From contig CM068825.1 of assembly GCA_028554795.2 (NCBI GenBank), positions 158,043,053 to 158,107,052 of the forward strand: a stretch of DNA of 64,000 nucleotides, in the 5' to 3' direction. This document shows, piece by piece, positions 1 to 64,000 of this stretch. The stretch comes from Sinohyriopsis cumingii. Taxonomy: Eukaryota > Mollusca > Bivalvia > Unionida > Unionidae. The first letter of the stretch is position 1, and the number at the start of each line of letters is the position of its first letter. The position numbers were made by a program, and so were the translations under genes. Below the pieces are notes generated by a model. It was not told the DNA's origin. It ran no database searches and saw nothing but the letters and a program-made list of their open reading frames with translations.

Positions 1-528
1 TGGCTAAATGGTCAGATCTATTATTAAGATCCATGTAAGCGAATCCGGATTGGGATGGATGTGTTGACTGGCTGGCCATTATGGTTCCCTACAGTGAGAT
101 CAAACTACATGCTAAATCCATTAGATCTGAAAAATACCCAATGTGCCTGGTCGTAGAGACCAGAAGGCCAAGCTCAGAGATGCGAAGGACTTATCACCCA
201 CTAGGCTGCCTAAAAATTGGGGAACAATCGCCCCACTGTATCCAAATTATCTGTGAATGATGAAGATGTAAAATTCAGCCCAAAGTCAGGAAATGAGTCA
301 CCATTTTCTGTACCTGTCAATAAACTGTTGCTGAAAGGCTGGTGTATCCAACTGTGACTGCAACATATCTGCATTCATCTCCTCTAAATCTGCTGATGTT
401 ATAATGGAAGACTGATTTTTCTTAAGGGGTCAGTATCATCCCCAAAAGACTCACAACTGATTTTGCATTCTAATGTATAATTAGTACATCTGCTTTACCT
501 CTCCTCTCTTTGCCTTTCGCTGATTTAT
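1..528. other. Gene-free stretch left of the satellite
   Basis: AT-rich sequence with no long open frame, no clear splice-bounded coding segment and no recognisable RNA gene. It probably belongs to the host gene or its downstream flank, because coding segments of the minus-strand gene end to the right of here. I see nothing else to support. Confidence 0.5.
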
Positions 529-1860
529 GCAGAATAGCCAACCACTGCATGGAGCAGAATAGCCAACCACTGCAAGGAGCAGAAAAGCCAACCACTGCAA
601 GAAGCAGAAAAGCCAACTACTGCAAGGAGCAGAATAGCCAACCACTGCAAGGAGCAGAAAAGCCAACCACTGCAAGGAGCAGAAAAGCCAACCACTGCAA
701 GGAGCAGAAAAGCCAACCACTGCAAGAAGCAGAATAGCCAACTACTGCAAGGAGCAGAATAGCCAACCACTGCAAGGAGCAGAAAAGCCAACCACTGCAA
801 GGAGCAGAAAAGCCAACCACTGCAAGGAGCAGAATAGCCAGCCACTGCAAGGAGCAGAAAAGCCAACCACTGCAAGGAGCAGAATAGGCAACCACTGCAA
901 GGAGCAGAATAGCCAACCACTGCAAGGAGCAGAATAGCCAACAACTGCAAGGAGCAGAATAGCCAGCCACTGCAAGGAGCAGAAAAGCCAACCACTGCAA
1001 GGAGCAGAATAGCCAACCACTGCAAGGAGCAGAATAGCCAGCCACTGCAACGAACAGGATAGCCAGCCACTGCAAGGAGCAGAATAGCCAACCACTGCAA
1101 GGAGCAGAAAAGCCAACTACTGCAAGGAGCAGAATAGCCAACTACTGCAAGGATCAGAATAGCCAACCACTGCAAGGAGCAGAATAGCCAACCACTGCAA
1201 AGAGCAGAAAAGCCAACCACAGCAAAGAGCAGAAAAGCCAACTACTGCAAGGAGCAGAATAGCCAACCACTGCAAGGAGCAGAATAGCCAGCCACTGCAA
1301 GGAGCAGAAAAGCCAACCACTGCAAGGAGCAGAATAGCCAACCACTGCAAGGAGCAGAATAGCCAGCCACTGCAAGAAGCAGAAAAGCCAACCACTGCAA
1401 GGAGCAGAAAAGCCAACCACTGCAACAAGCAGAATAGGCAACCACTGCAAGGAGCAGAATAGCCAACCACTGCAAGGAGCAGAAAAGCCAACCACTGCAA
1501 AGAGCAGAAAAGCCAACCACAGCAAAGAGCAGAAAAGCCAACTACTGCAAGGAGCAGAATAGCCAACCACTGCAAGGAGCAGAATAGCCAGCCACTGCAA
1601 GGAGCAGAATAGCCAACTACTGCAAGGAGCAGAATAGCCAACCACTGCAAGGAGCAGAATAGCCAGCCACTGCAAGGAGCAGAAAAGCCAACCACTGCAA
1701 GGAGCAGAAAAGCCAACCACTGCAACAAGCAGAATAGGCAACCACTGCAAGGAGCAGAATAGCCAACCACTGCAAGGAGCAGAAAAGCCAACCACTGCAA
1801 GGAGCAGAATAGGCAACCACTGCAAGGAGCAGAATAGCTAACCACTGCAAGGAGCAGAAT
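529..1860. repeat. 25-bp minisatellite, about 53 copies
   Basis: Head-to-tail copies of a 25-bp unit (AGCCAACCACTGCAAGGAGC followed by AGAAT or AGAAA). Copies differ at a few positions, with alternating AAT/AAA, CAACC/CAGCC and GGAGC/AGAGC variants. The unit has no stop codon on the minus strand and 25 is not a multiple of 3, so all three minus frames stay open. Three units together encode one 25-residue hydrophobic repeat (LLLAVVGYSAPCSGWLFCSL and so on). The apparent proteins of up to 283 residues are therefore most simply read as a by-product of the satellite. Confidence 0.95.
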
Positions 1861-2286
1861 AGACACATTTTGCACATCAAGCAGAACTTTCTTGCTTTGT
1901 ATTTCTTGCATTTGCTGCATCCAGAAGACATGTTTCACAAATGATAAAATAATAGAATAACTTAACACATCAATGAGTTAATAATTTGTAAAATAATTCA
2001 CTCAATTTCCCGCTTTCCCTTTATAAACAGAGGCTGCTGTCTAAACACCTAAAAGTCAACATGCATGAACAACAGAGAAAGTGAAATATTTCACAAAATA
2101 TCCACCAAATTCAAACAATAATGTATACCACCTATTTATGAATCAATATTAGTCACAAAAAAATCCCAAATTTGGAATGGATGGCTTGAATTTCACGAAG
2201 AAAGACTTGGATTAACTGGAGGCTTATTCTGCATGATACTGTGTCAAGGGAAGAGAACGGGCAATAATTACTTCCCTGTGACAATA

Positions 2287-2340
<54 letters not shown>

Positions 2341-2664
2341 GATTAATTTTGTTCTTTATATAGGGCTGGATTCAGGAGGTAGCATGCTTACACTTCTAAT
2401 GTTAATGTGGCTGGAGGATGTATTCAGAGATGAAATCATATCATGGTGTAAAGAATGAGTTCAAATTGTATGTATTGGTCTGATTATTCTCAGATGCTAA
2501 GTCTTGTCGTATGAAAATTTTGGAGAGAATATAATATGTTACATGAATTAACCAAGCATTTCAATCTACAGTCGGTATTCTTAACAAGCCTGAAATTCCT
2601 AACAGACTCTCAATTTCCCAGCTCCACTACTTGCATAAAGCAGTTTTTTTCTTCATTCATTTAC
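1861..2664. other. Non-coding stretch with an (AT)n microsatellite
   Basis: AT-rich sequence with no supported gene. A pure AT dinucleotide tract lies at about 2287-2336. The stretch ends at the splice donor of the coding segment at 2665-2776, so at least its right side is intron of the minus-strand host gene. Confidence 0.5.
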
Positions 2665-2776
2665 CTTGACAACTTCATCCACAATCTGAATCTGGTATCT
2701 CTCATGGATGTCTTCTTCTTCTTCCTCTGTCTTGGGGGACTTAGGTTCTGGTGATTTCTCTGTCTTTCCTCTATGT
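2665..2776 (-). CDS. Probable downstream exon of the MGRN1-like gene
   Basis: Read on the minus strand, a segment bounded by an acceptor (CCATGACAG) and a strong donor (AAG|GTAAAT) encodes an acidic tail. It is rich in Lys, Ser, Pro and Glu and ends EDIHERYQIQIVDEVVK, which looks like real protein rather than noise. It lies downstream of the other Mahogunin-like exons and on the same strand, so I assign it to the C-terminal tail of that gene. The reading phase does not join directly to the exon at 9910-10061, so at least one further exon must lie between them or the assignment is wrong. No catalytic motif is present. Confidence 0.45.
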
Positions 2777-3470
2777 CTGTCATGGAAAAAGGTCAGAGCA
2801 CTGACAGAAATCTCAACTACATGCACATACCAATGATTGCAAATAAGTTTATATTTTAAAATTTCAGTTATAATGAAGAATTACAATCTGTCTGCAAAGA
2901 CAGTGATTTCTCTATAAGCCTGTTACAACTATTTTACCACATAATCTGCTAGGAAAACAGGCTGCTTTACTAAAATTGTATATGTGCTCCTTTAATTGAT
3001 CAACAGCCCTCGCTTGTAAATCAAAATTATTTATGGAACTTTGTCTATGATCTGACAGTTTAATTCTTTGAAACTTTCATCATCTGGAATTAACTTCTCT
3101 GGTGTACAAAAAAGGTTTTGGTAAGATTTCAGGTTCTGGATTATAAACTGAGATTTCAGTTTGATGACTCGTATCTCCAAGAATCAATTTCTTGACTTGT
3201 AAGCAAGAGTCTTATAAAGTACAATGCAGTCTTTCTTTCAAGAGATGACCATTTTAACATTTAAAAAAGCTGCTCTAAACTATATAAAGAAATGCAAACC
3301 ATATTAGAGCCAGAATCTCTTGTAGTGGAGATCTAACATACAGTATTAAAGTTTAAAAAATGTGTAAAATATAATGCAATGATGCAAATATTTATCACAC
3401 AGGAAACTATCATGTATTACCAATTATACATATGTAAAGTTTCTACGTAGTTGCATTTTTTCTTAAAATT
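2777..3470. other. Intron sequence
   Basis: AT-rich non-coding sequence between the tail exon and the 58-bp array. No ORF, RNA gene or recognisable mobile element is visible. Confidence 0.5.
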
Positions 3471-6440
3471 CTTACCACCATTGCTATAAATTTTGCCTTC
3501 CACAAGGTCTAGTTTTTGTTTTTTCATTTCTTTTTGTATCCTTTAAAATGACAGCTAAGAACCTAGATTTAAGCCTGGATGCCTTGGAAACTGATTCACC
3601 ATAAAAGTTCTGTTAAGTAGTTTGATTTAGGTCAGGATGACCTTGAGAGTGAACCAGTGTAAAAGTTCTGTTAAGTAGTCTGATTTAGGTCAGGATGACC
3701 GTGAGAGTGAACCAGTGTAAAAGTTATGTTAAGTAGTTTGATTTAGGTCAGGATGCCCTTGAGAGTGAACCAGTGTAAAAGTTCTGTTATGTAGTTTGAT
3801 TTAGGTCAGGATGCCCTTGAGAGTGAACCAGTGTAAAAGTACTGTTAAGTGTTTGATTTAGGTCAGGATGACCTTGAGAGTGAACCAGTGTAAAAGTTTG
3901 TTATGTAGTTTGATTTGGGTCAGGATGCCCTTGAGAGTGAACCAGTGTAAAAGTTCTGTTAAGTAGTCTGATTTAGGTCAGGATGACCTTGAGAGTGAAC
4001 CAGTGTAAAAGTTCTGTTAAGTAGCTTGATTTAGGTCAGGATGCCCTTGAGAGTGAACCAGTGTAAAAGTTCTGTTATGTAGTTTGATTTAGGTCAGGAT
4101 GACCTTGAGAGTGAACTAGTGTAAAAGTTCTGTTATGTAGTTTGATTTAGGTCAGGATGCCCTTGAGAGTGAACCAGTGTAAAAGTACTGTTAAGTGTTT
4201 GATTTAGGTCAGGATGCCCTTGAGAGTGAACCAGTGTAAAAGTTCTGTTAAGTAGTTTGATTTAGGTCAGGATGCCCTTGAGAGTGAACCAGTGTAAAAG
4301 TTCTGTTAAGTAGTTTGATTATGTCAGGATGCCCTTGAGAGTGAACCAGTGTAAAAGTTCTGTTAAGTAGTTTGATTTAGGTCAGGATGCCCTTGAGAGT
4401 GAACCAGTGTAAAAGGTCTGTTAAATACCTAGATTTAGGTCAGGATGCCCTTGAGAGTGAACCAGTGTAAAAGTTCTGTTAAGTACCTAGATTTAGGTAC
4501 AGATGCCTTGGAGAGTGAACCAGTGTATAAGGTCTGTTAAGTACCTAGATTTAAGTACAGATGCCTTGGAGAGTGAACCAGTGTATAAGGTATGTTAAGC
4601 ATATAGAGTTATGTCTGCATGCCTTGGGGACTGAGTCGGTGTAAAAGGTCTGTTAAGCAAATCGAGTTATGTCTGTATGCCTTGGGGACTGAGTCAGTGT
4701 AAAAGGTCTGTTAAGTACCTAGATTTAGGTCTTACCACCATTGCTATAAATTTTGCCTTCCACAAGGTCTAGTTTTTGTTTTTTCATTTCTTTTTGTATC
4801 CTTTAAAATGACAGCTAAGAACCTAGATTTAAGCCTGGATGCCTTGGAAACTGATTCACCATAAAAGTTCTGTTAAGTAGTTTGATTTAGGTCAGGATGA
4901 CCTTGAGAGTGAACCAGTGTAAAAGTTATGTTAAGTAGTTTGCTTTAGGTCAGGATGCCCTTGAGAGTGAACCAGTGTAAAAGTTCTGTTATGTAGTTTG
5001 ATTTAGGTCAGGATGCCCTTGAGAGTGAACCAGTGTAAAAGTACTGTTAAGTGTTTGATTTAGGTCAGGATGACCTTGAGAGTGAACCAGTGTAAAAGTT
5101 TGTTATGTAGTTTGATTTGGGTCAGGATGCCCTTGAGAGTGAACCAGTGTAAAAGTTATGTTAAGTAGTTTGATTTAGGTCAGGATGACCTTGAGAGTGA
5201 ACCAGTGTAAAAGTTCTGTTAAGTAGTTTGATTTAGGTCAGGATGCCCTTGAGAGTGAACCAGTGTAAAAGTACTGTTAAGTGTTTGATTTAGGTCAGGA
5301 TGCCCTTGAGAGTGAACCAGTGTAAAAGTTCTGTTAAGTAGTTTGATTTAGGTCAGGATGCCCTTGAGAGTGAACCAGTGTAAAAGTTCTGTTAAGTAGT
5401 TTGATTTAGGTCAGGATGCCCTTGAGAGTGAACCAGTGTAAAAGTTCTGTTAAGTAGTTTGATTTAGGTCAGGATGCCCTTGAGAGTGAACCAGTGTAAA
5501 AGGTCTGTTAAATACCTAGATTTAGGTCAGGATGCCCTTGAGAGTGAACCAGTGTAAAAGTTCTGTTAAGTACCTAGATTTAGGTACAGATGCCTTGGAG
5601 AGTGAACCAGTGTATAAGGTCTGTTAAGTACCTAGATTTAAGTACAGATGCCTTGGAGAGTGAACCAGTGTATAAGGTATGTTAAGCATATAGAGTTATG
5701 TCTGCATGCCTTGGGGACTGAGTCGGTGTAAAAGGTCTGTTAAGCAAATCGAGTTATGTCTGTATGCCTTGGGGACTGAGTCAGTGTAAAAGGTCTGTTA
5801 AGTACCTAGATTTAGGTCTGGATGCCCTGGAGAATGAACCAGTGTAAAAGGTCTGTTAAATACCTAGATATAGGTATAGATGCCTTGGAGAGTGAACCAG
5901 TGTATAAGGTCTGTTAAGTACCTAGATTTAGGTACAGATGCCTTGGAGAGTGAACCAGTGTATAAGGTATGTTAAGCATATAGTTATGTCTGTATGCCTT
6001 GGGGACTGAGTCAGTGTAAAAGGTCTGTTAAGCAAATCGAATTATGTCTGTATGCCTTGGGGACTGACTTAGTGTAAAAGGTCTGTTAAGTACCTAGATT
6101 TAGGTCTGGATGCCCTGGAGAGTGAACCAGTGTAAAAGGTCTGTTAAGTACCTAGATATAGGTACAGATGCCTTGGAGAGTGAACCAGTGTATAAGGTCT
6201 GTTAAGTACCTAGATTTAGGTACAGATGCCATGGAGAGTGAACCAGTGTATAAGGTCTGTTAAGTACCTAGATTTAGGTACAGATGCCTTGGAGAGTGAA
6301 CCAGTGTATAAGGTATGTTAAGCATATAGAGTTATGTCTGTATGCCTTGGGGACTGAGTCAGTGTAAAAGGTCTGTTAAGCAAATCGAGTTATGTCTGTA
6401 TGCCTTGGGGACTGAGTCAGTGTAAAAGGTCTGTTAAGTA
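3471..6440. repeat. 58-bp minisatellite containing a 1.26-kb direct duplication
   Basis: About 50 copies of a 58-bp unit (core TTTAGGTCAGGATGCCCTTG then AGAGTGAACCAGTGTAAAAG). A unique lead-in starting CTTACCACCATTGCTATAAA occurs at 3471 and again at 4731, followed by the same order of unit variants. The array has therefore been duplicated as a block of about 1.1-1.26 kb, the two blocks differing in copy number. Units at the right end (after about 5810) are of a more diverged subtype (TACAGATGCCTTGGAGAGTG). Confidence 0.95.
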
Positions 6441-6550
6441 CCTTTGTTTGGGTTTTGGCTGTATATTTCAACTAATCATTGTCGAGTAAACCCAGAGCAT
6501 CAGATTCTGCATGGAAAAATGCTTGCCAAGCAGCCAGACTACTTTATGTA

Positions 6551-6720
6551 TTTGGCAAGTACTTATTGTAAAGTTTAGTGAATGGTGACCTGCTGATGGA
6601 AGGACAGCAAGGACTTATTGTAAAGTTCATTGAAAGGTGACCTGCAGATGGAAGAACAGCAAGGACTTATTGTAAATTCATTGAGAGGTGATCTGCAGAT
6701 GGAAGGATAGCAAAGGTTAT
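6551..6720. repeat. Short 52-bp tandem repeat, 3 copies
   Basis: Three imperfect copies of a unit containing AAGGACTTATTGTAAAGTTC followed by a GACCTGCAGATGGAAG-type block. Isolated diverged 58-bp units follow at about 6780-6990, so this is a decaying edge of the neighbouring array. Confidence 0.7.
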
Positions 6721-6990
6721 CTACTGATGATATTGATTAACATACAATTCTGAGTGCTAAATTCCAAATAATACACAATGGGGACAGAGTCAGAGTTAAA
6801 GGTCCATTAAGTACCTGGAATTAAGTTTGGATGCCCTGGGGGCTGAGTTAGAGTAAAAGGTCTGTTAGGTAACTAGATTTGGGCCTGTAATGACTTGGAA
6901 GTGAGTCAATGGTCTGTCAAGCATCTGGATTTAAGTTCGGATGGCTTAGGAATGAATCAGTGTAAGTGGTCTGTTAAGCGGGTTGACACG

Positions 6991-9149
6991 GCTTTTAAAA
7001 TGAAAATTTCCATGTGTTTCTCTTCTAACCTTTGCTGAACAAAATCAATATCATTTTGGTTTAGAAAACATGCATTTTCAAAATCAATAGCTATTTTTAT
7101 TTTCAGACCTTCCCATAACATTTGAATTAAGACATAAAACCATTAACTAAACCACAGGATATATCACTAGAAATAAATATAACTATTGAAATTCATATAA
7201 ATTTGCAATATATTTATATACGTGAAACTTATTTCAATTTAAAGAATACAAATATTAACTTTACATAACTCCATATGATGGCATGAAAGTTCTATTTTCA
7301 GAATGCTTGACTTAAATTTATATTAAATTTTTTTTAAATTTATTTATCTTGGTATAACAAATGACTGATTTTTTTTAAAAAATCCACTTGCATCTAAAAG
7401 GTATCCTAATATCTACTTTTAATGACTATGGACTTTATCCCATAGATAATCATTGATAAGTAAACCAAGAGCATGGGATTCTGCATGGAAAATTAAACCA
7501 GCAGTTATAAGACTTGTACATATTTAGTAAGGACTTACTATAAAATTCACAGCAAAGGTAACATGGAGGAGTAAGGATGGCAAAGGTTACCTATTGATAA
7601 TGTTTGACAATGTTTAAACATTCAATTGTGAGTGCTACATAACAAATAATTAAACACTACACATTTTCATTAAATATCAAACAGGGTACTGGGTAAGATA
7701 AGTTAAATTATTTTTCTATTAAACTTATCAAGATCACACATCACAGACAACAAGTTGGCACACGTGATGTTAGACTGGTCGTCATACCATCTTTTTTAGA
7801 AAAGACACCATTATGAAGCTATGAGGTAACCAGTCTAACTGACCAATATGAACACCTGAGCACTTGGACTGACTGTACCAATATGCTCAGGAAAAGCACC
7901 CAAATAATCCACTCAGCAACTGTAACGCAAGTGACAGAGTTCTGCAACCTCAGAAATTCCAGGAAGAACTCAATAACTGTATTTGCCAGCCTATAGGATG
8001 ATACTTTCTGACCAGAAAATCTTAGCTTTGTCTAATACTCCGAATCAACTTATATATGGACTTTGTCATTCAAATAGCTTTATCATGTCACAATTTTTTG
8101 TATAGAAAAAATTCTTGAGAAATTTGAAAACAAATGTGTAAAAGCATATTTCATTCTGGGGAAGAGATGTATGAAAAATTTTAGAACCCCACATTCAGAA
8201 GGATTGTAAACAATTACATGATCGTCAGTATTATATGTTGTTTGTAATATATGTTGTTTAAATTTGCTACGGGTGCATTAGAATTGATAAGTTAGAAAAT
8301 TAATAACCATGACAAAGACAGATATTCCATCACAATTTTCTTACTGCAATTCATGATCAAATACAAATAATGCCCCATCATAAGTGAGAGAGAGAGAGAG
8401 AGATGTCTTGACAACTGTATGGTAATTTGTATTGTTCATTTACTTGATGACTGTGAATACATATGCATCTCTCTCTGTACCTCTCTTCCAAACAAATGTG
8501 GTAAAAGCATTTTAGCATTACTAACACAATTTCCCTATTGCTGGTAATCTGAAATTGCACACAGTGATACTTTTAAAACTTACGAAACCTTGAGTTATTA
8601 TAGTTTAATTCCACACAGAATTGCAAATTTTATCCTATCTGTAACTCAATAAATTTTCAGTTCAGCGTCATTATACATAGCTAAATGTAGATAATATATT
8701 TAAATTACTTTATGTGAAACAAATTAGGTAGTTTTAGTTACATTTATTGATCTAGACCGGAAAGGTTACCGAGTTACAGATAAGATACAATCTGTGATAC
8801 TGTGTGGAACAAAGTGAAAAAGACAAAACCGAGGTATTGATCTGGCCTCGTCTTATACTCAGCATAGACTTGCATATGGATGAAGGATGAAAACTTTCCC
8901 AAATTTGCTTAGTCATTTTATACTCTTCATGAACTTATAGGCCAGGAAATATGGAAATTAAACTCATGATCACTTCTATTATGTAATGTTTCTGCCATCA
9001 AGTTCTGACTGATAATTCCTATTTGTTTTCCCTAACTCTGATCAATATTTGCAATATTAAAGGTTTTTCAGAGTTGGAATGAACCTACTCTTTTCTCCAA
9101 CTTTTTTCCCTGATTTCTAGGTAGTGTGGGAACCCTCCATGGCATGTAT
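6991..9149. other. Intron sequence without visible genes
   Basis: Very AT-rich. A short (GA)n run lies near 8388-8402. A diverged related segment (CAAAGGTTACCTATTGATAA near 7580) resembles the 52-bp repeat at 6551-6720. No coding or RNA feature can be supported. Confidence 0.5.
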
Positions 9150-9480
9150 GTGTGAGTGAGTGTCTGTGATTTGGATTTTGAACATGGCTTTAACAATTTT
9201 CCAGTTGTATCGCTATGATGTCTGCAGTATATCATATTATAGTGTTGTCTAGCACTAGCGCATCATGCACAAAAAAATGTAGCATCATATCCCACCCAGT
9301 CACGTTATCCTGACACCAGGCCAACCAGTCCTAACACTAACCTCTTAATGCTGAGCGCCAATCAAGGCAGTCGCTAGTCCCATTTTTTTAAAAAGTCTTT
9401 GGCATAGCTCGACTAGGGTTTAAACCTGCAACCTTCCGCATCAAGGTGGATGGTCTAACCACACAGGCCACCAGAGAGGC
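9150..9480 (-). mobile_element. tRNA-derived SINE, family A (copy 1, degraded)
   Basis: A roughly 330-bp interspersed repeat also seen at 11644, 14880, 17232, 26408 and 54714. On the minus strand it begins with a tRNA-like head (degraded box A and box B). Its body contains the family sequences CCCACCCAGTCACGTTATCC and TGTCTAGCACT, and it ends in a TGTGT-rich tail. Copy 1 has a decayed box B. Confidence 0.8.
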
Positions 9481-9895
9481 CCTGTGGCATAGATGCCTTC
9501 AGGAATGAGTCAATGTACAATGTGTTTAACACCTAGATGCCTTTTGGAGAGAGCCAGTATCAAAGGTCTCTTAAGTACTTGAATTCAGGTCTGGATGACT
9601 TGGGGAATGAGTCAGTGAACAAGGTTTGTAAGTACCAAGATTTAGGCCTCAATGCCTTCAAAAGTGAGTCAGTATTAAAAGTCTGTTTAAGAACATGAAT
9701 TTGGGCCTTGATGCCTTGGGGACTGATTCAGTGTAAAAGGTCTGATAAGTACTTAGATTTAGACATGGTTACCTTGGGAAGTGATTCAGTGTCAAGTATC
9801 TAAAGTTTGGCCTGAATGCCTTTGGGAACGAGTCAGTGTGAGAAGTCTGTTAAATACCTAGATTTAGGTTTAGATGGTTTGGGGAGTGAGTCAGT
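9481..9895. repeat. Diverged 58-bp repeat units
   Basis: About seven diverged units of the same family as the 3471-6440 array (AGTCAGTGTAAAAGGTCTG type) abut the next coding exon on its left. The donor of that exon lies only about 15 bp away. Confidence 0.75.
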
Positions 9896-9909
9896 GTGCT
9901 GTTTGTCAC

Positions 9910-10061
9910 CATCGGGTGTGGGAATCGGGATATCTGGCTCCCCAGCTGACTCGAGGGTGATGTTCTCCATGCTGACATCTTTATCCACCTCATCTTCAAC
10001 CTTCTTCTCCTCCTGACTACTCAACATCAGTTCCTTTACCAGTTCCTTTGTCAGTCGGTGG
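9910..10061 (-). CDS. Probable C-terminal exon of the MGRN1-like gene
   Basis: On the minus strand an acceptor (TCTTTTCCAG) at 10062-10063 opens a frame encoding an acidic, Ser/Glu/Lys-rich stretch, with LTKELVKELMLSSQEEKK followed by MENITLESAGEPDIPIP. A candidate donor GATG|GTGACA lies at 9910/9909. The segment is low complexity at its left but has convincing codon structure. It lies downstream of the RING exon on the same strand, in the position of the disordered Mahogunin tail. The phase requires two bases from the preceding exon, whereas the exon at 11194-11317 donates one. A small exon between them therefore seems to be missing from my reading. Confidence 0.6.
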
Positions 10062-11193
10062 CTGGAAAAGACCATGACCACTTAGTATTTCTCGACATCA
10101 TACGGTTACAAATATGGTTAAACAGCTTTTTAATTATCAACTGCTTGTTCCATCCATGGACCCATCACTACAAAATTTGACTTGTTTTATCTACTGTGGA
10201 TTTAAAGTCTCTCTTGGGATTTCCAACCCAACAAACAATTATATATCTGTACAAAAAATAAAAAACCCTTCATAAACCTGGAATTTCAATAGCCTTACTT
10301 TTCTTGTTAAACCATGAAAATTAGTATGTACAAAACTAAATTCCCATTATGTGGCAGATCCACATTTCAAGCAATAATTTTTTTTAGACTATCTCAATGT
10401 TAAAATGACATAATTGATGCGTAAGTCACATAAGGTTCAAGTCTTTCTCACATGTTTCAAGCTAAAATACTAAAGACAATTTTATCCATATTCTTTCAGT
10501 CTCACTAAAGTCTCAGATTTGAAACTCACAATTTTGCACATACATACAGAAAAAACACTAATGTGTCCAACATTTTTAGTAACATGGTATTCAAGTTCCT
10601 TCTTTAAAAGGATGTAATTTTTTTATTAAGAGACTTCAAATACATTGATTTGAAAATATAATTAAAAACTGAACTCTCTATTTTTAATAAAAAGAATTAA
10701 CTACACTGCTTGTATCTAATACATGATAAAACAAAACAAACCCTTTTCCTCTCCTCTTGTCTCTAGAATGAATCTCTGTCCTGAAGGGAGGTGGCATATG
10801 AATACCTACAACATGGCAGATAATTTGAATATATTTACATCATAAAGCTACAACTAGGTTGCTAGAGACATACAAACTCCAAAACAACTAAAATGCATCT
10901 TTTAATCTACCAAAATGTTTGTATTTTTGTCCTCTAAATGGTTCTACACAAATCAAAATGATTTTTAAGAATTTCCAAAGACCTCCATTTAGTTTTGAGA
11001 CAGTGGCTATGAAAAGAACTGCTTAACTGTGTTACATCCTTCTCCACTGAGGTTATGATGCGAATGTGAATAATTTTACTGATGACTCTACATAGAATAA
11101 CACTAGATGAAAAGTAATAACCTATTTTTCCAACAATGTCAAAACAAATTAGACCATATGTACATGTATCTGTACAATGAAAGTGATACTGAC

Positions 11194-11317
11194 CCTCCAT
11201 GGTGCTGAGAGGGGGAAGTCCACAGGGTCCATTCAGGGCCTCAATCAGTGAAATGGCCTCATACCCCAGAGGAACACCCTCCTGACTTGCCTGGTTTTCT
11301 TCACTTGTCGGATCACC
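11194..11317 (-). CDS. MGRN1: MGRN1-like exon 9 (post-RING segment)
   Basis: A 124-nt exon with acceptor TTTCTTTCAAAG at 11318 and donor GG|GTCAGT. It encodes a short linker and then VPLGYEAISLIEALNG, which matches the conserved post-RING motif of Mahogunin/RNF157 proteins (PPGYEPISLLEALNG type). It starts in phase 0, as the RING exon requires, and leaves one base. The motif is strongly conserved in the family, so assignment is firm although the segment has no enzymatic role known to me. Confidence 0.88.
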
Positions 11318-11469
11318 CTTTGAAAGAAAGAACAGAGCACACATTATGTGGTACCCATGTAATAACAAACTGAAGCAATATGGACAACATTTAGTACATA
11401 GACTAAACATGGTTTTACATCAATAAGTCTTTGGAAAAAAACCAGAGCCCTCATATAGCTACACATTAA

Positions 11470-12550
11470 AGTCTTTACACAGCTATATGTTGCAGCATTT
11501 ATACTACTATATACTCCAGCATTTACACTGCTGTATGTTATAGCCTAATACTGCTCTATGATCCAGCATAATAACTGTCATATGTTCCAGCCTAATACTG
11601 CTGTATGTTCCAGCCTAATACTGCTATATGTTCCAGCCAAATACTGTGTGTGTATGTGACTGTGTGATTTGGATTTTTAACGTAGCTTTAACAATTTTTC
11701 AGTCACATCGCTACGATGTCTGCAGTGTGGCAGTTAATAGTGATGTCTAGCACTGGGGCATCATACCACAGACATGCAGCATGATGTCCCTCCCAGTCAG
11801 CCTAATAACTGCTATATGTTCCAGCCTAATACTGCTGTATGTTCCAGCATTTACACTGCTATATGTTCCAGCCTAATACTGCTATATGTTCCAGCTGAAT
11901 ACTGCTGTATGTTCCAGCATTTACACTGCTACATGTTCCAGCCTAATACTGCTGTATGTTCCAGCTGAATGCTGCTATATGTTCCAGCTGAATACTGCTG
12001 TATGTTCCAGCAACTATACAGCTACATTTTATAGTCTTTACAATGTTAAAAGTTCAAGTCTTGACAACACTAGATGTCCCTGCCATTTACACTGCTGTAT
12101 GTTCCAGCATTTATACTGCTGTATGTTCCAGCCTAATACTGCTGTATGTTCTAGCATTTATACTGCTGTATGTTCCAGCCTAATACTGCTGTATGTTCTA
12201 GCATTTATACTGCTGTATGTTCCAGCCTAATACTGATGTATGTTCTAGCATTTACACTGCTGTATGTTCCAACCATTATACTGCTAAATTTTATAGTCTT
12301 TACAATTCTGAATGTTTAAGCCCTGACAACATTAGATGTTCCTGCCATTTACACTGCTATATCTTCCAGTCTTTACACACTGCTATATGTTTAAGCCTTT
12401 ACACTGCTAAATTTTGTAGTCTTCATAATGCTAAATGTTCCAGCCTTTACAGTTAAATGTTCTAACCATTACACTGCCAGATGTTCAAGCCTTTACACTG
12501 CAGCTATACTATATAGCCTTTACATCACCAGATGTCCCTGCCATTACACT
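11470..12550. repeat. 23-bp minisatellite interrupted by a SINE
   Basis: Tandem 23-bp unit of the type CTGCTGTATGTTCCAGCCTA plus ATA, with variants ending CATTTACA. The array is split by a partial family A SINE at 11644-11803. Several open frames here (for example 11886-12230 +) only translate the repeat. Confidence 0.9.
11644..11803 (-). mobile_element. Partial tRNA-derived SINE, family A (copy 2)
   Basis: Carries the tail and middle of the family (TGTGATTTGGATTTTTAACG, TGTCTAGCACTGGGGCATCA) but stops before the tRNA-like head. It is therefore truncated at the end that would be its 5' part, as expected for incomplete target-primed reverse transcription. Confidence 0.8.
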
Positions 12551-12555
12551 GTTCT

Positions 12556-13335
12556 ATGTTCCAAGATACAAGCTTATTGCTATCTTAGTTACAAGTAACA
12601 TCCCATGTAAAGTTACAAGTTTATTGCTATCCCAGTTACAAGTAACATCCCATGTAAAGTTACCAGTTTATTGCTATCCCAGTTACAAGTAACATCCCAT
12701 GTAAAGTTACAAGTTTATTGCTATCCCAGTTACAAGTAATATCCCATGTAAAGTTACCAGTTTATTGCTATCCCAGTTACAAATAACATCCCATGTAAAG
12801 TTACAAGTTTATTGCTATCCCAGTTACAAGTAACATCCCATGTAAAGTTACAAGTTTATTGCTATCCCAGTTACAAGTTGTTGTTGTTGTGGGGTTTAAC
12901 GCCATTTTTCAACACGATAGGCTATACATGGCGGCCAGTATTAATGGTGGAGGAAGAACCCGGAAAACCCCGGAAAGAACCACCGACCCACGAGAAGCTT
13001 CTGGCAGGCTTTCTCACATGCCCACATTGGCTGAATCTTAGACTCGAACCGCCGCAGACAGAGGTGAGATGGCAGTGATCTGTAACGAAGAGCGCTTTAG
13101 ACCACTCGGCCACTCGGGGCCCCTCCCAGTTACAAGTAACATCCCATGTAAAGTTACCAGTTTATTGCTATCCCAGTTACAAGTAACATCCCATGTAAAG
13201 TTACAAGTTTATTGCTAAACCAGTTACAAGCAACATCCCATGTAAAGTTACAAGTCTATTGCTATCCCAGTTACAAGTAACATCCCATGTAAAGTTACAA
13301 GTTTATTGCTATCCCAGTTACAAGTAACATCCCAT
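12556..13335. repeat. 47-bp minisatellite
   Basis: About 11 copies of a 47-bp unit (TTACAAGTTTATTGCTATCC, then CAGTTACAAGTAACATCCCA, then TGTAAAG). The copies are near identical, and the array is interrupted by a complete SINE at 12879-13123. Confidence 0.95.
12879..13123 (-). mobile_element. tRNA-derived SINE, family B, with perfect 14-bp target duplication
   Basis: On the minus strand it starts with a tRNA-like head containing box A (TGGCCGAGTGG) and box B (GGTTCGAGTCT), like Leu/Ser-type tRNA genes. It ends in a short (CAA)n tail. It is flanked by TCCCAGTTACAAGT at 12865-12878 and 13124-13137. Because the duplication splits one 47-bp satellite unit, insertion occurred after the array had formed. 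A second copy lies at about 59820-60056. Confidence 0.92.
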
Positions 13336-13394
13336 GATAGACAAAAGAGAATGTCAAGAGCCAGAAAATGATAACTCTACCAAAAACACACTTG

Positions 13395-13535
13395 ATAAAT
13401 CAAAACAATAAAAGGTATATCAAGCTCTATAAAACAGACTTGTCAAGACAGAACCCATAAAAGGTATATCAAGGTATATGAAACAGACTTGACAAGACAG
13501 AACCCATAAAAGGCACTTCTGGGTCTATGAAACAG
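13395..13535. repeat. Short tandem repeat (about 52 bp, 3 copies)
   Basis: Imperfect copies containing ACCCATAAAAGGTATATCAA and TGAAACAGACTTGACAAGAC. Non-coding intron sequence. Confidence 0.7.
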
Positions 13536-13819
13536 ACTTGACATGAGTAAGTGTATGAGACAATGCATACACCTTAATGCCTCTGAATATGTTCAATGAT
13601 TCCTAAGCTATGCTAGTCACAAGGATCTGTATTTTGAAGTAATTTACCTGGCAGATGGACAGATAGGGCTCTTGCACATCTTTACAGATCTGTTTCAAAG
13701 GTTAATATGCAAGGCAGCTAAGACTTTAGCAGAGCAGAAATGACAGACCTGTTTCAAAGGTTATTATGCAAGGCAGTCAAGACTTCAGCATGAATATAAA
13801 TAATGTAATATATATTAAC

Positions 13820-14053
13820 CTGCTGAAGAGCGACTATAGGTTTCCTCCTCATGGCACGGATCTGGAGCAGGGCTCTGAAAGGAGATCGGCAGATAGGGCA
13901 ACTACTAGCCTGGTATCGCAGCGATTCGGCACATGTACTGCAGAGGCACAAGTGTCTGCATGGCAAGATCAATGTGTCACGCATGTCAGACATGCAAATT
14001 ACACACTCAGCACCACTGTCTTCTAGTTCTTCATCATTATCATCATCTTCATC
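13820..14053 (-). CDS. MGRN1: MGRN1-like exon 8: C3HC4 RING finger
   Basis: A 234-nt phase-0 exon (acceptor CCATACAG|GATGAA, donor CAG|GTTAAT). After an acidic Asp/Glu run it encodes a full C3HC4 RING: ECVICMSDMRDTLILPCRHL, then CLCSTC, then CPIC. The RING of Mahogunin/RNF157 recruits an E2 and confers ubiquitin ligase activity. The segment around RDTLILPCRHLCLC and PFRALLQIRA is near identical to that family, which makes this the most diagnostic exon of the host gene. All eight zinc ligands are present. Confidence 0.96.
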
Positions 14054-14289
14054 CTGTATGGATAATTACAAACAATTATTCAAATGATGCATGTATCAAA
14101 CTTTGTGTTCTGTTTTCACTGTTACAAGTAACTTGTCTGCCCACTAATTACTGGAAAGAAAAACTGAATACATGTTGGTAATATTGAATAATAAAACATA
14201 CTGATCATTCTGAATACAAATATTAATGAAGCCATCTTAATAAATCATTGTCTAGGACAAAGACCAGGGAAAAACAGAACACAACTTGC

Positions 14290-14453
14290 CTTATTTTTCT
14301 CTGTGTGCTTATTTTCAATACCATAGATTTCCTGCAGCAGGTAGCACAGACCATCCACAAACTGTTTTTGTTTCAGGGGTTTGATAATGAAACCTCCATC
14401 CACAGAACTCCTCTCAATGTTAGCAAATGTCATGTGGGCATGACCATTGGCAT
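14290..14453 (-). CDS. MGRN1: MGRN1-like exon 7 with a GC-AG intron
   Basis: Starts after TTATCTTGCAG and encodes DANGHAHMTFANIE, then FIIKPLKQKQFVDGLCYLLQ and EIYGIENK. This matches the end of the conserved substrate-binding-like domain that precedes the RING in Mahogunin. The first codon is split with exon 6 (G + AT). The donor reads AAG|GCAAGT, a textbook GC donor rather than GT; the exon ends in phase 0, exactly as the RING exon requires. Confidence 0.93.
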
Positions 14454-14879
14454 CTGCAAGATAAATTATGAAATTATGCAGTTTTCTTCTGTTGGAAAAA
14501 AAGAAGAGATTTTTTTTAAAACGGGCAGTCAAACTGTAACAATCTCACAATGAAAATCTGCAAATGGTGACAACATGTTGGATACTGTATGCACCCTAAA
14601 AATGTTAACAACAGGCTGGATACTGTATCTATCATGATTAAGATCATTTGCTTCTGATGACAAATATTGCCAAGTATCATTTGAATTTTTTTTTTATCTG
14701 AGGGTCCTTTAATTGCATGAAGTGAGATCTAAGGCAAAGTGGAAACAGGTCAAAATTACAAAAGTGATCAGGTGGTCCAAATTAAAAGAAACTTCAGGTT
14801 GAACAGTCATCTTAAAAGATCTTAATTGTCCCTTATATTAAATTCCCAAATGTGTCAAGTGGTTTTCATAAAATCATAC

Positions 14880-15130
14880 AAAATGTCATATCGCTACAAT
14901 TGTGATTAGCACTGGATGCATCATGCCACAAACATGTAGCATCATGTCCCACCCAGTCACATTATCCAGACACCAGGCAGAACAGTCCTAACACTAACTT
15001 CTTACTGCCGAGCACCTAGCGAGGCAGCTGTTAGTACCTTTTGTATAAGTCTTTGGTATAACTCGGCCGGGGTTCAAATCCGCAACCATCTGCATCTGAG
15101 GTGGATGCTCCAACAACCAGGCCAACGGAA
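14880..15130 (-). mobile_element. tRNA-derived SINE, family A (copy 3)
   Basis: Shares the family body (GTCCCACCCAGTCACATTAT, CTAACACTAAC) and a decayed tRNA-like head (box B CGGGGTTCAAATCC region read here on the plus strand). The tail portion is truncated. Confidence 0.8.
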
Positions 15131-15749
15131 TAGTGCATACACATACAATTATTTAAATGGTTCATCATCTTGGAAGTCAATGACAAATTTCTAATGTGAT
15201 GATGATACCAAGCAATAAATGCTTAGAATTTTTATTCATTTTTCATAGAGTGTAAGGTACTTCCTGTAACTTAGCTAACCATAATTAAAGTTACATGAAA
15301 AAACAGAATGATGTCAAAGTTAATATAAGTAATTATCAACTTCAATGAAGTAGTTTGTCGCAGGACAGGAGGTCAATGAAAGACTTGTTCTATATACCTG
15401 GTTTTCGATGAGATGATGAAAATCTGTCCAGCTGAAGCATAACATATTGCAAAATTAACAAGGATCTCATAGTACAGTCGAAAAAAAATACCATGGATTT
15501 CATAATACTGTACAGCTTAAAAAATGTACCATGAATTTCATAGTACAGTCTAAAAAATTAACATGGATTTCACTTCAGACGTCTAAAAACAACACATATT
15601 TCATAGTAGTCTAAAATGGTAATTTGGATTTCATAGTACAATCTAATAATTTAAAAGATGTTTCCTAGTAATGAGTGGAATTAGGAGAAAACAACAAAAC
15701 ATTCAGTATCATAACATAGGCATGTAAAATAAGTTCAATAAGAACATAC
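15131..15749. repeat. Intron with degenerate short repeats
   Basis: Between 15470 and 15660 there are four to five imperfect copies of a roughly 60-bp unit around GGATTTCATAGTACAGTCTA. The rest shows nothing. Confidence 0.5.
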
Positions 15750-15813
15750 CTTGCTCTTCAACTGTACACTGTATTACAATAGGAATAATCTCTTTCTCAA
15801 TACTATGCTGCCA
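15750..15813 (-). CDS. MGRN1: MGRN1-like exon 6
   Basis: A 64-nt exon (acceptor CTCTTCTAG, donor AAG|GTATGT) encoding WQHSIEKEIIPIVIQCTVEE. It corresponds to the VFPVVIQAVVDE region of vertebrate Mahogunin. It starts in phase 0 after exon 5 and leaves one base that is completed by exon 7, so the splice phases close. Confidence 0.9.
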
Positions 15814-16486
15814 CTAGAAGAGAACAAACAAATAACACTTATGTTAATTTCCTTATCAAGCTAGTTAAATGGTCAGGAAATGACCAATACCATAACCATA
15901 CAATTATTTATAATAAAAGCTCTTTGCTAAATGAAATGTAAGCATTTTTTGAGACACATATCTAATACATTCTAGCCTGAAGTCAATAAGCAATAAATAA
16001 TTTGAAATTAAGTGAATCATTAGAGTTAGTTCATTTAACAAATGAATATTAAAATGTCAATTTTATGAAAAAAATTGTATATTTCCTGAACTCAAATACA
16101 TGTCTGCAATATTAAACACCCAGCTACTGGAGCTAAATCCACAAAATTGCTTTTAAAATATGCCCTGGGTCCAGTTCCATGTCACATTTTATTCATTACA
16201 TGCATGTTTCTGGATCAGCTTCTGTTTGCTTCAACCATGATGTGGAAATCGGGACAAAATATCAGATACTATAATTTACAATGACGTTATAAATCTTGAA
16301 TCCTTCTAAATCATATTCAAAGGTTTCCTAAAATTGAAAAGTTCTTCAACTTATGCTTTCTATTAAATAAAATGATATTTCATTGAAACTTGAAAATGAA
16401 AGGAGCATTATAACTCCTTTTTAACACTTCAACCTATGATAACAATCAAAATGTTGCACAAAGCATCATCTGCAAAAAAAATGTAA
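15814..16486. other. Intron sequence without visible features
   Basis: AT-rich non-coding sequence; no ORF, repeat array or RNA gene recognised. Confidence 0.5.
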
Positions 16487-16762
16487 ATTTTGCTGTCAGA
16501 ATACTGCACAGCTTTTCAGTACACCAATGTCGCTTAGTTAAGTTTGCTGTCAGAATACTGCATAGCTTTTCAGTACACCAACGTCGCCTAGTAAAGTCTG
16601 ATGTCAGAATACTGCATAGCTTTTCAGTACACCAACGTCGCCTAGTAAAGTCTGATGTCAGAATACTGCATAGCTTTTCAGTACACCAATGTCACAAAGT
16701 AAAGTTTGCTGTCAGAATACTACATAGGTTTTCAGTACACCAATGTTGCCTAGTAAAGTTGG
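16487..16762. repeat. 55-bp tandem repeat, 5 copies
   Basis: Five copies of a unit containing GCTGTCAGAATACTGCATAG and CTTTTCAGTACACCAACGTC. The copies are only slightly diverged. Confidence 0.85.
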
Positions 16763-17037
16763 CTGCAGACCAGTTAGAATATTCAAAGAAATCTTATCTT
16801 GAGAGACAAAAATGTATACTTCGAAGTTGAGTCTAACTTCAATCTGCCATCACATAATGCATCAGCAGATCTGGGACTTTGATAGCACTAATCAGGAGTA
16901 CAAACAACATAGACCCTGATCTACCATTGCATTATGCTATTCTCTTTGCATTTGGAGTAGATTTATAAGCGAGGACATAGAGTACCGTTTTTATTACAAA
17001 AGTGTCTGCATCATATACCTTGCCAACACAGAGCATA

Positions 17038-17190
17038 CCTCTCTCTAATTAAGGATTTATATGACCACTACTACTACTAATTGGGTAATATAAACAAAAT
17101 ACTCTCTAATTAAGGATTAATATGATGGCTATGACTACTAACTGGGTAATATAAACAAAAAACTCTCTAATTAAGGATTTATATGGCCAC
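17038..17190. repeat. 61-bp tandem repeat, about 2.5 copies
   Basis: Unit ACTCTCTAATTAAGGATTTA followed by TATGACCACTACTACT and GGGTAATATAAACAAAA, repeated at 17038, 17099 and 17160. Confidence 0.8.
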
Positions 17191-17231
17191 TACTCATAAT
17201 CACTAAACAGTATGTTACTGTTTGAACAGTA

Positions 17232-17558
17232 GTTAGTGTGTGTCTGTGATTTGGATTTTTAACCTAGCTGTAACAATTTTTCAGTCATATCGCTATGATG
17301 TCAGCAGTGTGACAGTTTATAGTGATGTCTAGCACTGGGGCATCATGCCACAGACATGTAGCATGATGTCCCACCCAGTCACATTATCCTGACACCAGGC
17401 TGATAAATCCAAACACTAACCTCTTAATGCTGAGTGCCAAGCGAGGCAGCTATTAGTACCATTTTTGTAAGTCTTTGGTTTGACTCAGTCGGGGATCGAA
17501 CCCATGACCTCCCGCATCCGAGGCAGATGCTCTAACCACTAGGCCACCGGAGCAGTAC
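17232..17558 (-). mobile_element. tRNA-derived SINE, family A, full copy with target duplication
   Basis: The best-preserved copy. On the minus strand it reads CTCCGGTGGCCTAGTGGTTA, then box B GGTTCGATCCC, then the family body, then a TGTGTG-rich 3' tail. Box A is TGGCCTAGTGG. It is flanked by the 10-bp direct repeat TTGAACAGTA at 17222-17231 and 17559-17568. The tRNA-like head marks it as an RNA polymerase III-driven SINE. Confidence 0.92.
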
Positions 17559-17568
17559 TTGAACAGTA

Positions 17569-18539
17569 TTTAAAGGCAGCTCAGCACAGTTGTGTCTATA
17601 AAGTGCCAAGTACATTTAGGTATCATAAAAAAGGAAAGAAAACAAATAAAAAGGCACAAAAAAAGGAAAAACATTAAAATACAAGTCTAATTTTTTGTAT
17701 AAATTGCACCGTTGCCTCTAATGCTATAAAGCAGGACACATCAGGCCTATTCTACAGCCTTGAGCCTACTGGCAGAGGGGGAAGCAAATGATGAATGAAA
17801 TATAGGTCTTGGTGACCTACTTTTGGAATGATAGTGTTATATAAATGATAGTATCCACATTTCAGATTGCATCTAAAAATGGGTGGTGCTGCTCTGTATG
17901 TTGATATAAATAGTGTTGAAATCATGGATGCACAAAACTTAAATTTGATAATTCTTGCTACATTTCATGATCCCCATGTGACAATTCACCAAGCTATAGA
18001 CAAGGATATCATTATGATGCTTCATTGTGATTTATTTCTAGTAAGTCCATCATGGGGTTTAGGAAATATTGTTGCTTCAAAAATCTTTGTGTAGTACCCA
18101 TTTTTTGTGGTTTTCATAGTTGCTTTGAACCATCAAAGTAAAGACACATTAAAAAAATGAGCAACATGCTATCCACAAGGGAGAAATTGTGGACTCCACA
18201 AACCACATATAGGATGGACACGGTTTTTGGAAAAGGAAGGTATCAGCCTGATAATTCTCCCTAAACCAATGATGAAATATGGTTGCTCATGTCTGCAATT
18301 AATTAGCTGCAAAATAGTGAAGGGGGGAGGTGTGTCTACCCTATTTATTTCACTATGCCAGTGATCTAAGTCTGGTTCCCAGACAGATGACCAGTGACAG
18401 GTGTCTGAACTCAGACACCAGTGACCAATGATGAGCACCAAGTGGTCAGTACTTACTGTGAATAATGATATGTGCTTGAATTGTCTTGAATTAAAAAAAA
18501 AATCAGTTAGGATATTTGTGACCACTGATTTTTATTTTA
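17569..18539. other. Intron sequence without visible genes
   Basis: No supported coding or RNA feature. A 75-codon open frame at 17867-18094 has no family signature and is not called. Confidence 0.5.
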
Positions 18540-20060
18540 CATGGATCTGCAGGTGCATTATGCAATAGAAATCTGGGCAGACACTGATCTGCAGGTGCAT
18601 TATACAAAAGCAGATCTGGGCAGACACTGATCTGTAAGTATACTAAGTAACAGCAGATCTGGGTATGCACAGATCTGTAGGAATATAATGTGACAGCAGA
18701 TCTGGGCAGAACCTGATCTTTAAATGTATCATGTGACAGCTGACTTGGGTAGAATCTGAACTGTAAGACTGCATTATGTTGCTGCAGATATGGGCATACC
18801 CAGATCTCTATGTGGGTTATGTTGCAGCAGATATGGGTCAACACTGATCATAAAGTGCAATGTGTGACAGCAGAATCTGGGCAGACCCTGATCATAAAAT
18901 ACAATGTGTGACAGCAGATCTGGGCAGACCCTGATCATAAAGTGCATTGTGTGACAGCAGAATTTGGGCAGACCCTGATCATAAAGTGCAATGTGTGTCA
19001 GCAGATCTGGACAAACCATGATCATAAAGTACAATGTGTGACAGCAGATCTGGGCAGACCCTGATCATAAAGTGCATTGTGTGACAGCAGATCTGGGCAG
19101 ACCCTGATCATAAAGTGCAATGTGTGTCAGCAGATCTGGACAGACCCTTATCATAAAGTACAATGTGTGACAGCAGATTTGGGTAGACCCTTATCATAAA
19201 GTACAATGTGTGACAGCAGATCTGGGCAGACCATGATCATAAAGTGCATTGTGTGACAGCAGATAAGGGCAGACCCATATCATAAAGTACAATGTGTGAC
19301 AGCAGATCTGGGCAGACCCATATCATAAAGTGCAATGTGTGACAGCAGATAAGGGCAGACCCATATCATAAAGTACAATGTGTGACAGCAGATCTGGGCA
19401 GACCCTTATCATAAAGTGCAATGTGTAACAGCAGATAAAGGCAGACCCATATCATAAAGTACAATGTGTGACAGCAGATCTGGGCAGACCCTTTTCATAA
19501 AGTGCAATGTGTAACAGCAGATAAGGGCAGGCCCTGATTATAAAGTGCAATGTGTGTCAGAAGATCTGGGTAGACCCTTATCATAAAGTACAATGTGTGA
19601 CAGCAGATCTGGGCAGACCCTTATCATAAAGTGCAATGTGTGTCAGCAGATCTGGGTAGACCCTTATCATAAAGTGCAATGTGTGACAGTAGATCTGGGC
19701 AGACCCTTATCATAAAGTGCAATGTGTGACAGCAGATCTGGGCAGACCCTTATCATAAAGTGCAATATGTAACAGCAGATAAGGGCAGGCCCTGATTATG
19801 AAGTGCAATGTGTGTCAGAAGATCTGGGTAGACCCTTATCATAAAGTACAATGTGTGACAGCAGATCTGGGCAGACCCTTATCATAAAGTGCAATGTGTG
19901 TCAGCAGATCTGGGTAGACCCTTATCATAAAGTGCAATGTGTGACAGTAGATCTGGGCAGACCCTTATCATAAAGTGCAATGTGTGACAGCAGATCTGGG
20001 TAAACCCTTATCATAAAGTGCAATGTATGACATCAGAGCTGGGCAGACACTGATTTGTCA
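18540..20060. repeat. 43-bp minisatellite, about 35 copies, with higher-order structure
   Basis: Unit of 43 bp containing GTGTGACAGCAGATCTGGGC, then AGACCCTTATCATAAAGTGC, then AAT. The left edge (18540-18840) is the most diverged. In the right half a block of about six units beginning near GGCAGGCCCTGATTATAAAG (about 19525) recurs at about 19782, a higher-order period of roughly 255 bp. Open frames within it are repeat translation. Confidence 0.95.
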
Positions 20061-20159
20061 GTACACAGCATGACAGGGCAGAGAATGATCTAAAAATGTT
20101 AAGAAGGTCTGGGTTAGTGTTCTTTGCACTGAAATGTGAATAGGACTGACATACACTAC

Positions 20160-20277
20160 CTCTTCCTCTGGGATCTTGGTGGGATTCAGAACATGTGTTG
20201 TCTGAGAAAACAACTGGTTGGCTCCACGCTTGTAGTGGTAAATCTCCGAGTTCATGGATGGATCTCTTGAGTGATAA
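20160..20277 (-). CDS. MGRN1: MGRN1-like exon 5
   Basis: A 118-nt exon with acceptor TTTATTAG and donor GAAGAG|GTAGTG. It encodes YHSRDPSMNSEIYHYKRGAN, then QLFSQTTHVL and NPTKIPEEE. The SEIYHYKRG segment matches SETVHYKRG of vertebrate Mahogunin. Its first base completes the Val codon begun in exon 4, and it ends in phase 0. Confidence 0.92.
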
Positions 20278-20784
20278 CTAATAAAGTAAATTGATTTCAT
20301 CACTTTAATCATATAAACTTCTTACTTTCAAGTAACAATAACTTCAACTACAATTTTTCAATTTCAGTCATAATAAACAAATTTTATATTGGTCAACATT
20401 AGCATCTTAAGATTCTCATAATTAATTAGTAGTTAAACTTTGATTAAAATAAATTCTACACAGCAATCTGTGCAGGCTAAATTCATATCCCATTAAAAAA
20501 ATTAACTAGGTTTGCCTCTGATAAAATTATATGAAATTACATGATCTTTCTCTCATCACTGAGACTTCCTTAGAAACAAAAATATGTAATATTCAGGACT
20601 TTATGAAAGAAAGAAAAATTCTAGAAAGAGCAGAATTATTATCCAGTCAAACCTGTCTGAAGGAAAGTGATAAAAACTGCTTCAAACAAAAGTTGTGTGC
20701 AAAAACAATGTTAATTCTAGAAAACCTGGTGAAATAGATTTTTTTTCGAATTTCAAGCATTTAAAATAAAAAGTGCCCACTTAC

Positions 20785-20943
20785 ACAATCTGGCCATTAT
20801 TGATTTCTTCTGTGGCCAAGTAATAGATTTTGATGGTACACCTAACATCAGAATCAAAAACAAACTCAATGTTGTACTGTGATGAAGCTTGATCTGCATC
20901 TCCACTTCCATCCTCAAGGGGTGTCTTCTCTGCATCATTCACC
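20785..20943 (-). CDS. MGRN1: MGRN1-like exon 4
   Basis: A 159-nt exon (acceptor TTGCTACTCAG, donor GT|GTAAGT). It encodes VNDAEKTPLEDG, an acidic linker, then YNIEFVFDSDVRCTIKIYYL and ATEEINNGQIV. This parallels the YSLEFTFDADARVAITIYC block of Mahogunin, part of the conserved N-terminal half that precedes the RING. The phase fits both neighbours. Confidence 0.93.
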
Positions 20944-21747
20944 CTGAGTAGCAACAAAAATATCTTTACATATGAATACAGTGAATCTAGATAATAAAAA
21001 TCAACAATATAGGTATTATTGCTGAAATCTGGATAACACCCCAATAATAAAAACAGACAGTGAAAATAATTTACTGCATACTGTGTTTTTAAGTTGTATC
21101 CAACTGTAACTTGAATTGACCCAGATCTGCTGTCACATAATGTCAAGTCAGATCTAGGTCTATGCAGTTTGTTACAAGTAATCAACAGAACAAACAACAT
21201 AAACCCTGACTTGTAAGCAAGTATATATGCCATTTATCCATTTGAAACATGTCCAGTTTTGCATTATCCTTCCATTGATTCATTGCAAAGAAATGATCAC
21301 TGCATTGCATTGACCCGACTCTTGTGTAAAGACAGAATCCCAAAAATTTTAAAGTTATGAGTCAAGATGAGATATATACAATAAAACCTGTCTTGCAAGA
21401 CCACTGCTATGACACCATCTGTCCTGCAACCAGATTTTGACTGATTATATAGTATTATTACCTGTAATGAAAGACCACCTGTTTTGAGATCATAATTTTT
21501 GGGCATAAGGGATTGTCTTTCAAGACAGCTAATGTAGCGCTGTTTTCACAAAATAGTTTCCGGTTTTTGCCTTTCTAATGGGATTATTGCTTAAGACACC
21601 TTTCCGAGAAATGTATTTTTAAAACCTGGTATTGTTGTCTATTTATTTAAGCAGTATTAACAGAACATACACATCCCTCTTGAAAGGACAATTATACATT
21701 TGCTTCTCAAAAAGATGCACAAATAAAAAATAACACTGCATATTAGA

Positions 21748-21929
21748 GTTGTTCCATTAAAACATATATTGGACCTTGAGAAGGCACTTTTAAAGTGGGG
21801 TACTCACCCATGATGCTATTTAGAATTTCTTATCATTTTAATATGAATTCTGTGAAATCAAAGTACCCTGGCATATACTTTTATAAAAACTGCCTTCCCT
21901 GGGTACCATGTATGTTTAAATGGAACAGT
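21748..21929. mobile_element. MITE-like inverted-repeat element
   Basis: About 180 bp bounded by an imperfect inverted repeat: GTTGTTCCATTAAAACATAT on the left and, on the opposite strand at the right end, ACTGTTCCATTTAAACATAC. No coding capacity. No certain target duplication could be read, so the class is unknown. Confidence 0.6.
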
Positions 21930-22018
21930 CCTTAGCATGATGACAGAAAGATGATCTCTGATCTAGTGAACACCGAACTCTCTCTTTTTCAGTAAGTGTT
22001 GGAACTTAAAACCTTTAC

Positions 22019-22107
22019 CTTACAAGCCTGAGAGTGTCCTTTCTTATGTTAATAAGACTCTTCAGTGTCTTAGTGGGTTCATTTCCCTGAGGAGATGGGT
22101 AGGGAAA
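22019..22107 (-). CDS. MGRN1: MGRN1-like exon 3
   Basis: An 89-nt exon (acceptor AAATTTCAG, donor AG|GTAAAG) encoding FPYPSPQGNEPTKTLKSLIN followed by IRKDTLRLVR. This matches the FPYVTP...EPVKTLRSLVNIRKDSLRLVR block of the family. It starts in phase 0 after exon 2 and leaves two bases of an Arg codon completed in exon 4. The intron upstream of it (to exon 2 at 49851) is about 27.7 kb and contains both the TIR transposon and the Polinton. Confidence 0.94.
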
Positions 22108-22582
22108 CTGAAATTTACAAAGGCATAATATCAGGTAAACAAAATACAAATACAGTGATCTTTAGGGCTATAAAAATATGTCCCACATACTCTGCTAAAA
22201 CAAGATCATATTAGAAACTTTCTTCATCACTAAACTAAAAATAGGCTGTACTAAAAAGACCCTGAATGCTCTACATACCCACTGTGTAAGAGAAATGGAG
22301 ATAATTACAACTCAACCTAATCAATGAAGATTAAAAAACAGGACAATGAGATCTACTTTTGGCAGCTGCATGTACCCATTTATTCCAGACCTGCCTGATG
22401 ATTCCCACAGATTGTACCCTGCAAAAGTGGCCAAAGTCAAACAACCTATCTTGGCCATGATATCTAAGTGTATTTCAGTGTCATTTTTAGAGTACACCTT
22501 CATTTTCAATCAATTATGAATTGAATTGTGTGTTTTTCTCATGGCAACTTTATAAACTCTGTATAAAATCAAGTACAAGGCT

Positions 22583-22697
22583 GCAGATGAGCCTGATTAT
22601 TGTGAGACTGGTTGACAGGAAGTATATAATGGTTCTAATTCAGATGAGCCTGATTACTGTGAGACTGGTTGACAGGAAGTATATAATGGTTCTAATT
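22583..22697. repeat. 57-bp direct duplication
   Basis: Two nearly identical copies of CAGATGAGCCTGATTATTGT followed by GAGACTGGTTGACAGGAAGT and TATATAATGGTTCTAATT. Confidence 0.85.
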
Positions 22698-23139
22698 CTG
22701 ATGAGGAAGGACAAAATAACTAAGAATCCATGAGCCACAAAATAATAATACAGTTGGACATTATCAGGTTTATGTACACAGTGTCATAAATATGGAAAGA
22801 AAAACTAAATAACAAAAGATTTTGTATTATCTTGTTTGATTCATTAATGCTGTACACAAAATGAAAAAATGGTAATGTACAGATAACACTGGTCAACAGT
22901 GAAATCATTACTGACTTGAAAAGGCCCTAATCTGTAGTATTTTGGTGTGCCGAACACGAATATAACCGTGAAAAATTTGTATTGGCTCTCGTTTTGAAGA
23001 TATTCATATACCTCATTTTCTATGTTTCACTGTGTAAATTTCTCCAGTAGGACTGCAGCAACATCCGGAATAATGATGTAACATTGCATAATACCATCAT
23101 GCTCACATCATCCACAGTTGATTGCATCATTTTCTGATG

Positions 23140-23270
23140 CAATGCAATACTAATGCCATGCGGCTGCTGAAGTAAGTTGACGTCAGCAGTGTACTATACA
23201 TGTGTAGGCCTATTATACTAATGCCAGGCGGCTGCTGAAGCTGACGTAAGCAGTGTACTATATAAAGCCC
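23140..23270 (+). promoter_or_regulatory. Duplicated promoter-like segment before the 562-aa ORF
   Basis: Two copies of a roughly 75-bp segment (AATGCCATGCGGCTGCTGAA, then GACGTCAGCAGTGTACTATA). The second copy ends in TACTATATAAAGCCC, a good TATA box about 130 bp upstream of the ATG at 23381. The first copy holds a GACGTC palindrome. This looks like the element's own promoter. Confidence 0.55.
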
Positions 23271-23380
23271 AATCAGATAGGTTCAGCATTTAAAATATTT
23301 TAGACGTTGTGCGAGACAGTTCAAGCTACTGTTACATAAAACTTATTATTTTATCCATTTACGTACAATAAAGAACAGTA

Positions 23381-25069
23381 ATGCCTCGAAAGTGTGTTAA
23401 TACCGCGGACAATTTTTGCTATATTTGTGGGGAAGTGACATTTGCCAACCAGAAGAAAAGTATCAATTCTCAAGTGAAGAAGGCATATCATCTTTACTTC
23501 GGATGCAAGGTTGGTGACCAAGACAAGCCTTGGGCTCCGCATATATGCTGTGCTACATGTACAACACAGCTTTCACAGTGGTTGAATTGCAAAAGGTCAT
23601 CAATGCCGTTTGCAGTCCCAATGGTGTGGAGAGAGCCAAGCAACCACCTAAATGACTGTTACTTCTGCTTGGTTCCTCCTCTTTCCGGCGGAATAACGAA
23701 GCGAAAGAAGTCGAGAATAGTCTACCCAAACATTCCGTCTGCATTGAGACCAGTTCCACATGGTGAGGGACTTCCTATTCCAGAACCTCCAGCAGAATAT
23801 TCTCTTGATTCATCTGACGAAGACAAAGGTGAGTCGACCTGTTCTTCTCCTGGTCCATCAGCATGCAGTGATCCAGATTTTCACTGTGGTGCATCATCAA
23901 CCCCACACAGAATAACACAGGAAGAACTAAATGACCTGATTCGTGATTTGGACTTATCAAAGAACAAGGCAGAATTGCTAGGATCAAGACTCCAACAATG
24001 GAATCTTCTAGAAGAAGATGTCACAATTACTGCATATCGAAAGCGCCACCAGCAATTGGAGCCTTTCTTCAGAAAGGAAAGTAATCTGATATTCTGTTCC
24101 GATATTGAGGGCCTCGTGAATGCTTTAAAAATCACTCATGACCCACAAGAATGGAGACTATTTGTGGACTCTTCGAAACTGAGTCTCAAGGCTGTGCTTT
24201 TGCACAATGGAAACATTCTTCCATCTATTCCAGTAGCGTATGCTGTCCACATGAAAGAGACATACGATAACTTAAGGCAGCTACTGAATTCCATTGAGTA
24301 TAACAAGTACAGCTGGCACCTCTGTGGTGATTTGAAGGTAGTTGCCCTTTTAATGGGACTGCAGCAAGGATATACAAAATACATGTGTTTCTTATGCGAG
24401 TGGGATAGCCGAGCAAGGGAAATGCACTACATGAGGAAGGAATGGACTCACAGGCAGAATGTAGCCATTGGAGAGAAGAATATCCAACACCCAGCTCTGG
24501 TTGAGGCTCAGAAAATCTTGCTACCACCCCTTCACATCAAACTAGGTTTGATGAAGAACTTCGTGAAAGCCATTGACCGGACTTTGCCAGCATTCCGATA
24601 CCTGCATGAAAAATTCCCTCGACTCAGCGAAGCAAAGATTAAAGAGGGAGTTTTTGTGGGTCCTCAGATTCGAGAGCTTTTCAAAGATGACCGGTTCAAC
24701 AACTTGCTGGAAGGTGACGCGAAACAAGCATGGAATGCTTTTCGCCTAGTTTCTACAAACTTCCTCGGAAATGTTAGGGCAGAAAACTATAAGGAACTAG
24801 TAGAAGACATGTTGATGAAGTATAAGAAACTTGGCTGCAATATGTCTCTAAAGATTCACTTCCTTCATTCCCATTTGGATTTCTTTCCTAGCAACTGTGG
24901 TATTGTTAGTGATGAACACGGCGAACGTTTTCATCAAGATATCGCAACAATGGAACAAAGATACCAGGGAAAATGGTCCACTACAATGCTGGCTGACTAC
25001 TGCTGGACACTCCTCAGAGATGCTCCCGAACAGCTGTACAAGAGACAGGCGAAGAAATCTAAGATGTAG
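23381..25069 (+). CDS. Transposon-type protein of an unnamed invertebrate family (possible RNase H-like transposase)
   Basis: An intact, intronless 562-codon frame on the strand opposite to the host gene. The N-terminus is a Cys-rich putative zinc module (C5, C13, C16 in NFCYICGEVTF, then CCATC and DCYFC). A low-complexity Ser/Pro segment follows near residues 140-175. The C-terminal half has well-spaced acidic residues: LFVDSSKLSLKAVLLHNG, LCGDLKVVALLMGLQQGYTK, CFLCEWDSR and SDEHGERFHQDIA. I recognise this architecture from many invertebrate 'uncharacterized protein' models that look transposon-borne, but I cannot name the superfamily. The acidic residues would fit a DDE/RNase H-fold transposase; that is inference. 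The nearby inverted repeats support a mobile origin. Confidence 0.75.
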   Translation: MPRKCVNTADNFCYICGEVTFANQKKSINSQVKKAYHLYFGCKVGDQDKPWAPHICCATCTTQLSQWLNCKRSSMPFAVPMVWREPSNHLNDCYFCLVPPLSGGITKRKKSRIVYPNIPSALRPVPHGEGLPIPEPPAEYSLDSSDEDKGESTCSSPGPSACSDPDFHCGASSTPHRITQEELNDLIRDLDLSKNKAELLGSRLQQWNLLEEDVTITAYRKRHQQLEPFFRKESNLIFCSDIEGLVNALKITHDPQEWRLFVDSSKLSLKAVLLHNGNILPSIPVAYAVHMKETYDNLRQLLNSIEYNKYSWHLCGDLKVVALLMGLQQGYTKYMCFLCEWDSRAREMHYMRKEWTHRQNVAIGEKNIQHPALVEAQKILLPPLHIKLGLMKNFVKAIDRTLPAFRYLHEKFPRLSEAKIKEGVFVGPQIRELFKDDRFNNLLEGDAKQAWNAFRLVSTNFLGNVRAENYKELVEDMLMKYKKLGCNMSLKIHFLHSHLDFFPSNCGIVSDEHGERFHQDIATMEQRYQGKWSTTMLADYCWTLLRDAPEQLYKRQAKKSKM

Positions 25070-25232
25070 TCAATGACTTGATTTTTTATAGGTAGGCTAT
25101 TACAGTTGACCTTTTACTATTGGAATGCATTTCGTTATGTAAACATTAATTTCTTGCAGATTACAAAAGAACTAGAGCCAATTTTGCAATTTGACTGTCA
25201 TATTCGTGTTCAGCACATAAAAATTGATAAGA

Positions 25233-26407
25233 ATTGACTAATTTTATTTCAGTAACATGACTTTTGTAAAAATTTGTTGTCCAGTGAGTTGTATCATAAC
25301 AAGCAGTCACAATTATAAGTTCTCAATTGCCTTTGAATATTATTCTTCTATTAAATTTTTAGTACTAAACATCACAAAATAAATGAACAATATCAATACA
25401 TCAACATAATGGTGACACAACAATATGCAAATATAGCCTTGAGTTACTGCATTATTGGAACTCCTATGTTTATGGCCAAGCTGTGTTCTTGCCAGGGCCT
25501 TTTACTATAGAAGTCCCAATACACTATCATTTTGTCCTGCTACACTCCAGAACCTGCTGATATGTGATGCACCAACCAGTGCCAACGTTTTCTTGCTTCC
25601 GGTTAACTGCTAAAACTTCAGTTGGTTAAAAAACACCTAAGTCAAAGCCTATCACTCAAAGAACATATGCTCTTACCTCTCCTGGGTATGTAATCAAGAT
25701 AATCCAGAATAATTACTCCACTAACTTAGCTGTTATCTTTTGTATCCGACTACTGATGTATGACTTGTGATGCTGGTTTTGTCCTGACACTGACATAGTC
25801 TAATGATGATCGGCCAGCAATTATGGAGTCTACTGGTAGTGTGCTATATATATATATCAGTCTTTGCAACAACCAACTCAAATAATATGACAGATATTAC
25901 TTTTTATGATATGCTGATTCTTGAGGCTTATTTTAAAAAATGGACCAGATAAAATAATAACTATCCCATCTCTTTCCATTTTCATTGCCTATTATGTTAA
26001 TAGACATGGAAAAATACTGACTCCTTGATTGACGACATTTTTTAAAAACTGGTGACAAAATATTGAGCTGGGCAATATTTTTTACAATTTTTTTTAACCC
26101 AGCAACATCCCTGCTACCCACTAATATTAATTTATACTTTTGGGATGACAATGTGTTTTTTAAACATTTTATGATGCTAATGCATGCTAACCCTGATGTT
26201 ATGAAAAAATTTCAGGAAAATCACTGCCAGGACTTTATAACATTTTTCAAAGGAGGACTCCAAATTTCAAATCCTAGTAGGAACCCTGTTTATTATTGGT
26301 GCTTTACTGTACATGTATATGAACTGCAATTTTACTAATTACATGCATTATGAAATAAAGATAAAACAAGTTTTTAATCTTGCTCTTGATTTATATCATT
26401 GCTATAT
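25233..26407. other. Intron sequence without visible genes
   Basis: AT-rich non-coding sequence. The 91-codon open frame at 26063-26338 has no recognisable features. Confidence 0.5.
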
Positions 26408-26625
26408 AGATGTGTGTGTGTGTGTATGTATTTAGATTTTTAACATAGCATTTTAAAAAATTCAGTCATATAGCTATGGTGTCTGCAGTGTGGCAGATTA
26501 TAGTAATGTCTAGCACTGAAGCATCATGCCACAGACATTTAGTATCATGTCCCACCCAGTCCCATTATCTTGACACCAGGATGACCAGTCCTAACACTAA
26601 CCTCTTAATGCTGAACACCAGTAGT
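26408..26625 (-). mobile_element. Partial tRNA-derived SINE, family A (copy 5)
   Basis: Begins with a (TG)n run and carries the tail and middle of the family (TGTCTAGCACTGAAGCATCA, GTCCCACCCAGTCCCATTAT). It stops before the tRNA-like head, so it is truncated at its 5' side. Confidence 0.8.
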
Positions 26626-26747
26626 GTGTGCATGTTGCTTCCAAAGCAATGACATTTAATTTGCAACCCTTATATTGGCTAAGAGGTTCAGAAAAAATAA
26701 GCTAATACTATTACCCACTCATGTTATTTCCAAATCTACTTCATCCA

Positions 26748-26940
26748 AAAGTGGTGGTTCAGTGGTTACTGGATTCATGATCAGAAGGATATGGGTTCAA
26801 TCCCACCATCAGACATGTTGTGATGGAATACTGTCAGCTCCATATAAGCTCAGCATGTTGCAGTATGATAAAATACCAGTCCAACCTTGCCTTAAGACTA
26901 TCCCAGCCAAAACACCCCAAAAAGTCAAGATATAAAGTGT
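26748..26940 (+). mobile_element. tRNA-derived SINE-like element, family C
   Basis: A tRNA-like head on the plus strand with box A-like TGGTTCAGTGGTTACTGG and box B GGTTCAATCCC, spaced as in a tRNA, followed by an unrelated roughly 130-bp body. No second copy was found in the window, so the SINE status is inferred from the head alone. Confidence 0.55.
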
Positions 26941-27419
26941 TTGTATTGATTGCCTGTCACATGCAAAAGTAGACCCATACTGCAAGCCTGCAAGTGATAT
27001 AATGGCAATATATATAATGTGAATGCAAAGATGCAGATTTTGACAAGATTAATACTATAACAGCCAAGGTTCTCTGGGATGGTCTAATCTGTGTAAAAGT
27101 ATGTGTACTTTCTAATATAGACACATGAAAATTCAAGCTGCCAAGTATTTGGTAGGCAAGTTTTCCTGTCAACAATCTACTGTTATTTTATCTGTTTCTA
27201 AATATTAAGTATGAATCACGCAGGCTATCAAAGGTCAAGGTTTGTAAAGGTATTAGATGAAGCCCCACAGGTTAGATGTTAGCTGACAGATTATGCCACC
27301 TGTTAATCAACTCCCAGCAGCTAATGATCATTTTGATCAAAAGACTAATTGCATTCACATGTGCTTTGGCACCTCACATTCATAAGTAACACTCAGCATA
27401 CTATTATTCCATTGTATAA

Positions 27420-28601
27420 TAAATCCTTCTACATATATTATATTCTTTATTAATAGTTTTTGCTAAAATACTGCATGCATTCATCTAAGTTAAAACAAAA
27501 TTATATAGCAATAAAGATATACTTCTATCATTAAGCACAAAATCACATTTACATTTGAAGATCACATAATTAAGCATATGAAATCATTTCTGAATTACTC
27601 ATTTTCCTTTATAACAACCTAAATTTGTTTTACCAATGTTTAAGCCGCTTTTTGCAGGTGGTCTGCTTTTTTCCACTTCTTTCAGTTACAGTAATTATTT
27701 TCTCCAGCCTTAAAACTTGTCTCTTTTTTGTTGGAAGTTCATCCATTGTTATTAAGGTTCTAGGTGTTAAAATCATTAGTGCTCATTTGTAATATCAAAC
27801 CTAAAGACAATTTTGACTGGGCATGAGAAAATATGAAAACTCTATAATGTGCATTGCATATCTAACAATGAATGAGATAAAAAGAAACAATTATCTCATC
27901 CAGAAAAAAAAACGTTTACTCAGAGACAAAAGTAAACGGAACCATTCCACGATGACATACAGGGATTAACTCTATAAGCAAAATGTGTAACTCGGTCACA
28001 ACAACATGAATAGATGACAGCTTTGTGATTGGGATGCAATCACTTAACATTAGGGGGAAATACAACAAACATCACAAGTCTTGAACACTATCAATCAAAT
28101 ATCACAAACGATTCTCTCTTGCTGGTTTAATAGGCAATTACCTTATTCATCCTTGGCAATAAGGATTAACTCTATAGACAATATATGCGACCACTACGTC
28201 AACTTTGGCACTACAATGGCATTTCATGACATGTACATTAGCCTGGTTTATGGACTGTAGCATCTATCACCGGTAGCAACAATCCATTTTTTTAAATATT
28301 CCTTTTATGTTTGTTTTTGATCAGAACAATCATTACTAATCAAGTGGTCATTGTAAGAACTGATTACATATAGGTCCATGGTGTCTGTTCTCGCAATATG
28401 GTCGTTGATATGGATACAGGGTCCTATGATAAGGCCAGGAAGCAGACTAAGTGCAGGAATACTTAGTTTGGTTCCCTCTTTTTTTATGCTCCCTGCTTGC
28501 TCACCTCTACATGAATAGTGGAGAACAATGCAGGGAGCATATGAAGCAGGGAACCAGACTTTGAAATAAACTACATATACTTTAGTCTGATTTACGACAT
28601 A
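27420..28601. repeat. Dispersed repeat, left part (Polinton target)
   Basis: Diverged but collinear with 51940-52905: both contain ATTCTTTATTAATAGTTTTT, AAAGATATAC, then TCAAGTGGTC and TGTCTGTTCT in the same order. The copy continues to the right of the Polinton at 49022-49340. The Polinton was therefore inserted into one copy of an old repeat of about 1.3-1.5 kb. No coding capacity was recognised. Confidence 0.8.
28596..28601. other. Left target-site duplication, GACATA
   Basis: The six bases immediately outside the left terminal inverted repeat are identical to the six bases immediately outside the right one (49022-49027). A 6-bp duplication is the hallmark of Maverick/Polinton integration by a retroviral-type integrase. 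Confidence 0.95.
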
Positions 28602-28910
28602 AGTAGTGAAAGGGGATACCCTAGCGTCAATGGGAAAAAGCATTAAAAAAAACCTTGGGACAATCTGGCATCAATGGAAAATTAACATGGAGAAAAATCG
28701 TGGGACAATCTAGCTTCAAGGGGAATTTAACATGGGAATAAATTGTGGGACAATCTAGCGTAAAGGGGAATGGAACATGGGATTTTTTTTTTTTAAAAAA
28801 AAAATTTTTTAAATTTAAATTTAAATTTAAATTTTTAAAAAAGGGGTAGGCAATTCAAAGGCTATCTCTTTTCGAGAAATATGGGGGCCCTGAAAAGGGC
28901 CTTTGGGTTT
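28602..28910. repeat. Left terminal inverted repeat, with subterminal 45-bp repeats
   Basis: Inverted copy of 48712-49021 with few mismatches. It contains 3.6 tandem 45-bp units (starts at 28621, 28665, 28710 and 28755; core GGGACAATCTAGCGTCAAGG). A self-complementary T/A block follows (about 28782-28842, runs of TTTAAATTTAAA), then a histone-type 3' stem-loop at its inner edge. The repeat array could serve as integrase or replication-protein binding sites; this is inference. Confidence 0.95.
28862..28901 (-). terminator. Histone-type 3' stem-loop and purine-rich downstream element (SL1)
   Basis: On the minus strand GGCCCTTTTCAGGGCC (28886-28901) fits the histone mRNA stem-loop consensus (6-bp stem, 4-nt UUUC loop, AAA just upstream). 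GAAAAGAGATAG (28862-28873) follows, resembling a U7-binding downstream element. The stem begins 22 nt after the stop codon of the gene at 28924-29310. It lies inside the left terminal inverted repeat. Confidence 0.85.
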
Positions 28911-28923
28911 TCTTCTTCTTCTT

Positions 28924-29310
28924 CTAATTTCTTCTTTTTCTCCACCAAGTTCTTATTTTATCTCCTACACTCTTCTTCCCTTTCTTTTTTTTCTTCTCCT
29001 CCTCTTCTTTCTTCTTCTCTTCCTCCTCTTCTTTCTTCCTCTTTTCATTTTCTTCTTCTTTTTCAATTTTTTCGTTCCATTTGCGTATTCTTATTCTTTC
29101 CTCTTCATCCTCCTTCTCCTCCTTTATCTCTTTCATTACACCACTAATCTTGTCCTTTGCTTTTCTTAAGTTATTAATTTCCATCTTTACACGATGGGGA
29201 CTATAGGAATAATGGTCTTCAACGAGTCTTATTAGCATCTGTTCCATTATTCCTAAGTTGTCTAAAACGTCTTGCAAGGTTTGTATTTTGTCCATTTGGT
29301 TTGACGCCAT
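28924..29310 (-). CDS. Small charged coiled-coil protein L1 (histone-type 3' end)
   Basis: A 128-codon frame, ATG at 29308-29310. The N-terminal third contains LQDVLDNLGIMEQMLIRLVE and HRVKMEINNLRKA. The rest is an almost uninterrupted Glu/Lys/Arg helix ending in a basic tail (KIRTWWRKRRN). It resembles the neighbouring L2 and L3 proteins in layout, so the three look like diverged duplicates. A TATAAG box lies 50 bp upstream and the shared promoter cassette lies beyond it. The transcript ends at a histone-like stem-loop in the TIR. Function unknown; the position, promoter and 3' end suggest a regulatory early protein. Confidence 0.75.
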   Translation of the reverse strand: MASNQMDKIQTLQDVLDNLGIMEQMLIRLVEDHYSYSPHRVKMEINNLRKAKDKISGVMKEIKEEKEDEEERIRIRKWNEKIEKEEENEKRKKEEEEEKKKEEEEKKKKKGKKSVGDKIRTWWRKRRN

Positions 29311-29359
29311 CTTCTTTTTATTCTTTGCAGAATGGTTTGAACAACGAACACTGTGGGTT

Positions 29360-29435
29360 CTTATAGTGAAAGCGCGGACGTGAAGGAAAACATCCCCCTA
29401 ATAACATAAAATTGATCTTACCTAGATCATGACCG
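29360..29435 (-). promoter_or_regulatory. Early-type promoter cassette of L1
   Basis: On the minus strand GGGGGATGTTTTCCTTCACG then TCCGCGCTTTCACTATAAG (29360-29400) is preceded by a block containing ATGATCTAGGTAAGATCAAT. The same block and core recur upstream of L2; the core alone recurs upstream of L3. The TATA-like TATAAG is about 50 bp from the ATG. Confidence 0.8.
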
Positions 29436-29670
29436 AACATCGCGCGTATGTGAAGGAAAACATCCCCCTACTTTCTCATTTCATATAATATAACCACAAC
29501 TATACTCTCTACATACGCTAAGAAACCCATAATCTACTATTCACACAAACTTACGTTAACGGTTACAAACAAAAAACACACAAACACACAAACACATACA
29601 CTCTCACTATAAATAAAGAGTTAGTGTTTATATTTACACTACTCTACCTACACACATTGGCAAATCGATC

Positions 29671-29713
29671 GTTATTTCTTTTCTAGAGTATTGGGGTAGC
29701 CCTGAAAAGGGCT
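29671..29713 (-). terminator. Histone-type 3' stem-loop (SL2)
   Basis: On the minus strand AGCCCTTTTCAGGGCT (29698-29713) is followed by ACCCC and then by the purine-rich AGAAAAGAAATAA. The outer G-C pair of the histone consensus is replaced by A-T, but pairing is preserved. It starts 27 nt after the L2 stop codon. Confidence 0.82.
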
Positions 29714-29740
29714 GTTTTTTTGAACTCCTGATGCACCTAT

Positions 29741-30049
29741 CTAATGGTTGCACCGTCCTGGCCTGGCGCCGCACACACATCTTCTTCCCCAGTCTTCTTT
29801 CACCTTTCTTCTGGGAAGCGCAGAGGGAGGATGATTCGCTTCAACACCCCAATCCTCTGTCTCGGGAATATTGAACGACATCCTCTCTTCTCTTTTCTTT
29901 TCCTCTTCTTCCCTCTCTCTTCTCTCCTCCTCTTCTTTCTTCATTCTTGCTTCTTCTATGATAGCCTCCGCTGATAGTTCGTTTACTATGCGCCTGGCAT
30001 ATTCCAGGTGCATCTGGAGTTCTAACAGTTTCACTATTCTGCTAATCAT
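29741..30049 (-). CDS. Small charged protein L2 (histone-type 3' end)
   Basis: 102 codons from the ATG at 30047-30049; an in-frame TTG lies 15 bp upstream, but the ATG is about 54 bp from the TATA box, matching its relatives. The N-terminus MISRIVKLLELQMHLEYARR is helical, followed by an Arg/Glu coiled coil and a Pro/basic tail with CVCGARPGRC. It probably descends from the same ancestor as L1 and L3. Function unknown. The 3' flank (29586-29720) is nearly identical to that of L3 (30388-30524), so the gene cassette was duplicated as a unit. Confidence 0.72.
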   Translation of the reverse strand: MISRIVKLLELQMHLEYARRIVNELSAEAIIEEARMKKEEEERREREEEEKKREERMSFNIPETEDWGVEANHPPSALPRRKVKEDWGRRCVCGARPGRCNH

Positions 30050-30100
30050 TCTTGTGTTGATCAATCAACAAGGGTAGCTAGACTGCCCAGCGAGTTTCAA

Positions 30101-30174
30101 TTTATAGTGAAAGCGCGGACGTGATGGAAAACATCCCCCTAATAACATAAAATTGATCTTACCTAGATCATGAC
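30101..30174 (-). promoter_or_regulatory. Early-type promoter cassette of L2
   Basis: On the minus strand the same core as at L1 (GGGGGATGTTTTCC, CACGTCCGCGCTTTCACTAT, TATAAA at 30101-30106). The upstream ATGATCTAGGTAAGATCAAT block is also present. Confidence 0.8.
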
Positions 30175-30474
30175 CCAAAACAACGCGCGGACCTAAAAGA
30201 AACACTCACTCACTTTTTTATGCTACCCATCACTATTGTAAAATTTTTTATAAATCACTTCAATAGACTATCCACATAAGCAAAGCAATTCAATCTAACC
30301 CCAAACATACACCTCTAACAGCCAAGAAAAACAAACATCATTTTAATCTACTATCCCTACCAACGTACTTAACCACTTACTAACACAAACACACAAACAC
30401 ATACACTTCCACTATTAATAAAGAGTTAGTGTTTATTTTCACACTACTCTACCTACACACATTGGCAAATGGAT

Positions 30475-30517
30475 CGTTATTTCTTTTCTAGAGTATTGGG
30501 TAGCCCTGAAAAGGGCT
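30475..30517 (-). terminator. Histone-type 3' stem-loop (SL3)
   Basis: On the minus strand AGCCCTTTTCAGGGCT (30502-30517) is followed by ACCC and AGAAAAGAAATAA, identical to SL2. It starts 28 nt after the L3 stop codon. Confidence 0.82.
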
Positions 30518-30545
30518 GTTTTTTTGTTTGCTATGGCATTCTTTT

Positions 30546-30893
30546 TTAGTTTCTAAGAATGCGATGTCCTCTGAGGATAGACTTTCTGGCAATAGGTCTG
30601 CTTCTTCGGAAAGAGAAGAAGAACTCTTTGGTGTCGATACGGCAATCGACAAAGCCTCTGTCAGCTTCAGGTTGTTGTTGTTGCTGCTGTTGCTGCTGTC
30701 TCTGAAGTCTGTACTTCTCTGTCCATTCTTCTTTTTCCCTGTTCATTTCTTCTCTGAAGAGCTCTTCTATCAGGTCTTCAGTGATTTTTAACATTCTCAC
30801 ATTCTCTATTTCTTCTGGCTTCGGTATCAGACTGTGTCTGACCCTATGCAGATTCATGTAGGCTTCGTTGAGCTTAGCTAGTTTGGAGCACAT
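30546..30893 (-). CDS. Small charged, poly-Gln protein L3 (histone-type 3' end)
   Basis: 115 codons from the ATG at 30891-30893; an upstream in-frame TTG is less likely given the 55-bp spacing to the TATA-like box. The protein has an N-terminal helical part (KLAKLNEAYMNLHRVRHSLI), a Glu-rich middle, a run of nine Gln and a basic tail. It parallels L1 (HRVKMEINNLRKA) and L2 in order and charge. Function unknown; a DNA- or protein-binding regulator would fit, but that is a guess. Confidence 0.72.
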   Translation of the reverse strand: MCSKLAKLNEAYMNLHRVRHSLIPKPEEIENVRMLKITEDLIEELFREEMNREKEEWTEKYRLQRQQQQQQQQQPEADRGFVDCRIDTKEFFFSFRRSRPIARKSILRGHRILRN

Positions 30894-30944
30894 CTTCGTA
30901 GGAGGATGAGTCGACAATGGATGGTTAGACTGGGAACAAACCGG

Positions 30945-30990
30945 TTCTTAAAGTCAAAGCGCGGACGTGAAGGAAAACATCCCCCACACG
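30945..30990 (-). promoter_or_regulatory. Early-type promoter cassette of L3
   Basis: On the minus strand TGGGGGATGTTTTCCTTCAC then GTCCGCGCTTTGACTTTAAG. The TATA position carries the weaker TTTAAG. The second upstream block seen at L1 and L2 is absent. Confidence 0.75.
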
Positions 30991-31102
30991 GTTTTTCGAG
31001 CCGCAACGTTCATGAGAGGGATAGTAAGAAATGAAAGAGCATCAATCCAACATTCTTATAGCTAAACAAAAGACAAAAGCATTTTTTCAAAACACAACAT
31101 TT

Positions 31103-31108
31103 TTTATT
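31103..31108 (-). terminator. Polyadenylation signal downstream of the protease gene
   Basis: AATAAA on the minus strand about 110 nt after the protease stop codon. No histone-like stem-loop is found here, so the structural gene block appears to use ordinary polyadenylation. Confidence 0.6.
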
Positions 31109-31218
31109 CAAAAATCACTTAACACTAAACAACAACTCTAACATTTTTAACAATAATCCAACACTATAACATCAAACAATTGTTTTCAAATCACAAACAT
31201 TTTTTCTCAATGCACAAT

Positions 31219-31779
31219 CTACTTTAAACTGGGCTGACAACGTTGTGAATGAAATTGTGATTTCCACTGTTGGAAATCATTAGGCCATTGATGGACACTA
31301 CGTTTCCTAGCTTGAGACAAAAGATAAGCATAATGGTCACAAAACCATCGATCTACTTTCACATCGTTTCTAGCAGAAGAACGAGGATCGAAATGAGTCA
31401 CTAAATGTTCTAAGGAATAGCCCAGGCTGCGATGATGCAGAAAATACACACAGTACTGTCCACACACCAAGGAATCTGTGCCTTGTAATTTCACATTATT
31501 GAATCGGGTGGTTTGAGCATTTCTTCTCATAAAGTCGATGATATCGTCTTCCAAAGGGGGCAATCCGTACGAATCAAAATATTCCACACATCCTTCTTGA
31601 GGAAAGTAGACGGCTACCCAGTGGGTTCCTGGGAGATGACTGTCGTCCGTGTTGATCACGTAAGCTTGATGGTCTTTAGGTTTGCGATGAGGGAGTTCAT
31701 CTTTAGCACAGACGACAGGATTCCAAGAAGCTGTATACGAACTGTGGTTCAAAAGGTAATAAAGTTCCCAGGTATCCAT
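31219..31779 (-). CDS. Adenain-like cysteine protease (Polinton PRO)
   Basis: 186 codons, ATG at 31777-31779. It shows the adenovirus protease signature in order: His53 in GTHWVAVYF, Asp69 in EYFDSYG, Gln99 in KLQG and Cys106 in SLVCGQYC. The seven-residue Gln-to-Cys spacing is that of adenain. These proteases mature capsid and core proteins in the particle. The gene is the last of the minus-strand structural block, downstream of the capsid genes. All catalytic residues are present and the frame is intact. Confidence 0.95.
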   Translation of the reverse strand: MDTWELYYLLNHSSYTASWNPVVCAKDELPHRKPKDHQAYVINTDDSHLPGTHWVAVYFPQEGCVEYFDSYGLPPLEDDIIDFMRRNAQTTRFNNVKLQGTDSLVCGQYCVYFLHHRSLGYSLEHLVTHFDPRSSARNDVKVDRWFCDHYAYLLSQARKRSVHQWPNDFQQWKSQFHSQRCQPSLK

Positions 31780-31807
31780 TGATTTGTGTGTGTTTTTTTG
31801 TTCTTCT

Positions 31808-32296
31808 TCACAGGTAATAATAAGTCATCAATTCGATCCTGACTTTTTGCTTGAAAATGTCTGACGAATAAACGGTTATTCGTTCTGTTTCCTCACTCTG
31901 ATTCAGGAGAGCTTCGATACGATGGATCTCTTGAGTGGTTAATGGTGGACAAGAATGTTCACACAAGTCTTTATACCACTGGTGCAACACGTCTTTGTTC
32001 GAGATGAGGCTCCAAGCTTCGTCCAGAAACTCGTCCAATTTTTCTTCTTGACTCAACATCAGGCATTTATCGTGTTGAATTTGACTGGGATGATCGTTTT
32101 GACATCCATAGCAATTTTTCTTGATCAATTCCGTCATTTTGTCGACCAAGTGTTTGGCAAAACAGGAGACTAAATGGGCTTCTTGTTCTGGCCATCTCGA
32201 TTTCATCATGATCACTTCTTCTTCTTTTTCCACGGTCTCCTTACATTCCATCTCCAAAGTTTCTCCACTAGGTAAAGAGGGATAACAGTCTTCCAT
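31808..32296 (-). CDS. Conserved Polinton protein with CxGC...DHPSQ motif, function unknown
   Basis: 162 codons. A central motif NCYGCQNDHPSQIQHDKCLM contains three Cys and two His residues that could bind zinc. I have seen similar motifs in many animal Polintons between the protease and capsid genes. The flanks are acidic. It lies 28 bp upstream of the protease ATG and 5 bp downstream of the capsid gene stop, so it is probably part of the same transcription unit. No enzymatic signature. Confidence 0.8.
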   Translation of the reverse strand: MEDCYPSLPSGETLEMECKETVEKEEEVIMMKSRWPEQEAHLVSCFAKHLVDKMTELIKKNCYGCQNDHPSQIQHDKCLMLSQEEKLDEFLDEAWSLISNKDVLHQWYKDLCEHSCPPLTTQEIHRIEALLNQSEETERITVYSSDIFKQKVRIELMTYYYL

Positions 32297-32301
32297 ACCT
32301 T

Positions 32302-33603
32302 CTAATAATCTAGAATGACTTCTCTCAAACTGTTGATTTCTATCGTATTATCGAATTCTGCATACAGGATGACGTTCACTGTCGCTGGTAGTTCTTTTGT
32401 AAACTGAAGTTCCACACGAATCTGGCCAGATTTTATAGGGTGGAAATGTTCCTCGTCGCTGCCTTGGTCTGGAGTGAAATCGAAAGCCCACAAAGCATAG
32501 CCTCCTGCATAATCCTCGTACTCAATGCCGTGACTGGTGTTGGTTCCTAACTGACCCGTGGCTTCGTACAGGGACAAGTACGATCTCAAGTAATTTTTGT
32601 TGGCAAAGTCAGGTTCGAAAGGTCGGGTACACAAGGTCTTGCCATCGCGACTGACTTTGATTTTCTTCACGTCGAAGTGTTGAAAGTTGAAAGGATTTTC
32701 TTTGAAGGCTCCGTTGAAGGCTGAATTCAGGACCATACCAAGGATTAAACGCTTGGGTAACTGTCCTTGAAACAGATGATCTTCGGTCATAGAATGCTGT
32801 CCCTTGGGAATGGTGAACGTTTTCACTTCCACACGTCGGATGGGATACTTGGCAGTCGTTCTGCTCAACGTTTGACTGATGTCGTTACCCACTTTGGGTA
32901 ACACTTCCACGTGTCGTACGTAGAGTTTGGCCTCATGGATTATGCTTTTAGGAGCCTTAGTAGAATCAGCAGCCTGCAAATGGAAAGCGGCACTGCTGCG
33001 ATTCAGTCTCAAGCGGACATTGACCCCGTTCAGCAAATACTTCTCTTGCAACCACATGTCCAAATGCAAACGATCCATCAGTTCTAAACTCTTTTTACCT
33101 AGGATTTTCTCTTCTCTTGCCTCAAAGCCGGAATTGCTTGTATCTATTGTGTCGAACTTGCCCGCTGTGTCAGGTACCCACAGCACACAGGCATTGAGAT
33201 GACTATCCTTGGCATCTGTTCCGTACGTCAAGAGATTTTCCAGGTAGGCACGGTAAGGGTAAGTATCCATGCTGCTGCTGACCAGTTTGTTATTCAAGTA
33301 CAAATCCACTGAGCTGAACAAGGAATGCATGAAATTGTTGACGGGAGCTATTTCGTCAGTGTCATCTACTCCACTATCATCTTTTTCTAGAACTTGGACT
33401 TTCAAGTACAAGTAACTGCTATTCAGATTGATGTAATCTTCGGGCTGTCCTTTGATTTCAAACTCGATGGGAGCGGAATCGGTCAATGAGGAGACGGGAT
33501 GAAATTCCACCCATTGGGATTCTTGCATGGTCATCATGGTGGGGGGCATGGCAAACAGATCCAGTTCCGTCTTGAAACAAGCGCAAGACTCTCGGTGCAT
33601 CAT
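32302..33603 (-). CDS. Major capsid protein, double jelly-roll (Polinton MCP)
   Basis: 433 codons, ATG at 33601-33603. The sequence has the hallmarks of the animal Polinton capsid protein, often labelled 'F54H12.2-like': NNFMHSLFSSVDLYLNNKLV, TYPYRAYLENLLTYG, YLLNGVNVRLRL, then AKYPIRRVEVKTFTIPKG, FNGAFKENPFNF and a final LYAEFDNTIEI. The family forms trimeric double-jelly-roll capsomers related to those of adenoviruses and phycodnaviruses. The frame is uninterrupted and of normal length. It sits between the core-like gene and the DHPSQ protein. Confidence 0.93.
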   Translation of the reverse strand: MMHRESCACFKTELDLFAMPPTMMTMQESQWVEFHPVSSLTDSAPIEFEIKGQPEDYINLNSSYLYLKVQVLEKDDSGVDDTDEIAPVNNFMHSLFSSVDLYLNNKLVSSSMDTYPYRAYLENLLTYGTDAKDSHLNACVLWVPDTAGKFDTIDTSNSGFEAREEKILGKKSLELMDRLHLDMWLQEKYLLNGVNVRLRLNRSSAAFHLQAADSTKAPKSIIHEAKLYVRHVEVLPKVGNDISQTLSRTTAKYPIRRVEVKTFTIPKGQHSMTEDHLFQGQLPKRLILGMVLNSAFNGAFKENPFNFQHFDVKKIKVSRDGKTLCTRPFEPDFANKNYLRSYLSLYEATGQLGTNTSHGIEYEDYAGGYALWAFDFTPDQGSDEEHFHPIKSGQIRVELQFTKELPATVNVILYAEFDNTIEINSLREVILDY

Positions 33604-33616
33604 TTTGTTCTGTGTT

Positions 33617-34036
33617 TCAATAATCGAAAACGTCTAAGTCTCGAACGGTTCTTCTTTTCTTGGCCTTTCTCGCTTGAAGTCTGGTGAAAGGGTGTTTTCT
33701 TCGTCGTCGTCTCTTTCTGCCTTGTCCTTGCTGAATGCCTGACTCGGTAGCGTGCAGGGCATTTATAGGTGTGTCTCGTCGGCCTAAAATGTCTTTACCC
33801 GTTTGCAGCAAGACATTTTTGCCTGCCCTCATGAAGGCTTCTTTAGGGTTTTGTTTGTCGATGATGACATTTTGGAGAAATTCTTTGCCTTGCGTCAGTG
33901 CCGCATCTTTCAAGGCGTGCAATCCGCGTGTCACCATCGGTTTCAACACCGGGGCCACCGAACGAAAGGCCGATTTTAACATGTCTCCTAAACCGTGTCC
34001 TCGCTGTCGTGCAACCCCTCGGTACACTGGATACAT
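33617..34036 (-). CDS. Basic core or pVI-like protein
   Basis: 139 codons. The N-terminus GHGLGDMLKSAFRSVAPVLK is an amphipathic helix after a Gly-rich start. The C-terminus carries strong basic clusters (RKRRRRRKHP, KAKKRR) that would act as nuclear localisation or DNA-binding signals. A small gene of this make-up between the two capsid genes is typical of Polintons and has been likened to adenovirus minor core/pVI proteins; here that is inferred from composition and position. It lies 13 bp before the capsid ATG and 3 bp after the penton gene. Confidence 0.75.
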   Translation of the reverse strand: MYPVYRGVARQRGHGLGDMLKSAFRSVAPVLKPMVTRGLHALKDAALTQGKEFLQNVIIDKQNPKEAFMRAGKNVLLQTGKDILGRRDTPINALHATESGIQQGQGRKRRRRRKHPFTRLQARKAKKRRTVRDLDVFDY

Positions 34037-34039
34037 GAC

Positions 34040-34978
34040 TTACGAGTCGTGAGAGAACCGTTTTCGAAAATGGAGTTTCACCGTGACTTTTCCTTTGGTG
34101 AATGGAATATTTTGTCCCAAATCTCCTTTTATAGTAATGTTGACTGTGTCCAAATACGACTTGCTGACGGGCAAATAGTGAGGATGGACAAATTCGCGGT
34201 GGACGTGATAAGTGTTTCCACCTTCCTCGTCAGCATTCGTGGCAGAATCCACTTTGAAAGGAATGACACGCAGTAACGGTACGGAGGTGTGTCCCACCAC
34301 GTTGTATTCCACCACATCGGAGTACACAAAGATCAAATTCAGTCCTTGGTTCAGTTCTACCGGGGTACGAAAATACTTGGTAAAAGTGTCGTTGTCGAAA
34401 ATGCCTGGTGATTCGCCTTTTTCTTCTACTTTCTTCCTCATCTCCATGTCACCGCCCAACATGTCAAACAATCCAGGACAAAATAAAATGGTTACGATTT
34501 TAGGCCGTTCAAATTTTATTAAGAAGCGACGAGCTACTTTGTGGTACTCCATGGTGATACTTTTGTTCTTGACATTGACACTCTTAAAAGCTTCCCCAAA
34601 CACACCATTAAACTTGGTAGCTATGGTGTTGACCAAATGTTGACCACTGAAATAATAGCCTGCGGGAATCACCAAGTTGTAGGTCCACGTTTTAGTTTTG
34701 TCATCATAGGTTTTATTGCTATATGTGCCAATCTTATCCAACTCTTGTTGCAATTGTGAGTCATGAACTTCCACCGTAAAAAAATTTTGATGGGTAATGA
34801 CATTGAGGACTTGGGTTGGGTGAATCATTTCTACCAAAGCCACTTCCCAATGGGCTTCGTGATCTAAGGGGATGGCTTGAGGTAATTTGGCCGTGTAACA
34901 GCACAACGTGTTATTGGGAAACACCTCCATGGAACTGTCACTGGGTAAGGTTAAGTAAAATTGGTTTTGGTGACTCAT
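34040..34978 (-). CDS. Minor capsid (penton-like) protein
   Basis: 312 codons, ATG at 34976-34978. Typical Polinton minor capsid features: N-terminal FYLTLPSDSSMEVFPNNTLC followed by HWEVALVEMIHP; a middle part with TYNLVIPAGYYFSG; and a C-terminal VNITIKGDLGQNIPF close to FRKRF. The family has a single jelly-roll fold like vertex pentons. It overlaps the upstream membrane-protein gene by 4 bp. Uninterrupted. Confidence 0.9.
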   Translation of the reverse strand: MSHQNQFYLTLPSDSSMEVFPNNTLCCYTAKLPQAIPLDHEAHWEVALVEMIHPTQVLNVITHQNFFTVEVHDSQLQQELDKIGTYSNKTYDDKTKTWTYNLVIPAGYYFSGQHLVNTIATKFNGVFGEAFKSVNVKNKSITMEYHKVARRFLIKFERPKIVTILFCPGLFDMLGGDMEMRKKVEEKGESPGIFDNDTFTKYFRTPVELNQGLNLIFVYSDVVEYNVVGHTSVPLLRVIPFKVDSATNADEEGGNTYHVHREFVHPHYLPVSKSYLDTVNITIKGDLGQNIPFTKGKVTVKLHFRKRFSHDS

Positions 34979-35385
34979 AATTCCAGAGTTCTGTGGCTGT
35001 CCGAGGGGTTAGTGGACGTCAGAGGCGTGTCTCCGCCCAAAATGGGGTTCTGGTTGTGGTTGTTGGAGTGGTGACTGGCACTGGCACTGGACACAACGTT
35101 CCCGTTCGAGGAGAATTTCAGGGAAGGATTGGGAAGCAGGTAACCGATGCAACTGCTCAATAAAATGGTCCACAATTGTTTGTCTCCTTGTTGCAAACTC
35201 AAATTGGCGATGGCTGCCCCGATGACACAATACACCACGAAGATTTGGCAGAAAAAGACGATTTGCGTTTTAGGCACACGTTCTCCACACCACACCCACA
35301 AGGGTTGTTTTTGTAAATCTTGCACAGAAGAACTAGGTGAAGAAGGAGTGGTCGACGTAGCTGCATCTGCTGAGTGAAAGGGCAT
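34975..35385 (-). CDS. Small conserved Polinton membrane protein
   Basis: 136 codons from the ATG at 35383-35385. Two hydrophobic segments are evident: IVFFCQIFVVYCVIGAAIA (about residues 42-60) and LWTILLSSCIGYLLPNP (about 71-87). They are separated by a short polar loop, with a Ser/Thr-rich N-terminus and an Asn/Ser-rich C-terminus. The LLSSxxGYLLPNP motif recurs in animal Polintons. Its role is unknown; a virion membrane or egress role would be speculation. Its stop codon overlaps the penton start. Confidence 0.82.
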   Translation of the reverse strand: MPFHSADAATSTTPSSPSSSVQDLQKQPLWVWCGERVPKTQIVFFCQIFVVYCVIGAAIANLSLQQGDKQLWTILLSSCIGYLLPNPSLKFSSNGNVVSSASASHHSNNHNQNPILGGDTPLTSTNPSDSHRTLEL

Positions 35386-35390
35386 GATGG

Positions 35391-36503
35391 TCACTTCTTC
35401 TTTTTATAGTCGATGACTTGCGAAGTGTCGATCCAAGAATCGAAACTGGGTGGATATCCTTTCCAACGTACTTTGACTTCTTTGACACATCGTTTGCCCA
35501 CTTTACGGGTTCTGCGTTCGAGAATGCTTTCGATGTCGTACACGTCGTCTTCTTTTTTGGTGACACGTTGTAACTCGGGCAAATAAAACGTTCCTTTGAG
35601 TACTTCTCCGTTCATGTCTTCCAATTTATAGACGGTAGGATGACGGCCATGCACTTGTCCAGTGACGCGAAACAATTCGGTCGTCCAGTTAGGTAAGTAA
35701 CCTTTGTCGAAAGTGCGTTTGGTTTTGCCAATGCGCACCCAATCTCCTACGGCCAACTCTCCACTTTTCTTGGGGACAGCCCTCGTCGGGGACGTACCCA
35801 ACAGGCGCTCAAACACCAGCACTTCGTTGTCGGGAGTCACGTCTTGCGGGGCACGTCCGATGCTTCGATGGTAAGATTGATTGTACGCTTGCACCAGGTG
35901 CGGTAAGATGTCGATGTACTTCAGAGTGTGGTGATGCGTAAAATATTTCCACATGCGTTCTTTCAAAGTGCGTTGAAAACGTTCCACGATGCTGGCTTTG
36001 GTTTCGGGATTCTCGGTGGTAAAAAAATGAATGTCACGTTTCTTTAATTCTTTTTGGAAAGCTTGGTTCAGAAATTCGGTGCCTTTGTCCGTTTGCCATC
36101 GAAGAGGGTGACGACCGCTTTGTTTCAACACCCGTTGCAGGGCTCGCACTAACTCGTTGCTCGATTTGGAAGTCAAGGGCACGACCCAGGCAAATTTGGA
36201 AAAGACGTCGATGACACAAAACAAATATTTGTAACCACGATTGTAGCTGGCCAAATGAGAGACATCGGCTAAATCGGCTTGCCATTGTTGATCGATGCCT
36301 TCCACTCGGGTGCGACTTCTGGCAAACTTGCGTCGAATGGGTTTGTGTAAAGTGTAGGTAGCTTGTTCTTGTAACCATCGTTGCACTTGAGGTAAACGGA
36401 GACTTTTCAGTCGAGTTTTAGCAGCACGATACAATTTTTGAACTCCTGCGTAACCTGCAGGATGCGAGGGATCGTAGTAAATGCTGGCTAAGACTTTTTC
36501 CAT
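35391..36503 (-). CDS. Retroviral-type integrase with C-terminal chromodomain (Polinton INT)
   Basis: 370 codons. The catalytic core has Asp77 (WQADLAD), Asp139 (QTDKGTEF) and Glu174 (ASIVERFQRT), an exact D,D(35)E spacing. A putative SH3-like DNA-binding region with GDWVRIGKTKRTFDKGYLPN follows. Residues about 323-366 form a chromodomain (YDIESILERR, then VKVRWKGYPPSFDSWID). Chromodomains on integrases of chromoviral retrotransposons bind methylated histone tails and steer insertion, so this one may target chromatin; that is inference. The 6-bp target duplication at the element ends is its expected footprint. Intact. Confidence 0.95.
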   Translation of the reverse strand: MEKVLASIYYDPSHPAGYAGVQKLYRAAKTRLKSLRLPQVQRWLQEQATYTLHKPIRRKFARSRTRVEGIDQQWQADLADVSHLASYNRGYKYLFCVIDVFSKFAWVVPLTSKSSNELVRALQRVLKQSGRHPLRWQTDKGTEFLNQAFQKELKKRDIHFFTTENPETKASIVERFQRTLKERMWKYFTHHHTLKYIDILPHLVQAYNQSYHRSIGRAPQDVTPDNEVLVFERLLGTSPTRAVPKKSGELAVGDWVRIGKTKRTFDKGYLPNWTTELFRVTGQVHGRHPTVYKLEDMNGEVLKGTFYLPELQRVTKKEDDVYDIESILERRTRKVGKRCVKEVKVRWKGYPPSFDSWIDTSQVIDYKKKK

Positions 36504-36527
36504 TTTTTTATTTTTTGTGTTGGTGTG

Positions 36528-37247
36528 TTAATAAGTCACCCACTCTTCGGTGATGCTACTTTGGGTGGGTCGAAAGGGTGGTTTGGAAACGGATTTACGT
36601 GTCCGATGGGCTACGGGAGTAGAAGTCGAAGGTAGTGGTGGTGGTGGTGGAGGTGGCAATGGAATGGCTTTGGTTTTCTTTTCTTTTTTCACTTCTGGTT
36701 TCCCTTCTTTCTTTTTCACTTCTGTCGAAGGAGGCGTGGACATCATCTTCTTAACCCAAGCTTTCATTTCTTCTCGTTGGGGTGTGGGGGACGGGGTCAA
36801 CAAGGATGCTGCAATCTTACTCGAAATGGGAGCTGCTGACGGTGTTTGAAACACTTCGCGCATCTCTTCTTCCTCAGGTCTTTGTGGGGTAGCATCTCTG
36901 GTGACCGTTGGGGATGACAGTAGTGGTGGTGGTGGTGGTGGTGGTAATGATGATGATGGTGCTGGACTTTTCATCAAGGTCTTAAAATCTTTCAGAGTGG
37001 GTAAAGCTGTTTCGTCTAAAGCTTTCTGGTGAAAGAGTTGCAGTCTTTGCAAGAGTTGACCGTACTTTTGCGATTTTTCTGTTTCGGACAAATCTTGGCG
37101 ATCCATCAAGGACTGCAATTCGTGTTGTAACTGGGACATCTCGCTCAAATTGGGATTGGGAGGTAAATGCGGGGTGCGTTGTTCTTGCCACCGATGGTAT
37201 TCCATCCATCGTTTGTAAGGCACTAAAGCTAGTTTTCGTCCTTCCAT
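36528..37247 (-). CDS. Pro-rich Polinton protein, function unknown
   Basis: 239 codons. A conserved-looking N-terminus (GRKLALVPYKRWMEYHRWQE) is followed by a coiled-coil stretch (about 35-75), then two poly-Pro tracts and a Lys/Glu-rich segment. The N-terminal KLALVPY pattern is familiar from other Polintons, where no function is known to me. A GATAAAAAGA TATA-like box lies 50 bp upstream (37291-37301). The low-complexity tail argues for a scaffold or adaptor role, but this is only a guess. Confidence 0.75.
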   Translation of the reverse strand: MEGRKLALVPYKRWMEYHRWQEQRTPHLPPNPNLSEMSQLQHELQSLMDRQDLSETEKSQKYGQLLQRLQLFHQKALDETALPTLKDFKTLMKSPAPSSSLPPPPPPPLLSSPTVTRDATPQRPEEEEMREVFQTPSAAPISSKIAASLLTPSPTPQREEMKAWVKKMMSTPPSTEVKKKEGKPEVKKEKKTKAIPLPPPPPPPLPSTSTPVAHRTRKSVSKPPFRPTQSSITEEWVTY

Positions 37248-37290
37248 GGGGTTGTCAGGGGTGAATTCTGAGATCTTGGGACTTCCGAGG

Positions 37291-37301
37291 GTCTTTTTAT
37301 C
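37291..37301 (-). promoter_or_regulatory. TATA-like box of the Pro-rich gene
   Basis: GATAAAAAGAC on the minus strand, 44-54 bp upstream of the ATG at 37247. The sequence overlaps the end of the preceding gene (stop at 37297-37299), so it is partly coding. Confidence 0.4.
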
Positions 37302-37683
37302 TTGCTCCCACCAGTCCTCCCAACATGGTTCCCAAGACTCCTTTCAGTATGGGGCCTAACAAGAGAGGTAAAATGCCTCCACGTTGGACCAACATCTTCT
37401 TTTTTTGACGAATGGGAATTTTCTTTTGAACCATTTTCCGAAGAACGTGACGATGTTTGCCTAAGCATTGTTTCTGGTGTTTGGACAAAGGGATCGTGCC
37501 TTTCAAAACGTTCAAACAACATTCGCACACGGTATCGATGACCTCTTTGGAGGCCATTTGAATGAGTTTTTTTCGTAGGGGTGGAGAAGCTTTGGACAGG
37601 ACAGATGACATGTCCCCATGTTTGGCTAAACGTGGTGGCAGTCCTTTCCTTTTCTTTCCTTGGGGTTTTTTGGAGGGTGACAT
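37297..37683 (-). CDS. Basic Polinton protein with QRGG(I/F)L motif and hydrophobic tail
   Basis: 128 codons. Lys/Arg-rich N-terminus, a helical central part with CECCLNVLKGTIPLSKHQKQ, and a C-terminal MLVQRGGILPLLLGPILKGV followed by Gly-rich hydrophobic sequence. The QRGG motif before a hydrophobic segment also occurs in the next upstream gene (QQRGGFLG). It resembles the (M/I/L)xGG-type cleavage sites of adenain proteases, so both may be processed by the element's protease. Similar small proteins are common in Polintons. A pVI- or membrane-active role is inference. Confidence 0.75.
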   Translation of the reverse strand: MSPSKKPQGKKRKGLPPRLAKHGDMSSVLSKASPPLRKKLIQMASKEVIDTVCECCLNVLKGTIPLSKHQKQCLGKHRHVLRKMVQKKIPIRQKKKMLVQRGGILPLLLGPILKGVLGTMLGGLVGAR

Positions 37684-37746
37684 TTTTTGCTTGTGGGTTC
37701 CGGGACATTCACCGAACAGACACTAACGTCGATGACTTAACGCACA

Positions 37747-37756
37747 CCCTTTTATC
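37747..37756 (-). promoter_or_regulatory. TATA-like box of the QRGG basic gene
   Basis: GATAAAAGGG on the minus strand, about 65-73 bp upstream of the ATG at 37683. Spacing is somewhat longer than for other genes in the element. Confidence 0.45.
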
Positions 37757-37767
37757 TTTTTTTGGGA

Positions 37768-37956
37768 CTATCGCTTTGTCATAAAGGTGACAATGTTTTT
37801 CCCAAAATCGCCAAGGAATCCTCCCCTTTGTTGACGCCTCTTTTTCTTGGAACGACTGTGTCTTTTCTTAGGGTAACGTCGATGCTTGGCTAAGCGCTTT
37901 GTCGGATGACGCGTCTGCCTTTGTCTCTTTCTTTTGTGGCTTCTTGGAGGTGACAT
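37768..37956 (-). CDS. Protamine-like basic core peptide with QRGGFLG motif
   Basis: 62 codons. Nearly half the residues are Arg/Lys/His (KRKRQRQTRHPTKRLAKHRR), followed by QQRGGFLGDFGKNIVTFM. The composition is that of a DNA-condensing core peptide, comparable to adenovirus mu/pX or pVII. The shared QRGG motif suggests processing by the adenain-like protease. A TATA box (TATAAAAAA, 37997-38005) lies about 45 bp upstream of the ATG, inside the 3' end of the neighbouring gene. Confidence 0.75.
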   Translation of the reverse strand: MSPPRSHKRKRQRQTRHPTKRLAKHRRYPKKRHSRSKKKRRQQRGGFLGDFGKNIVTFMTKR

Positions 37957-37996
37957 CTTTTACAAGTTCACTGATACCCCGACTTGGTCACAGGCC

Positions 37997-38005
37997 TTTT
38001 TTATA
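37997..38005 (-). promoter_or_regulatory. TATA box of the protamine-like gene
   Basis: AGTATAAAAAAGG on the minus strand, about 45 bp upstream of the ATG at 37956. Confidence 0.55.
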
Positions 38006-38978
38006 CTGGAACGCGTCGCCACTGATTGTCTTTACGTTTTATCAGTTTGAGGACAGGCATGACACGTCGTGCAGGGGTACGCAACGGACTAAATCGAGCC
38101 AGTTCTTGCTTGGACAAATCCAGTAAACTTTGTAACATCCCCGATCTTTCATGGACTTTGATTTTGGGAGAAGGTACTTTGTGAGCAGCAGCCACTGCCG
38201 CTAAATTGGAAGGTCCTGCCACTGGGGAAGTTCTTTTGGGGGTCATCAACGGAGAAGTTCTTGGTGTGATCAATGTCTCCAAGTACTCTTCAGTTCCTGG
38301 TGACATCAACGGAGAAGTGGACAAACGTGAGGCTGCCGGAGACGCAGTCACCGCCGTGGCCGGAGACGCAGTCACCGCCGTGGCAGGTCGTGGTTTGCGA
38401 GTGTAAGGTTGCGTCCTGGCCGAAGTGCCTCTCTTGCGACTAGTTTTCTTCTGTGGACTTTTCTTTTTCTGGGGACTTTTTTTCTGTTTCTTTTTCTGGG
38501 GGCTTCTTTTCTTTTTCCGGGGTGGTGTCTGGTAAGAGGAGGGTCCTGCCACTGGAGAAGTTATTCTTCTTGGGGACTTGGTCTTTTTCTTTTTCTTCTT
38601 GGGGCTTCGTTGGACTTTTGTCTTAGGGATACCTTTGGGGGCATTAGGATCCCATCTTAACAGTGAACGAATGATGACCCCTCCTAGAGTACCGCTCCCT
38701 CCAGGTTTCAAAATGATTTGTTTTTTGGTTTGAGTGTCGATGTGGGGATCGGCCAGTTGGACCAAAGCCACTTTGTTTCGATCGAAAAAGCGTTGGGTTT
38801 GATGAGGAATCTGAATGATTCCTTGGAGTAATTGACGTGCCGTCACCGTGAACCATCGTAAGACTTCTTTGAGACTAGCTTCTAAGACACGAGCTCGTGT
38901 TTGTGGATCTTTTTCTCGACTGATGCCATACAAGGCACGAATCAATTTGACGGGAAGATGCGACTGAAGGGACGTCAT
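38001..38978 (-). CDS. Lys/Pro-rich histone H1-like protein with conserved helical N-terminus
   Basis: 325 codons from the ATG at 38976-38978; upstream in-frame sequence is rejected because the TATA box at 39017-39024 lies 40 bp before this ATG. The first about 120 residues look structured (LLQGIIQIPHQTQRFFDRNK, then KKQIILKPGGSGTLGG). The rest is a long Lys/Pro/Ser repeat region (SPKKKKKKTKSPRR, SPQKKK repeats) with duplicated ATAVTASP and TSPVAGPS blocks. The tail resembles linker-histone tails and SPKK-type minor-groove binders. DNA packaging is a reasonable inference. Confidence 0.78.
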   Translation of the reverse strand: MTSLQSHLPVKLIRALYGISREKDPQTRARVLEASLKEVLRWFTVTARQLLQGIIQIPHQTQRFFDRNKVALVQLADPHIDTQTKKQIILKPGGSGTLGGVIIRSLLRWDPNAPKGIPKTKVQRSPKKKKKKTKSPRRITSPVAGPSSYQTPPRKKKRSPQKKKQKKSPQKKKSPQKKTSRKRGTSARTQPYTRKPRPATAVTASPATAVTASPAASRLSTSPLMSPGTEEYLETLITPRTSPLMTPKRTSPVAGPSNLAAVAAAHKVPSPKIKVHERSGMLQSLLDLSKQELARFSPLRTPARRVMPVLKLIKRKDNQWRRVPV

Positions 38979-39014
38979 GTTCACACTGTGTGAGGCAGAC
39001 GAAAAAGGGTCTGA

Positions 39015-39025
39015 GGTTTTTATAG
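39015..39025 (-). promoter_or_regulatory. TATA box of the H1-like gene
   Basis: CTATAAAAACC on the minus strand, about 40 bp upstream of the chosen ATG. It overlaps the 3' end region of the ATPase gene. Confidence 0.55.
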
Positions 39026-39031
39026 ATTTTT

Positions 39032-39775
39032 TTATGGGGAGTGAAATGAAGTCGAGGACGGAGACGTGTACAGGACAGGCCCTCCGTCTTGGCACCAGTG
39101 GTGAAACAAGTGGGTACGAAATCGCAAATCCTCGGGGGTCGTAGGTTTCAAATCGACGAGTAAATAGGCGTGTGGCGTTTGAGTGGCATCGTCGTACACC
39201 TGAGTCAGCCAAGGCGTCCCTAACTGTTTGGCTAAGACTTGCACTTGCGATTTATCTCGAGGGCTTTTAAACAAGACCACGTAATGCGCATTGAGACTGA
39301 TGGTGCGATGGGCTTTACTTTGTTGAAACAAATTTTGGGTGATGTAAACGACACTGGCATTACGGTGATGCCCTTTGCGCGTAAACCACAGTTTAATTTC
39401 TTCTTCGTCTTCTCCTAACATGTCGTCGAAAATGACCAAATGAGTTTGACGGGAGTCAGAGACGATGCCATCGTCTTGTTTAGGAATGCCTTCCACAAAC
39501 ACGATGGAATCGCCTTGACTTTCTCGCAAGAGGCTGTACGCCGATTGCCACTCTTTGTAACACCACACGATCCGTTGAGGGGGTCGATCGATCAAATGAT
39601 GTTTATGTTCGATCAAACGTTTGACGAATTCGGTTTTGCCTGAACCGCTAGGTCCAGCAATGAGCATGTTAAAGGGATGGCGAAGATACAAAGCCTCCCA
39701 ACTGGCACGATCTAAGTGTTCGTCGATGACTTTGACAGTAGAGGAAGAGGGAGCAGAGACAGCAGAGGTAGCCAT
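39032..39775 (-). CDS. Genome-packaging ATPase (A32/FtsK-HerA type)
   Basis: 247 codons from the ATG at 39773-39775, chosen because a perfect TATATAAA (39824-39831) lies about 50 bp upstream. The open frame runs 69 codons further but the extra part shows no family similarity. Walker A is GPSGSGKT (residues 41-48) and Walker B is LVIFDD (Asp117-Asp118). A sensor-like SVVYITQNLF (141-150) follows. These are the motifs of Polinton/adenovirus IVa2-poxvirus A32-type packaging ATPases that pump DNA into capsids. Intact. Confidence 0.93.
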   Translation of the reverse strand: MATSAVSAPSSSTVKVIDEHLDRASWEALYLRHPFNMLIAGPSGSGKTEFVKRLIEHKHHLIDRPPQRIVWCYKEWQSAYSLLRESQGDSIVFVEGIPKQDDGIVSDSRQTHLVIFDDMLGEDEEEIKLWFTRKGHHRNASVVYITQNLFQQSKAHRTISLNAHYVVLFKSPRDKSQVQVLAKQLGTPWLTQVYDDATQTPHAYLLVDLKPTTPEDLRFRTHLFHHWCQDGGPVLYTSPSSTSFHSP

Positions 39776-39823
39776 GGTGTGAGAAATGTCACTTGTGACA
39801 CGAAAAAACAAACAAGACAAGAG

Positions 39824-39853
39824 TTTATATACTTTTTTCAGAACACGTTTATT
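39824..39853 (-). promoter_or_regulatory. TATA box of the ATPase gene and AATAAA of the upstream gene
   Basis: TATATAAA at 39824-39831 (minus strand) serves the ATPase gene. AATAAA at 39848-39853 lies about 200 nt after the stop of the gene at 40055-40378 and is the only polyadenylation signal seen for the block to its right. This compact boundary probably separates two transcription units. Confidence 0.6.
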
Positions 39854-40054
39854 GAATGTTTTTTTCAAACATGAATACGAAAGACAAAAATACATAAAAG
39901 CCAAAGGCTTAAGTACAAGGATAAAAGGCACATGATAACGATGAACGTGGAATAAACACAAGTGTCTGTACAACAACCACATGTTTTGGGTAATGTTCTA
40001 ACCAGTTCTATAGTAGGGGGTAAGGTCACACAAGTGTCCTCCCGAAAGGGTCTT

Positions 40055-40378
40055 TCAGGTCTGTCCATGACAGTCCTGTCCTGGGTGACGGGTTCTTCTG
40101 GCACCGTCACTAACACGGGTTGAAAAGTAACTTTTTTCCTTGAACAACTCTCGTGCATACTGGGCCACTTCTTGGGTCCAAGCCTCAAAACCCCATTCTT
40201 TCCAGGCACGGACATCTGTCCAATGGGGATGTAAGTCGCAAGCTACACACACATCGTCATACACGTCTTGGGTAGCTAAAAGTTGACGAATCTTTTTTTC
40301 CTGTTGAGGTCGAGAAGTATCCAGATGAAAACGCAAGGCTTTGAGCAAAAGGAGTTTTTCGTGACCATTTAAGGCCAT
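40055..40378 (-). CDS. Hypothetical Polinton protein
   Basis: 107 codons from the ATG at 40376-40378, which overlaps the end of the next upstream gene by 10 bp. The N-terminal half is helical (LNGHEKLLLLKALRFHLD) with VYDDVCVACDLHPHWTD in the middle, a possible Cys/His site. The C-terminus is basic. I do not recognise the family. Confidence 0.6.
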   Translation of the reverse strand: MALNGHEKLLLLKALRFHLDTSRPQQEKKIRQLLATQDVYDDVCVACDLHPHWTDVRAWKEWGFEAWTQEVAQYARELFKEKSYFSTRVSDGARRTRHPGQDCHGQT

Positions 40379-40581
40379 TGAGGTGGTAAGTACTGATCGT
40401 AAAGAGTCCACAAAGAATCGGCTGGTAAACGAAATCCCAGAAAACAAGTCACTAAGACACACACCACTTGTCGTCCCAAATTGAATGGATAAAATTCTTG
40501 TAATAATTGATGGTAATGATCCACGGTTTGAATATGGTCATTGAGTTCCTTCCACGGAATCTGTTGGATTACATACGACAT
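40369..40581 (-). CDS. Small hypothetical Polinton protein
   Basis: 70 codons, ATG at 40579-40581. It contains a hydrophobic stretch QVVCVLVTCFLGFRLPADSL that may be a short membrane segment or a folded core. It overlaps both neighbours (start inside the gene to the right, end inside the gene to the left), which suggests tight transcriptional coupling. Function unknown. Confidence 0.55.
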   Translation of the reverse strand: MSYVIQQIPWKELNDHIQTVDHYHQLLQEFYPFNLGRQVVCVLVTCFLGFRLPADSLWTLYDQYLPPQWP

Positions 40582-41056
40582 AAGTCATGGCATAGCAACC
40601 TGTTTTTATAGTCTCTTTGTTTTGGAAGCAATACACGTACTTTCTAGCCAGTGATGTTCGTTTTCCAGTTGGGAATGTAAATCTTGCATACTGTAATCTG
40701 AACTTCAGACTTCGATTAGAAGTTTCCTCTTCCGCTAAGTAGATTCCACGTAACAAATGTTGGTAATCCTTTACCTCGTCTTCCTCAATGGGTTGCTCTA
40801 GGTGAATCTCGAAGTAACCAAAATGATCAACACGTGGATCATCGGGGGCATGAAAGTACTGAACAAGGTCTGACCACTGAAACAATTTCTGACGAATCAG
40901 TTCTCTTATACCATTCAGGTACCAGTGCTTAAAGATCTGGTGACGTAACGGATGCAATTGTTCTTTACGTTTGACTTGTATTTTGATCAGTTCTCGGTAA
41001 ATGCATTCTCTCAATTCCACAGGCAAGGCACGAATGTTCTCTAGCAAAGTATCCAT
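40538..41056 (-). CDS. F-box-like motif protein, paralogue 1
   Basis: 172 codons. The N-terminus (ENIRALPVELRECIYRELIK) is almost identical to that of the next gene, and both continue with IQVKRKEQLHPLRH before diverging. The LPxELxxxIYxEL pattern resembles the first helix pair of F-box and PRANC-type domains, which recruit SCF ubiquitin ligases. No other domain is recognised. The rest includes an acidic middle and YARFTFPTGKR. It lies 12 bp after paralogue 2. A role in redirecting host ubiquitination is a hypothesis from one motif. Confidence 0.65.
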   Translation of the reverse strand: MDTLLENIRALPVELRECIYRELIKIQVKRKEQLHPLRHQIFKHWYLNGIRELIRQKLFQWSDLVQYFHAPDDPRVDHFGYFEIHLEQPIEEDEVKDYQHLLRGIYLAEEETSNRSLKFRLQYARFTFPTGKRTSLARKYVYCFQNKETIKTGCYAMTYVVCNPTDSVEGTQ

Positions 41057-41068
41057 GAATAGGTCATA

Positions 41069-41524
41069 CTAAATCCTCTTTGGTCTGACACAAGAAATGT
41101 ACTCTTTGCACAAACATGGTTTCACTTCAGTGTCGAATTTAAATCGTTGAGTCACTAATCTACACATTACAATTCGTTCAGAAGTTTCCTCTTTCACTAA
41201 GTTGACATTGTGTTCAAGATGTTGGTAATTCGTTAACTCTTCCTCTGGAATTCGATGCAGTACGTTTACAATGATGTAACTACAATCGTCCATACCAAAC
41301 CAATCCTTTTTAAAACTAGAGGATCGTTGATCAATGTCTGTCCGATGGAACACTTTCAATTGAATCAATCCTTGTATAGCCTTCAGGTACCAGTGGTTCA
41401 AACACCGGTGACGTAACGGATGCAATTGTTCTTTACGTTTCACTTGTATTTTAACCAGCTCTCGGTAAATCCTTTCTCTCAACTCCACAGGCAAAGCACG
41501 AATGTTCTCTTGTAAAATATTCAT
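41069..41524 (-). CDS. F-box-like motif protein, paralogue 2
   Basis: 151 codons, ATG overlapping the stop of the gene to its right (ATGA at 41521-41524). It shares ENIRALPVELRERIYRELVK and HPLRHRCLNHWYL with paralogue 1. Further on, EEELTNYQHL parallels EDEVKDYQHL and VKEETSER parallels AEEETSNR, so the two are tandem duplicates over their full length. Function unknown apart from the motif. Confidence 0.65.
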   Translation of the reverse strand: MNILQENIRALPVELRERIYRELVKIQVKRKEQLHPLRHRCLNHWYLKAIQGLIQLKVFHRTDIDQRSSSFKKDWFGMDDCSYIIVNVLHRIPEEELTNYQHLEHNVNLVKEETSERIVMCRLVTQRFKFDTEVKPCLCKEYISCVRPKRI

Positions 41525-41922
41525 GAATAGGTCAGTCCGTACAATTCACAAAAGTAATCCACATAGTGAGTAATTTCTGACCACTGCCATTCAGGGTAAC
41601 GTCCAAGAATGTCACTGAACTCTTTTGATGTAAACGGTCTAAAGCGATACAATAGGAGGAATGCACCCTTGACCCAAAGAAATCTAACACACTGGTTGAC
41701 TTTTTTCACTTTCCTCTTATGAATTTCTCGACACAAAAGTTCTACAGTGACCCATTGAGATTTCACTCTGGCAAACCCCTGCCAAACTTCCTTGTAAATC
41801 TTCTCTTGTAGTTCTTTAGGTAATGATTCAATATCGTTTTTGAAATGAAGTTTAAATACTGGTCTCGGTGATGTCCAACATTTGACTCCTAACCAATCTG
41901 GTTTCTTCTTCGTCAACGACAT
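41521..41922 (-). CDS. F-box-like motif protein, distant paralogue 3
   Basis: 133 codons, ATG at 41920-41922. It has an extra N-terminal stretch, then IESLPKELQEKIYKEVWQGF at about residue 31, matching the LPxELxExIYxE motif of the two genes downstream. The remainder (VNQCVRFLWVKGAFLLLYRF) is more diverged. Position, size and motif suggest a third copy of one tandem family. It lies 12 bp downstream of the BIR gene stop. Confidence 0.6.
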   Translation of the reverse strand: MSLTKKKPDWLGVKCWTSPRPVFKLHFKNDIESLPKELQEKIYKEVWQGFARVKSQWVTVELLCREIHKRKVKKVNQCVRFLWVKGAFLLLYRFRPFTSKEFSDILGRYPEWQWSEITHYVDYFCELYGLTYS

Positions 41923-41933
41923 GGTAAGTTACT

Positions 41934-42677
41934 TCAGTGTCTCGGTCCCACTAAGGGTAAGTAACGACAATTCGGTGACCATCGAGCATGTTCTACGTAG
42001 GCCGAATCTTGCGGTTCCCAGTGGTGAAGTGACACACCGCAACTGAAGCACCTGACTTTATCTCCTTCGCCCAAATAGAAAAATCCGGCTCTGGCTAATT
42101 CTTCGGGGGTCGGGCCTCCCAGATACTTAGGCCATTTTCCTTTGAACGATTGAAGACGATTTTCAAAGTCGCAGTATTCCAACAAACGCACAGGAAACGA
42201 ATATTCGTCTTTCACAGGTTCGTTTCGATGAGGGTTGGGTGACAGGAACAGGAGTTTGCTCAGGGCTGGATGACATCCGTAGGGGGGTAGACGTGAAGGT
42301 GAACATTCCCCTTTAAAACGAAACCCAGTAAAATGTCCAAGAGGACAAGCGGCATCACTTTCGCATCCCACAGGTTTGACACGCACAGCATCACTTTCCA
42401 TGATAGGGGTAGGGACACTAAAGTTCCCATGATGCTTTACGGCATCGCTCAGGTCACAAGGTACAGCATCATACCCATCGCAAGGCTCACAATCGCACTC
42501 GTCTGCAAACTCCGTTACGCAATTACAATGGTAACCACATGGACAATCGCAGTTTCCTTCCGGACATTTTCCGTCGCAATGTCTGGGTCTTATCCATCCA
42601 ATATTAGTCACACTAGAGGAAGATACAACTTTTTTACAATCCCCAAACTGGAACGATGTCTCTTTCAAAGAATTCAT
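41934..42677 (-). CDS. BIR-domain protein (inhibitor-of-apoptosis type) with Cys-rich N-terminus
   Basis: 247 codons, ATG at 42675-42677. Residues about 173-241 form a BIR domain: RLQSFKGKWP, then TPEELARAGFFYLGEGDKVR, with zinc ligands Cys210, Cys213, His230 and Cys237 in the canonical C-x2-C-x16-H-x6-C spacing. IAP BIR domains bind caspases or IAP antagonists, so a role against host apoptosis is plausible by analogy with other large DNA viruses. No RING is present. Residues 34-74 are unusually Cys-rich (CDGKCPEGNCDCPCGYHCNC) and may form a further metal-binding module. A TATA box lies 56-66 bp upstream, inside the polymerase 3' end. Confidence 0.9.
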   Translation of the reverse strand: MNSLKETSFQFGDCKKVVSSSSVTNIGWIRPRHCDGKCPEGNCDCPCGYHCNCVTEFADECDCEPCDGYDAVPCDLSDAVKHHGNFSVPTPIMESDAVRVKPVGCESDAACPLGHFTGFRFKGECSPSRLPPYGCHPALSKLLFLSPNPHRNEPVKDEYSFPVRLLEYCDFENRLQSFKGKWPKYLGGPTPEELARAGFFYLGEGDKVRCFSCGVSLHHWEPQDSAYVEHARWSPNCRYLPLVGPRH

Positions 42678-42722
42678 CTTGTTCGCTTGGTCTTGGTAGT
42701 CACAATGAACTATCGATCTTGC

Positions 42723-43868
42723 CTAGGGTTCCTTTTTTATATACAGACCAATACCGACGTGACCGTACGGTAAGGTGAAATGATTGGGAAGTCGAACTCG
42801 CTTCTGGTACACGATTTGATAGACTTTTTCCAGGGGTCGACTGACGATGTGGTGAGTGGGTAAACGTACAATCTTGTTCGGTTGGTGAGTGGTCACTTTA
42901 AAGTTTCCATCCTCTCCCGATTGCAAGGCTTCTTTCAATACCCCAAAGTTGACCACTCGACTGGTACGATAATTCAGAGTCAGTCCTTTCACTTTGCACG
43001 TCGTGTGCACTTCTCCTTGTGGGTCCCGGTATTCGTAGCCGTAATTTTTGGGACCGCCACTGACGAAACTTAGAATCTTGTCGTCGGGATGCTCGTCTGT
43101 CCAGGCTCCTAAACGGTCTCCTTCGATGTTAGGGTGATGTTGAATCGGGTGATGGATGTAAATGCAACTGTCCGTGTCAAAGTACAGGACGCGTTCTTCT
43201 AACAGTTCTAAAGCTTCGTACAATTTTAAGCGAGCATGAGCTGTCACGTAAGCCGCAATGATGACATTTCCAAAGGGGTCGTCTTGTACAAAGTCCAGAT
43301 CTTCTTCGTAATTGACCAAGATCAAATTCTCTCGAACGACGTCCACGTGTTTCATGTATTTGGTTTTGTCGTGAATCATCTGGAAGTAGCGGGAAGGTTC
43401 TGTCAAATATTCCGTCTTGGGTAAACACGGTCGTTGTGCCATTTTACCCCACAAGCAATTTAACATCACTTTGGCAAACGATCGCCTGCCTTCGTTTTTC
43501 TCGATGTGGTCTAAAGAGATGCCTTCTTGTTCGTAGTATTTCTCTTTGAATTGTATTTGGTCTTCGGGAGTGTGACACCAGGAAGGATAGCCGCTGGCTT
43601 CTTGCTTCAGTTTCAAAAAGGCATCCACGTAGTCGGCGAAAATGCCTTTCTGACTGGGATCACCCTTGCGGTATTGTTGTGTCTTGGGAAAGTGGCAAAT
43701 TTCGTACACTTCTAACAGTTGGTATCCCATGTCCAAAGCTTTGAACAATTCTACGCTGACCCAGGTTCCCGTCAAGGCCCGTTCTTCCTGGCTGTGATGA
43801 CAGGCTGGTCTTGGTTGCACGTTTCGGCACAAGTACGGCACAAGGGAAACATCAGTTTGCCTTGACAA
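42723..43868 (-). pseudogene. Family B DNA polymerase, C-terminal fragment (motifs B and C)
   Basis: Third part of the polymerase, in a different frame from the two parts to its right. It contains Pol motif B (KVMLNCLWGKMAQR, Lys133) and Pol motif C (YFDTDS, Asp231 and Asp233), then KVKGLTLNY and thumb sequence to a normal end. The open frame starts upstream of any Met in a 97-bp overlap with the previous frame (43772-43868). The point of frameshift is judged to lie near 43800-43815, where similarity passes from one frame to the other. The catalytic residues themselves are all present. The polymerase is nevertheless broken, so DNA synthesis by this copy would need a partner in trans. Confidence 0.9.
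42733..42743 (-). promoter_or_regulatory. TATA box of the BIR gene
   Basis: TATATAAAAAA on the minus strand, about 60 bp upstream of the BIR ATG. It overlaps the last codons of the polymerase gene. Confidence 0.6.
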
Positions 43869-45184
43869 TGGTGAGGTAAGACGGGATGGTATAGGTTCGT
43901 GGGAGGCAAAACTTTACACTTGATCAAGCCTTCGTATTGTCGAATGTTTTTCAGGTCGATGTGTTCCGTCAGCAATTGCGGGTGCCCTACAGGAAAGCGA
44001 CAATATTTGCACACGTAGGGATACAGCGAACACACGTCCAAGTATTTGATTTCTTCTCCTTTCTCTTCGTCGGCTTGGTACAGCAAACAGGTGGCATTGG
44101 TCCTTCCTCCGTACAAACTATCCCTCGGGTTCAGCGGGTCCATGAACTGGTAACTTTCCATGAGGCGTTTAAACTCGGGATCGGTTTTCATACGGTGATC
44201 GTACTCGTGTTCCCACATTTCCACCACTTGGTATCCTTGCTGTTCTAACTTTAGGCGTCGCTGACAAGTGTCCTGGTACAAGTCTTCCATGGTTCGTTGC
44301 AAAAACTGATTTTTAGTGCCACGGTCAGGGTAACAAACGGGACATCCGTGAAATAAGCAACCGTTAAACTCGTACACGATCTTGGGGTTTTCTAAGTCCC
44401 AGCCATCGACTGAATACGTTCCGATGGTCTTTTCACCCCCTCCGTTGCGGGCATGCTGAATCCACTTGTCTTCCTTGTCGCACAAGTAATGTAACCAACG
44501 TAGGGCTTTGACCGAGTATTGACATTTGACAAAGTGGGTCGTTTGAGGGCTGATGACAGCCACGGTGTTTTCAGGCATGAATCGTTGTCGATACACTAGG
44601 GAACACGCTTTGACAATGGTGCAAGCTTCTTTCAAAGGATCGACCCCTCCGTGTTCCATGAACAGTTCTCGAAATTTTCCACAGCAACGCCGTAAAATGT
44701 CCACGTCGGAACGACAATACTTTAGCATTTCTTCCTGAAAGTCGAAAGGGTCCGAGGCGTGAATCTGGTACCAAGCGTAGAAAGCTTCTCGTTGTTCGGT
44801 ACGCATGTTGTCGGGGTCGTAATAGTGAGCCTCAGGCAAATGGGGTAGAACGGCGTGTTGATTGGCTTCCGTATTGAAAAAGTGTGGAAAGTACCCTTTA
44901 GCCATTTCTGTCATTCCAAACGTTTTAGGCATTCGACTCAAAGGCATAGCCAAGTAACTCATCGAATCTTTAAACTGCACTTGTCCCACTTGCATGAAAA
45001 TGATTTTGGCTCCGTTCAAAGTCACTTTAGGACGCTCGGTGCCTTGTTCCGTATAGTATCTGAGAAGAAACTGTCCATCGTATCCGGAAAAATTGTGAGC
45101 CATCACTGTGGCATGACGATGACAATTTCCGTAACGTTCGATGTCCTCTTGGCTCCACGTCTTGTCGATGGGGTCTAAGACCCA
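43772..45184 (-). pseudogene. Family B DNA polymerase, middle fragment (Exo II, Exo III, motif A)
   Basis: In the same frame as the N-terminal part but separated from it by one TGA codon at 45185-45187. It carries Exo II (AHNFSGYDGQF), Exo III (YCRSDVDILRR) and Pol motif A (YLDVCSLYPYV, with the catalytic Asp and the SLYP of protein-primed enzymes). Between them lies YEFNGCLFHGCPVCYPDR, a Cys/His segment typical of Polinton polymerases. Protein priming and proofreading are the family's activities. The fragment ends at a stop (43772-43774) shortly after the presumed frameshift. Confidence 0.92.
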
Positions 45185-46768
45185 TCAGGCAAAATCGACT
45201 AACGTGTTTGGTCCCCGAAAGATTTTTTCACGTCCTCCAGGAATCTTGCTGCAGTGAGGGCAATGACTGAAGATAGGTTCTTGAATGCACTTCTCGCACG
45301 CTCGATGAGCCATGCAGAAATTAGGGATGTGAATGCCAGTCTCTTGCATGCATTCGAAATCGAAAAAGATGAAATTGCCTTTCTTCTTGTGACCGTCCTC
45401 TTTCCCTGGTGGGGGTTGGTATTTTTGCACGTAACATTCGTGTTCCAAGTCCACGATGTGGTGACAAATGTGACATTTTTTCTTTCCTGAACATGCGTGT
45501 GCCTTGGTATTATTGGTACGTATGACTTGTTCACACGTAGAGCACAATCTCAGGAGTTGACAAGCGCATTTCTTCTGTGAATCTTGCGTCTTCAGATGTT
45601 GTTGGTAACAGGTAGGGCTGACAAACATGCGCAGACAAGTTGAACAAGGCACTGGTTCTTCGCTCAGACAGGGTGAAGAGGCCAAACATCCTGGGCATTT
45701 CGATCCACAGTGCTTGTGTTGCTCTCGATTGTTATAACCATAATCACATTTCTCACAATAATAACCGTATCCTAGGAATCCAGTGATAATGGTAATGGTA
45801 TCGAAATGGCCATCGTGATGATAAACATGAATGTATTTTCCGTCCTTAAAGTCTTGGCCTCGAAACAACAGAGGTCCGCGCACTTCTTGAGGGTGCACTT
45901 TCAAGGTGTATCGTGGAGCTAGGGCATCTTGCAATTTTTGCATCTCAGGAATGCCACAGGGTGTGTCTTTGGACAGGCCAGCTTGTTGTAACAGGAGTTC
46001 TGCTTCCTTTCGTTGTTTGGCTCGGTCGGATTGTTGAATAGTTTTCCAGGTTCTTTTCCATTCTACCGTGTTGTTCTTGTTGGCATAGGTTCGTCCCACC
46101 ACGATGGCACGGGCTAAACACATCTGGTCATGAGGGTTGTTAATTCGGACGAGACTTGTTTTGGTGTTGCGAAGGTCGTCCACCAATAACATCTTTTTGC
46201 GTCCTGTCCCTTGAGGAGGAGAGATGTGGGTCATGTCCAGTGTGGCTTTACCATCGGTGATGTCAAACTGGTCATTAGATTGTTGTACGTGTTGAATCTT
46301 GTCCATGACTTTGGAAGCAGTCAATTCTGCAGGGGTGCTAAACTCGATCCAAACAGGGGATTTCAAACCGTCGTGTTGTATGGAAAGTCTCAAGCGATCG
46401 TCTTCTTTGGGTTGACATTGTCGCTTGAGTGCAGTGAGCAAAGAATCCCACACCTCAGTGATGAACACTTCTGCTTTCTCTAACGGCACTTCAGCCTTGA
46501 AATCTTTAAACTTCACTGTGTATTTGTAAGCCGTGGTTCTAAATTTTCTAGAGGAGCGCTTTTCCGTCTCTCGAATGGAATAGTATTTTTCAGGGTTGAC
46601 TAAGGGTGGTGAACTTGGTTTAGAGGGTTCGTATTCTGGTTCACTCATGTCCTCTTCAAAATCACTGGCATGAATTTGTGCCAAGATTTCAGCCCTGGTA
46701 CGAGGCGATAGATCACGTTTCTGCCTCGTACTTTCTTCTTTCTTCTCGAATGAATTAGATCGTTTCAT
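45185..46768 (-). pseudogene. Family B DNA polymerase, N-terminal fragment (Exo I, Cys-rich region)
   Basis: 527 codons, ATG at 46766-46768. After a Lys/Glu-rich start it has CLARAIVVGRTYA, then a Cys/His-rich array from about residue 340 (CEKCDYGYNN, CGSKCPGC, CSTC, CHICHH) suggesting several zinc sites. Exo I follows near residue 470 (FIFFDFECMQ). It ends at an in-frame TGA between Exo I and Exo II; the continuation on the other side keeps the frame, so this is a simple nonsense change. A TATA box (CTATAAAG, 46814-46821) lies about 50 bp upstream and faces the CCHC gene's promoter. The first fragment alone lacks all polymerase motifs. Confidence 0.92.
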
Positions 46769-46902
46769 CTTGAAAGCAAAAAGTCAAATGACTCAAGTTC
46801 AAACACCATGAGCTACTTTATAGTCATAGCAGACCAGCGTATATAAAAGGGTGCGTGTCTTGTCCTTTCACTATTCATTTCACTCTCAAGCCGAGCACAA
46901 CG
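46769..46902. promoter_or_regulatory. Divergent promoter between polymerase and CCHC gene
   Basis: Two TATA boxes face outward: CTATAAAG on the minus strand (46814-46821) for the polymerase and TATATAAAAG on the plus strand (46840-46849) for the zinc-knuckle gene. Each is about 50-55 bp from its ATG, the same leader length as the other end-proximal genes. Confidence 0.75.
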
Positions 46903-47436
46903 ATGGAAGAGACTAACCAGATGGAACGTTTCGTCAGAGCTTTGCGAGGGGTCATTAGAAAATTCTCTTCAGACCAGCCTACGGACTACTCTCCTTCCTT
47001 TAGAGATAAAAGTCAAGATACTTGCTGTATCTGTCAGAAGAAAGGGCATTGGTCTTCAGAGTGTCCAGACCGTCAAAAAAGAACAAAAACAGGGACTAAA
47101 AAAGACAAAAGTCAAGATACCTGTTATTATTGTAAAGAAAAAGGACATTGGTCTCCAGATTGCCCAAAAAAGAAACAAGAGGAGTCAGAAGAAAAGAGGG
47201 ATTCTTCAGAAGAAGAGAGGAATTCTTCGGAAGAAGAGAGAGATTCTTCAGAGGAAGAAGAGGAAGAAAAAAGACAATTCTATTTACAAGAGGCAAAGAA
47301 ACAGGAAAAGAAGAAAAGAAGAAGGGAAGAAAATGAGGAAAAGACGGTGAAGAAATTCAAAAAAACAGAGAGACTAAAGAAGGAGAAAGAAGAAGTCAAT
47401 GAACTTTTTATTAAAGTGTCGTGTTGTGAATTGTGA
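46903..47436 (+). CDS. CCHC zinc-knuckle protein with acidic repeats
   Basis: 177 codons from the ATG at 46903-46905; a GTG further upstream is rejected because it lies within 15 bp of the TATA box. There are two retroviral-type zinc knuckles, C41-x2-C44-x4-H49-x4-C54 and C74-x2-C77-x4-H82-x4-C87. They sit in repeated contexts (KSQDTCCICQKKGHW, KSQDTCYYCKEKGHW), so one arose from the other. Three RDSSEEE-type acidic repeats and a Lys/Glu coiled coil follow. CCHC knuckles bind single-stranded nucleic acid; in a Polinton this could aid replication or packaging (inference). It is one of only two plus-strand genes and ends with AATAAA at 47464-47469 rather than a histone stem-loop. Confidence 0.82.
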   Translation: MEETNQMERFVRALRGVIRKFSSDQPTDYSPSFRDKSQDTCCICQKKGHWSSECPDRQKRTKTGTKKDKSQDTCYYCKEKGHWSPDCPKKKQEESEEKRDSSEEERNSSEEERDSSEEEEEEKRQFYLQEAKKQEKKKRRREENEEKTVKKFKKTERLKKEKEEVNELFIKVSCCEL

Positions 47437-47463
47437 ATTGGATTGTAAAAAAATGGATAAAAG

Positions 47464-47469
47464 AATAAA
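47464..47469 (+). terminator. Polyadenylation signal of the CCHC gene
   Basis: AATAAA 28 nt after the stop codon. Confidence 0.55.
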
Positions 47470-47601
47470 TGAATGATATAAGGTAAGAGTCTTTGAGTTA
47501 TGATTTTAAAATAAGAACGTACACTCACGCACTCATACACAGACACGTACTATAAGGGTAAAATGGGTGGGTTTTTTTTGAGTTATTGGCAAATTGAAAT
47601 T

Positions 47602-47642
47602 GTATTTCTTTTTGAGAAATGTGGGTGGCCCTGAAAAGGGCC
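47602..47642 (-). terminator. Histone-type 3' stem-loop (SL4), best match to consensus
   Basis: On the minus strand GAAAGGCCCTTTTCAGGGCC runs directly into ACCCAC, exactly the metazoan histone mRNA layout (AAA, 6-bp stem, UUUC loop, ACCCA). It is followed by CAAAAAGAAATA, resembling the histone downstream element. The stem (47627-47642) starts 25 nt after the R1 stop codon. Confidence 0.88.
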
Positions 47643-47667
47643 TTTCTATTTTGGTGTAGGGGTGAGT

Positions 47668-48243
47668 TTAAGCAATCAACTTTAACTGCCTTATGCCTTT
47701 GCCACGGCCAAGGCCTACTTCTGGACTGCGTAATGTTGATGATGATTGGGTTGAAATCACTAAGGGTGGTACGGTAGGCTTAGTCACAGGGTTGACGTGT
47801 TTAGCTCGGGAAGGTCGTATTCTCTTCGGTCGTGATAAAGAAGTCTGATACATTTGTTTCAGACTTCTTGACTCCGCTAAAATGTCCAACAGTACCGTGA
47901 CCGTTTGATTTTCACCCTCTTGTTTCTTTGCTGCTACTTCTTCTTGCTGTTGTTGCTGTTGTTTTTTTCTTACCTCTTCTTCTTGTTGCTGTTGCTGTAG
48001 GAGAAAAGCCTGTTCCGCTTCCTTTTGTCGTTGTATAAATTTCTCCAATTCTTCTTTTTGTCTCTGTCTAAAATTCTCCACTTGCGGTAATGAAGAAGGT
48101 AACGAAGGTTCCGGAACAAATTCTTGCGAGGAGAGAAAATCCACAAAATCCCAATTCACCTCTTCTGAAAGTAAGTCCAGGTTCCCTTGGGCAGTCTCCC
48201 CTGTTGGTGCACCCCAATGGATCGTTTTCTGAGTTTCCGTCAT
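47668..48243 (-). CDS. Gln-rich coiled-coil protein R1 (histone-type 3' end), possible transcription regulator
   Basis: 191 codons, ATG at 48241-48243. The N-terminus is acidic with aromatic residues (EEVNWDFVDFLSSQEF), like an activation domain. A long Gln/Glu coiled coil (about 60-110, with QQQQQ runs) follows, then LLDILAESRSLKQMYQ and a basic region (RPKRIRPSRAKH). A transcription-factor-like role is inferred from composition only. A TATATAG box lies about 50 bp upstream. It shares a promoter region with the divergent R2 gene. Confidence 0.75.
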   Translation of the reverse strand: MTETQKTIHWGAPTGETAQGNLDLLSEEVNWDFVDFLSSQEFVPEPSLPSSLPQVENFRQRQKEELEKFIQRQKEAEQAFLLQQQQQEEEVRKKQQQQQQEEVAAKKQEGENQTVTVLLDILAESRSLKQMYQTSLSRPKRIRPSRAKHVNPVTKPTVPPLVISTQSSSTLRSPEVGLGRGKGIRQLKLIA

Positions 48244-48462
48244 GTTGAATCACTGTCGCATATATTGACTGCACACAAGCGCTAGCGAATCTATATAGAC
48301 TACGTGACGTCACAGACTGCTCTCTTCGGATTGGATGCGGGCTGACTGAATTTCGTAACGCGTGTTCGGATTGGTGAATGAACTCAATCCGTTTCAATCC
48401 TACCTGTACCTATAAATAAGCGCAGTTCAGTGCATTGATTCACCTGTTCTCGTCGCTTCAAG
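48244..48462. promoter_or_regulatory. Bidirectional promoter with CRE and two CCAAT boxes
   Basis: Contains the palindromic CRE TGACGTCA (48305-48312) and two CGGATTGG elements that are CCAAT boxes on the minus strand (48330-48334, 48370-48374). TATATAG (48292-48298, minus) serves R1, and TATAAATA (48411-48418, plus) lies 52 bp before the R2 ATG. CCAAT and CRE elements are common in cell-cycle-regulated host promoters. Confidence 0.75.
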
Positions 48463-48696
48463 ATGTGGACCACAGTTGAGTCATCCACCCTTGTGTCTTC
48501 CATGATGCTTCGGACAGACTTGCTCATGTATGTCCGATCCAAGTGGACCGTTGTCCACAGGACAAACACCAGCCTGTGGATACGTAGGATTTACGTGGAG
48601 AGGCAAGGATGCCTGAAAAGAGTGCTGGTTTACGGGCCAACAGTGAGACGCAGCCTAAGGACAAGAAGAAGACCAATGCGGTGTCCTTTATGTTAA
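48463..48696 (+). CDS. Small basic protein R2 (histone-type 3' end)
   Basis: 77 codons, ATG at 48463-48465, well placed 52 bp from TATAAATA. Arg-rich second half (RRSLRTRRRPMRCPLC) and a central WTVVHRTNTSLWIRRIYVER. No family recognised. It is the outermost right gene, transcribed outward; its histone-like stem-loop starts 24 nt after the stop and lies in the right TIR. The conserved gene-to-stem-loop spacing supports it as a real gene despite its length. Confidence 0.65.
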   Translation: MWTTVESSTLVSSMMLRTDLLMYVRSKWTVVHRTNTSLWIRRIYVERQGCLKRVLVYGPTVRRSLRTRRRPMRCPLC

Positions 48697-48711
48697 TGAA
48701 TACATTAACAT

Positions 48712-49021
48712 AAACCCAAAGGCCCTTTTCAGGGCCAGCCATATTTCTTGAAAAGAGATAGCCTTTGAATTGCCTACCCCTTTTTTAAAAATTTAAATTT
48801 AAATTTAAATTTAAAAAAAATTTTTTTTTAAAAAAAAAAATCCCATGTTCCATTCCCCTTGACGCTAGATTGTCCCACGATTTATTCCCATGTTAAATTC
48901 CCCTTGACGCTAGATTGTCCCACGATTTTTCTCCATGTTAATTTTCCATTGACGCCAGATTGTCCCAAGGGTTTTTTTAATGCTTTTTCCCATTGACGCT
49001 AGGGTATCCCCTTTCACTACT
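48712..49021. repeat. Right terminal inverted repeat
   Basis: 310 bp, inverted match to 28602-28910, ending CCTTTCACTACT. It has the same 45-bp subterminal repeats and the same self-complementary A/T block (about 48783-48841). Confidence 0.95.
48721..48763 (+). terminator. Histone-type 3' stem-loop (SL5)
   Basis: Plus strand CCAAAGGCCCTTTTCAGGGCC (stem 48721-48736), then AGCCA, then the purine-rich TTGAAAAGAGATAG. It is the TIR counterpart of SL1 and serves R2. Confidence 0.85.
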
Positions 49022-49027
49022 GACATA
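49022..49027. other. Right target-site duplication, GACATA
   Basis: Identical to 28596-28601 and directly adjacent to the last base of the right TIR. Confidence 0.95.
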
Positions 49028-49340
49028 AACTATAAAACACTATAGGTGTAGCTACAAAAATTCAGACATCGGTAGCCATCCTATTTTTGTATTAAAAAAA
49101 TATTTCAATTTAGAACAATATGAGTGGTCATTTTTACGAGGATTAAATAAAGGTCGGTGGAGTTTATCCTTGTTTTCGCAATGCAGTCATTAATAGCAGT
49201 GTCGAAATGTATATTTTGCCAAGACATCGTGGTTGCTGTCACGTTCAGCAGGTGGTCACTCATAACAGCATTTATATAATAAAATCAATCCGTGCATTAC
49301 AATTGTGGTCGCTCATAGCAGAGGTCTCTCATAGCAGTTT
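49028..49340. repeat. Dispersed repeat, right part (Polinton target)
   Basis: Collinear with about 52920-53180: both carry GCAGTGTC followed by AAATGTATATT, and CATTTATATAATAAAATCAA. It continues the repeat copy that starts at 27420. Confidence 0.8.
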
Positions 49341-49653
49341 TTACTGTACTAACATATTGTTTAATAATACAAAAATTTGGGCTGGAAGCATAACACCTGG
49401 TTTAAAGACCAAGATGGGGTTTATGGGAGGATCTACTCAGCTTAACATTTTCTTTCTGACTGAAAATGAACAGAATATGGAATAAACACCTAATCTGTCA
49501 ACTAGGCCAAAACTTAATTTGTCTTCCTGGATAGCCAACTATCCCTGTTTCTCACTGCTGACCTCAAACCTTTTCTCTCCTCAAGGGGTAAAACAAATTC
49601 CTGAAATTGATTTGTGCATGTAATCAAGTGTTTAGTATATTTTATATACTAAT

Positions 49654-49654
49654 C

Positions 49655-49694
<40 letters not shown>
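49654..49694. repeat. (AT)n microsatellite
   Basis: Pure TA/AT dinucleotide run. Confidence 0.95.
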
Positions 49695-49697
<3 letters not shown>

Positions 49698-49850
49698 TTT
49701 AAAAATATACCTACCCTAACTATAAAACCAGTGCAATAGGAAATAAACAGTTTTTAAAGGCCTTTTGTGCCTGAATTTAATTTGTTACTATCTAACACCT
49801 ATAAAAGTAAAATAACTCTTTTTCAATCCTCCTACTATTCATGTACTTAC

Positions 49851-49969
49851 TGGGACTGGTTTGTTTCCAAGATAATTGAGGTCACTGTTTTCTCCAAACA
49901 GATAAGCTTCTGGCTGAGTCATATCAAATCTCTCCCCACCCATTATGAAATGGGTCCCAAAATAGCTTC
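49851..49969 (-). CDS. MGRN1: MGRN1-like exon 2
   Basis: A 119-nt exon (acceptor TTTTTTGCAG, donor CCA|GTAAGT). It encodes SYFGTHFIMGGERFDMTQPE then AYLFGENSDLNYLGNKPVP, closely matching YFASHFFMGGEKFD...GYLFGENMDLNFLGSRPVQ of Mahogunin. The first two bases complete a Gly codon from exon 1, and the exon ends in phase 0 as exon 3 needs. Confidence 0.95.
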
Positions 49970-51939
49970 CTGCAAAAAAGCATAAATATTCAGTTACAAG
50001 CAATTAAATTCCTTTCTGCAATTATATTAAGCATAATCATTTTGAAACATCTGATTAAAGCATTTGTCCGGGGCTTTCCAAATGCCTTGCAAGTCAGACA
50101 GGTGTGTGTTGTCATGCCTTCATTTTGTCACCACACCTAAATTTCTTGCTGCCATGCTATAAAGTTACTAAATAAATATCCAAATTATAATAATTTCAAT
50201 GATAACTGGAGCTAGATTGTTACTTTCTTCAGTTATTCACAAAGTTTCTTTAATTTTTTTCTAGTCTTCTCTCTAAAACTTTTTTACACTGGTGGAAAGT
50301 GGAAAATTTCTTTGCCTGAATGAACCTAAAATGGAAGGGATTCTATGAAGTTCTATCTGCCAGCAATAAATTAATCTTTTAGTGCTATTCCTTTAGGAAA
50401 TAATTCAATAAATTGTTTTATTTTATCCCAGGACTCTAAAACTAATTGCACTTTTTAAATTTGATTGGGTAATTTGTGAACACTGCAAAATTAAAACTTA
50501 CGATATAAAAAATTGTCTTAATCATCAGGATGTTAATTATGCCATTTCAGAATTATGGGTAAAACAGCTGACTAATTTAAAGTACTTTTATAATTATATG
50601 TCACATCTAAGAGTCACATGAAAAACACGATTTTTGATTCACAAATTCTCACACTACAGCTTGTGTTTTACCAGTGTTATGTATATTTAATTTATATTGT
50701 GTGCTTAACCTTAGTCCATGATTGAGGGGAGAGTTTTGGCCTTCCTGACTTTTGTCCTTTTCTTTAAAAGAATGTTTATTTGGATTTGAGTATATTGTTT
50801 TTTCCTTGAGAAATTCAAATGTGTCTTAGGTCAAGCGAAATAGTATATGTAACAAAGTCTTCAAACCTGTTCATACCAGTCATTGGGAATCTATGATCAA
50901 AGCTTTTACTTTGATATATTTTGCTCATAGGAAACATTTAACCATTGGAATTACAAAGTGCTCACAGACTTTTTGGATTTAAAACACTACTTTGGGAATA
51001 TTGTCCATTCTTTGAAAGAGATTCTGGATTCTATCACTGTGATACATCAAGACTATTGGTACATCAGCACATTTTCGACTATAGGATTTCATTAGGAATT
51101 TCTATATATTTAGACTTGTGAAAGAACATTTAGGATTTAATTCAAAATACAGTACATTTTATGATTTTCACTTTTTCATCAATGGAAATATATTGCATTT
51201 TGAATTTTACTAAACTTGCTGATTTCATTAATCTTCTGAAAAAAAGAGAGATTGTATTGTCGTTATGTATGCCCAAAACCAGTACCTGAATAAATGGTAA
51301 ACAGGTATGATTTCACACTTAATGTTGATGAAATATTATCACCCTGGGCAGTTTTTACAGTTAACTGTCATAGCTACAATAAACAACCATCTCTCCACAG
51401 ATTACTTACTGATAATAAATACTGTAAATACTATCCTACATACTGCAAACATGAAGCTGGCTGCTGTAAACGTCATACTACATACCGTAAACATCATACC
51501 AACTGAGACATTCTGGAGATTATGACATCTGTCAAAACAACATCAATACTCAGAATCGGAGGAGATACACAAACAGCATTTTTAAATACATATAAAAAGT
51601 CAACAAGATCATGAATAAAATCTGAACATTAGTAGCATCCAGCCCCTAATGAGTACAAAGATGAACAGTAATGATACCTGAACATTAGTATCATCCAGCC
51701 CCTAATGAGTACAAAGATGAACAGTAACGATACGTGCAGCATCAAAACACTCCAACAAACCACTGAGAAGACCGAAGTCAACAACTACATGTTAATATAG
51801 TAAAACCTGTCTTGACAGACTTCCCCTTCTGCCAACAAAAATGGTCTCTCAAGACAGATGGATTTTCATAATAGGTTTGTACAAAAAGATCAGTTTCCAG
51901 GCTCAATTTCAGCGCTCTTTAAGAAGGAAAAATAACAAC
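49970..51939. other. MGRN1 intron 1, right of exon 2
   Basis: AT-rich. A 57-bp direct duplication (CATTAGTAGCATCCAGCCCC type) lies near 51620-51735. Nothing else supported. Confidence 0.5.
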
Positions 51940-53180
51940 AATTATTGTACACAAATTTTATTCTTTATTAATAGTTTTTGTGAAAATAATGAATGAATAT
52001 GAAATCAAAATTACACACTGATAAAGATATACATCTATCACTGAACATGAATCACATTTATATTTTAACATCACAAGTACTTGTATTATCATATGATTTT
52101 TTTTAACCAACATTTCAACTAGTTTGTGACTGGTCTCAATTACATTAATTATTTCCTCCAATGTTAAAATGTGGTTCTTTTTAGTTGGCAGGTTCTGCCA
52201 TTGTTACTGAGGTGCTAGGTGCTAAAATTATCAGTGCTCAACTGAAATAAAGACTGTAATGACAGTTTTGGTCAGGCTTTGGGGAAATATGAAATATATA
52301 CATGTACACCGTACATGTACCAGTGAATGCCAAGAAAACGGACATAATAACTTGTCCAGAAACAGAATGATTTATTCAGAGACATAAGTCAATGGCTCAA
52401 TTCACAGATGACATAAAGGGATTAACTTTATCATCAGAGAAAACGGCCACACCAACTTAACAGACAATGCCTTGGTGTGTGTAATGTAATTACATTAACA
52501 TCGAATAAAAGCAACAAACAACAACTTTCGAATCCAGGAAACAATTCTCATTTGCTGATTTTAATAGACAAAGACTTCATCAAAGACTTCATTCACCCCC
52601 AAACAGAAAAGATAACTAATGCAACCACTAATTGACTTCAGCACTACAACTGCAGTTTGTGACATGCACTTTAGCCTGGTTTACAGCCTACAACAATGAT
52701 GCTAAATGCCTGACAAGTGAAATTTAAACCAGTACACATTCTCTTTTTCTTTCTTTAGTTGTTTGTTTGTTTTTGACCAGAACAGTCTTTAGTTTTCAAG
52801 TGGTCGCTGTTACAAATTACTAAATAACAGTGGTGTTTTTTGTCTGTTCTCATGATATAATTGTTAAAAGTGTTGGAACAATCTCCATGTAGTCTAGTCT
52901 GTTTTACAATTATACAATATATGATGCTATAAGCATGACCTCTATACAATTTCAGAAATCAGCAGCCAGCCAATATTTTTTTAAAGAACATTCTAAGCAG
53001 TCATAGTTAAAAAAGATCAAAGGTCAATGGTGTTTATCTGTTTTTGTGATGTAGTCATTTACAGCAGTGTCAAAATGTATATTCTGCCCAGACATTTTGA
53101 TCACTGGTCTCATTTAGCAGATGGTCACTCACAACTGCATTTATATAATAAAATCAATTATTGCATTATGAATGTGAATG
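51940..53180. repeat. Dispersed repeat, second copy without Polinton
   Basis: Diverged, same-orientation paralogue of 27420-28601 plus 49022-49340. The position equivalent to the Polinton insertion lies near 52895-52925 (after CTAGTCTGTTTTAC), where no foreign DNA is present. Confidence 0.8.
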
Positions 53181-54713
53181 CTCTAAGGTTGCTCAAGACA
53201 TGCTTTTCCCAAAATTTCAAGCTGCTGAACTGTATGCCTTGTTCAAGGACTGTAATCACCTATTTCAAGAATGCTGATAGTAAGCATGAATAGATAAGAT
53301 AATTCTTTCATTATACAATAAATCCATCATCTGCATCCCAAGTCATAGACAATTTTATCTTAAATGATCTGTCAGAAATGCTATTGCTGACCAATAAAAT
53401 ATTCCTCAAAGATTTAAGCTTGGTCTACTTATGTCTATGTAAGCTACCTTGCCAGGAATTGCAGATATAATCACTTCTCAATTGTTTTTTAATTTCTTGG
53501 ATTTTTATTTGGCAATGGTTTCTTTCATTTATCTATCTACACTGGTACTCAACATACAAAACTGGTTTCAAATCAATCACAAATGGTATCCAATACTGTA
53601 TCGAAAATTTGTTTAATGCAAACAGCCTGACGTAAAAATGATTGAAGTTCCACTTACAAAAGCTTTAACATTTACAAAACATTCTTTTCTCATTATAAGA
53701 AACAGTATGCATTCATCTTGCAGTGGTCGAAGTACTCACAATGTTAAAACTGTATGTTGTTTCTGGTTTCTCCTTGTCAAAATGCAGTCTCCACTGTTCC
53801 ACCTATTTCAAGTCATTTATTATTTTAGTAATTAGCTTTAATTTTTTTAGCTGGTTTTACATCTGCTTTTCATAAAGAATCTTTAAATATTTAAGAGTTA
53901 AACATTACTGGCAATAATAACACAGACAATAATGTGATTGTTCAATGGAGACCACTCTCCAGGCTCATACCAACTTCTAGCACTTTCTGTATGTGCCAAA
54001 AATGTACATCCCAAAAGCCTTGAACTTTTGAGAGTCATTCATATGCTGTTTCATTTTACTTAAGAAAAGTATCAAATAATTTATGTCCATTTAAAATAAA
54101 CTCTCTTTTTCAGTTTTCATCAGTTTGCATTCATACATTTTTAGAGGGCGAGTTTTTTTACTCCAGTAGACTCTAATAATCGTAAAAAATTATAAAATGG
54201 TACAAAACATCATTGATTTTTCCTTCATGTGATCATGTCTGAAATATATTACCAAAGCCTTCTTGATAAATGTTGCAAAACATCCGTAACGTAAAATGGA
54301 TTTTATTATGCTATTTATATACCATGCATTTATGAAATTAAAATTAACTTGAAAGTAATATAAAAAAAACATAAAAAGAAATAATAAACTCAGGTAAAGA
54401 ATACCAGCGCATGTAGACATATAATTTAATAATTAGTTATATAATCGACTTAAAAGAAACAATATATAAAACATGCAATATTATTAAAGTAAAAGATATT
54501 TTGCTATTGATGTGAATGATTACTATGATTTCATGACTACATAAAGTGGTGTTTGTTTCTAACAAATTCAAGATATCGTAAGTCAAAATATTTCTTATGT
54601 TTCGTGTTTGCTGAGTAAAGACACAACATGTTCGAGTAAAGGTTCTACATACATTTAAAACCGGTGAACTTTTCAAAACTTGTTAAATCTAACATAAGCA
54701 TCCTTCGTTCTGA
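53181..54713. other. MGRN1 intron 1 sequence
   Basis: AT-rich, no supported gene or repeat. Confidence 0.5.
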
Positions 54714-55037
54714 ACCGATCTGGTGGCATCGTGGTTAGAGCATCTGCCTCAGATGTGGGAGGTCATGGGTTCGATCCCCAGCCTAATTATACCAAAGACT
54801 CAAACAAATGGTACTAACAGCTGCCTTGCTTGGCACTCAGCATGAAAAGGTTAGTGTTAGGACTGGTCGGCCTGGTCTTAGGATAACATGACTGGGTGGG
54901 ACATCATGCTACATGCCTGCAGCATTGATGCTCCAGTGTTAGACATCACTATAAACTGCCACATTGCAGACATCATAGCGATATGACTGAAAAATTGTTA
55001 AAGCTATGTTAAAAATCCAAATCACACACATACACAC
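54714..55037 (+). mobile_element. tRNA-derived SINE, family A (copy 6, opposite orientation)
   Basis: Plus-strand head TGGTGGCATCGTGGTTAGAG and box B GGTTCGATCCC are followed by the family body and an ACACACA tail. It may be flanked by CCTTCGTTCTG (left) and CCTTTCATTCTG (right), a decayed target duplication. Confidence 0.88.
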
Positions 55038-56365
55038 CTTTCATTCTGCAGATAGATGAAGCCACAAATGAAAGTATTTTTGTTTGTTTTCAATGTTCTG
55101 AGTAGCACTAACATATGTTAGAGTATAATTTTCTAGAATGACTTCTTAAAAGCCTGTTTTCCAAGGTGCACTTTTGTCTAGTCCTATAATGTAAGACACA
55201 TCACCTGATATTTTTGTTCTGGGTGTGTGTAGCATGTTTTGATGTCGACTAAAAGTAACGAAAGTCAAATTTTCAGAAATATCACACATAACTGGCAACC
55301 AACAACGATGCTTTCATAGAAAGTAAAGTTATAATGTTTTTGGAAAGCTATGAAAGCCGAAATCTGGTTAAGTTGAAATATTTGTTAATGAAATGAATAA
55401 AAATATATTATGCTTACTGGAAGTGTAAAGCAATGTTTCATTCAAGAAACATATCCGCCACATGAACCTACTTAAACATACTTTGGCATACCTCAACAAC
55501 CGTCACATTGCAACAAATTCAAATGTATGTCAATGGAACATGAAAATGCGTCCATTTGCTAGTGTCATATTTTCATACTGCCAGGATAAAGACAGCACAG
55601 TAAGTATATTAATTACACATAAATTAGTGGAATATATGCTGCCAAATGTGTGAGATATTCCTGAAACTTTGACTACTTGTTCCAATGTCCATGACATCGG
55701 AACATGCAATACAAGCCCATTATTTGGACAGTAAGACAAATCACTTAAACAAAAACAACATGTGCTATGTCTTACTTTGTAGGACTAACTTTTGTCGCAT
55801 CAAGATTGATGCTATGTAGTATGATAGAGTTTTTTACGGCATGTTTGACAAACGTCTCCTCATTCAATCAAAAACATTTGCTAATTTCAATGGTAGTCAT
55901 CATCTTTAAATGTTGTTACGACCATTTTTCAAAAAGTAAACGTACGATTTGGTACGAGATCATTTTATTTTTTGTTTTTTTACTTCAAATAGATAATCAC
56001 TATTTGCCTTATAAATAAAATAAGTAGATTTTTATTTTATTCACAAGACAAAATATACAATCCAAAATTCAATGTTTTGGAATATTTTATAATTTTGACC
56101 ATTATTGGGTCTACTGAAGCCAAACGAAGCCCCGGTTTTTAGATGCTGTACCAGACACCATTTGCAATTATCTTCTTATACAAATCGGGATATACAGTTG
56201 TAGAAAACTTCTGTTACATTTCTTATGACATTGGTAATAAATAAACATCAGAACATTATGCTAAACTTTGTGAAAGTCATGCATTATCTTACTGGTGTAA
56301 TAATAAAATGCAGACCCAGTGCCCCAAATCATTTTGCTTGTGATAATTGCATAAGTGTAATAAAC
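55038..56365. other. MGRN1 intron 1 sequence next to exon 1
   Basis: AT-rich, no supported gene. Open frames of 60-83 codons show no family signature. Confidence 0.5.
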
Positions 56366-56462
56366 CTGTTTTGGGAGGATATTTGTAAGCGTTGTTGGAG
56401 AGTATGTCTACCACTTCAACTCCACCATTTCTTCTGCTAAGCGTGCTTGTAAAAGCCCCCAT
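56366..56462 (-). CDS. MGRN1: MGRN1-like exon 1 (start codon)
   Basis: ATG at 56460-56462 (minus), then MGAFTSTLSRRNGGVEVVDI and NNAYKYPPKT to the donor ACAG|GTTTAT. This matches the MGxxLSRRxAGVEDIDI...YRYPPKS start of Mahogunin, including the Gly2 that allows N-myristoylation in the family. The exon leaves one base completed by exon 2. Mahogunin proteins are RING-type E3 ubiquitin ligases acting in endosomal trafficking and receptor control. Confidence 0.94.
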
Positions 56463-57145
<683 letters not shown>

Positions 57146-57215
57146 TAAGTTCTCACACTTATGTAATTATTTTTTTTAATGTCATCATCTAAAACGTGTC
57201 AGTTTTCTTTTCCAG

Positions 57216-57302
57216 ACTGCCTTAAGTATGTTTTTCGCAGAATCTACGATACCTTCATGTAGAAACTGCAATGGACATCAAACAAGCGGAAGTTATCACT
57301 CG
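57216..57302 (+). CDS. UBALD: UBALD exon 2
   Basis: An 87-nt phase-0 exon (acceptor CTTTTCCAG, donor TCG|GTAAGC) encoding TALSMFFAESTIPSCRNCNG then HQTSGSYHS. It continues the family motif WQFETALSTFFQETNIPNS. The remaining His- and Pro-rich C-terminal exon has not been found to the right within this window. Confidence 0.9.
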
Positions 57303-58782
57303 GTAAGCAACCAGACTGTCGTCCATTTTGATGACATCATACTTGTATTTATATTTTTTCTTTCTTTCTTCTTCTCGTAAATGTCATTAAACAGTTGAAT
57401 GATACGCAGCGGCATCATTCTGTATTGTGAGCCAACAAGTATCTGATTGTATGATTTAACAAGGTTTTATCACTTAGTGAATATGGTTTTGTTTTCGGTG
57501 TAAATGCTAGATTATTGACTTTGACCTAGTTTAGAAGTGATCACGTTGAAAGAGTGCCCCGAATGCGTGTTCATTGTGTACACAATATCCGTCAAGAATA
57601 CAAGTACGCACTTGAGATAATAATGAATAGGAAGTAACTTACGTATATGAATTATAAATAGTCGGAAATAAAAATAACTGTTTTGGAAAATATCTCATTA
57701 TGATATACTTGTTAAAAAAATTAATCTGTCATGGAATAATTTAGTGTAAAGAAAAATCAGTTGTGTAAATTTGTTAAAAATTCTGTAATACCATAAGACA
57801 TACAAAAAATTTAAGTTTTGAGCCAACTGTGCATCAGCTAGAAGTGAACATTAATTTTAAAGAATCTTTATCAACTGTAACTGAGTGACTTAGTAAGATG
57901 TATACAGTGTAAACAATGTATCATAATTATATAGCAGAACTGAACAAATCCACTTAAATGATGCATGGGATAAACTCAGATTTGGCTTGGATGAGCTCAA
58001 ATAAAAGAGAGGTCATGGCCATAAAGCTTGATGTCCCACAGTGTTATTCTCAGCTATCTGGCCACACTATATACAAGCACCTTTATTTAACGTTTATACA
58101 TCATTTGCATAAATATTATAAATTTTATTTATTTACACTGTCAGTCACAAACATATTGTCATTTTCAATGTTAGTCTTGCTTTTTGTCTTGAAGATTTGA
58201 GAATTAAACGCTTATTATATGAAGCAGGTTTTGACAAACGGGGAATAAATATTCATATTTTAACTTTTTATCAGTTACATTTTATCATTTTTGTATGTGT
58301 CTTTGATTTGTTGACTTTTAAAGTTTTAATAATCTAGTGGGTGAGTAAGCTACTCCCTTTAATCATTATGCAGGCCAGTGAAAATGTCATGTTGAAGTTT
58401 AGGTCAGATCAAGCTTGCTGATTCTTCAATGTTAGCTTCTGAAATATTGGTTTGTGCAAGGTGACTTGGTGATAATTATTAAGGACATAACTCATAAGAT
58501 TTCTTGATTGTGGATGTAGTTAAGCAACTAGCCTTTCTTCTGACAAGTATTCATGCATTTTATTCTCCATCAGTTCAAGCCCATCATACTTTCTCATAAC
58601 CATACCTTTTTCATATGGTTCTCAGAGAACAGTGCCTCTCTTTGTTAAATTCATAGCATGATGGATGTATTGCTTTATCACCCATATAAATAGCATATTG
58701 GCAGTGCTCTTTGATGTTACTTCTCCTTTTGGACAGGGAGAAGTGAGAGTTTGACAGGGAGAAGTGGATGAGAAGCAAGAAA

Positions 58783-58841
<59 letters not shown>

Positions 58842-59819
58842 ATGTGTTCTGTTATTTGAATTATGTCCTCTATTTCCCAGTATTCATATTTGCATTTAAC
58901 ATTGGATTTAAGCAGTACTTAAAGTAGAAAATTTTCTGAGTTAATTTGGCCCTATGTCTCTACAAGAGAATAACACAAACCACATTGTAACACATTCCAA
59001 CTAGGTAACCAGGTTACATTATTGTAATTGCAAGTTAGTACAAATGCTTACTCAACTACCCTTAATCAAGTTTGTAAAAACAATATTTAAAAAATACTTT
59101 CTGAAAGTTCACATTAATGGCACTTTCTAAGACTAAACCTTTCCAACCGAATCGACACAAAGACTTGAGTGCATCTGTTTTTAAGAGGGGTTTTCATAAT
59201 GTAATCATTTTAAGTCAACATACCTCTGGAGAAAAAAATCACAGGGTGAAGTCATCTTCACTTTTCTAACAGAAGAATGCAAAGTTTACATTTTTTAGGC
59301 AACTTAGTCGCCCACTTGACCTGGTAGTATGACCCCTGTTAAAGATGGAAAACTTTGATATACATGGGGCTTTCCTTGTCTAAAAATAGAACTTGACTCT
59401 GCTAATATATGATCATGTGACAAACTAAATAGCAATTTTAGGCATAAATGGCAATGAAAGTGGATGTTGATACTTTCATATAAATTTATGTGTGTGTGCT
59501 TTTGTCACCAATGGGATGAAATAGTCTTATTACACAGTATTGTACTCTCCTTGAAGTAGAGCTGTTTTTTATATGCCATTTTATCTCCCTCTCTCTCAAA
59601 ATAAAAGGATGATCTCTCTGTCTATTTATATGGTATACACAGCCATACTACAATTCAGGGGTGTACCTAAAGTATTTGGCACTCGGGGTGGATCCTTCCT
59701 TTGGCACCTCCACAATTAATTTTAAAATGTAAACACGGAGAAAAATATATTATGCTTGCAAGTATATTTTTAAATAGTACAGTGCTGTGATAAGCAAATT
59801 GGAAATAACTTTTACTTGG
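57303..59819. other. UBALD intron sequence with (AT)n tract
   Basis: AT-rich. An (AT)n microsatellite lies at about 58785-58838. No supported gene. Confidence 0.5.
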
Positions 59820-60056
59820 TGGGGGGGGGGGGCGAGTGGTCTAAAGCGCTCTCCATTACAGATCACTGCCATCTCACCACTGTTTGCGTGGGTTCGAGTC
59901 TAGGATTCGGCCAATGTGGGTATGTCAGAAAGGATGCCTGTACTTTCTCATGGGTTCCCAGGGTTTAGCCGGGTTCTTCCTCCACCATTAATACTGGCCG
60001 CCATGCATAGCTTATTGTGTGCATGAAAAATGGCTTTAAACCCCACAACAACAACA
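59820..60056 (+). mobile_element. tRNA-derived SINE, family B (second copy)
   Basis: Plus-strand head with CGAGTGGTCTAAAGCGCTCT and box B GGTTCGAGTCT, then a body matching the copy at 12879 on the other strand (CCGGGTTCTTCCTCCACCAT). It ends in (CAA)n. A G-run precedes the head. Confidence 0.88.
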
Positions 60057-60887
60057 GCTTTGACTTTGGTGAGCTTTTCATTTGTTTTGAAAACTTGTAC
60101 TGGTATTTCAACTCTCCTGATGGCACACCACCACCCACCCAACCCCCCGCTGTCACTCGGGGTGACCCTCCCACGCACTCCCCTTAGTATGCCACTGCTG
60201 CAGTTTGAATGTTCGTAAGTGAAGCTTTTTGTGAACTTTAGCAAGAATATGTCGGATGGATCAACAGACAGACAAGGTAAATATGATAGGCCACCAGTAT
60301 AATGGCATGATATAAATGGTGATATTTTTAACAGGTTGAACTCTTGATTCCTTTTTAAAAACTGTAGGAATTCCTGGGGTAAATGAAACAAATTTTAGTA
60401 GAACCATGTTTGGCTCACTAGACTTTGATTGAAATAACATTTTTTTTAAAGTTGTAATCTGAAGGTTAAACTTGGGTCGGAGATTTTTCTCTTAGTTGCA
60501 TCAAGCTCAAGGACTGCCCATATAATTCTTAGGGAGGGAGGTGAATATTTTAACCCAAAAACTACAGTCTTAAGATCGCTGTTTATAAATCCTGCTCTGA
60601 TTTGTGGAAAAAGAACATAACCAGTTAGTAGAAAATAATTAAGAATCATGAGGTAACAGAAATATATTCTAATTTGAAAATAAATTCAAGCTGACCCCCT
60701 TCCCTTCTGCAGAAATATTTGGTTGATTCCTTATCAGACAGATACAAACAGCAATTATACAAGATGTAAAAGATATTTCTTTTATTTCTAAAGTTGGACT
60801 TAAATTGCCATAATCAGTTTAAAATTATTAAAATAAGTTTCTACCTGGCTGAAGTCAAAAGATACTTGGTTGCTATGGAGGCTATAT
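60057..60887. other. Non-coding stretch
   Basis: No supported gene; presumably UBALD intron. Confidence 0.5.
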
Positions 60888-61076
60888 GAAATAATAATAA
60901 TGAGGACTTTGTATTGCACCTAATCTTTAGAAGCTCCAAGCGTTTTACAACATTAGACAACACCTATAAGATATAAAACATATAATGATATGACTACAAA
61001 AACAAACACCATGAAATTAGAAAACAAAAAAAAAAACATGCTGAGAATATTTAAGGTAGGAAACATTATTAGGTCT

Positions 61077-61832
61077 TTAAGTTTGTTCTTGCAGTCCAAA
61101 TAAGTGAGTTTTGAGAGCACTCTTGAATGGGATCACTGTGTCTTTGTGTCGAAGTTCAGTGGGGCAATTCATTCCACATTGCTGGGCCCTGGTATGCAAA
61201 AGAACGCTGTCCGACTTTGTTTTCCTAGTGGGAATAATGAGTATACAATTGTCAGAAGAGGAGCGTAAGTATCTTGCAGGTGTGTACACATGGGTGAGGT
61301 CAGATAGGTATGTTGGACTAGAGTCCGACAGTGAAACGTAGCACAGAGAACAAATTTTGTGTTTGATTCTGGATCGAATGGATAGCCAGTGTAGGGTACA
61401 GAGCAGTGGGGAGGTGTGCTCTGATCGTGGTACTCTAAGTATGATTGGAGCAGCTGTGTTTTGAAGTTTCTGGAGCAGATATTGAGATGAACCAGACAGA
61501 ATTGAGTTACAATAGTCCAGACTTGAAAGTACTAATGAACACACAAGTGTTTTAGTGGCATCAACTGAAAGGTATTTGCGAATTGAGCTGATGTGTCTCA
61601 GCTCAAGATATGCAGCCTTGCATATGTTCATGACATGTTGGTGCAGTGTGAGAGTACTGTCCAGAGTAACACCTAGGTTTCGTTCTGATTGCGTGATTTT
61701 AATGTTGGTGTTGCTGATATTTATTGTTTGAATTAAAGGATGTGAATGAGAAAGTCTTTGTGTTGTGATCAGAATGGCTTCAGTTTCATCATCATTCGTC
61801 TGCAGCTTGTTACATGTTATCCATGATTTCAC
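61077..61832 (-). pseudogene. LINE reverse transcriptase, C-terminal fragment
   Basis: A 251-codon open frame after the YADD motif. It contains RNLGVTLDSTLTLHQHVMNI, VCSLVLSSLDYCNSILSG and LHWLSIRSRIKHKICSLCY, the usual post-catalytic region of CR1-like elements. It is cut off from the catalytic part by a stop at about 61874. Confidence 0.85.
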
Positions 61833-61869
61833 ATCAGAAATGCACCTCTCTACACCTTGGATGGTAGCA

Positions 61870-62202
61870 TCAACTTAAGTTGGGTGGCTAGATTTGTATA
61901 TTTGGGTGTCATCAGCATACAATTGGTGAGACTCTAGATGATGATCTATGACACTTGAGAGCGACTGAGTGTATAGAATGAAGAGAACAGGTCCAAGAAC
62001 ATAGATCAACTGGGCTGGAGTGTATTCCATTTGCAGATACAATTTGTGTCCTGTTGACCAAGTAGGACTTGAACCACAGTAAGGCTATATCATGAATACT
62101 AAATACATGCTGGAGACGGTGAAGTAATATATCATAGTCTATTGTGTCAAATGCTGCAGACAAATCAAGGAGGGTGAGGACTGTAATCTTTCCGCTATCC
62201 AA
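61870..62202 (-). pseudogene. LINE reverse transcriptase, catalytic fragment
   Basis: LLDLSAAFDTIDYDILLHRL and LWFKSYLVNRTQIVSANG lie at 61990-62202. The YADD motif follows in another frame at 61908-61919, so at least one frameshift separates them. Confidence 0.82.
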
Positions 62203-62483
62203 CGCAGAGAGAATGTCATTAACTACTTTTAGAAGAGTAGTTTCAGTACTGTGGCAAGGGCAATATGCAGATTGTACATTGCTAAAAAGACTGACTGAAT
62301 TCAGATGAGATACAAGCTGGGATAGAACAACCTTTTCTGAGATTTTTTATATGAATGGGAGATTAGAAACTGGGCGGTAGTTGTTTAAATCGTTATGGTC
62401 TAGTGTTGGTTTCTTCAGCAGAGGCTTTACAATGGCAGTTTTGAAAAATGATGGGAATTCCCCTGATGAGAGAGAGAGAGGTA

Positions 62484-63680
62484 TTAATAAGTTAGTGAAG
62501 GCAATACTGGATCTAAGCACTCGAGCAGCAGTGATGTTGGAATTGGATCAAGTTCACATGACTTTGGTGCACTCTTCCTCAGGATTGTACATACGAAATC
62601 CATAGAGACAGGTTCAAATGCTGCTAATGGTTGCCGCTCAAATTCTGTATCCCAACTGTAGGGTGACAACGAGTCACTTGAAATTGTGGTGTCAAGCTTA
62701 TCTCTAATGGTTTGTACTTTGTCACGGAAGAAATTTGCAAACATGTCTGGAAGGTCGACTGGAGAGAAGGTAGTTGGAAGTGGTGTAGATTTGATCCTTG
62801 ACATTAGCTTGTTAGTAATCTCGAAGAGCTCTTTGCAGCTGGAACTTTCCATGATCTTAGTAGTGTAGTGGGTTGATTTCGCTTCATGGACTATATTTGT
62901 GACATTCCTCTTCACAGCTTCATAGATTTGCTTATGAATAGTGAGTCTGGTGGAAAGCCAAAACCTCTCAGCTTTACGTTGGTCTCTTTTAGCAGTGTGA
63001 AGCTGGTCCCTAACACTGCTATACCATGGAGAACACTTTTGAATTGATACTCTGCACTTGGTAGCTGGGGCATGTTTGTCGAGCAATGAACACAAGCAGT
63101 TATCGAGTTGTTCTGCTGTAGGAGGTAAGCAAGTTGTTAGGTTTGCTTGGATGTCGTGCATTAGTTTGGTTCTGTTTATCATTTGGACGTTTCTCTTAGT
63201 AGTAGATAAAGGCGGAGGGTTAGGGACTGATACATCAAGATGGCATATAATGCAGAGGTGATCTGATGTGAGGTCATGGGATACCAGGGAGGACCATAGA
63301 ATGTTATCATCAGGTCTATGAAGAATCCAGTCTAAAATGTGACCATGTTTATGGGTGGGTTGGTTAACTGACTGTTTGAGGTTGAAAACATTAATGGAAT
63401 CTATGAGTTTTGACATGTTTGGGTTTCCGGGACAGTCAGAGTGAAAGTTGAAATCTCCAAGAATAATCAGGTTGCCATCTATCGAATTTCCATACTCCAG
63501 GAGATTCGGAAACTGCTCCAAAAAGAGAGATTCAGCTAGCTTGTTTTTTCTACAAGGAGGAGGGCGGTATTGGCAGAAAAAATGGACTGACCTTTGCTCC
63601 AGTGTGAGTGTGGTTTGGGCTAGTTCAAACGATGTGTGGTTGAAGTTGAATGTTGTGGTGTGGTTAAGACGTTTGATCAT
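62484..63680 (-). pseudogene. LINE APE-type endonuclease and start of reverse transcriptase
   Basis: A 398-codon open frame: LIILGDFNFHSDCPGNPNMS (catalytic Asp/Asn), HGHILDWIL, TSDHLCIICHLDV (catalytic Asp-His). A linker follows, then the first reverse-transcriptase block ELDPIPTSLLLECLDPVLPS. Upstream endonuclease sequence continues in another frame to 63980. Confidence 0.87.
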
Positions 63681-64000
63681 GGAATTCTTTGTGATGACAG
63701 CAATTCCACCTCCTGCAAGTTACAGGGGAATGACTTGATGGAGTAACCAGTGGGTGTTAGACCCACACACTTGGGCTCATCGCCTGATGTTTTTAGCCAT
63801 GTTTATTGTCAGGAAAAAGATGTCAATATTCTGGTCGTTGATAAAATTAACTATTTCTGTACGCTTTTCCGGTGGTCTTACTGACTGGGCATGAACTAAA
63901 ACATGTTGCACTGTACATTTCTTGAAATTTTGACAACAATAAAGTCTTTTTGAAGTAGGTGTGAAAATTATGTTTCTCATGTGACTCGTAGGGATGAAAA

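What the first reader, a model, noticed from the sequence alone, without database searches (positions are those of the whole stretch)
28862..48763. Five Polinton genes end in histone-mRNA-type 3' stem-loops
Seen: five copies of a 16-nt hairpin with 6-bp stem and UUUC loop (GGCCCTTTTCAGGGCC or AGCCCTTTTCAGGGCT) at 28886-28901, 29698-29713, 30502-30517, 47627-47642 and 48721-48736. Each is on the coding strand, 22-28 nt after a stop codon. Each is followed by ACCCA-like sequence and then a purine block (GAAAAGAGAT, AGAAAAGAAA or CAAAAAGAAA) about 10-15 nt on. Established: replication-dependent histone mRNAs carry GGYYYUUHUHARRRCC, ACCCA and a U7-binding purine-rich element, and are cleaved without polyadenylation. 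Inference: these five genes use SLBP/U7 processing, giving S-phase-linked, non-polyadenylated mRNAs. The other genes in the element show none. I know of no description of this in Polintons.
Basis: partly seen in the sequence, partly recalled or inferred. Interest (0 to 1): 0.95.

Follow-up and report, generated by a model that had tools for sequence, protein, structure and literature searches.

The report
Polinton genes dressed as histone genes
A virus-like mobile element, present in thousands of copies in this large, probably bivalve, genome, gives its small outer genes the RNA ending of the host's histone genes, and three of them a piece of histone promoter too, so they are probably made as tail-less messages when the cell copies its DNA.

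Summary
Confirmed and strengthened. The five hairpins are exact and correctly placed. All five match Rfam RF00032 (histone 3' stem-loop), two above the gathering score. They represent about three independent lineages: two are the inner ends of the terminal inverted repeats, two lie in a duplication.

The window lies in a 2.9-Gb eukaryotic genome with 34,230 exact hairpin matches; the hairpin plus AAAAGA at 8-16 nt is counted 32,814 times. In one host histone repeat unit, H3, H4, H2B, H2A and H1 end in the same kind of element: same stem-loop type, 14-15-nt spacing, CTAGAAAAGA in four of five. The three left Polinton genes also carry a 22-nt word of the host H2B/H1 promoters (20-22 of 22 letters) just upstream of a TATA box. 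Of 60 gene cassettes picked by that motif, not by the hairpin, 55 have the hairpin, all 55 with AAAAGA.

Best reading: these non-histone genes are built as replication-dependent-histone-type genes, giving S-phase, SLBP/U7-processed, non-polyadenylated mRNAs. No RNA data were available, host U7 was not found, and the two right-hand genes lack the promoter word. No earlier report came up in the library searched.

The parts
28602..49021 (.). Polinton element (20,420 bp), flanked by 6-bp target-site duplication GACATA at 28596-28601 and 49022-49027
   Evidence: terminal repeats and TSD; genes typed by Pfam and MCP relatives
28602..28910 (.). left terminal inverted repeat; its inner end is the g1 histone-type 3' element
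   Evidence: alignment of the two ends
48712..49021 (.). right terminal inverted repeat; its inner end is the g5 histone-type 3' element
   Evidence: alignment of the two ends
28924..29310 (-). g1, 128-aa charged, coiled-coil-like ORF reading outward into the left TIR
   Evidence: TATAAG at -55
28862..28906 (-). g1 histone 3' element: hairpin 28886-28901 plus HDE GAAAAGAGAT
   Evidence: RF00032 32.2 bits
29741..30049 (-). g2, 102-aa ORF
   Evidence: TATAAA at -57; 18 g2/g3-type elements compared
29674..29718 (-). g2 histone 3' element: hairpin 29698-29713 plus HDE AGAAAAGAAAT
   Evidence: RF00032 29.3 bits
30546..30893 (-). g3, 115-aa ORF
   Evidence: TTTAAG at -59
30477..30522 (-). g3 histone 3' element: hairpin 30502-30517 plus HDE AGAAAAGAAAT
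   Evidence: RF00032 31.0 bits
29372..29390 (-). histone-promoter-type motif of g1 (a second copy with 2 mismatches at 29442-29460)
   Evidence: 21 of 22 letters shared with host H2B promoters
30113..30131 (-). histone-promoter-type motif of g2
   Evidence: 22 of 22 letters shared with the host canonical H2B promoter
30959..30977 (-). histone-promoter-type motif of g3
   Evidence: 21 of 22 letters shared
47668..48243 (-). g4, 191-aa ORF with conserved EEVNWDFVDFLSSQEFVPEP segment
   Evidence: 10 database relatives; TATATA at -54
47603..47647 (-). g4 histone 3' element: hairpin 47627-47642 plus HDE CAAAAAGAAAT
   Evidence: RF00032 39.7 bits
48463..48696 (+). g5, 77-aa ORF reading outward into the right TIR, divergent from g4
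   Evidence: 2 database relatives; TATAAA at -52
48716..48761 (+). g5 histone 3' element: hairpin 48721-48736 plus HDE GAAAAGAGAT
   Evidence: RF00032 36.9 bits
46903..47436 (+). zinc-knuckle gene with its own TATA (-63/-61) and AATAAA 28 nt after the stop: contrast gene with an ordinary poly(A) signal and no hairpin

Best explanation
Five small non-core genes at the two ends of this Polinton are built like replication-dependent histone genes of the host. Pol II starts at a TATA promoter; for the three left genes this promoter carries a host H2B/H1-type word. The transcript is cut just after the 3' stem-loop by the SLBP/U7 snRNP machinery that processes host histone pre-mRNAs. The mRNA therefore ends in the stem-loop with no poly(A) tail and should be made, translated and degraded with S phase. 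The core genes (polymerase, capsid, integrase, protease, ATPase) lack the element and presumably use ordinary 3' ends. The likely use is to confine the accessory, probably regulatory, proteins to cells that are replicating DNA. The sequence architecture and its agreement with host histone genes are shown here; processing, lack of a tail, S-phase timing and the regulatory role are inferred.
For: (1) Five exact hairpins on the coding strand, 22-28 nt after stops, all matching RF00032. (2) The canonical histone repeat unit read in the same genome (L163) carries the same element after H3, H4, H2B, H2A and H1: RF00032 35.0-39.4 bits, stem to AAAAG core 14-15 nt, CTAGAAAAGA in 4 of 5. Variant H2B genes in two tandem arrays have the identical 16-nt hairpin 27 nt after the stop. 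(3) A host H2B/H1 promoter 22-mer is present at 20-22 of 22 letters at about -85 of g1-g3; shuffles of the variant H2B upstream region reach at most 17; controls zinc-knuckle, PolB and MCP reach 13-15 against H4, H2B, H2A and H1 (H3 not compared). (4) TATA-like box at -52 to -59 in 5 of 5; 0.8% background per 8-nt window (post hoc). (5) Genome-wide, 34,230 exact hairpins and 32,814 counts of hairpin plus AAAAGA at 8-16 nt; reversed-pattern controls 0. (6) Of 60 cassettes chosen by the promoter motif, 55 have the hairpin (44 exact; 49 fully paired), 55 of 55 have AAAAGA within 24 nt (48 at 14 nt), and 42 of 53 stop-to-stem gaps are 21-32 nt. (7) In 18 g2/g3 elements not used as bait, identity is 0.99 in the hairpin and 0.98 in the HDE versus 0.56-0.66 upstream. 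(8) The outer pair changes G-C to A-T on both sides between types.
Against: No RNA evidence at all. Host U7 was not found, but that search also rang in 0 of 14 control genomes; a U7-like pattern search did not complete (last try). g4 and g5 lack the histone promoter word (at most 15 of 22). Lack of AATAAA is weak evidence because the signal is rare in this element, and g3 has one at +109. In g2/g3 the conserved block runs to about +100, not only hairpin plus HDE. 5 of 60 motif-chosen cassettes have no hairpin and 6 of the 55 hairpins have an imperfect stem; two right ends picked by their g4 hairpin have a broken g5 stem (L109, L114). The one relative outside this genome with DNA, L066, shows no element, but it is an 8.4-kb broken fragment without ends. 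SLBP was not looked for. Only one canonical histone repeat unit was read.
Confidence: 0.88

Rival explanations
1. The palindrome is a DNA element of the terminal repeats (replication start, packaging or integrase site) and its histone likeness is incidental.
For: Two of the five copies are the inner ends of the TIRs.
Against: Three copies are internal, on the coding strand 25-28 nt after a stop. The purine core and spacing match host histone genes. Stop-to-stem distance stays mostly at 21-32 nt in cassettes whose ORF lengths vary.
Confidence: 0.04
2. The hairpin is a site of hairpin-guided polyadenylation or termination of the kind described for some giant viruses, not SLBP/U7 processing (that precedent is recalled, not looked up).
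For: Hairpins just after stop codons; few AATAAA signals nearby.
Against: The sequence is histone-specific (loop TTTC, second G-C pair kept, ACCCA-like flank, AAAAGA at about 14 nt) and matches host histone genes. No T-run follows the hairpin. The zinc-knuckle gene of the element has an ordinary AATAAA at +28.
Confidence: 0.04
3. Passive relic: fragments of a host histone gene were captured, duplicated within the element and never used.
For: Promoter word and 3' element both resemble host histone genes, so capture is a likely origin.
Against: The elements flank open, conserved non-histone ORFs, and hairpin, HDE and spacing are conserved above their upstream surroundings across copies. The linkers of the Polinton elements differ from those of the six sampled host genes.
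Confidence: 0.04

Closest known systems
Replication-dependent histone genes of metazoa (Rfam RF00032 3' end, SLBP/U7 processing)
   Same: Stem-loop sequence and size, ACCCA-like flank, purine HDE at about 14 nt, 20-40 nt after the stop, TATA promoter; three genes share the host H2B/H1 promoter word
   Different: The proteins are not histones; the genes lie in a mobile DNA element present in thousands of copies. [quoted passage not shown]
Polinton/Maverick elements and adintoviruses
   Same: TIRs, 6-bp TSD, PolB, chromodomain integrase, A32-type ATPase, a weak adenovirus-protease match, capsid protein with bivalve relatives
   Different: No histone-type promoter or 3' end in such elements came up in the listings of ten paper searches
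Viruses that encode histones (bracovirus H4, giant-virus histones; PMC9145170, passages seen)
   Same: Viral use of the host histone system
   Different: There the protein is borrowed; here the expression signals are borrowed for non-histone proteins. The held main text of that review contains neither 'stem-loop' nor 'SLBP'

Membership tests
Histone-type 3' end (RF00032) | 6-bp stem, 4-nt UUUC-type loop, family score | tested here: met
   5 of 5 match; 2 of 5 above gathering, 3 at 29.3-32.2 bits, below it
Histone-type 3' end (RF00032) | Purine-rich HDE about 14 nt after the stem | tested here: met
   5 of 5 in the window; 55 of 55 hairpins in motif-chosen cassettes
Histone-type 3' end (RF00032) | Agreement with the host's own histone 3' ends | tested here: met
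   H3, H4, H2B, H2A, H1 of one repeat unit and a variant H2B
Histone-type 3' end (RF00032) | Base pairing of the HDE with host U7 snRNA | tested here: inconclusive
   U7 family search had no match and no control rang; pattern search did not complete (last try). Indirect: HDE core shared with host histones
Histone-type 3' end (RF00032) | No polyadenylation signal | tested here: inconclusive
   None within 120 nt for 4 of 5 genes, but such signals are rare in the element
Histone-type 3' end (RF00032) | Tail-less mRNA, SLBP binding, S-phase expression | not testable with these tools
   needs RNA and cells
Replication-dependent histone gene | Encodes a histone | tested here: not met
   No core-histone match for any of the five proteins at E <= 0.1 and nothing above a Pfam cut-off; g1, g3 and g4 have only weak sub-cut-off hits (g1 TAF4 E 0.0014, g4 MAT1 E 0.0091), likely from charged repeats
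Replication-dependent histone gene | Promoter word of host H2B/H1 genes | tested here: met
   g1-g3 20-22 of 22; not met for g4 and g5 (at most 15 of 22)
Polinton/Maverick | TIRs and 6-bp TSD | tested here: met
Polinton/Maverick | PolB, integrase, ATPase, protease, capsid genes | tested here: met
   DNA_pol_B_2, rve plus Chromo, Pox_A32; Peptidase_C5 weak at 16.3 bits, below its 21.3 cut-off; capsid by 1172 MCP relatives, no Pfam match itself
Adintovirus | PolB with N-terminal OTU-like domain | tested here: inconclusive
   The N-terminal ORF 45185-46768 has no Pfam match at E <= 0.01; no profile comparison made
Bacterial-type intrinsic terminator | Hairpin followed directly by a T-run | tested here: not met
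   The stem is followed by ACCCA-like sequence in all five

The most novel reading that the evidence does not exclude
A mobile DNA virus-like element runs a whole class of its own genes on the host's histone programme, promoter and 3' end alike. Its transcripts would be made and processed at histone locus bodies and locked to S phase. With about 27,000 exact promoter words and 34,000 exact hairpins in the genome (host H2B genes included) against at least 150 histone matches (a lower bound), the elements could act as a sink for, or selective force on, the host histone-processing machinery.
Probability: 0.35. Interest if true: 0.96.

Novelty: new variant of a known kind. Interest (0 to 1): 0.9.

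Why it matters
Histone-type, tail-less mRNA has been described as unique to replication-dependent histones in animals (abstract of PMC6303110). Finding it on non-histone genes of a mobile element, with a matching host histone promoter word, would widen that class, explain how a Polinton could time accessory genes to S phase, and provide thousands of natural variants for studying SLBP/U7 recognition. It is directly testable in any poly(A)-independent RNA data set from this host.

Tried and rejected
Chance: 0.05 hairpins expected versus 5. Phage-like terminators: the same 16-mer was found in 65 stretches of the 2.9 million viral contigs, once in each; none fits the full element model R1 at E below 0.001. 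The best, L057 (E 0.0035), is a phage-like contig by its genes; it reaches 24.8 bits for RF00032 and lacks AAAAGA after the hairpin. The 21-letter pattern GGCYCTTTTMAGRGCCACCCA has no match there. Relatives: MCP and g4 found none in viral contigs; genome contigs gave one broken fragment, L066. A plain longest-common-word test between the variant H2B upstream region and the element (13 nt) was not significant, shuffles reaching 17; the ungapped 22-mer test was. The AlphaFold model of g5 has low confidence (mean pLDDT 66) and no fold match at E <= 0.001. U7: family search empty and its control silent. No other histone signature peptide was found in the 64 kb fetched around one H2B array (exact peptides only, 100 bases masked). 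Absence of AATAAA was judged weak evidence.

Bias: the first copy sample (L067-L074, L076-L117) was picked by the exact hairpin, so its hairpin conservation proves little. The second sample (37 stretches, L125-L162 without the H2B array L143) was picked from the 100 places listed by the promoter motif, mostly places outside stretches fetched before; I did not take all 100. In one search I left out 7 motif instances with under 1000 nt downstream and 1 upstream member of a doublet before counting 60. One search counted overlapping loci twice and included the window and 3 host H2B elements: 88 of 105 gaps at 21-30 nt, 6 of 111 elements without an ORF. Recounted by place, without the H2B array: 78 of 95 gaps at 21-30 nt, 3 of 98 places without an ORF (not every locus was placed by genome coordinate, so a few doubles may remain).


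Full report
WHAT WAS CHECKED. The five hairpins are real and exact. With two mismatches allowed, the window has these five and no others, against 0.05 expected from shuffles. Each is on the coding strand, 22, 27, 28, 25 and 24 nt after the stop of a small ORF, and a purine run starts at the 13th-14th nt after the stem. The Rfam model of the histone 3' stem-loop (RF00032) matches all five: 39.7 and 36.9 bits for g4 and g5, above the gathering score of 34; 32.2, 31.0 and 29.3 bits for g1, g3 and g2, below it. No other place in the window matches that model up to E=1.

THE ELEMENT. The terminal repeats align from 28602 to about 28910 and from about 48712 to 49021 and are flanked by the 6-bp duplication GACATA. 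Between them lie PolB in three ORFs, a chromodomain integrase, an A32-type ATPase, a weak adenovirus-protease match and a capsid protein with 1172 database relatives; the animals named among the best 120 are Mercenaria, Crassostrea, Saccostrea and Ostrea.

INDEPENDENCE. The g1 and g5 elements are the inner ends of the two TIRs, so the outermost genes on both sides read outward into the TIR and stop there. The g2 and g3 elements lie in a 143-nt duplication of 87% identity. g4 is a third type. In an alignment of the five, the stem keeps all six pairs; its outer pair is G-C in three and A-T in two, a change on both sides. The purine core stays AAAAGARAT.

SAME GENOME, HOST HISTONES. The window lies in a 2.9-Gb genome. 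The first listing of hairpins showed a regular array with 1.85-kb spacing; this proved to be tandem H2B genes with the identical 16-nt hairpin 27 nt after the stop (Pfam Histone). A second such array is L143, with three genes read. A family search gave 150 scored histone matches out of 662 candidates, most in repeats of about 8.3 kb. One repeat unit, L163, holds H3, H4, H2B, H2A and H1, each followed by a hairpin of the same type and by CTAGAAAAGA (H2A: CCCGAAAAGG), its AAAAG core 14-15 nt after the stem, at 35.0-39.4 bits. Stop-to-stem gaps are 28 (H3), 27 (H4), 35 (H2A) and 38 (H1) nt; the H2B of that unit has an early stop at 91 aa, so its gap of 136 does not count. Side by side, the Polinton elements look like the host histone elements.

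PROMOTERS. All five Polinton genes have a TATA-like box at -52 to -59; such a box begins in 0.8% of 8-nt windows of the element (the window was chosen after looking). Upstream of the box, g1, g2 and g3 share a repeated motif, four instances in the window with up to 3 mismatches. The variant H2B promoter has the same word: 21, 20 and 21 of 22 letters for g1, g2 and g3, while 100 shuffles each reach at most 17. The canonical H2B promoter gives 21, 22 and 21, H1 gives 20, 21 and 20, and an H4 upstream word matches g2 at 19. The controls g4, g5, zinc-knuckle, PolB and MCP reach 13-15 against H4, H2B, H2A and H1; H3 was not compared because the stretch starts too close to it. So three genes have a histone-type promoter word and all five a histone-type 3' end; g4 and g5 have a different, divergent promoter. 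A simpler exact-word test was not significant.

COPIES. The exact 16-mer GGCCCTTTTCAGGGCC occurs 16,943 + 17,287 times in the genome, the reversed-letter control 0 times. The pattern of that 16-mer with AAAAGA at 8-16 nt is counted 16,265 + 16,549 times, control 0. The 13-letter promoter word TTCACGTCCGCGC occurs 13,551 + 13,831 times, its control 1 + 3. These counts include host H2B genes. Hairpins often come in facing pairs about 1.1 kb apart, which are the g4/g5 right ends. In hairpin-picked stretches, copies with g4 at 61-97% and g5 at 78-97% protein identity keep the elements, with exceptions: g5 stems are broken in L109 and L114 and have a wobble pair in L070. Counted by place, 78 of 95 stop-to-stem gaps are 21-30 nt. 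Because that sample was picked by hairpin, I took a second one by promoter motif: of 60 cassettes examined, 55 have a hairpin (44 exact, 10 with one mismatch, 1 with three), 49 of these have a fully paired stem, 55 have AAAAGA within 24 nt (48 at 14 nt), and 42 of 53 gaps are 21-32 nt; 5 have none. Other left-end genes, such as one of 198 aa in L073, have the same promoter spacing and 3' element. In 18 g2/g3 elements not used as bait, pairwise identity is 0.986 in the hairpin, 0.90 in the linker, 0.98 in the HDE, 0.56-0.66 upstream, but also 0.89-0.95 from +41 to +100, so the constraint is not limited to hairpin and HDE.

OTHER SOURCES. g4 has 10 and g5 has 2 database relatives. Two of them, P0127 and P0122, run past the usual stop, and their tails (WPISGPPTSLEKRYYVNCQFQ; QKPFSGPLTLLENIYYVNCQ) read as a translation of hairpin, linker, purine core and the ATTTGCC-like stretch; this is my reading of protein letters, their DNA was not seen, and both seem to carry a changed base in or next to the stem. 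P0121 reads PINKR upstream of its start, which fits CCTATAAATAAG, the TATA box.

MECHANISM. Known (PMC7026596 and PMC9756948, passages seen): the U7 5' end pairs with the HDE, whose mouse purine core is AAAGAG; SLBP binds the stem-loop; CPSF73 cuts between stem-loop and HDE; active U7 processing is present in histone locus bodies only in S phase. g1 and g5 contain AAAGAG exactly; g2-g4 contain AAAGAA, as does the variant H2B. Shown here: the architecture and its agreement with the host's histone genes. Inferred: processing, tail-less mRNA, S-phase timing, and that the products are regulatory. No function could be given to the five proteins: no Pfam match above cut-off; the g5 model is a low-confidence beta sheet without a good match.

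KNOWN OR NEW. Ten answered searches of the paper library listed no paper on histone-type 3' ends in Polintons, other mobile elements or DNA viruses. 'Polinton' together with 'histone stem-loop' gave 0 papers. The library is open-access only, I saw listings rather than all texts, and searches matched more papers than were listed. [quoted passage not shown] In the held main texts of a review on viral histones (PMC9145170) and a survey of animal viruses with adintoviruses (PMC11071296), of which I saw passages, the word stem-loop does not occur.

VERDICT. Observation confirmed; interpretation supported at sequence level and extended to the promoter. What is missing is RNA evidence, the host U7 sequence and a view of other species.

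Noticed in passing
whole genome G000 (window = C2:158043053-158107052): Very large Polinton expansion: 34,230 exact hairpins and 27,382 exact promoter words suggest on the order of ten thousand copies.
   Followed up: partly
window 41934-42677 (-): Polinton gene with a BIR (inhibitor-of-apoptosis) domain, Pfam E 1.5e-23.
   Followed up: no
window 42723-46768 (-): PolB is spread over three ORFs separated by stops; not clear whether this copy is broken or the gene is normally split.
   Followed up: no
about 10-15 nt 3' of the HDE core in the element types, e.g. window 47586-47594 (g4, minus strand): A conserved ATTTGCC-like stretch (ATTGCC in the TIR types) follows the HDE in the Polinton elements; no clear counterpart was seen in the host histone genes apart from a loose likeness in H2A. 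Function unknown.
   Followed up: partly
L075 (C1:5073300-5077300) and L143 (C1:7352000-7357800): Separate tandem arrays of a variant H2B gene, period about 1.85 kb, apart from the canonical histone repeats.
   Followed up: partly
L163 2285-2560: The H2B copy in this canonical histone repeat unit has an early stop at 91 aa.
   Followed up: no
window upstream of g1 and g2, about -115 from the ATG: A splice-donor-like CTAGGTAAGATC is shared by both, upstream of the TATA box.
   Followed up: no
upstream of g2 (-150): A second histone-like word, 19 of 22 letters as in the host H4 upstream region.
   Followed up: no
L066 (NZ_JASJAV010000039.1): A contig filed under a bacterial Breoghania MAG is a broken Polinton fragment, so probably eukaryotic contamination.
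   Followed up: partly
window 28641-28775 and 48841-48975: Each TIR holds three 45-bp direct subrepeats.
   Followed up: no
L101 2295 (C1:5122034 +): A hairpin plus AAAAGA about 1 kb outside a right end, after a short remnant resembling an alternative left-terminal gene.
   Followed up: no
window 17481-17553 (-): tRNA-like match just above the gathering score.
   Followed up: no
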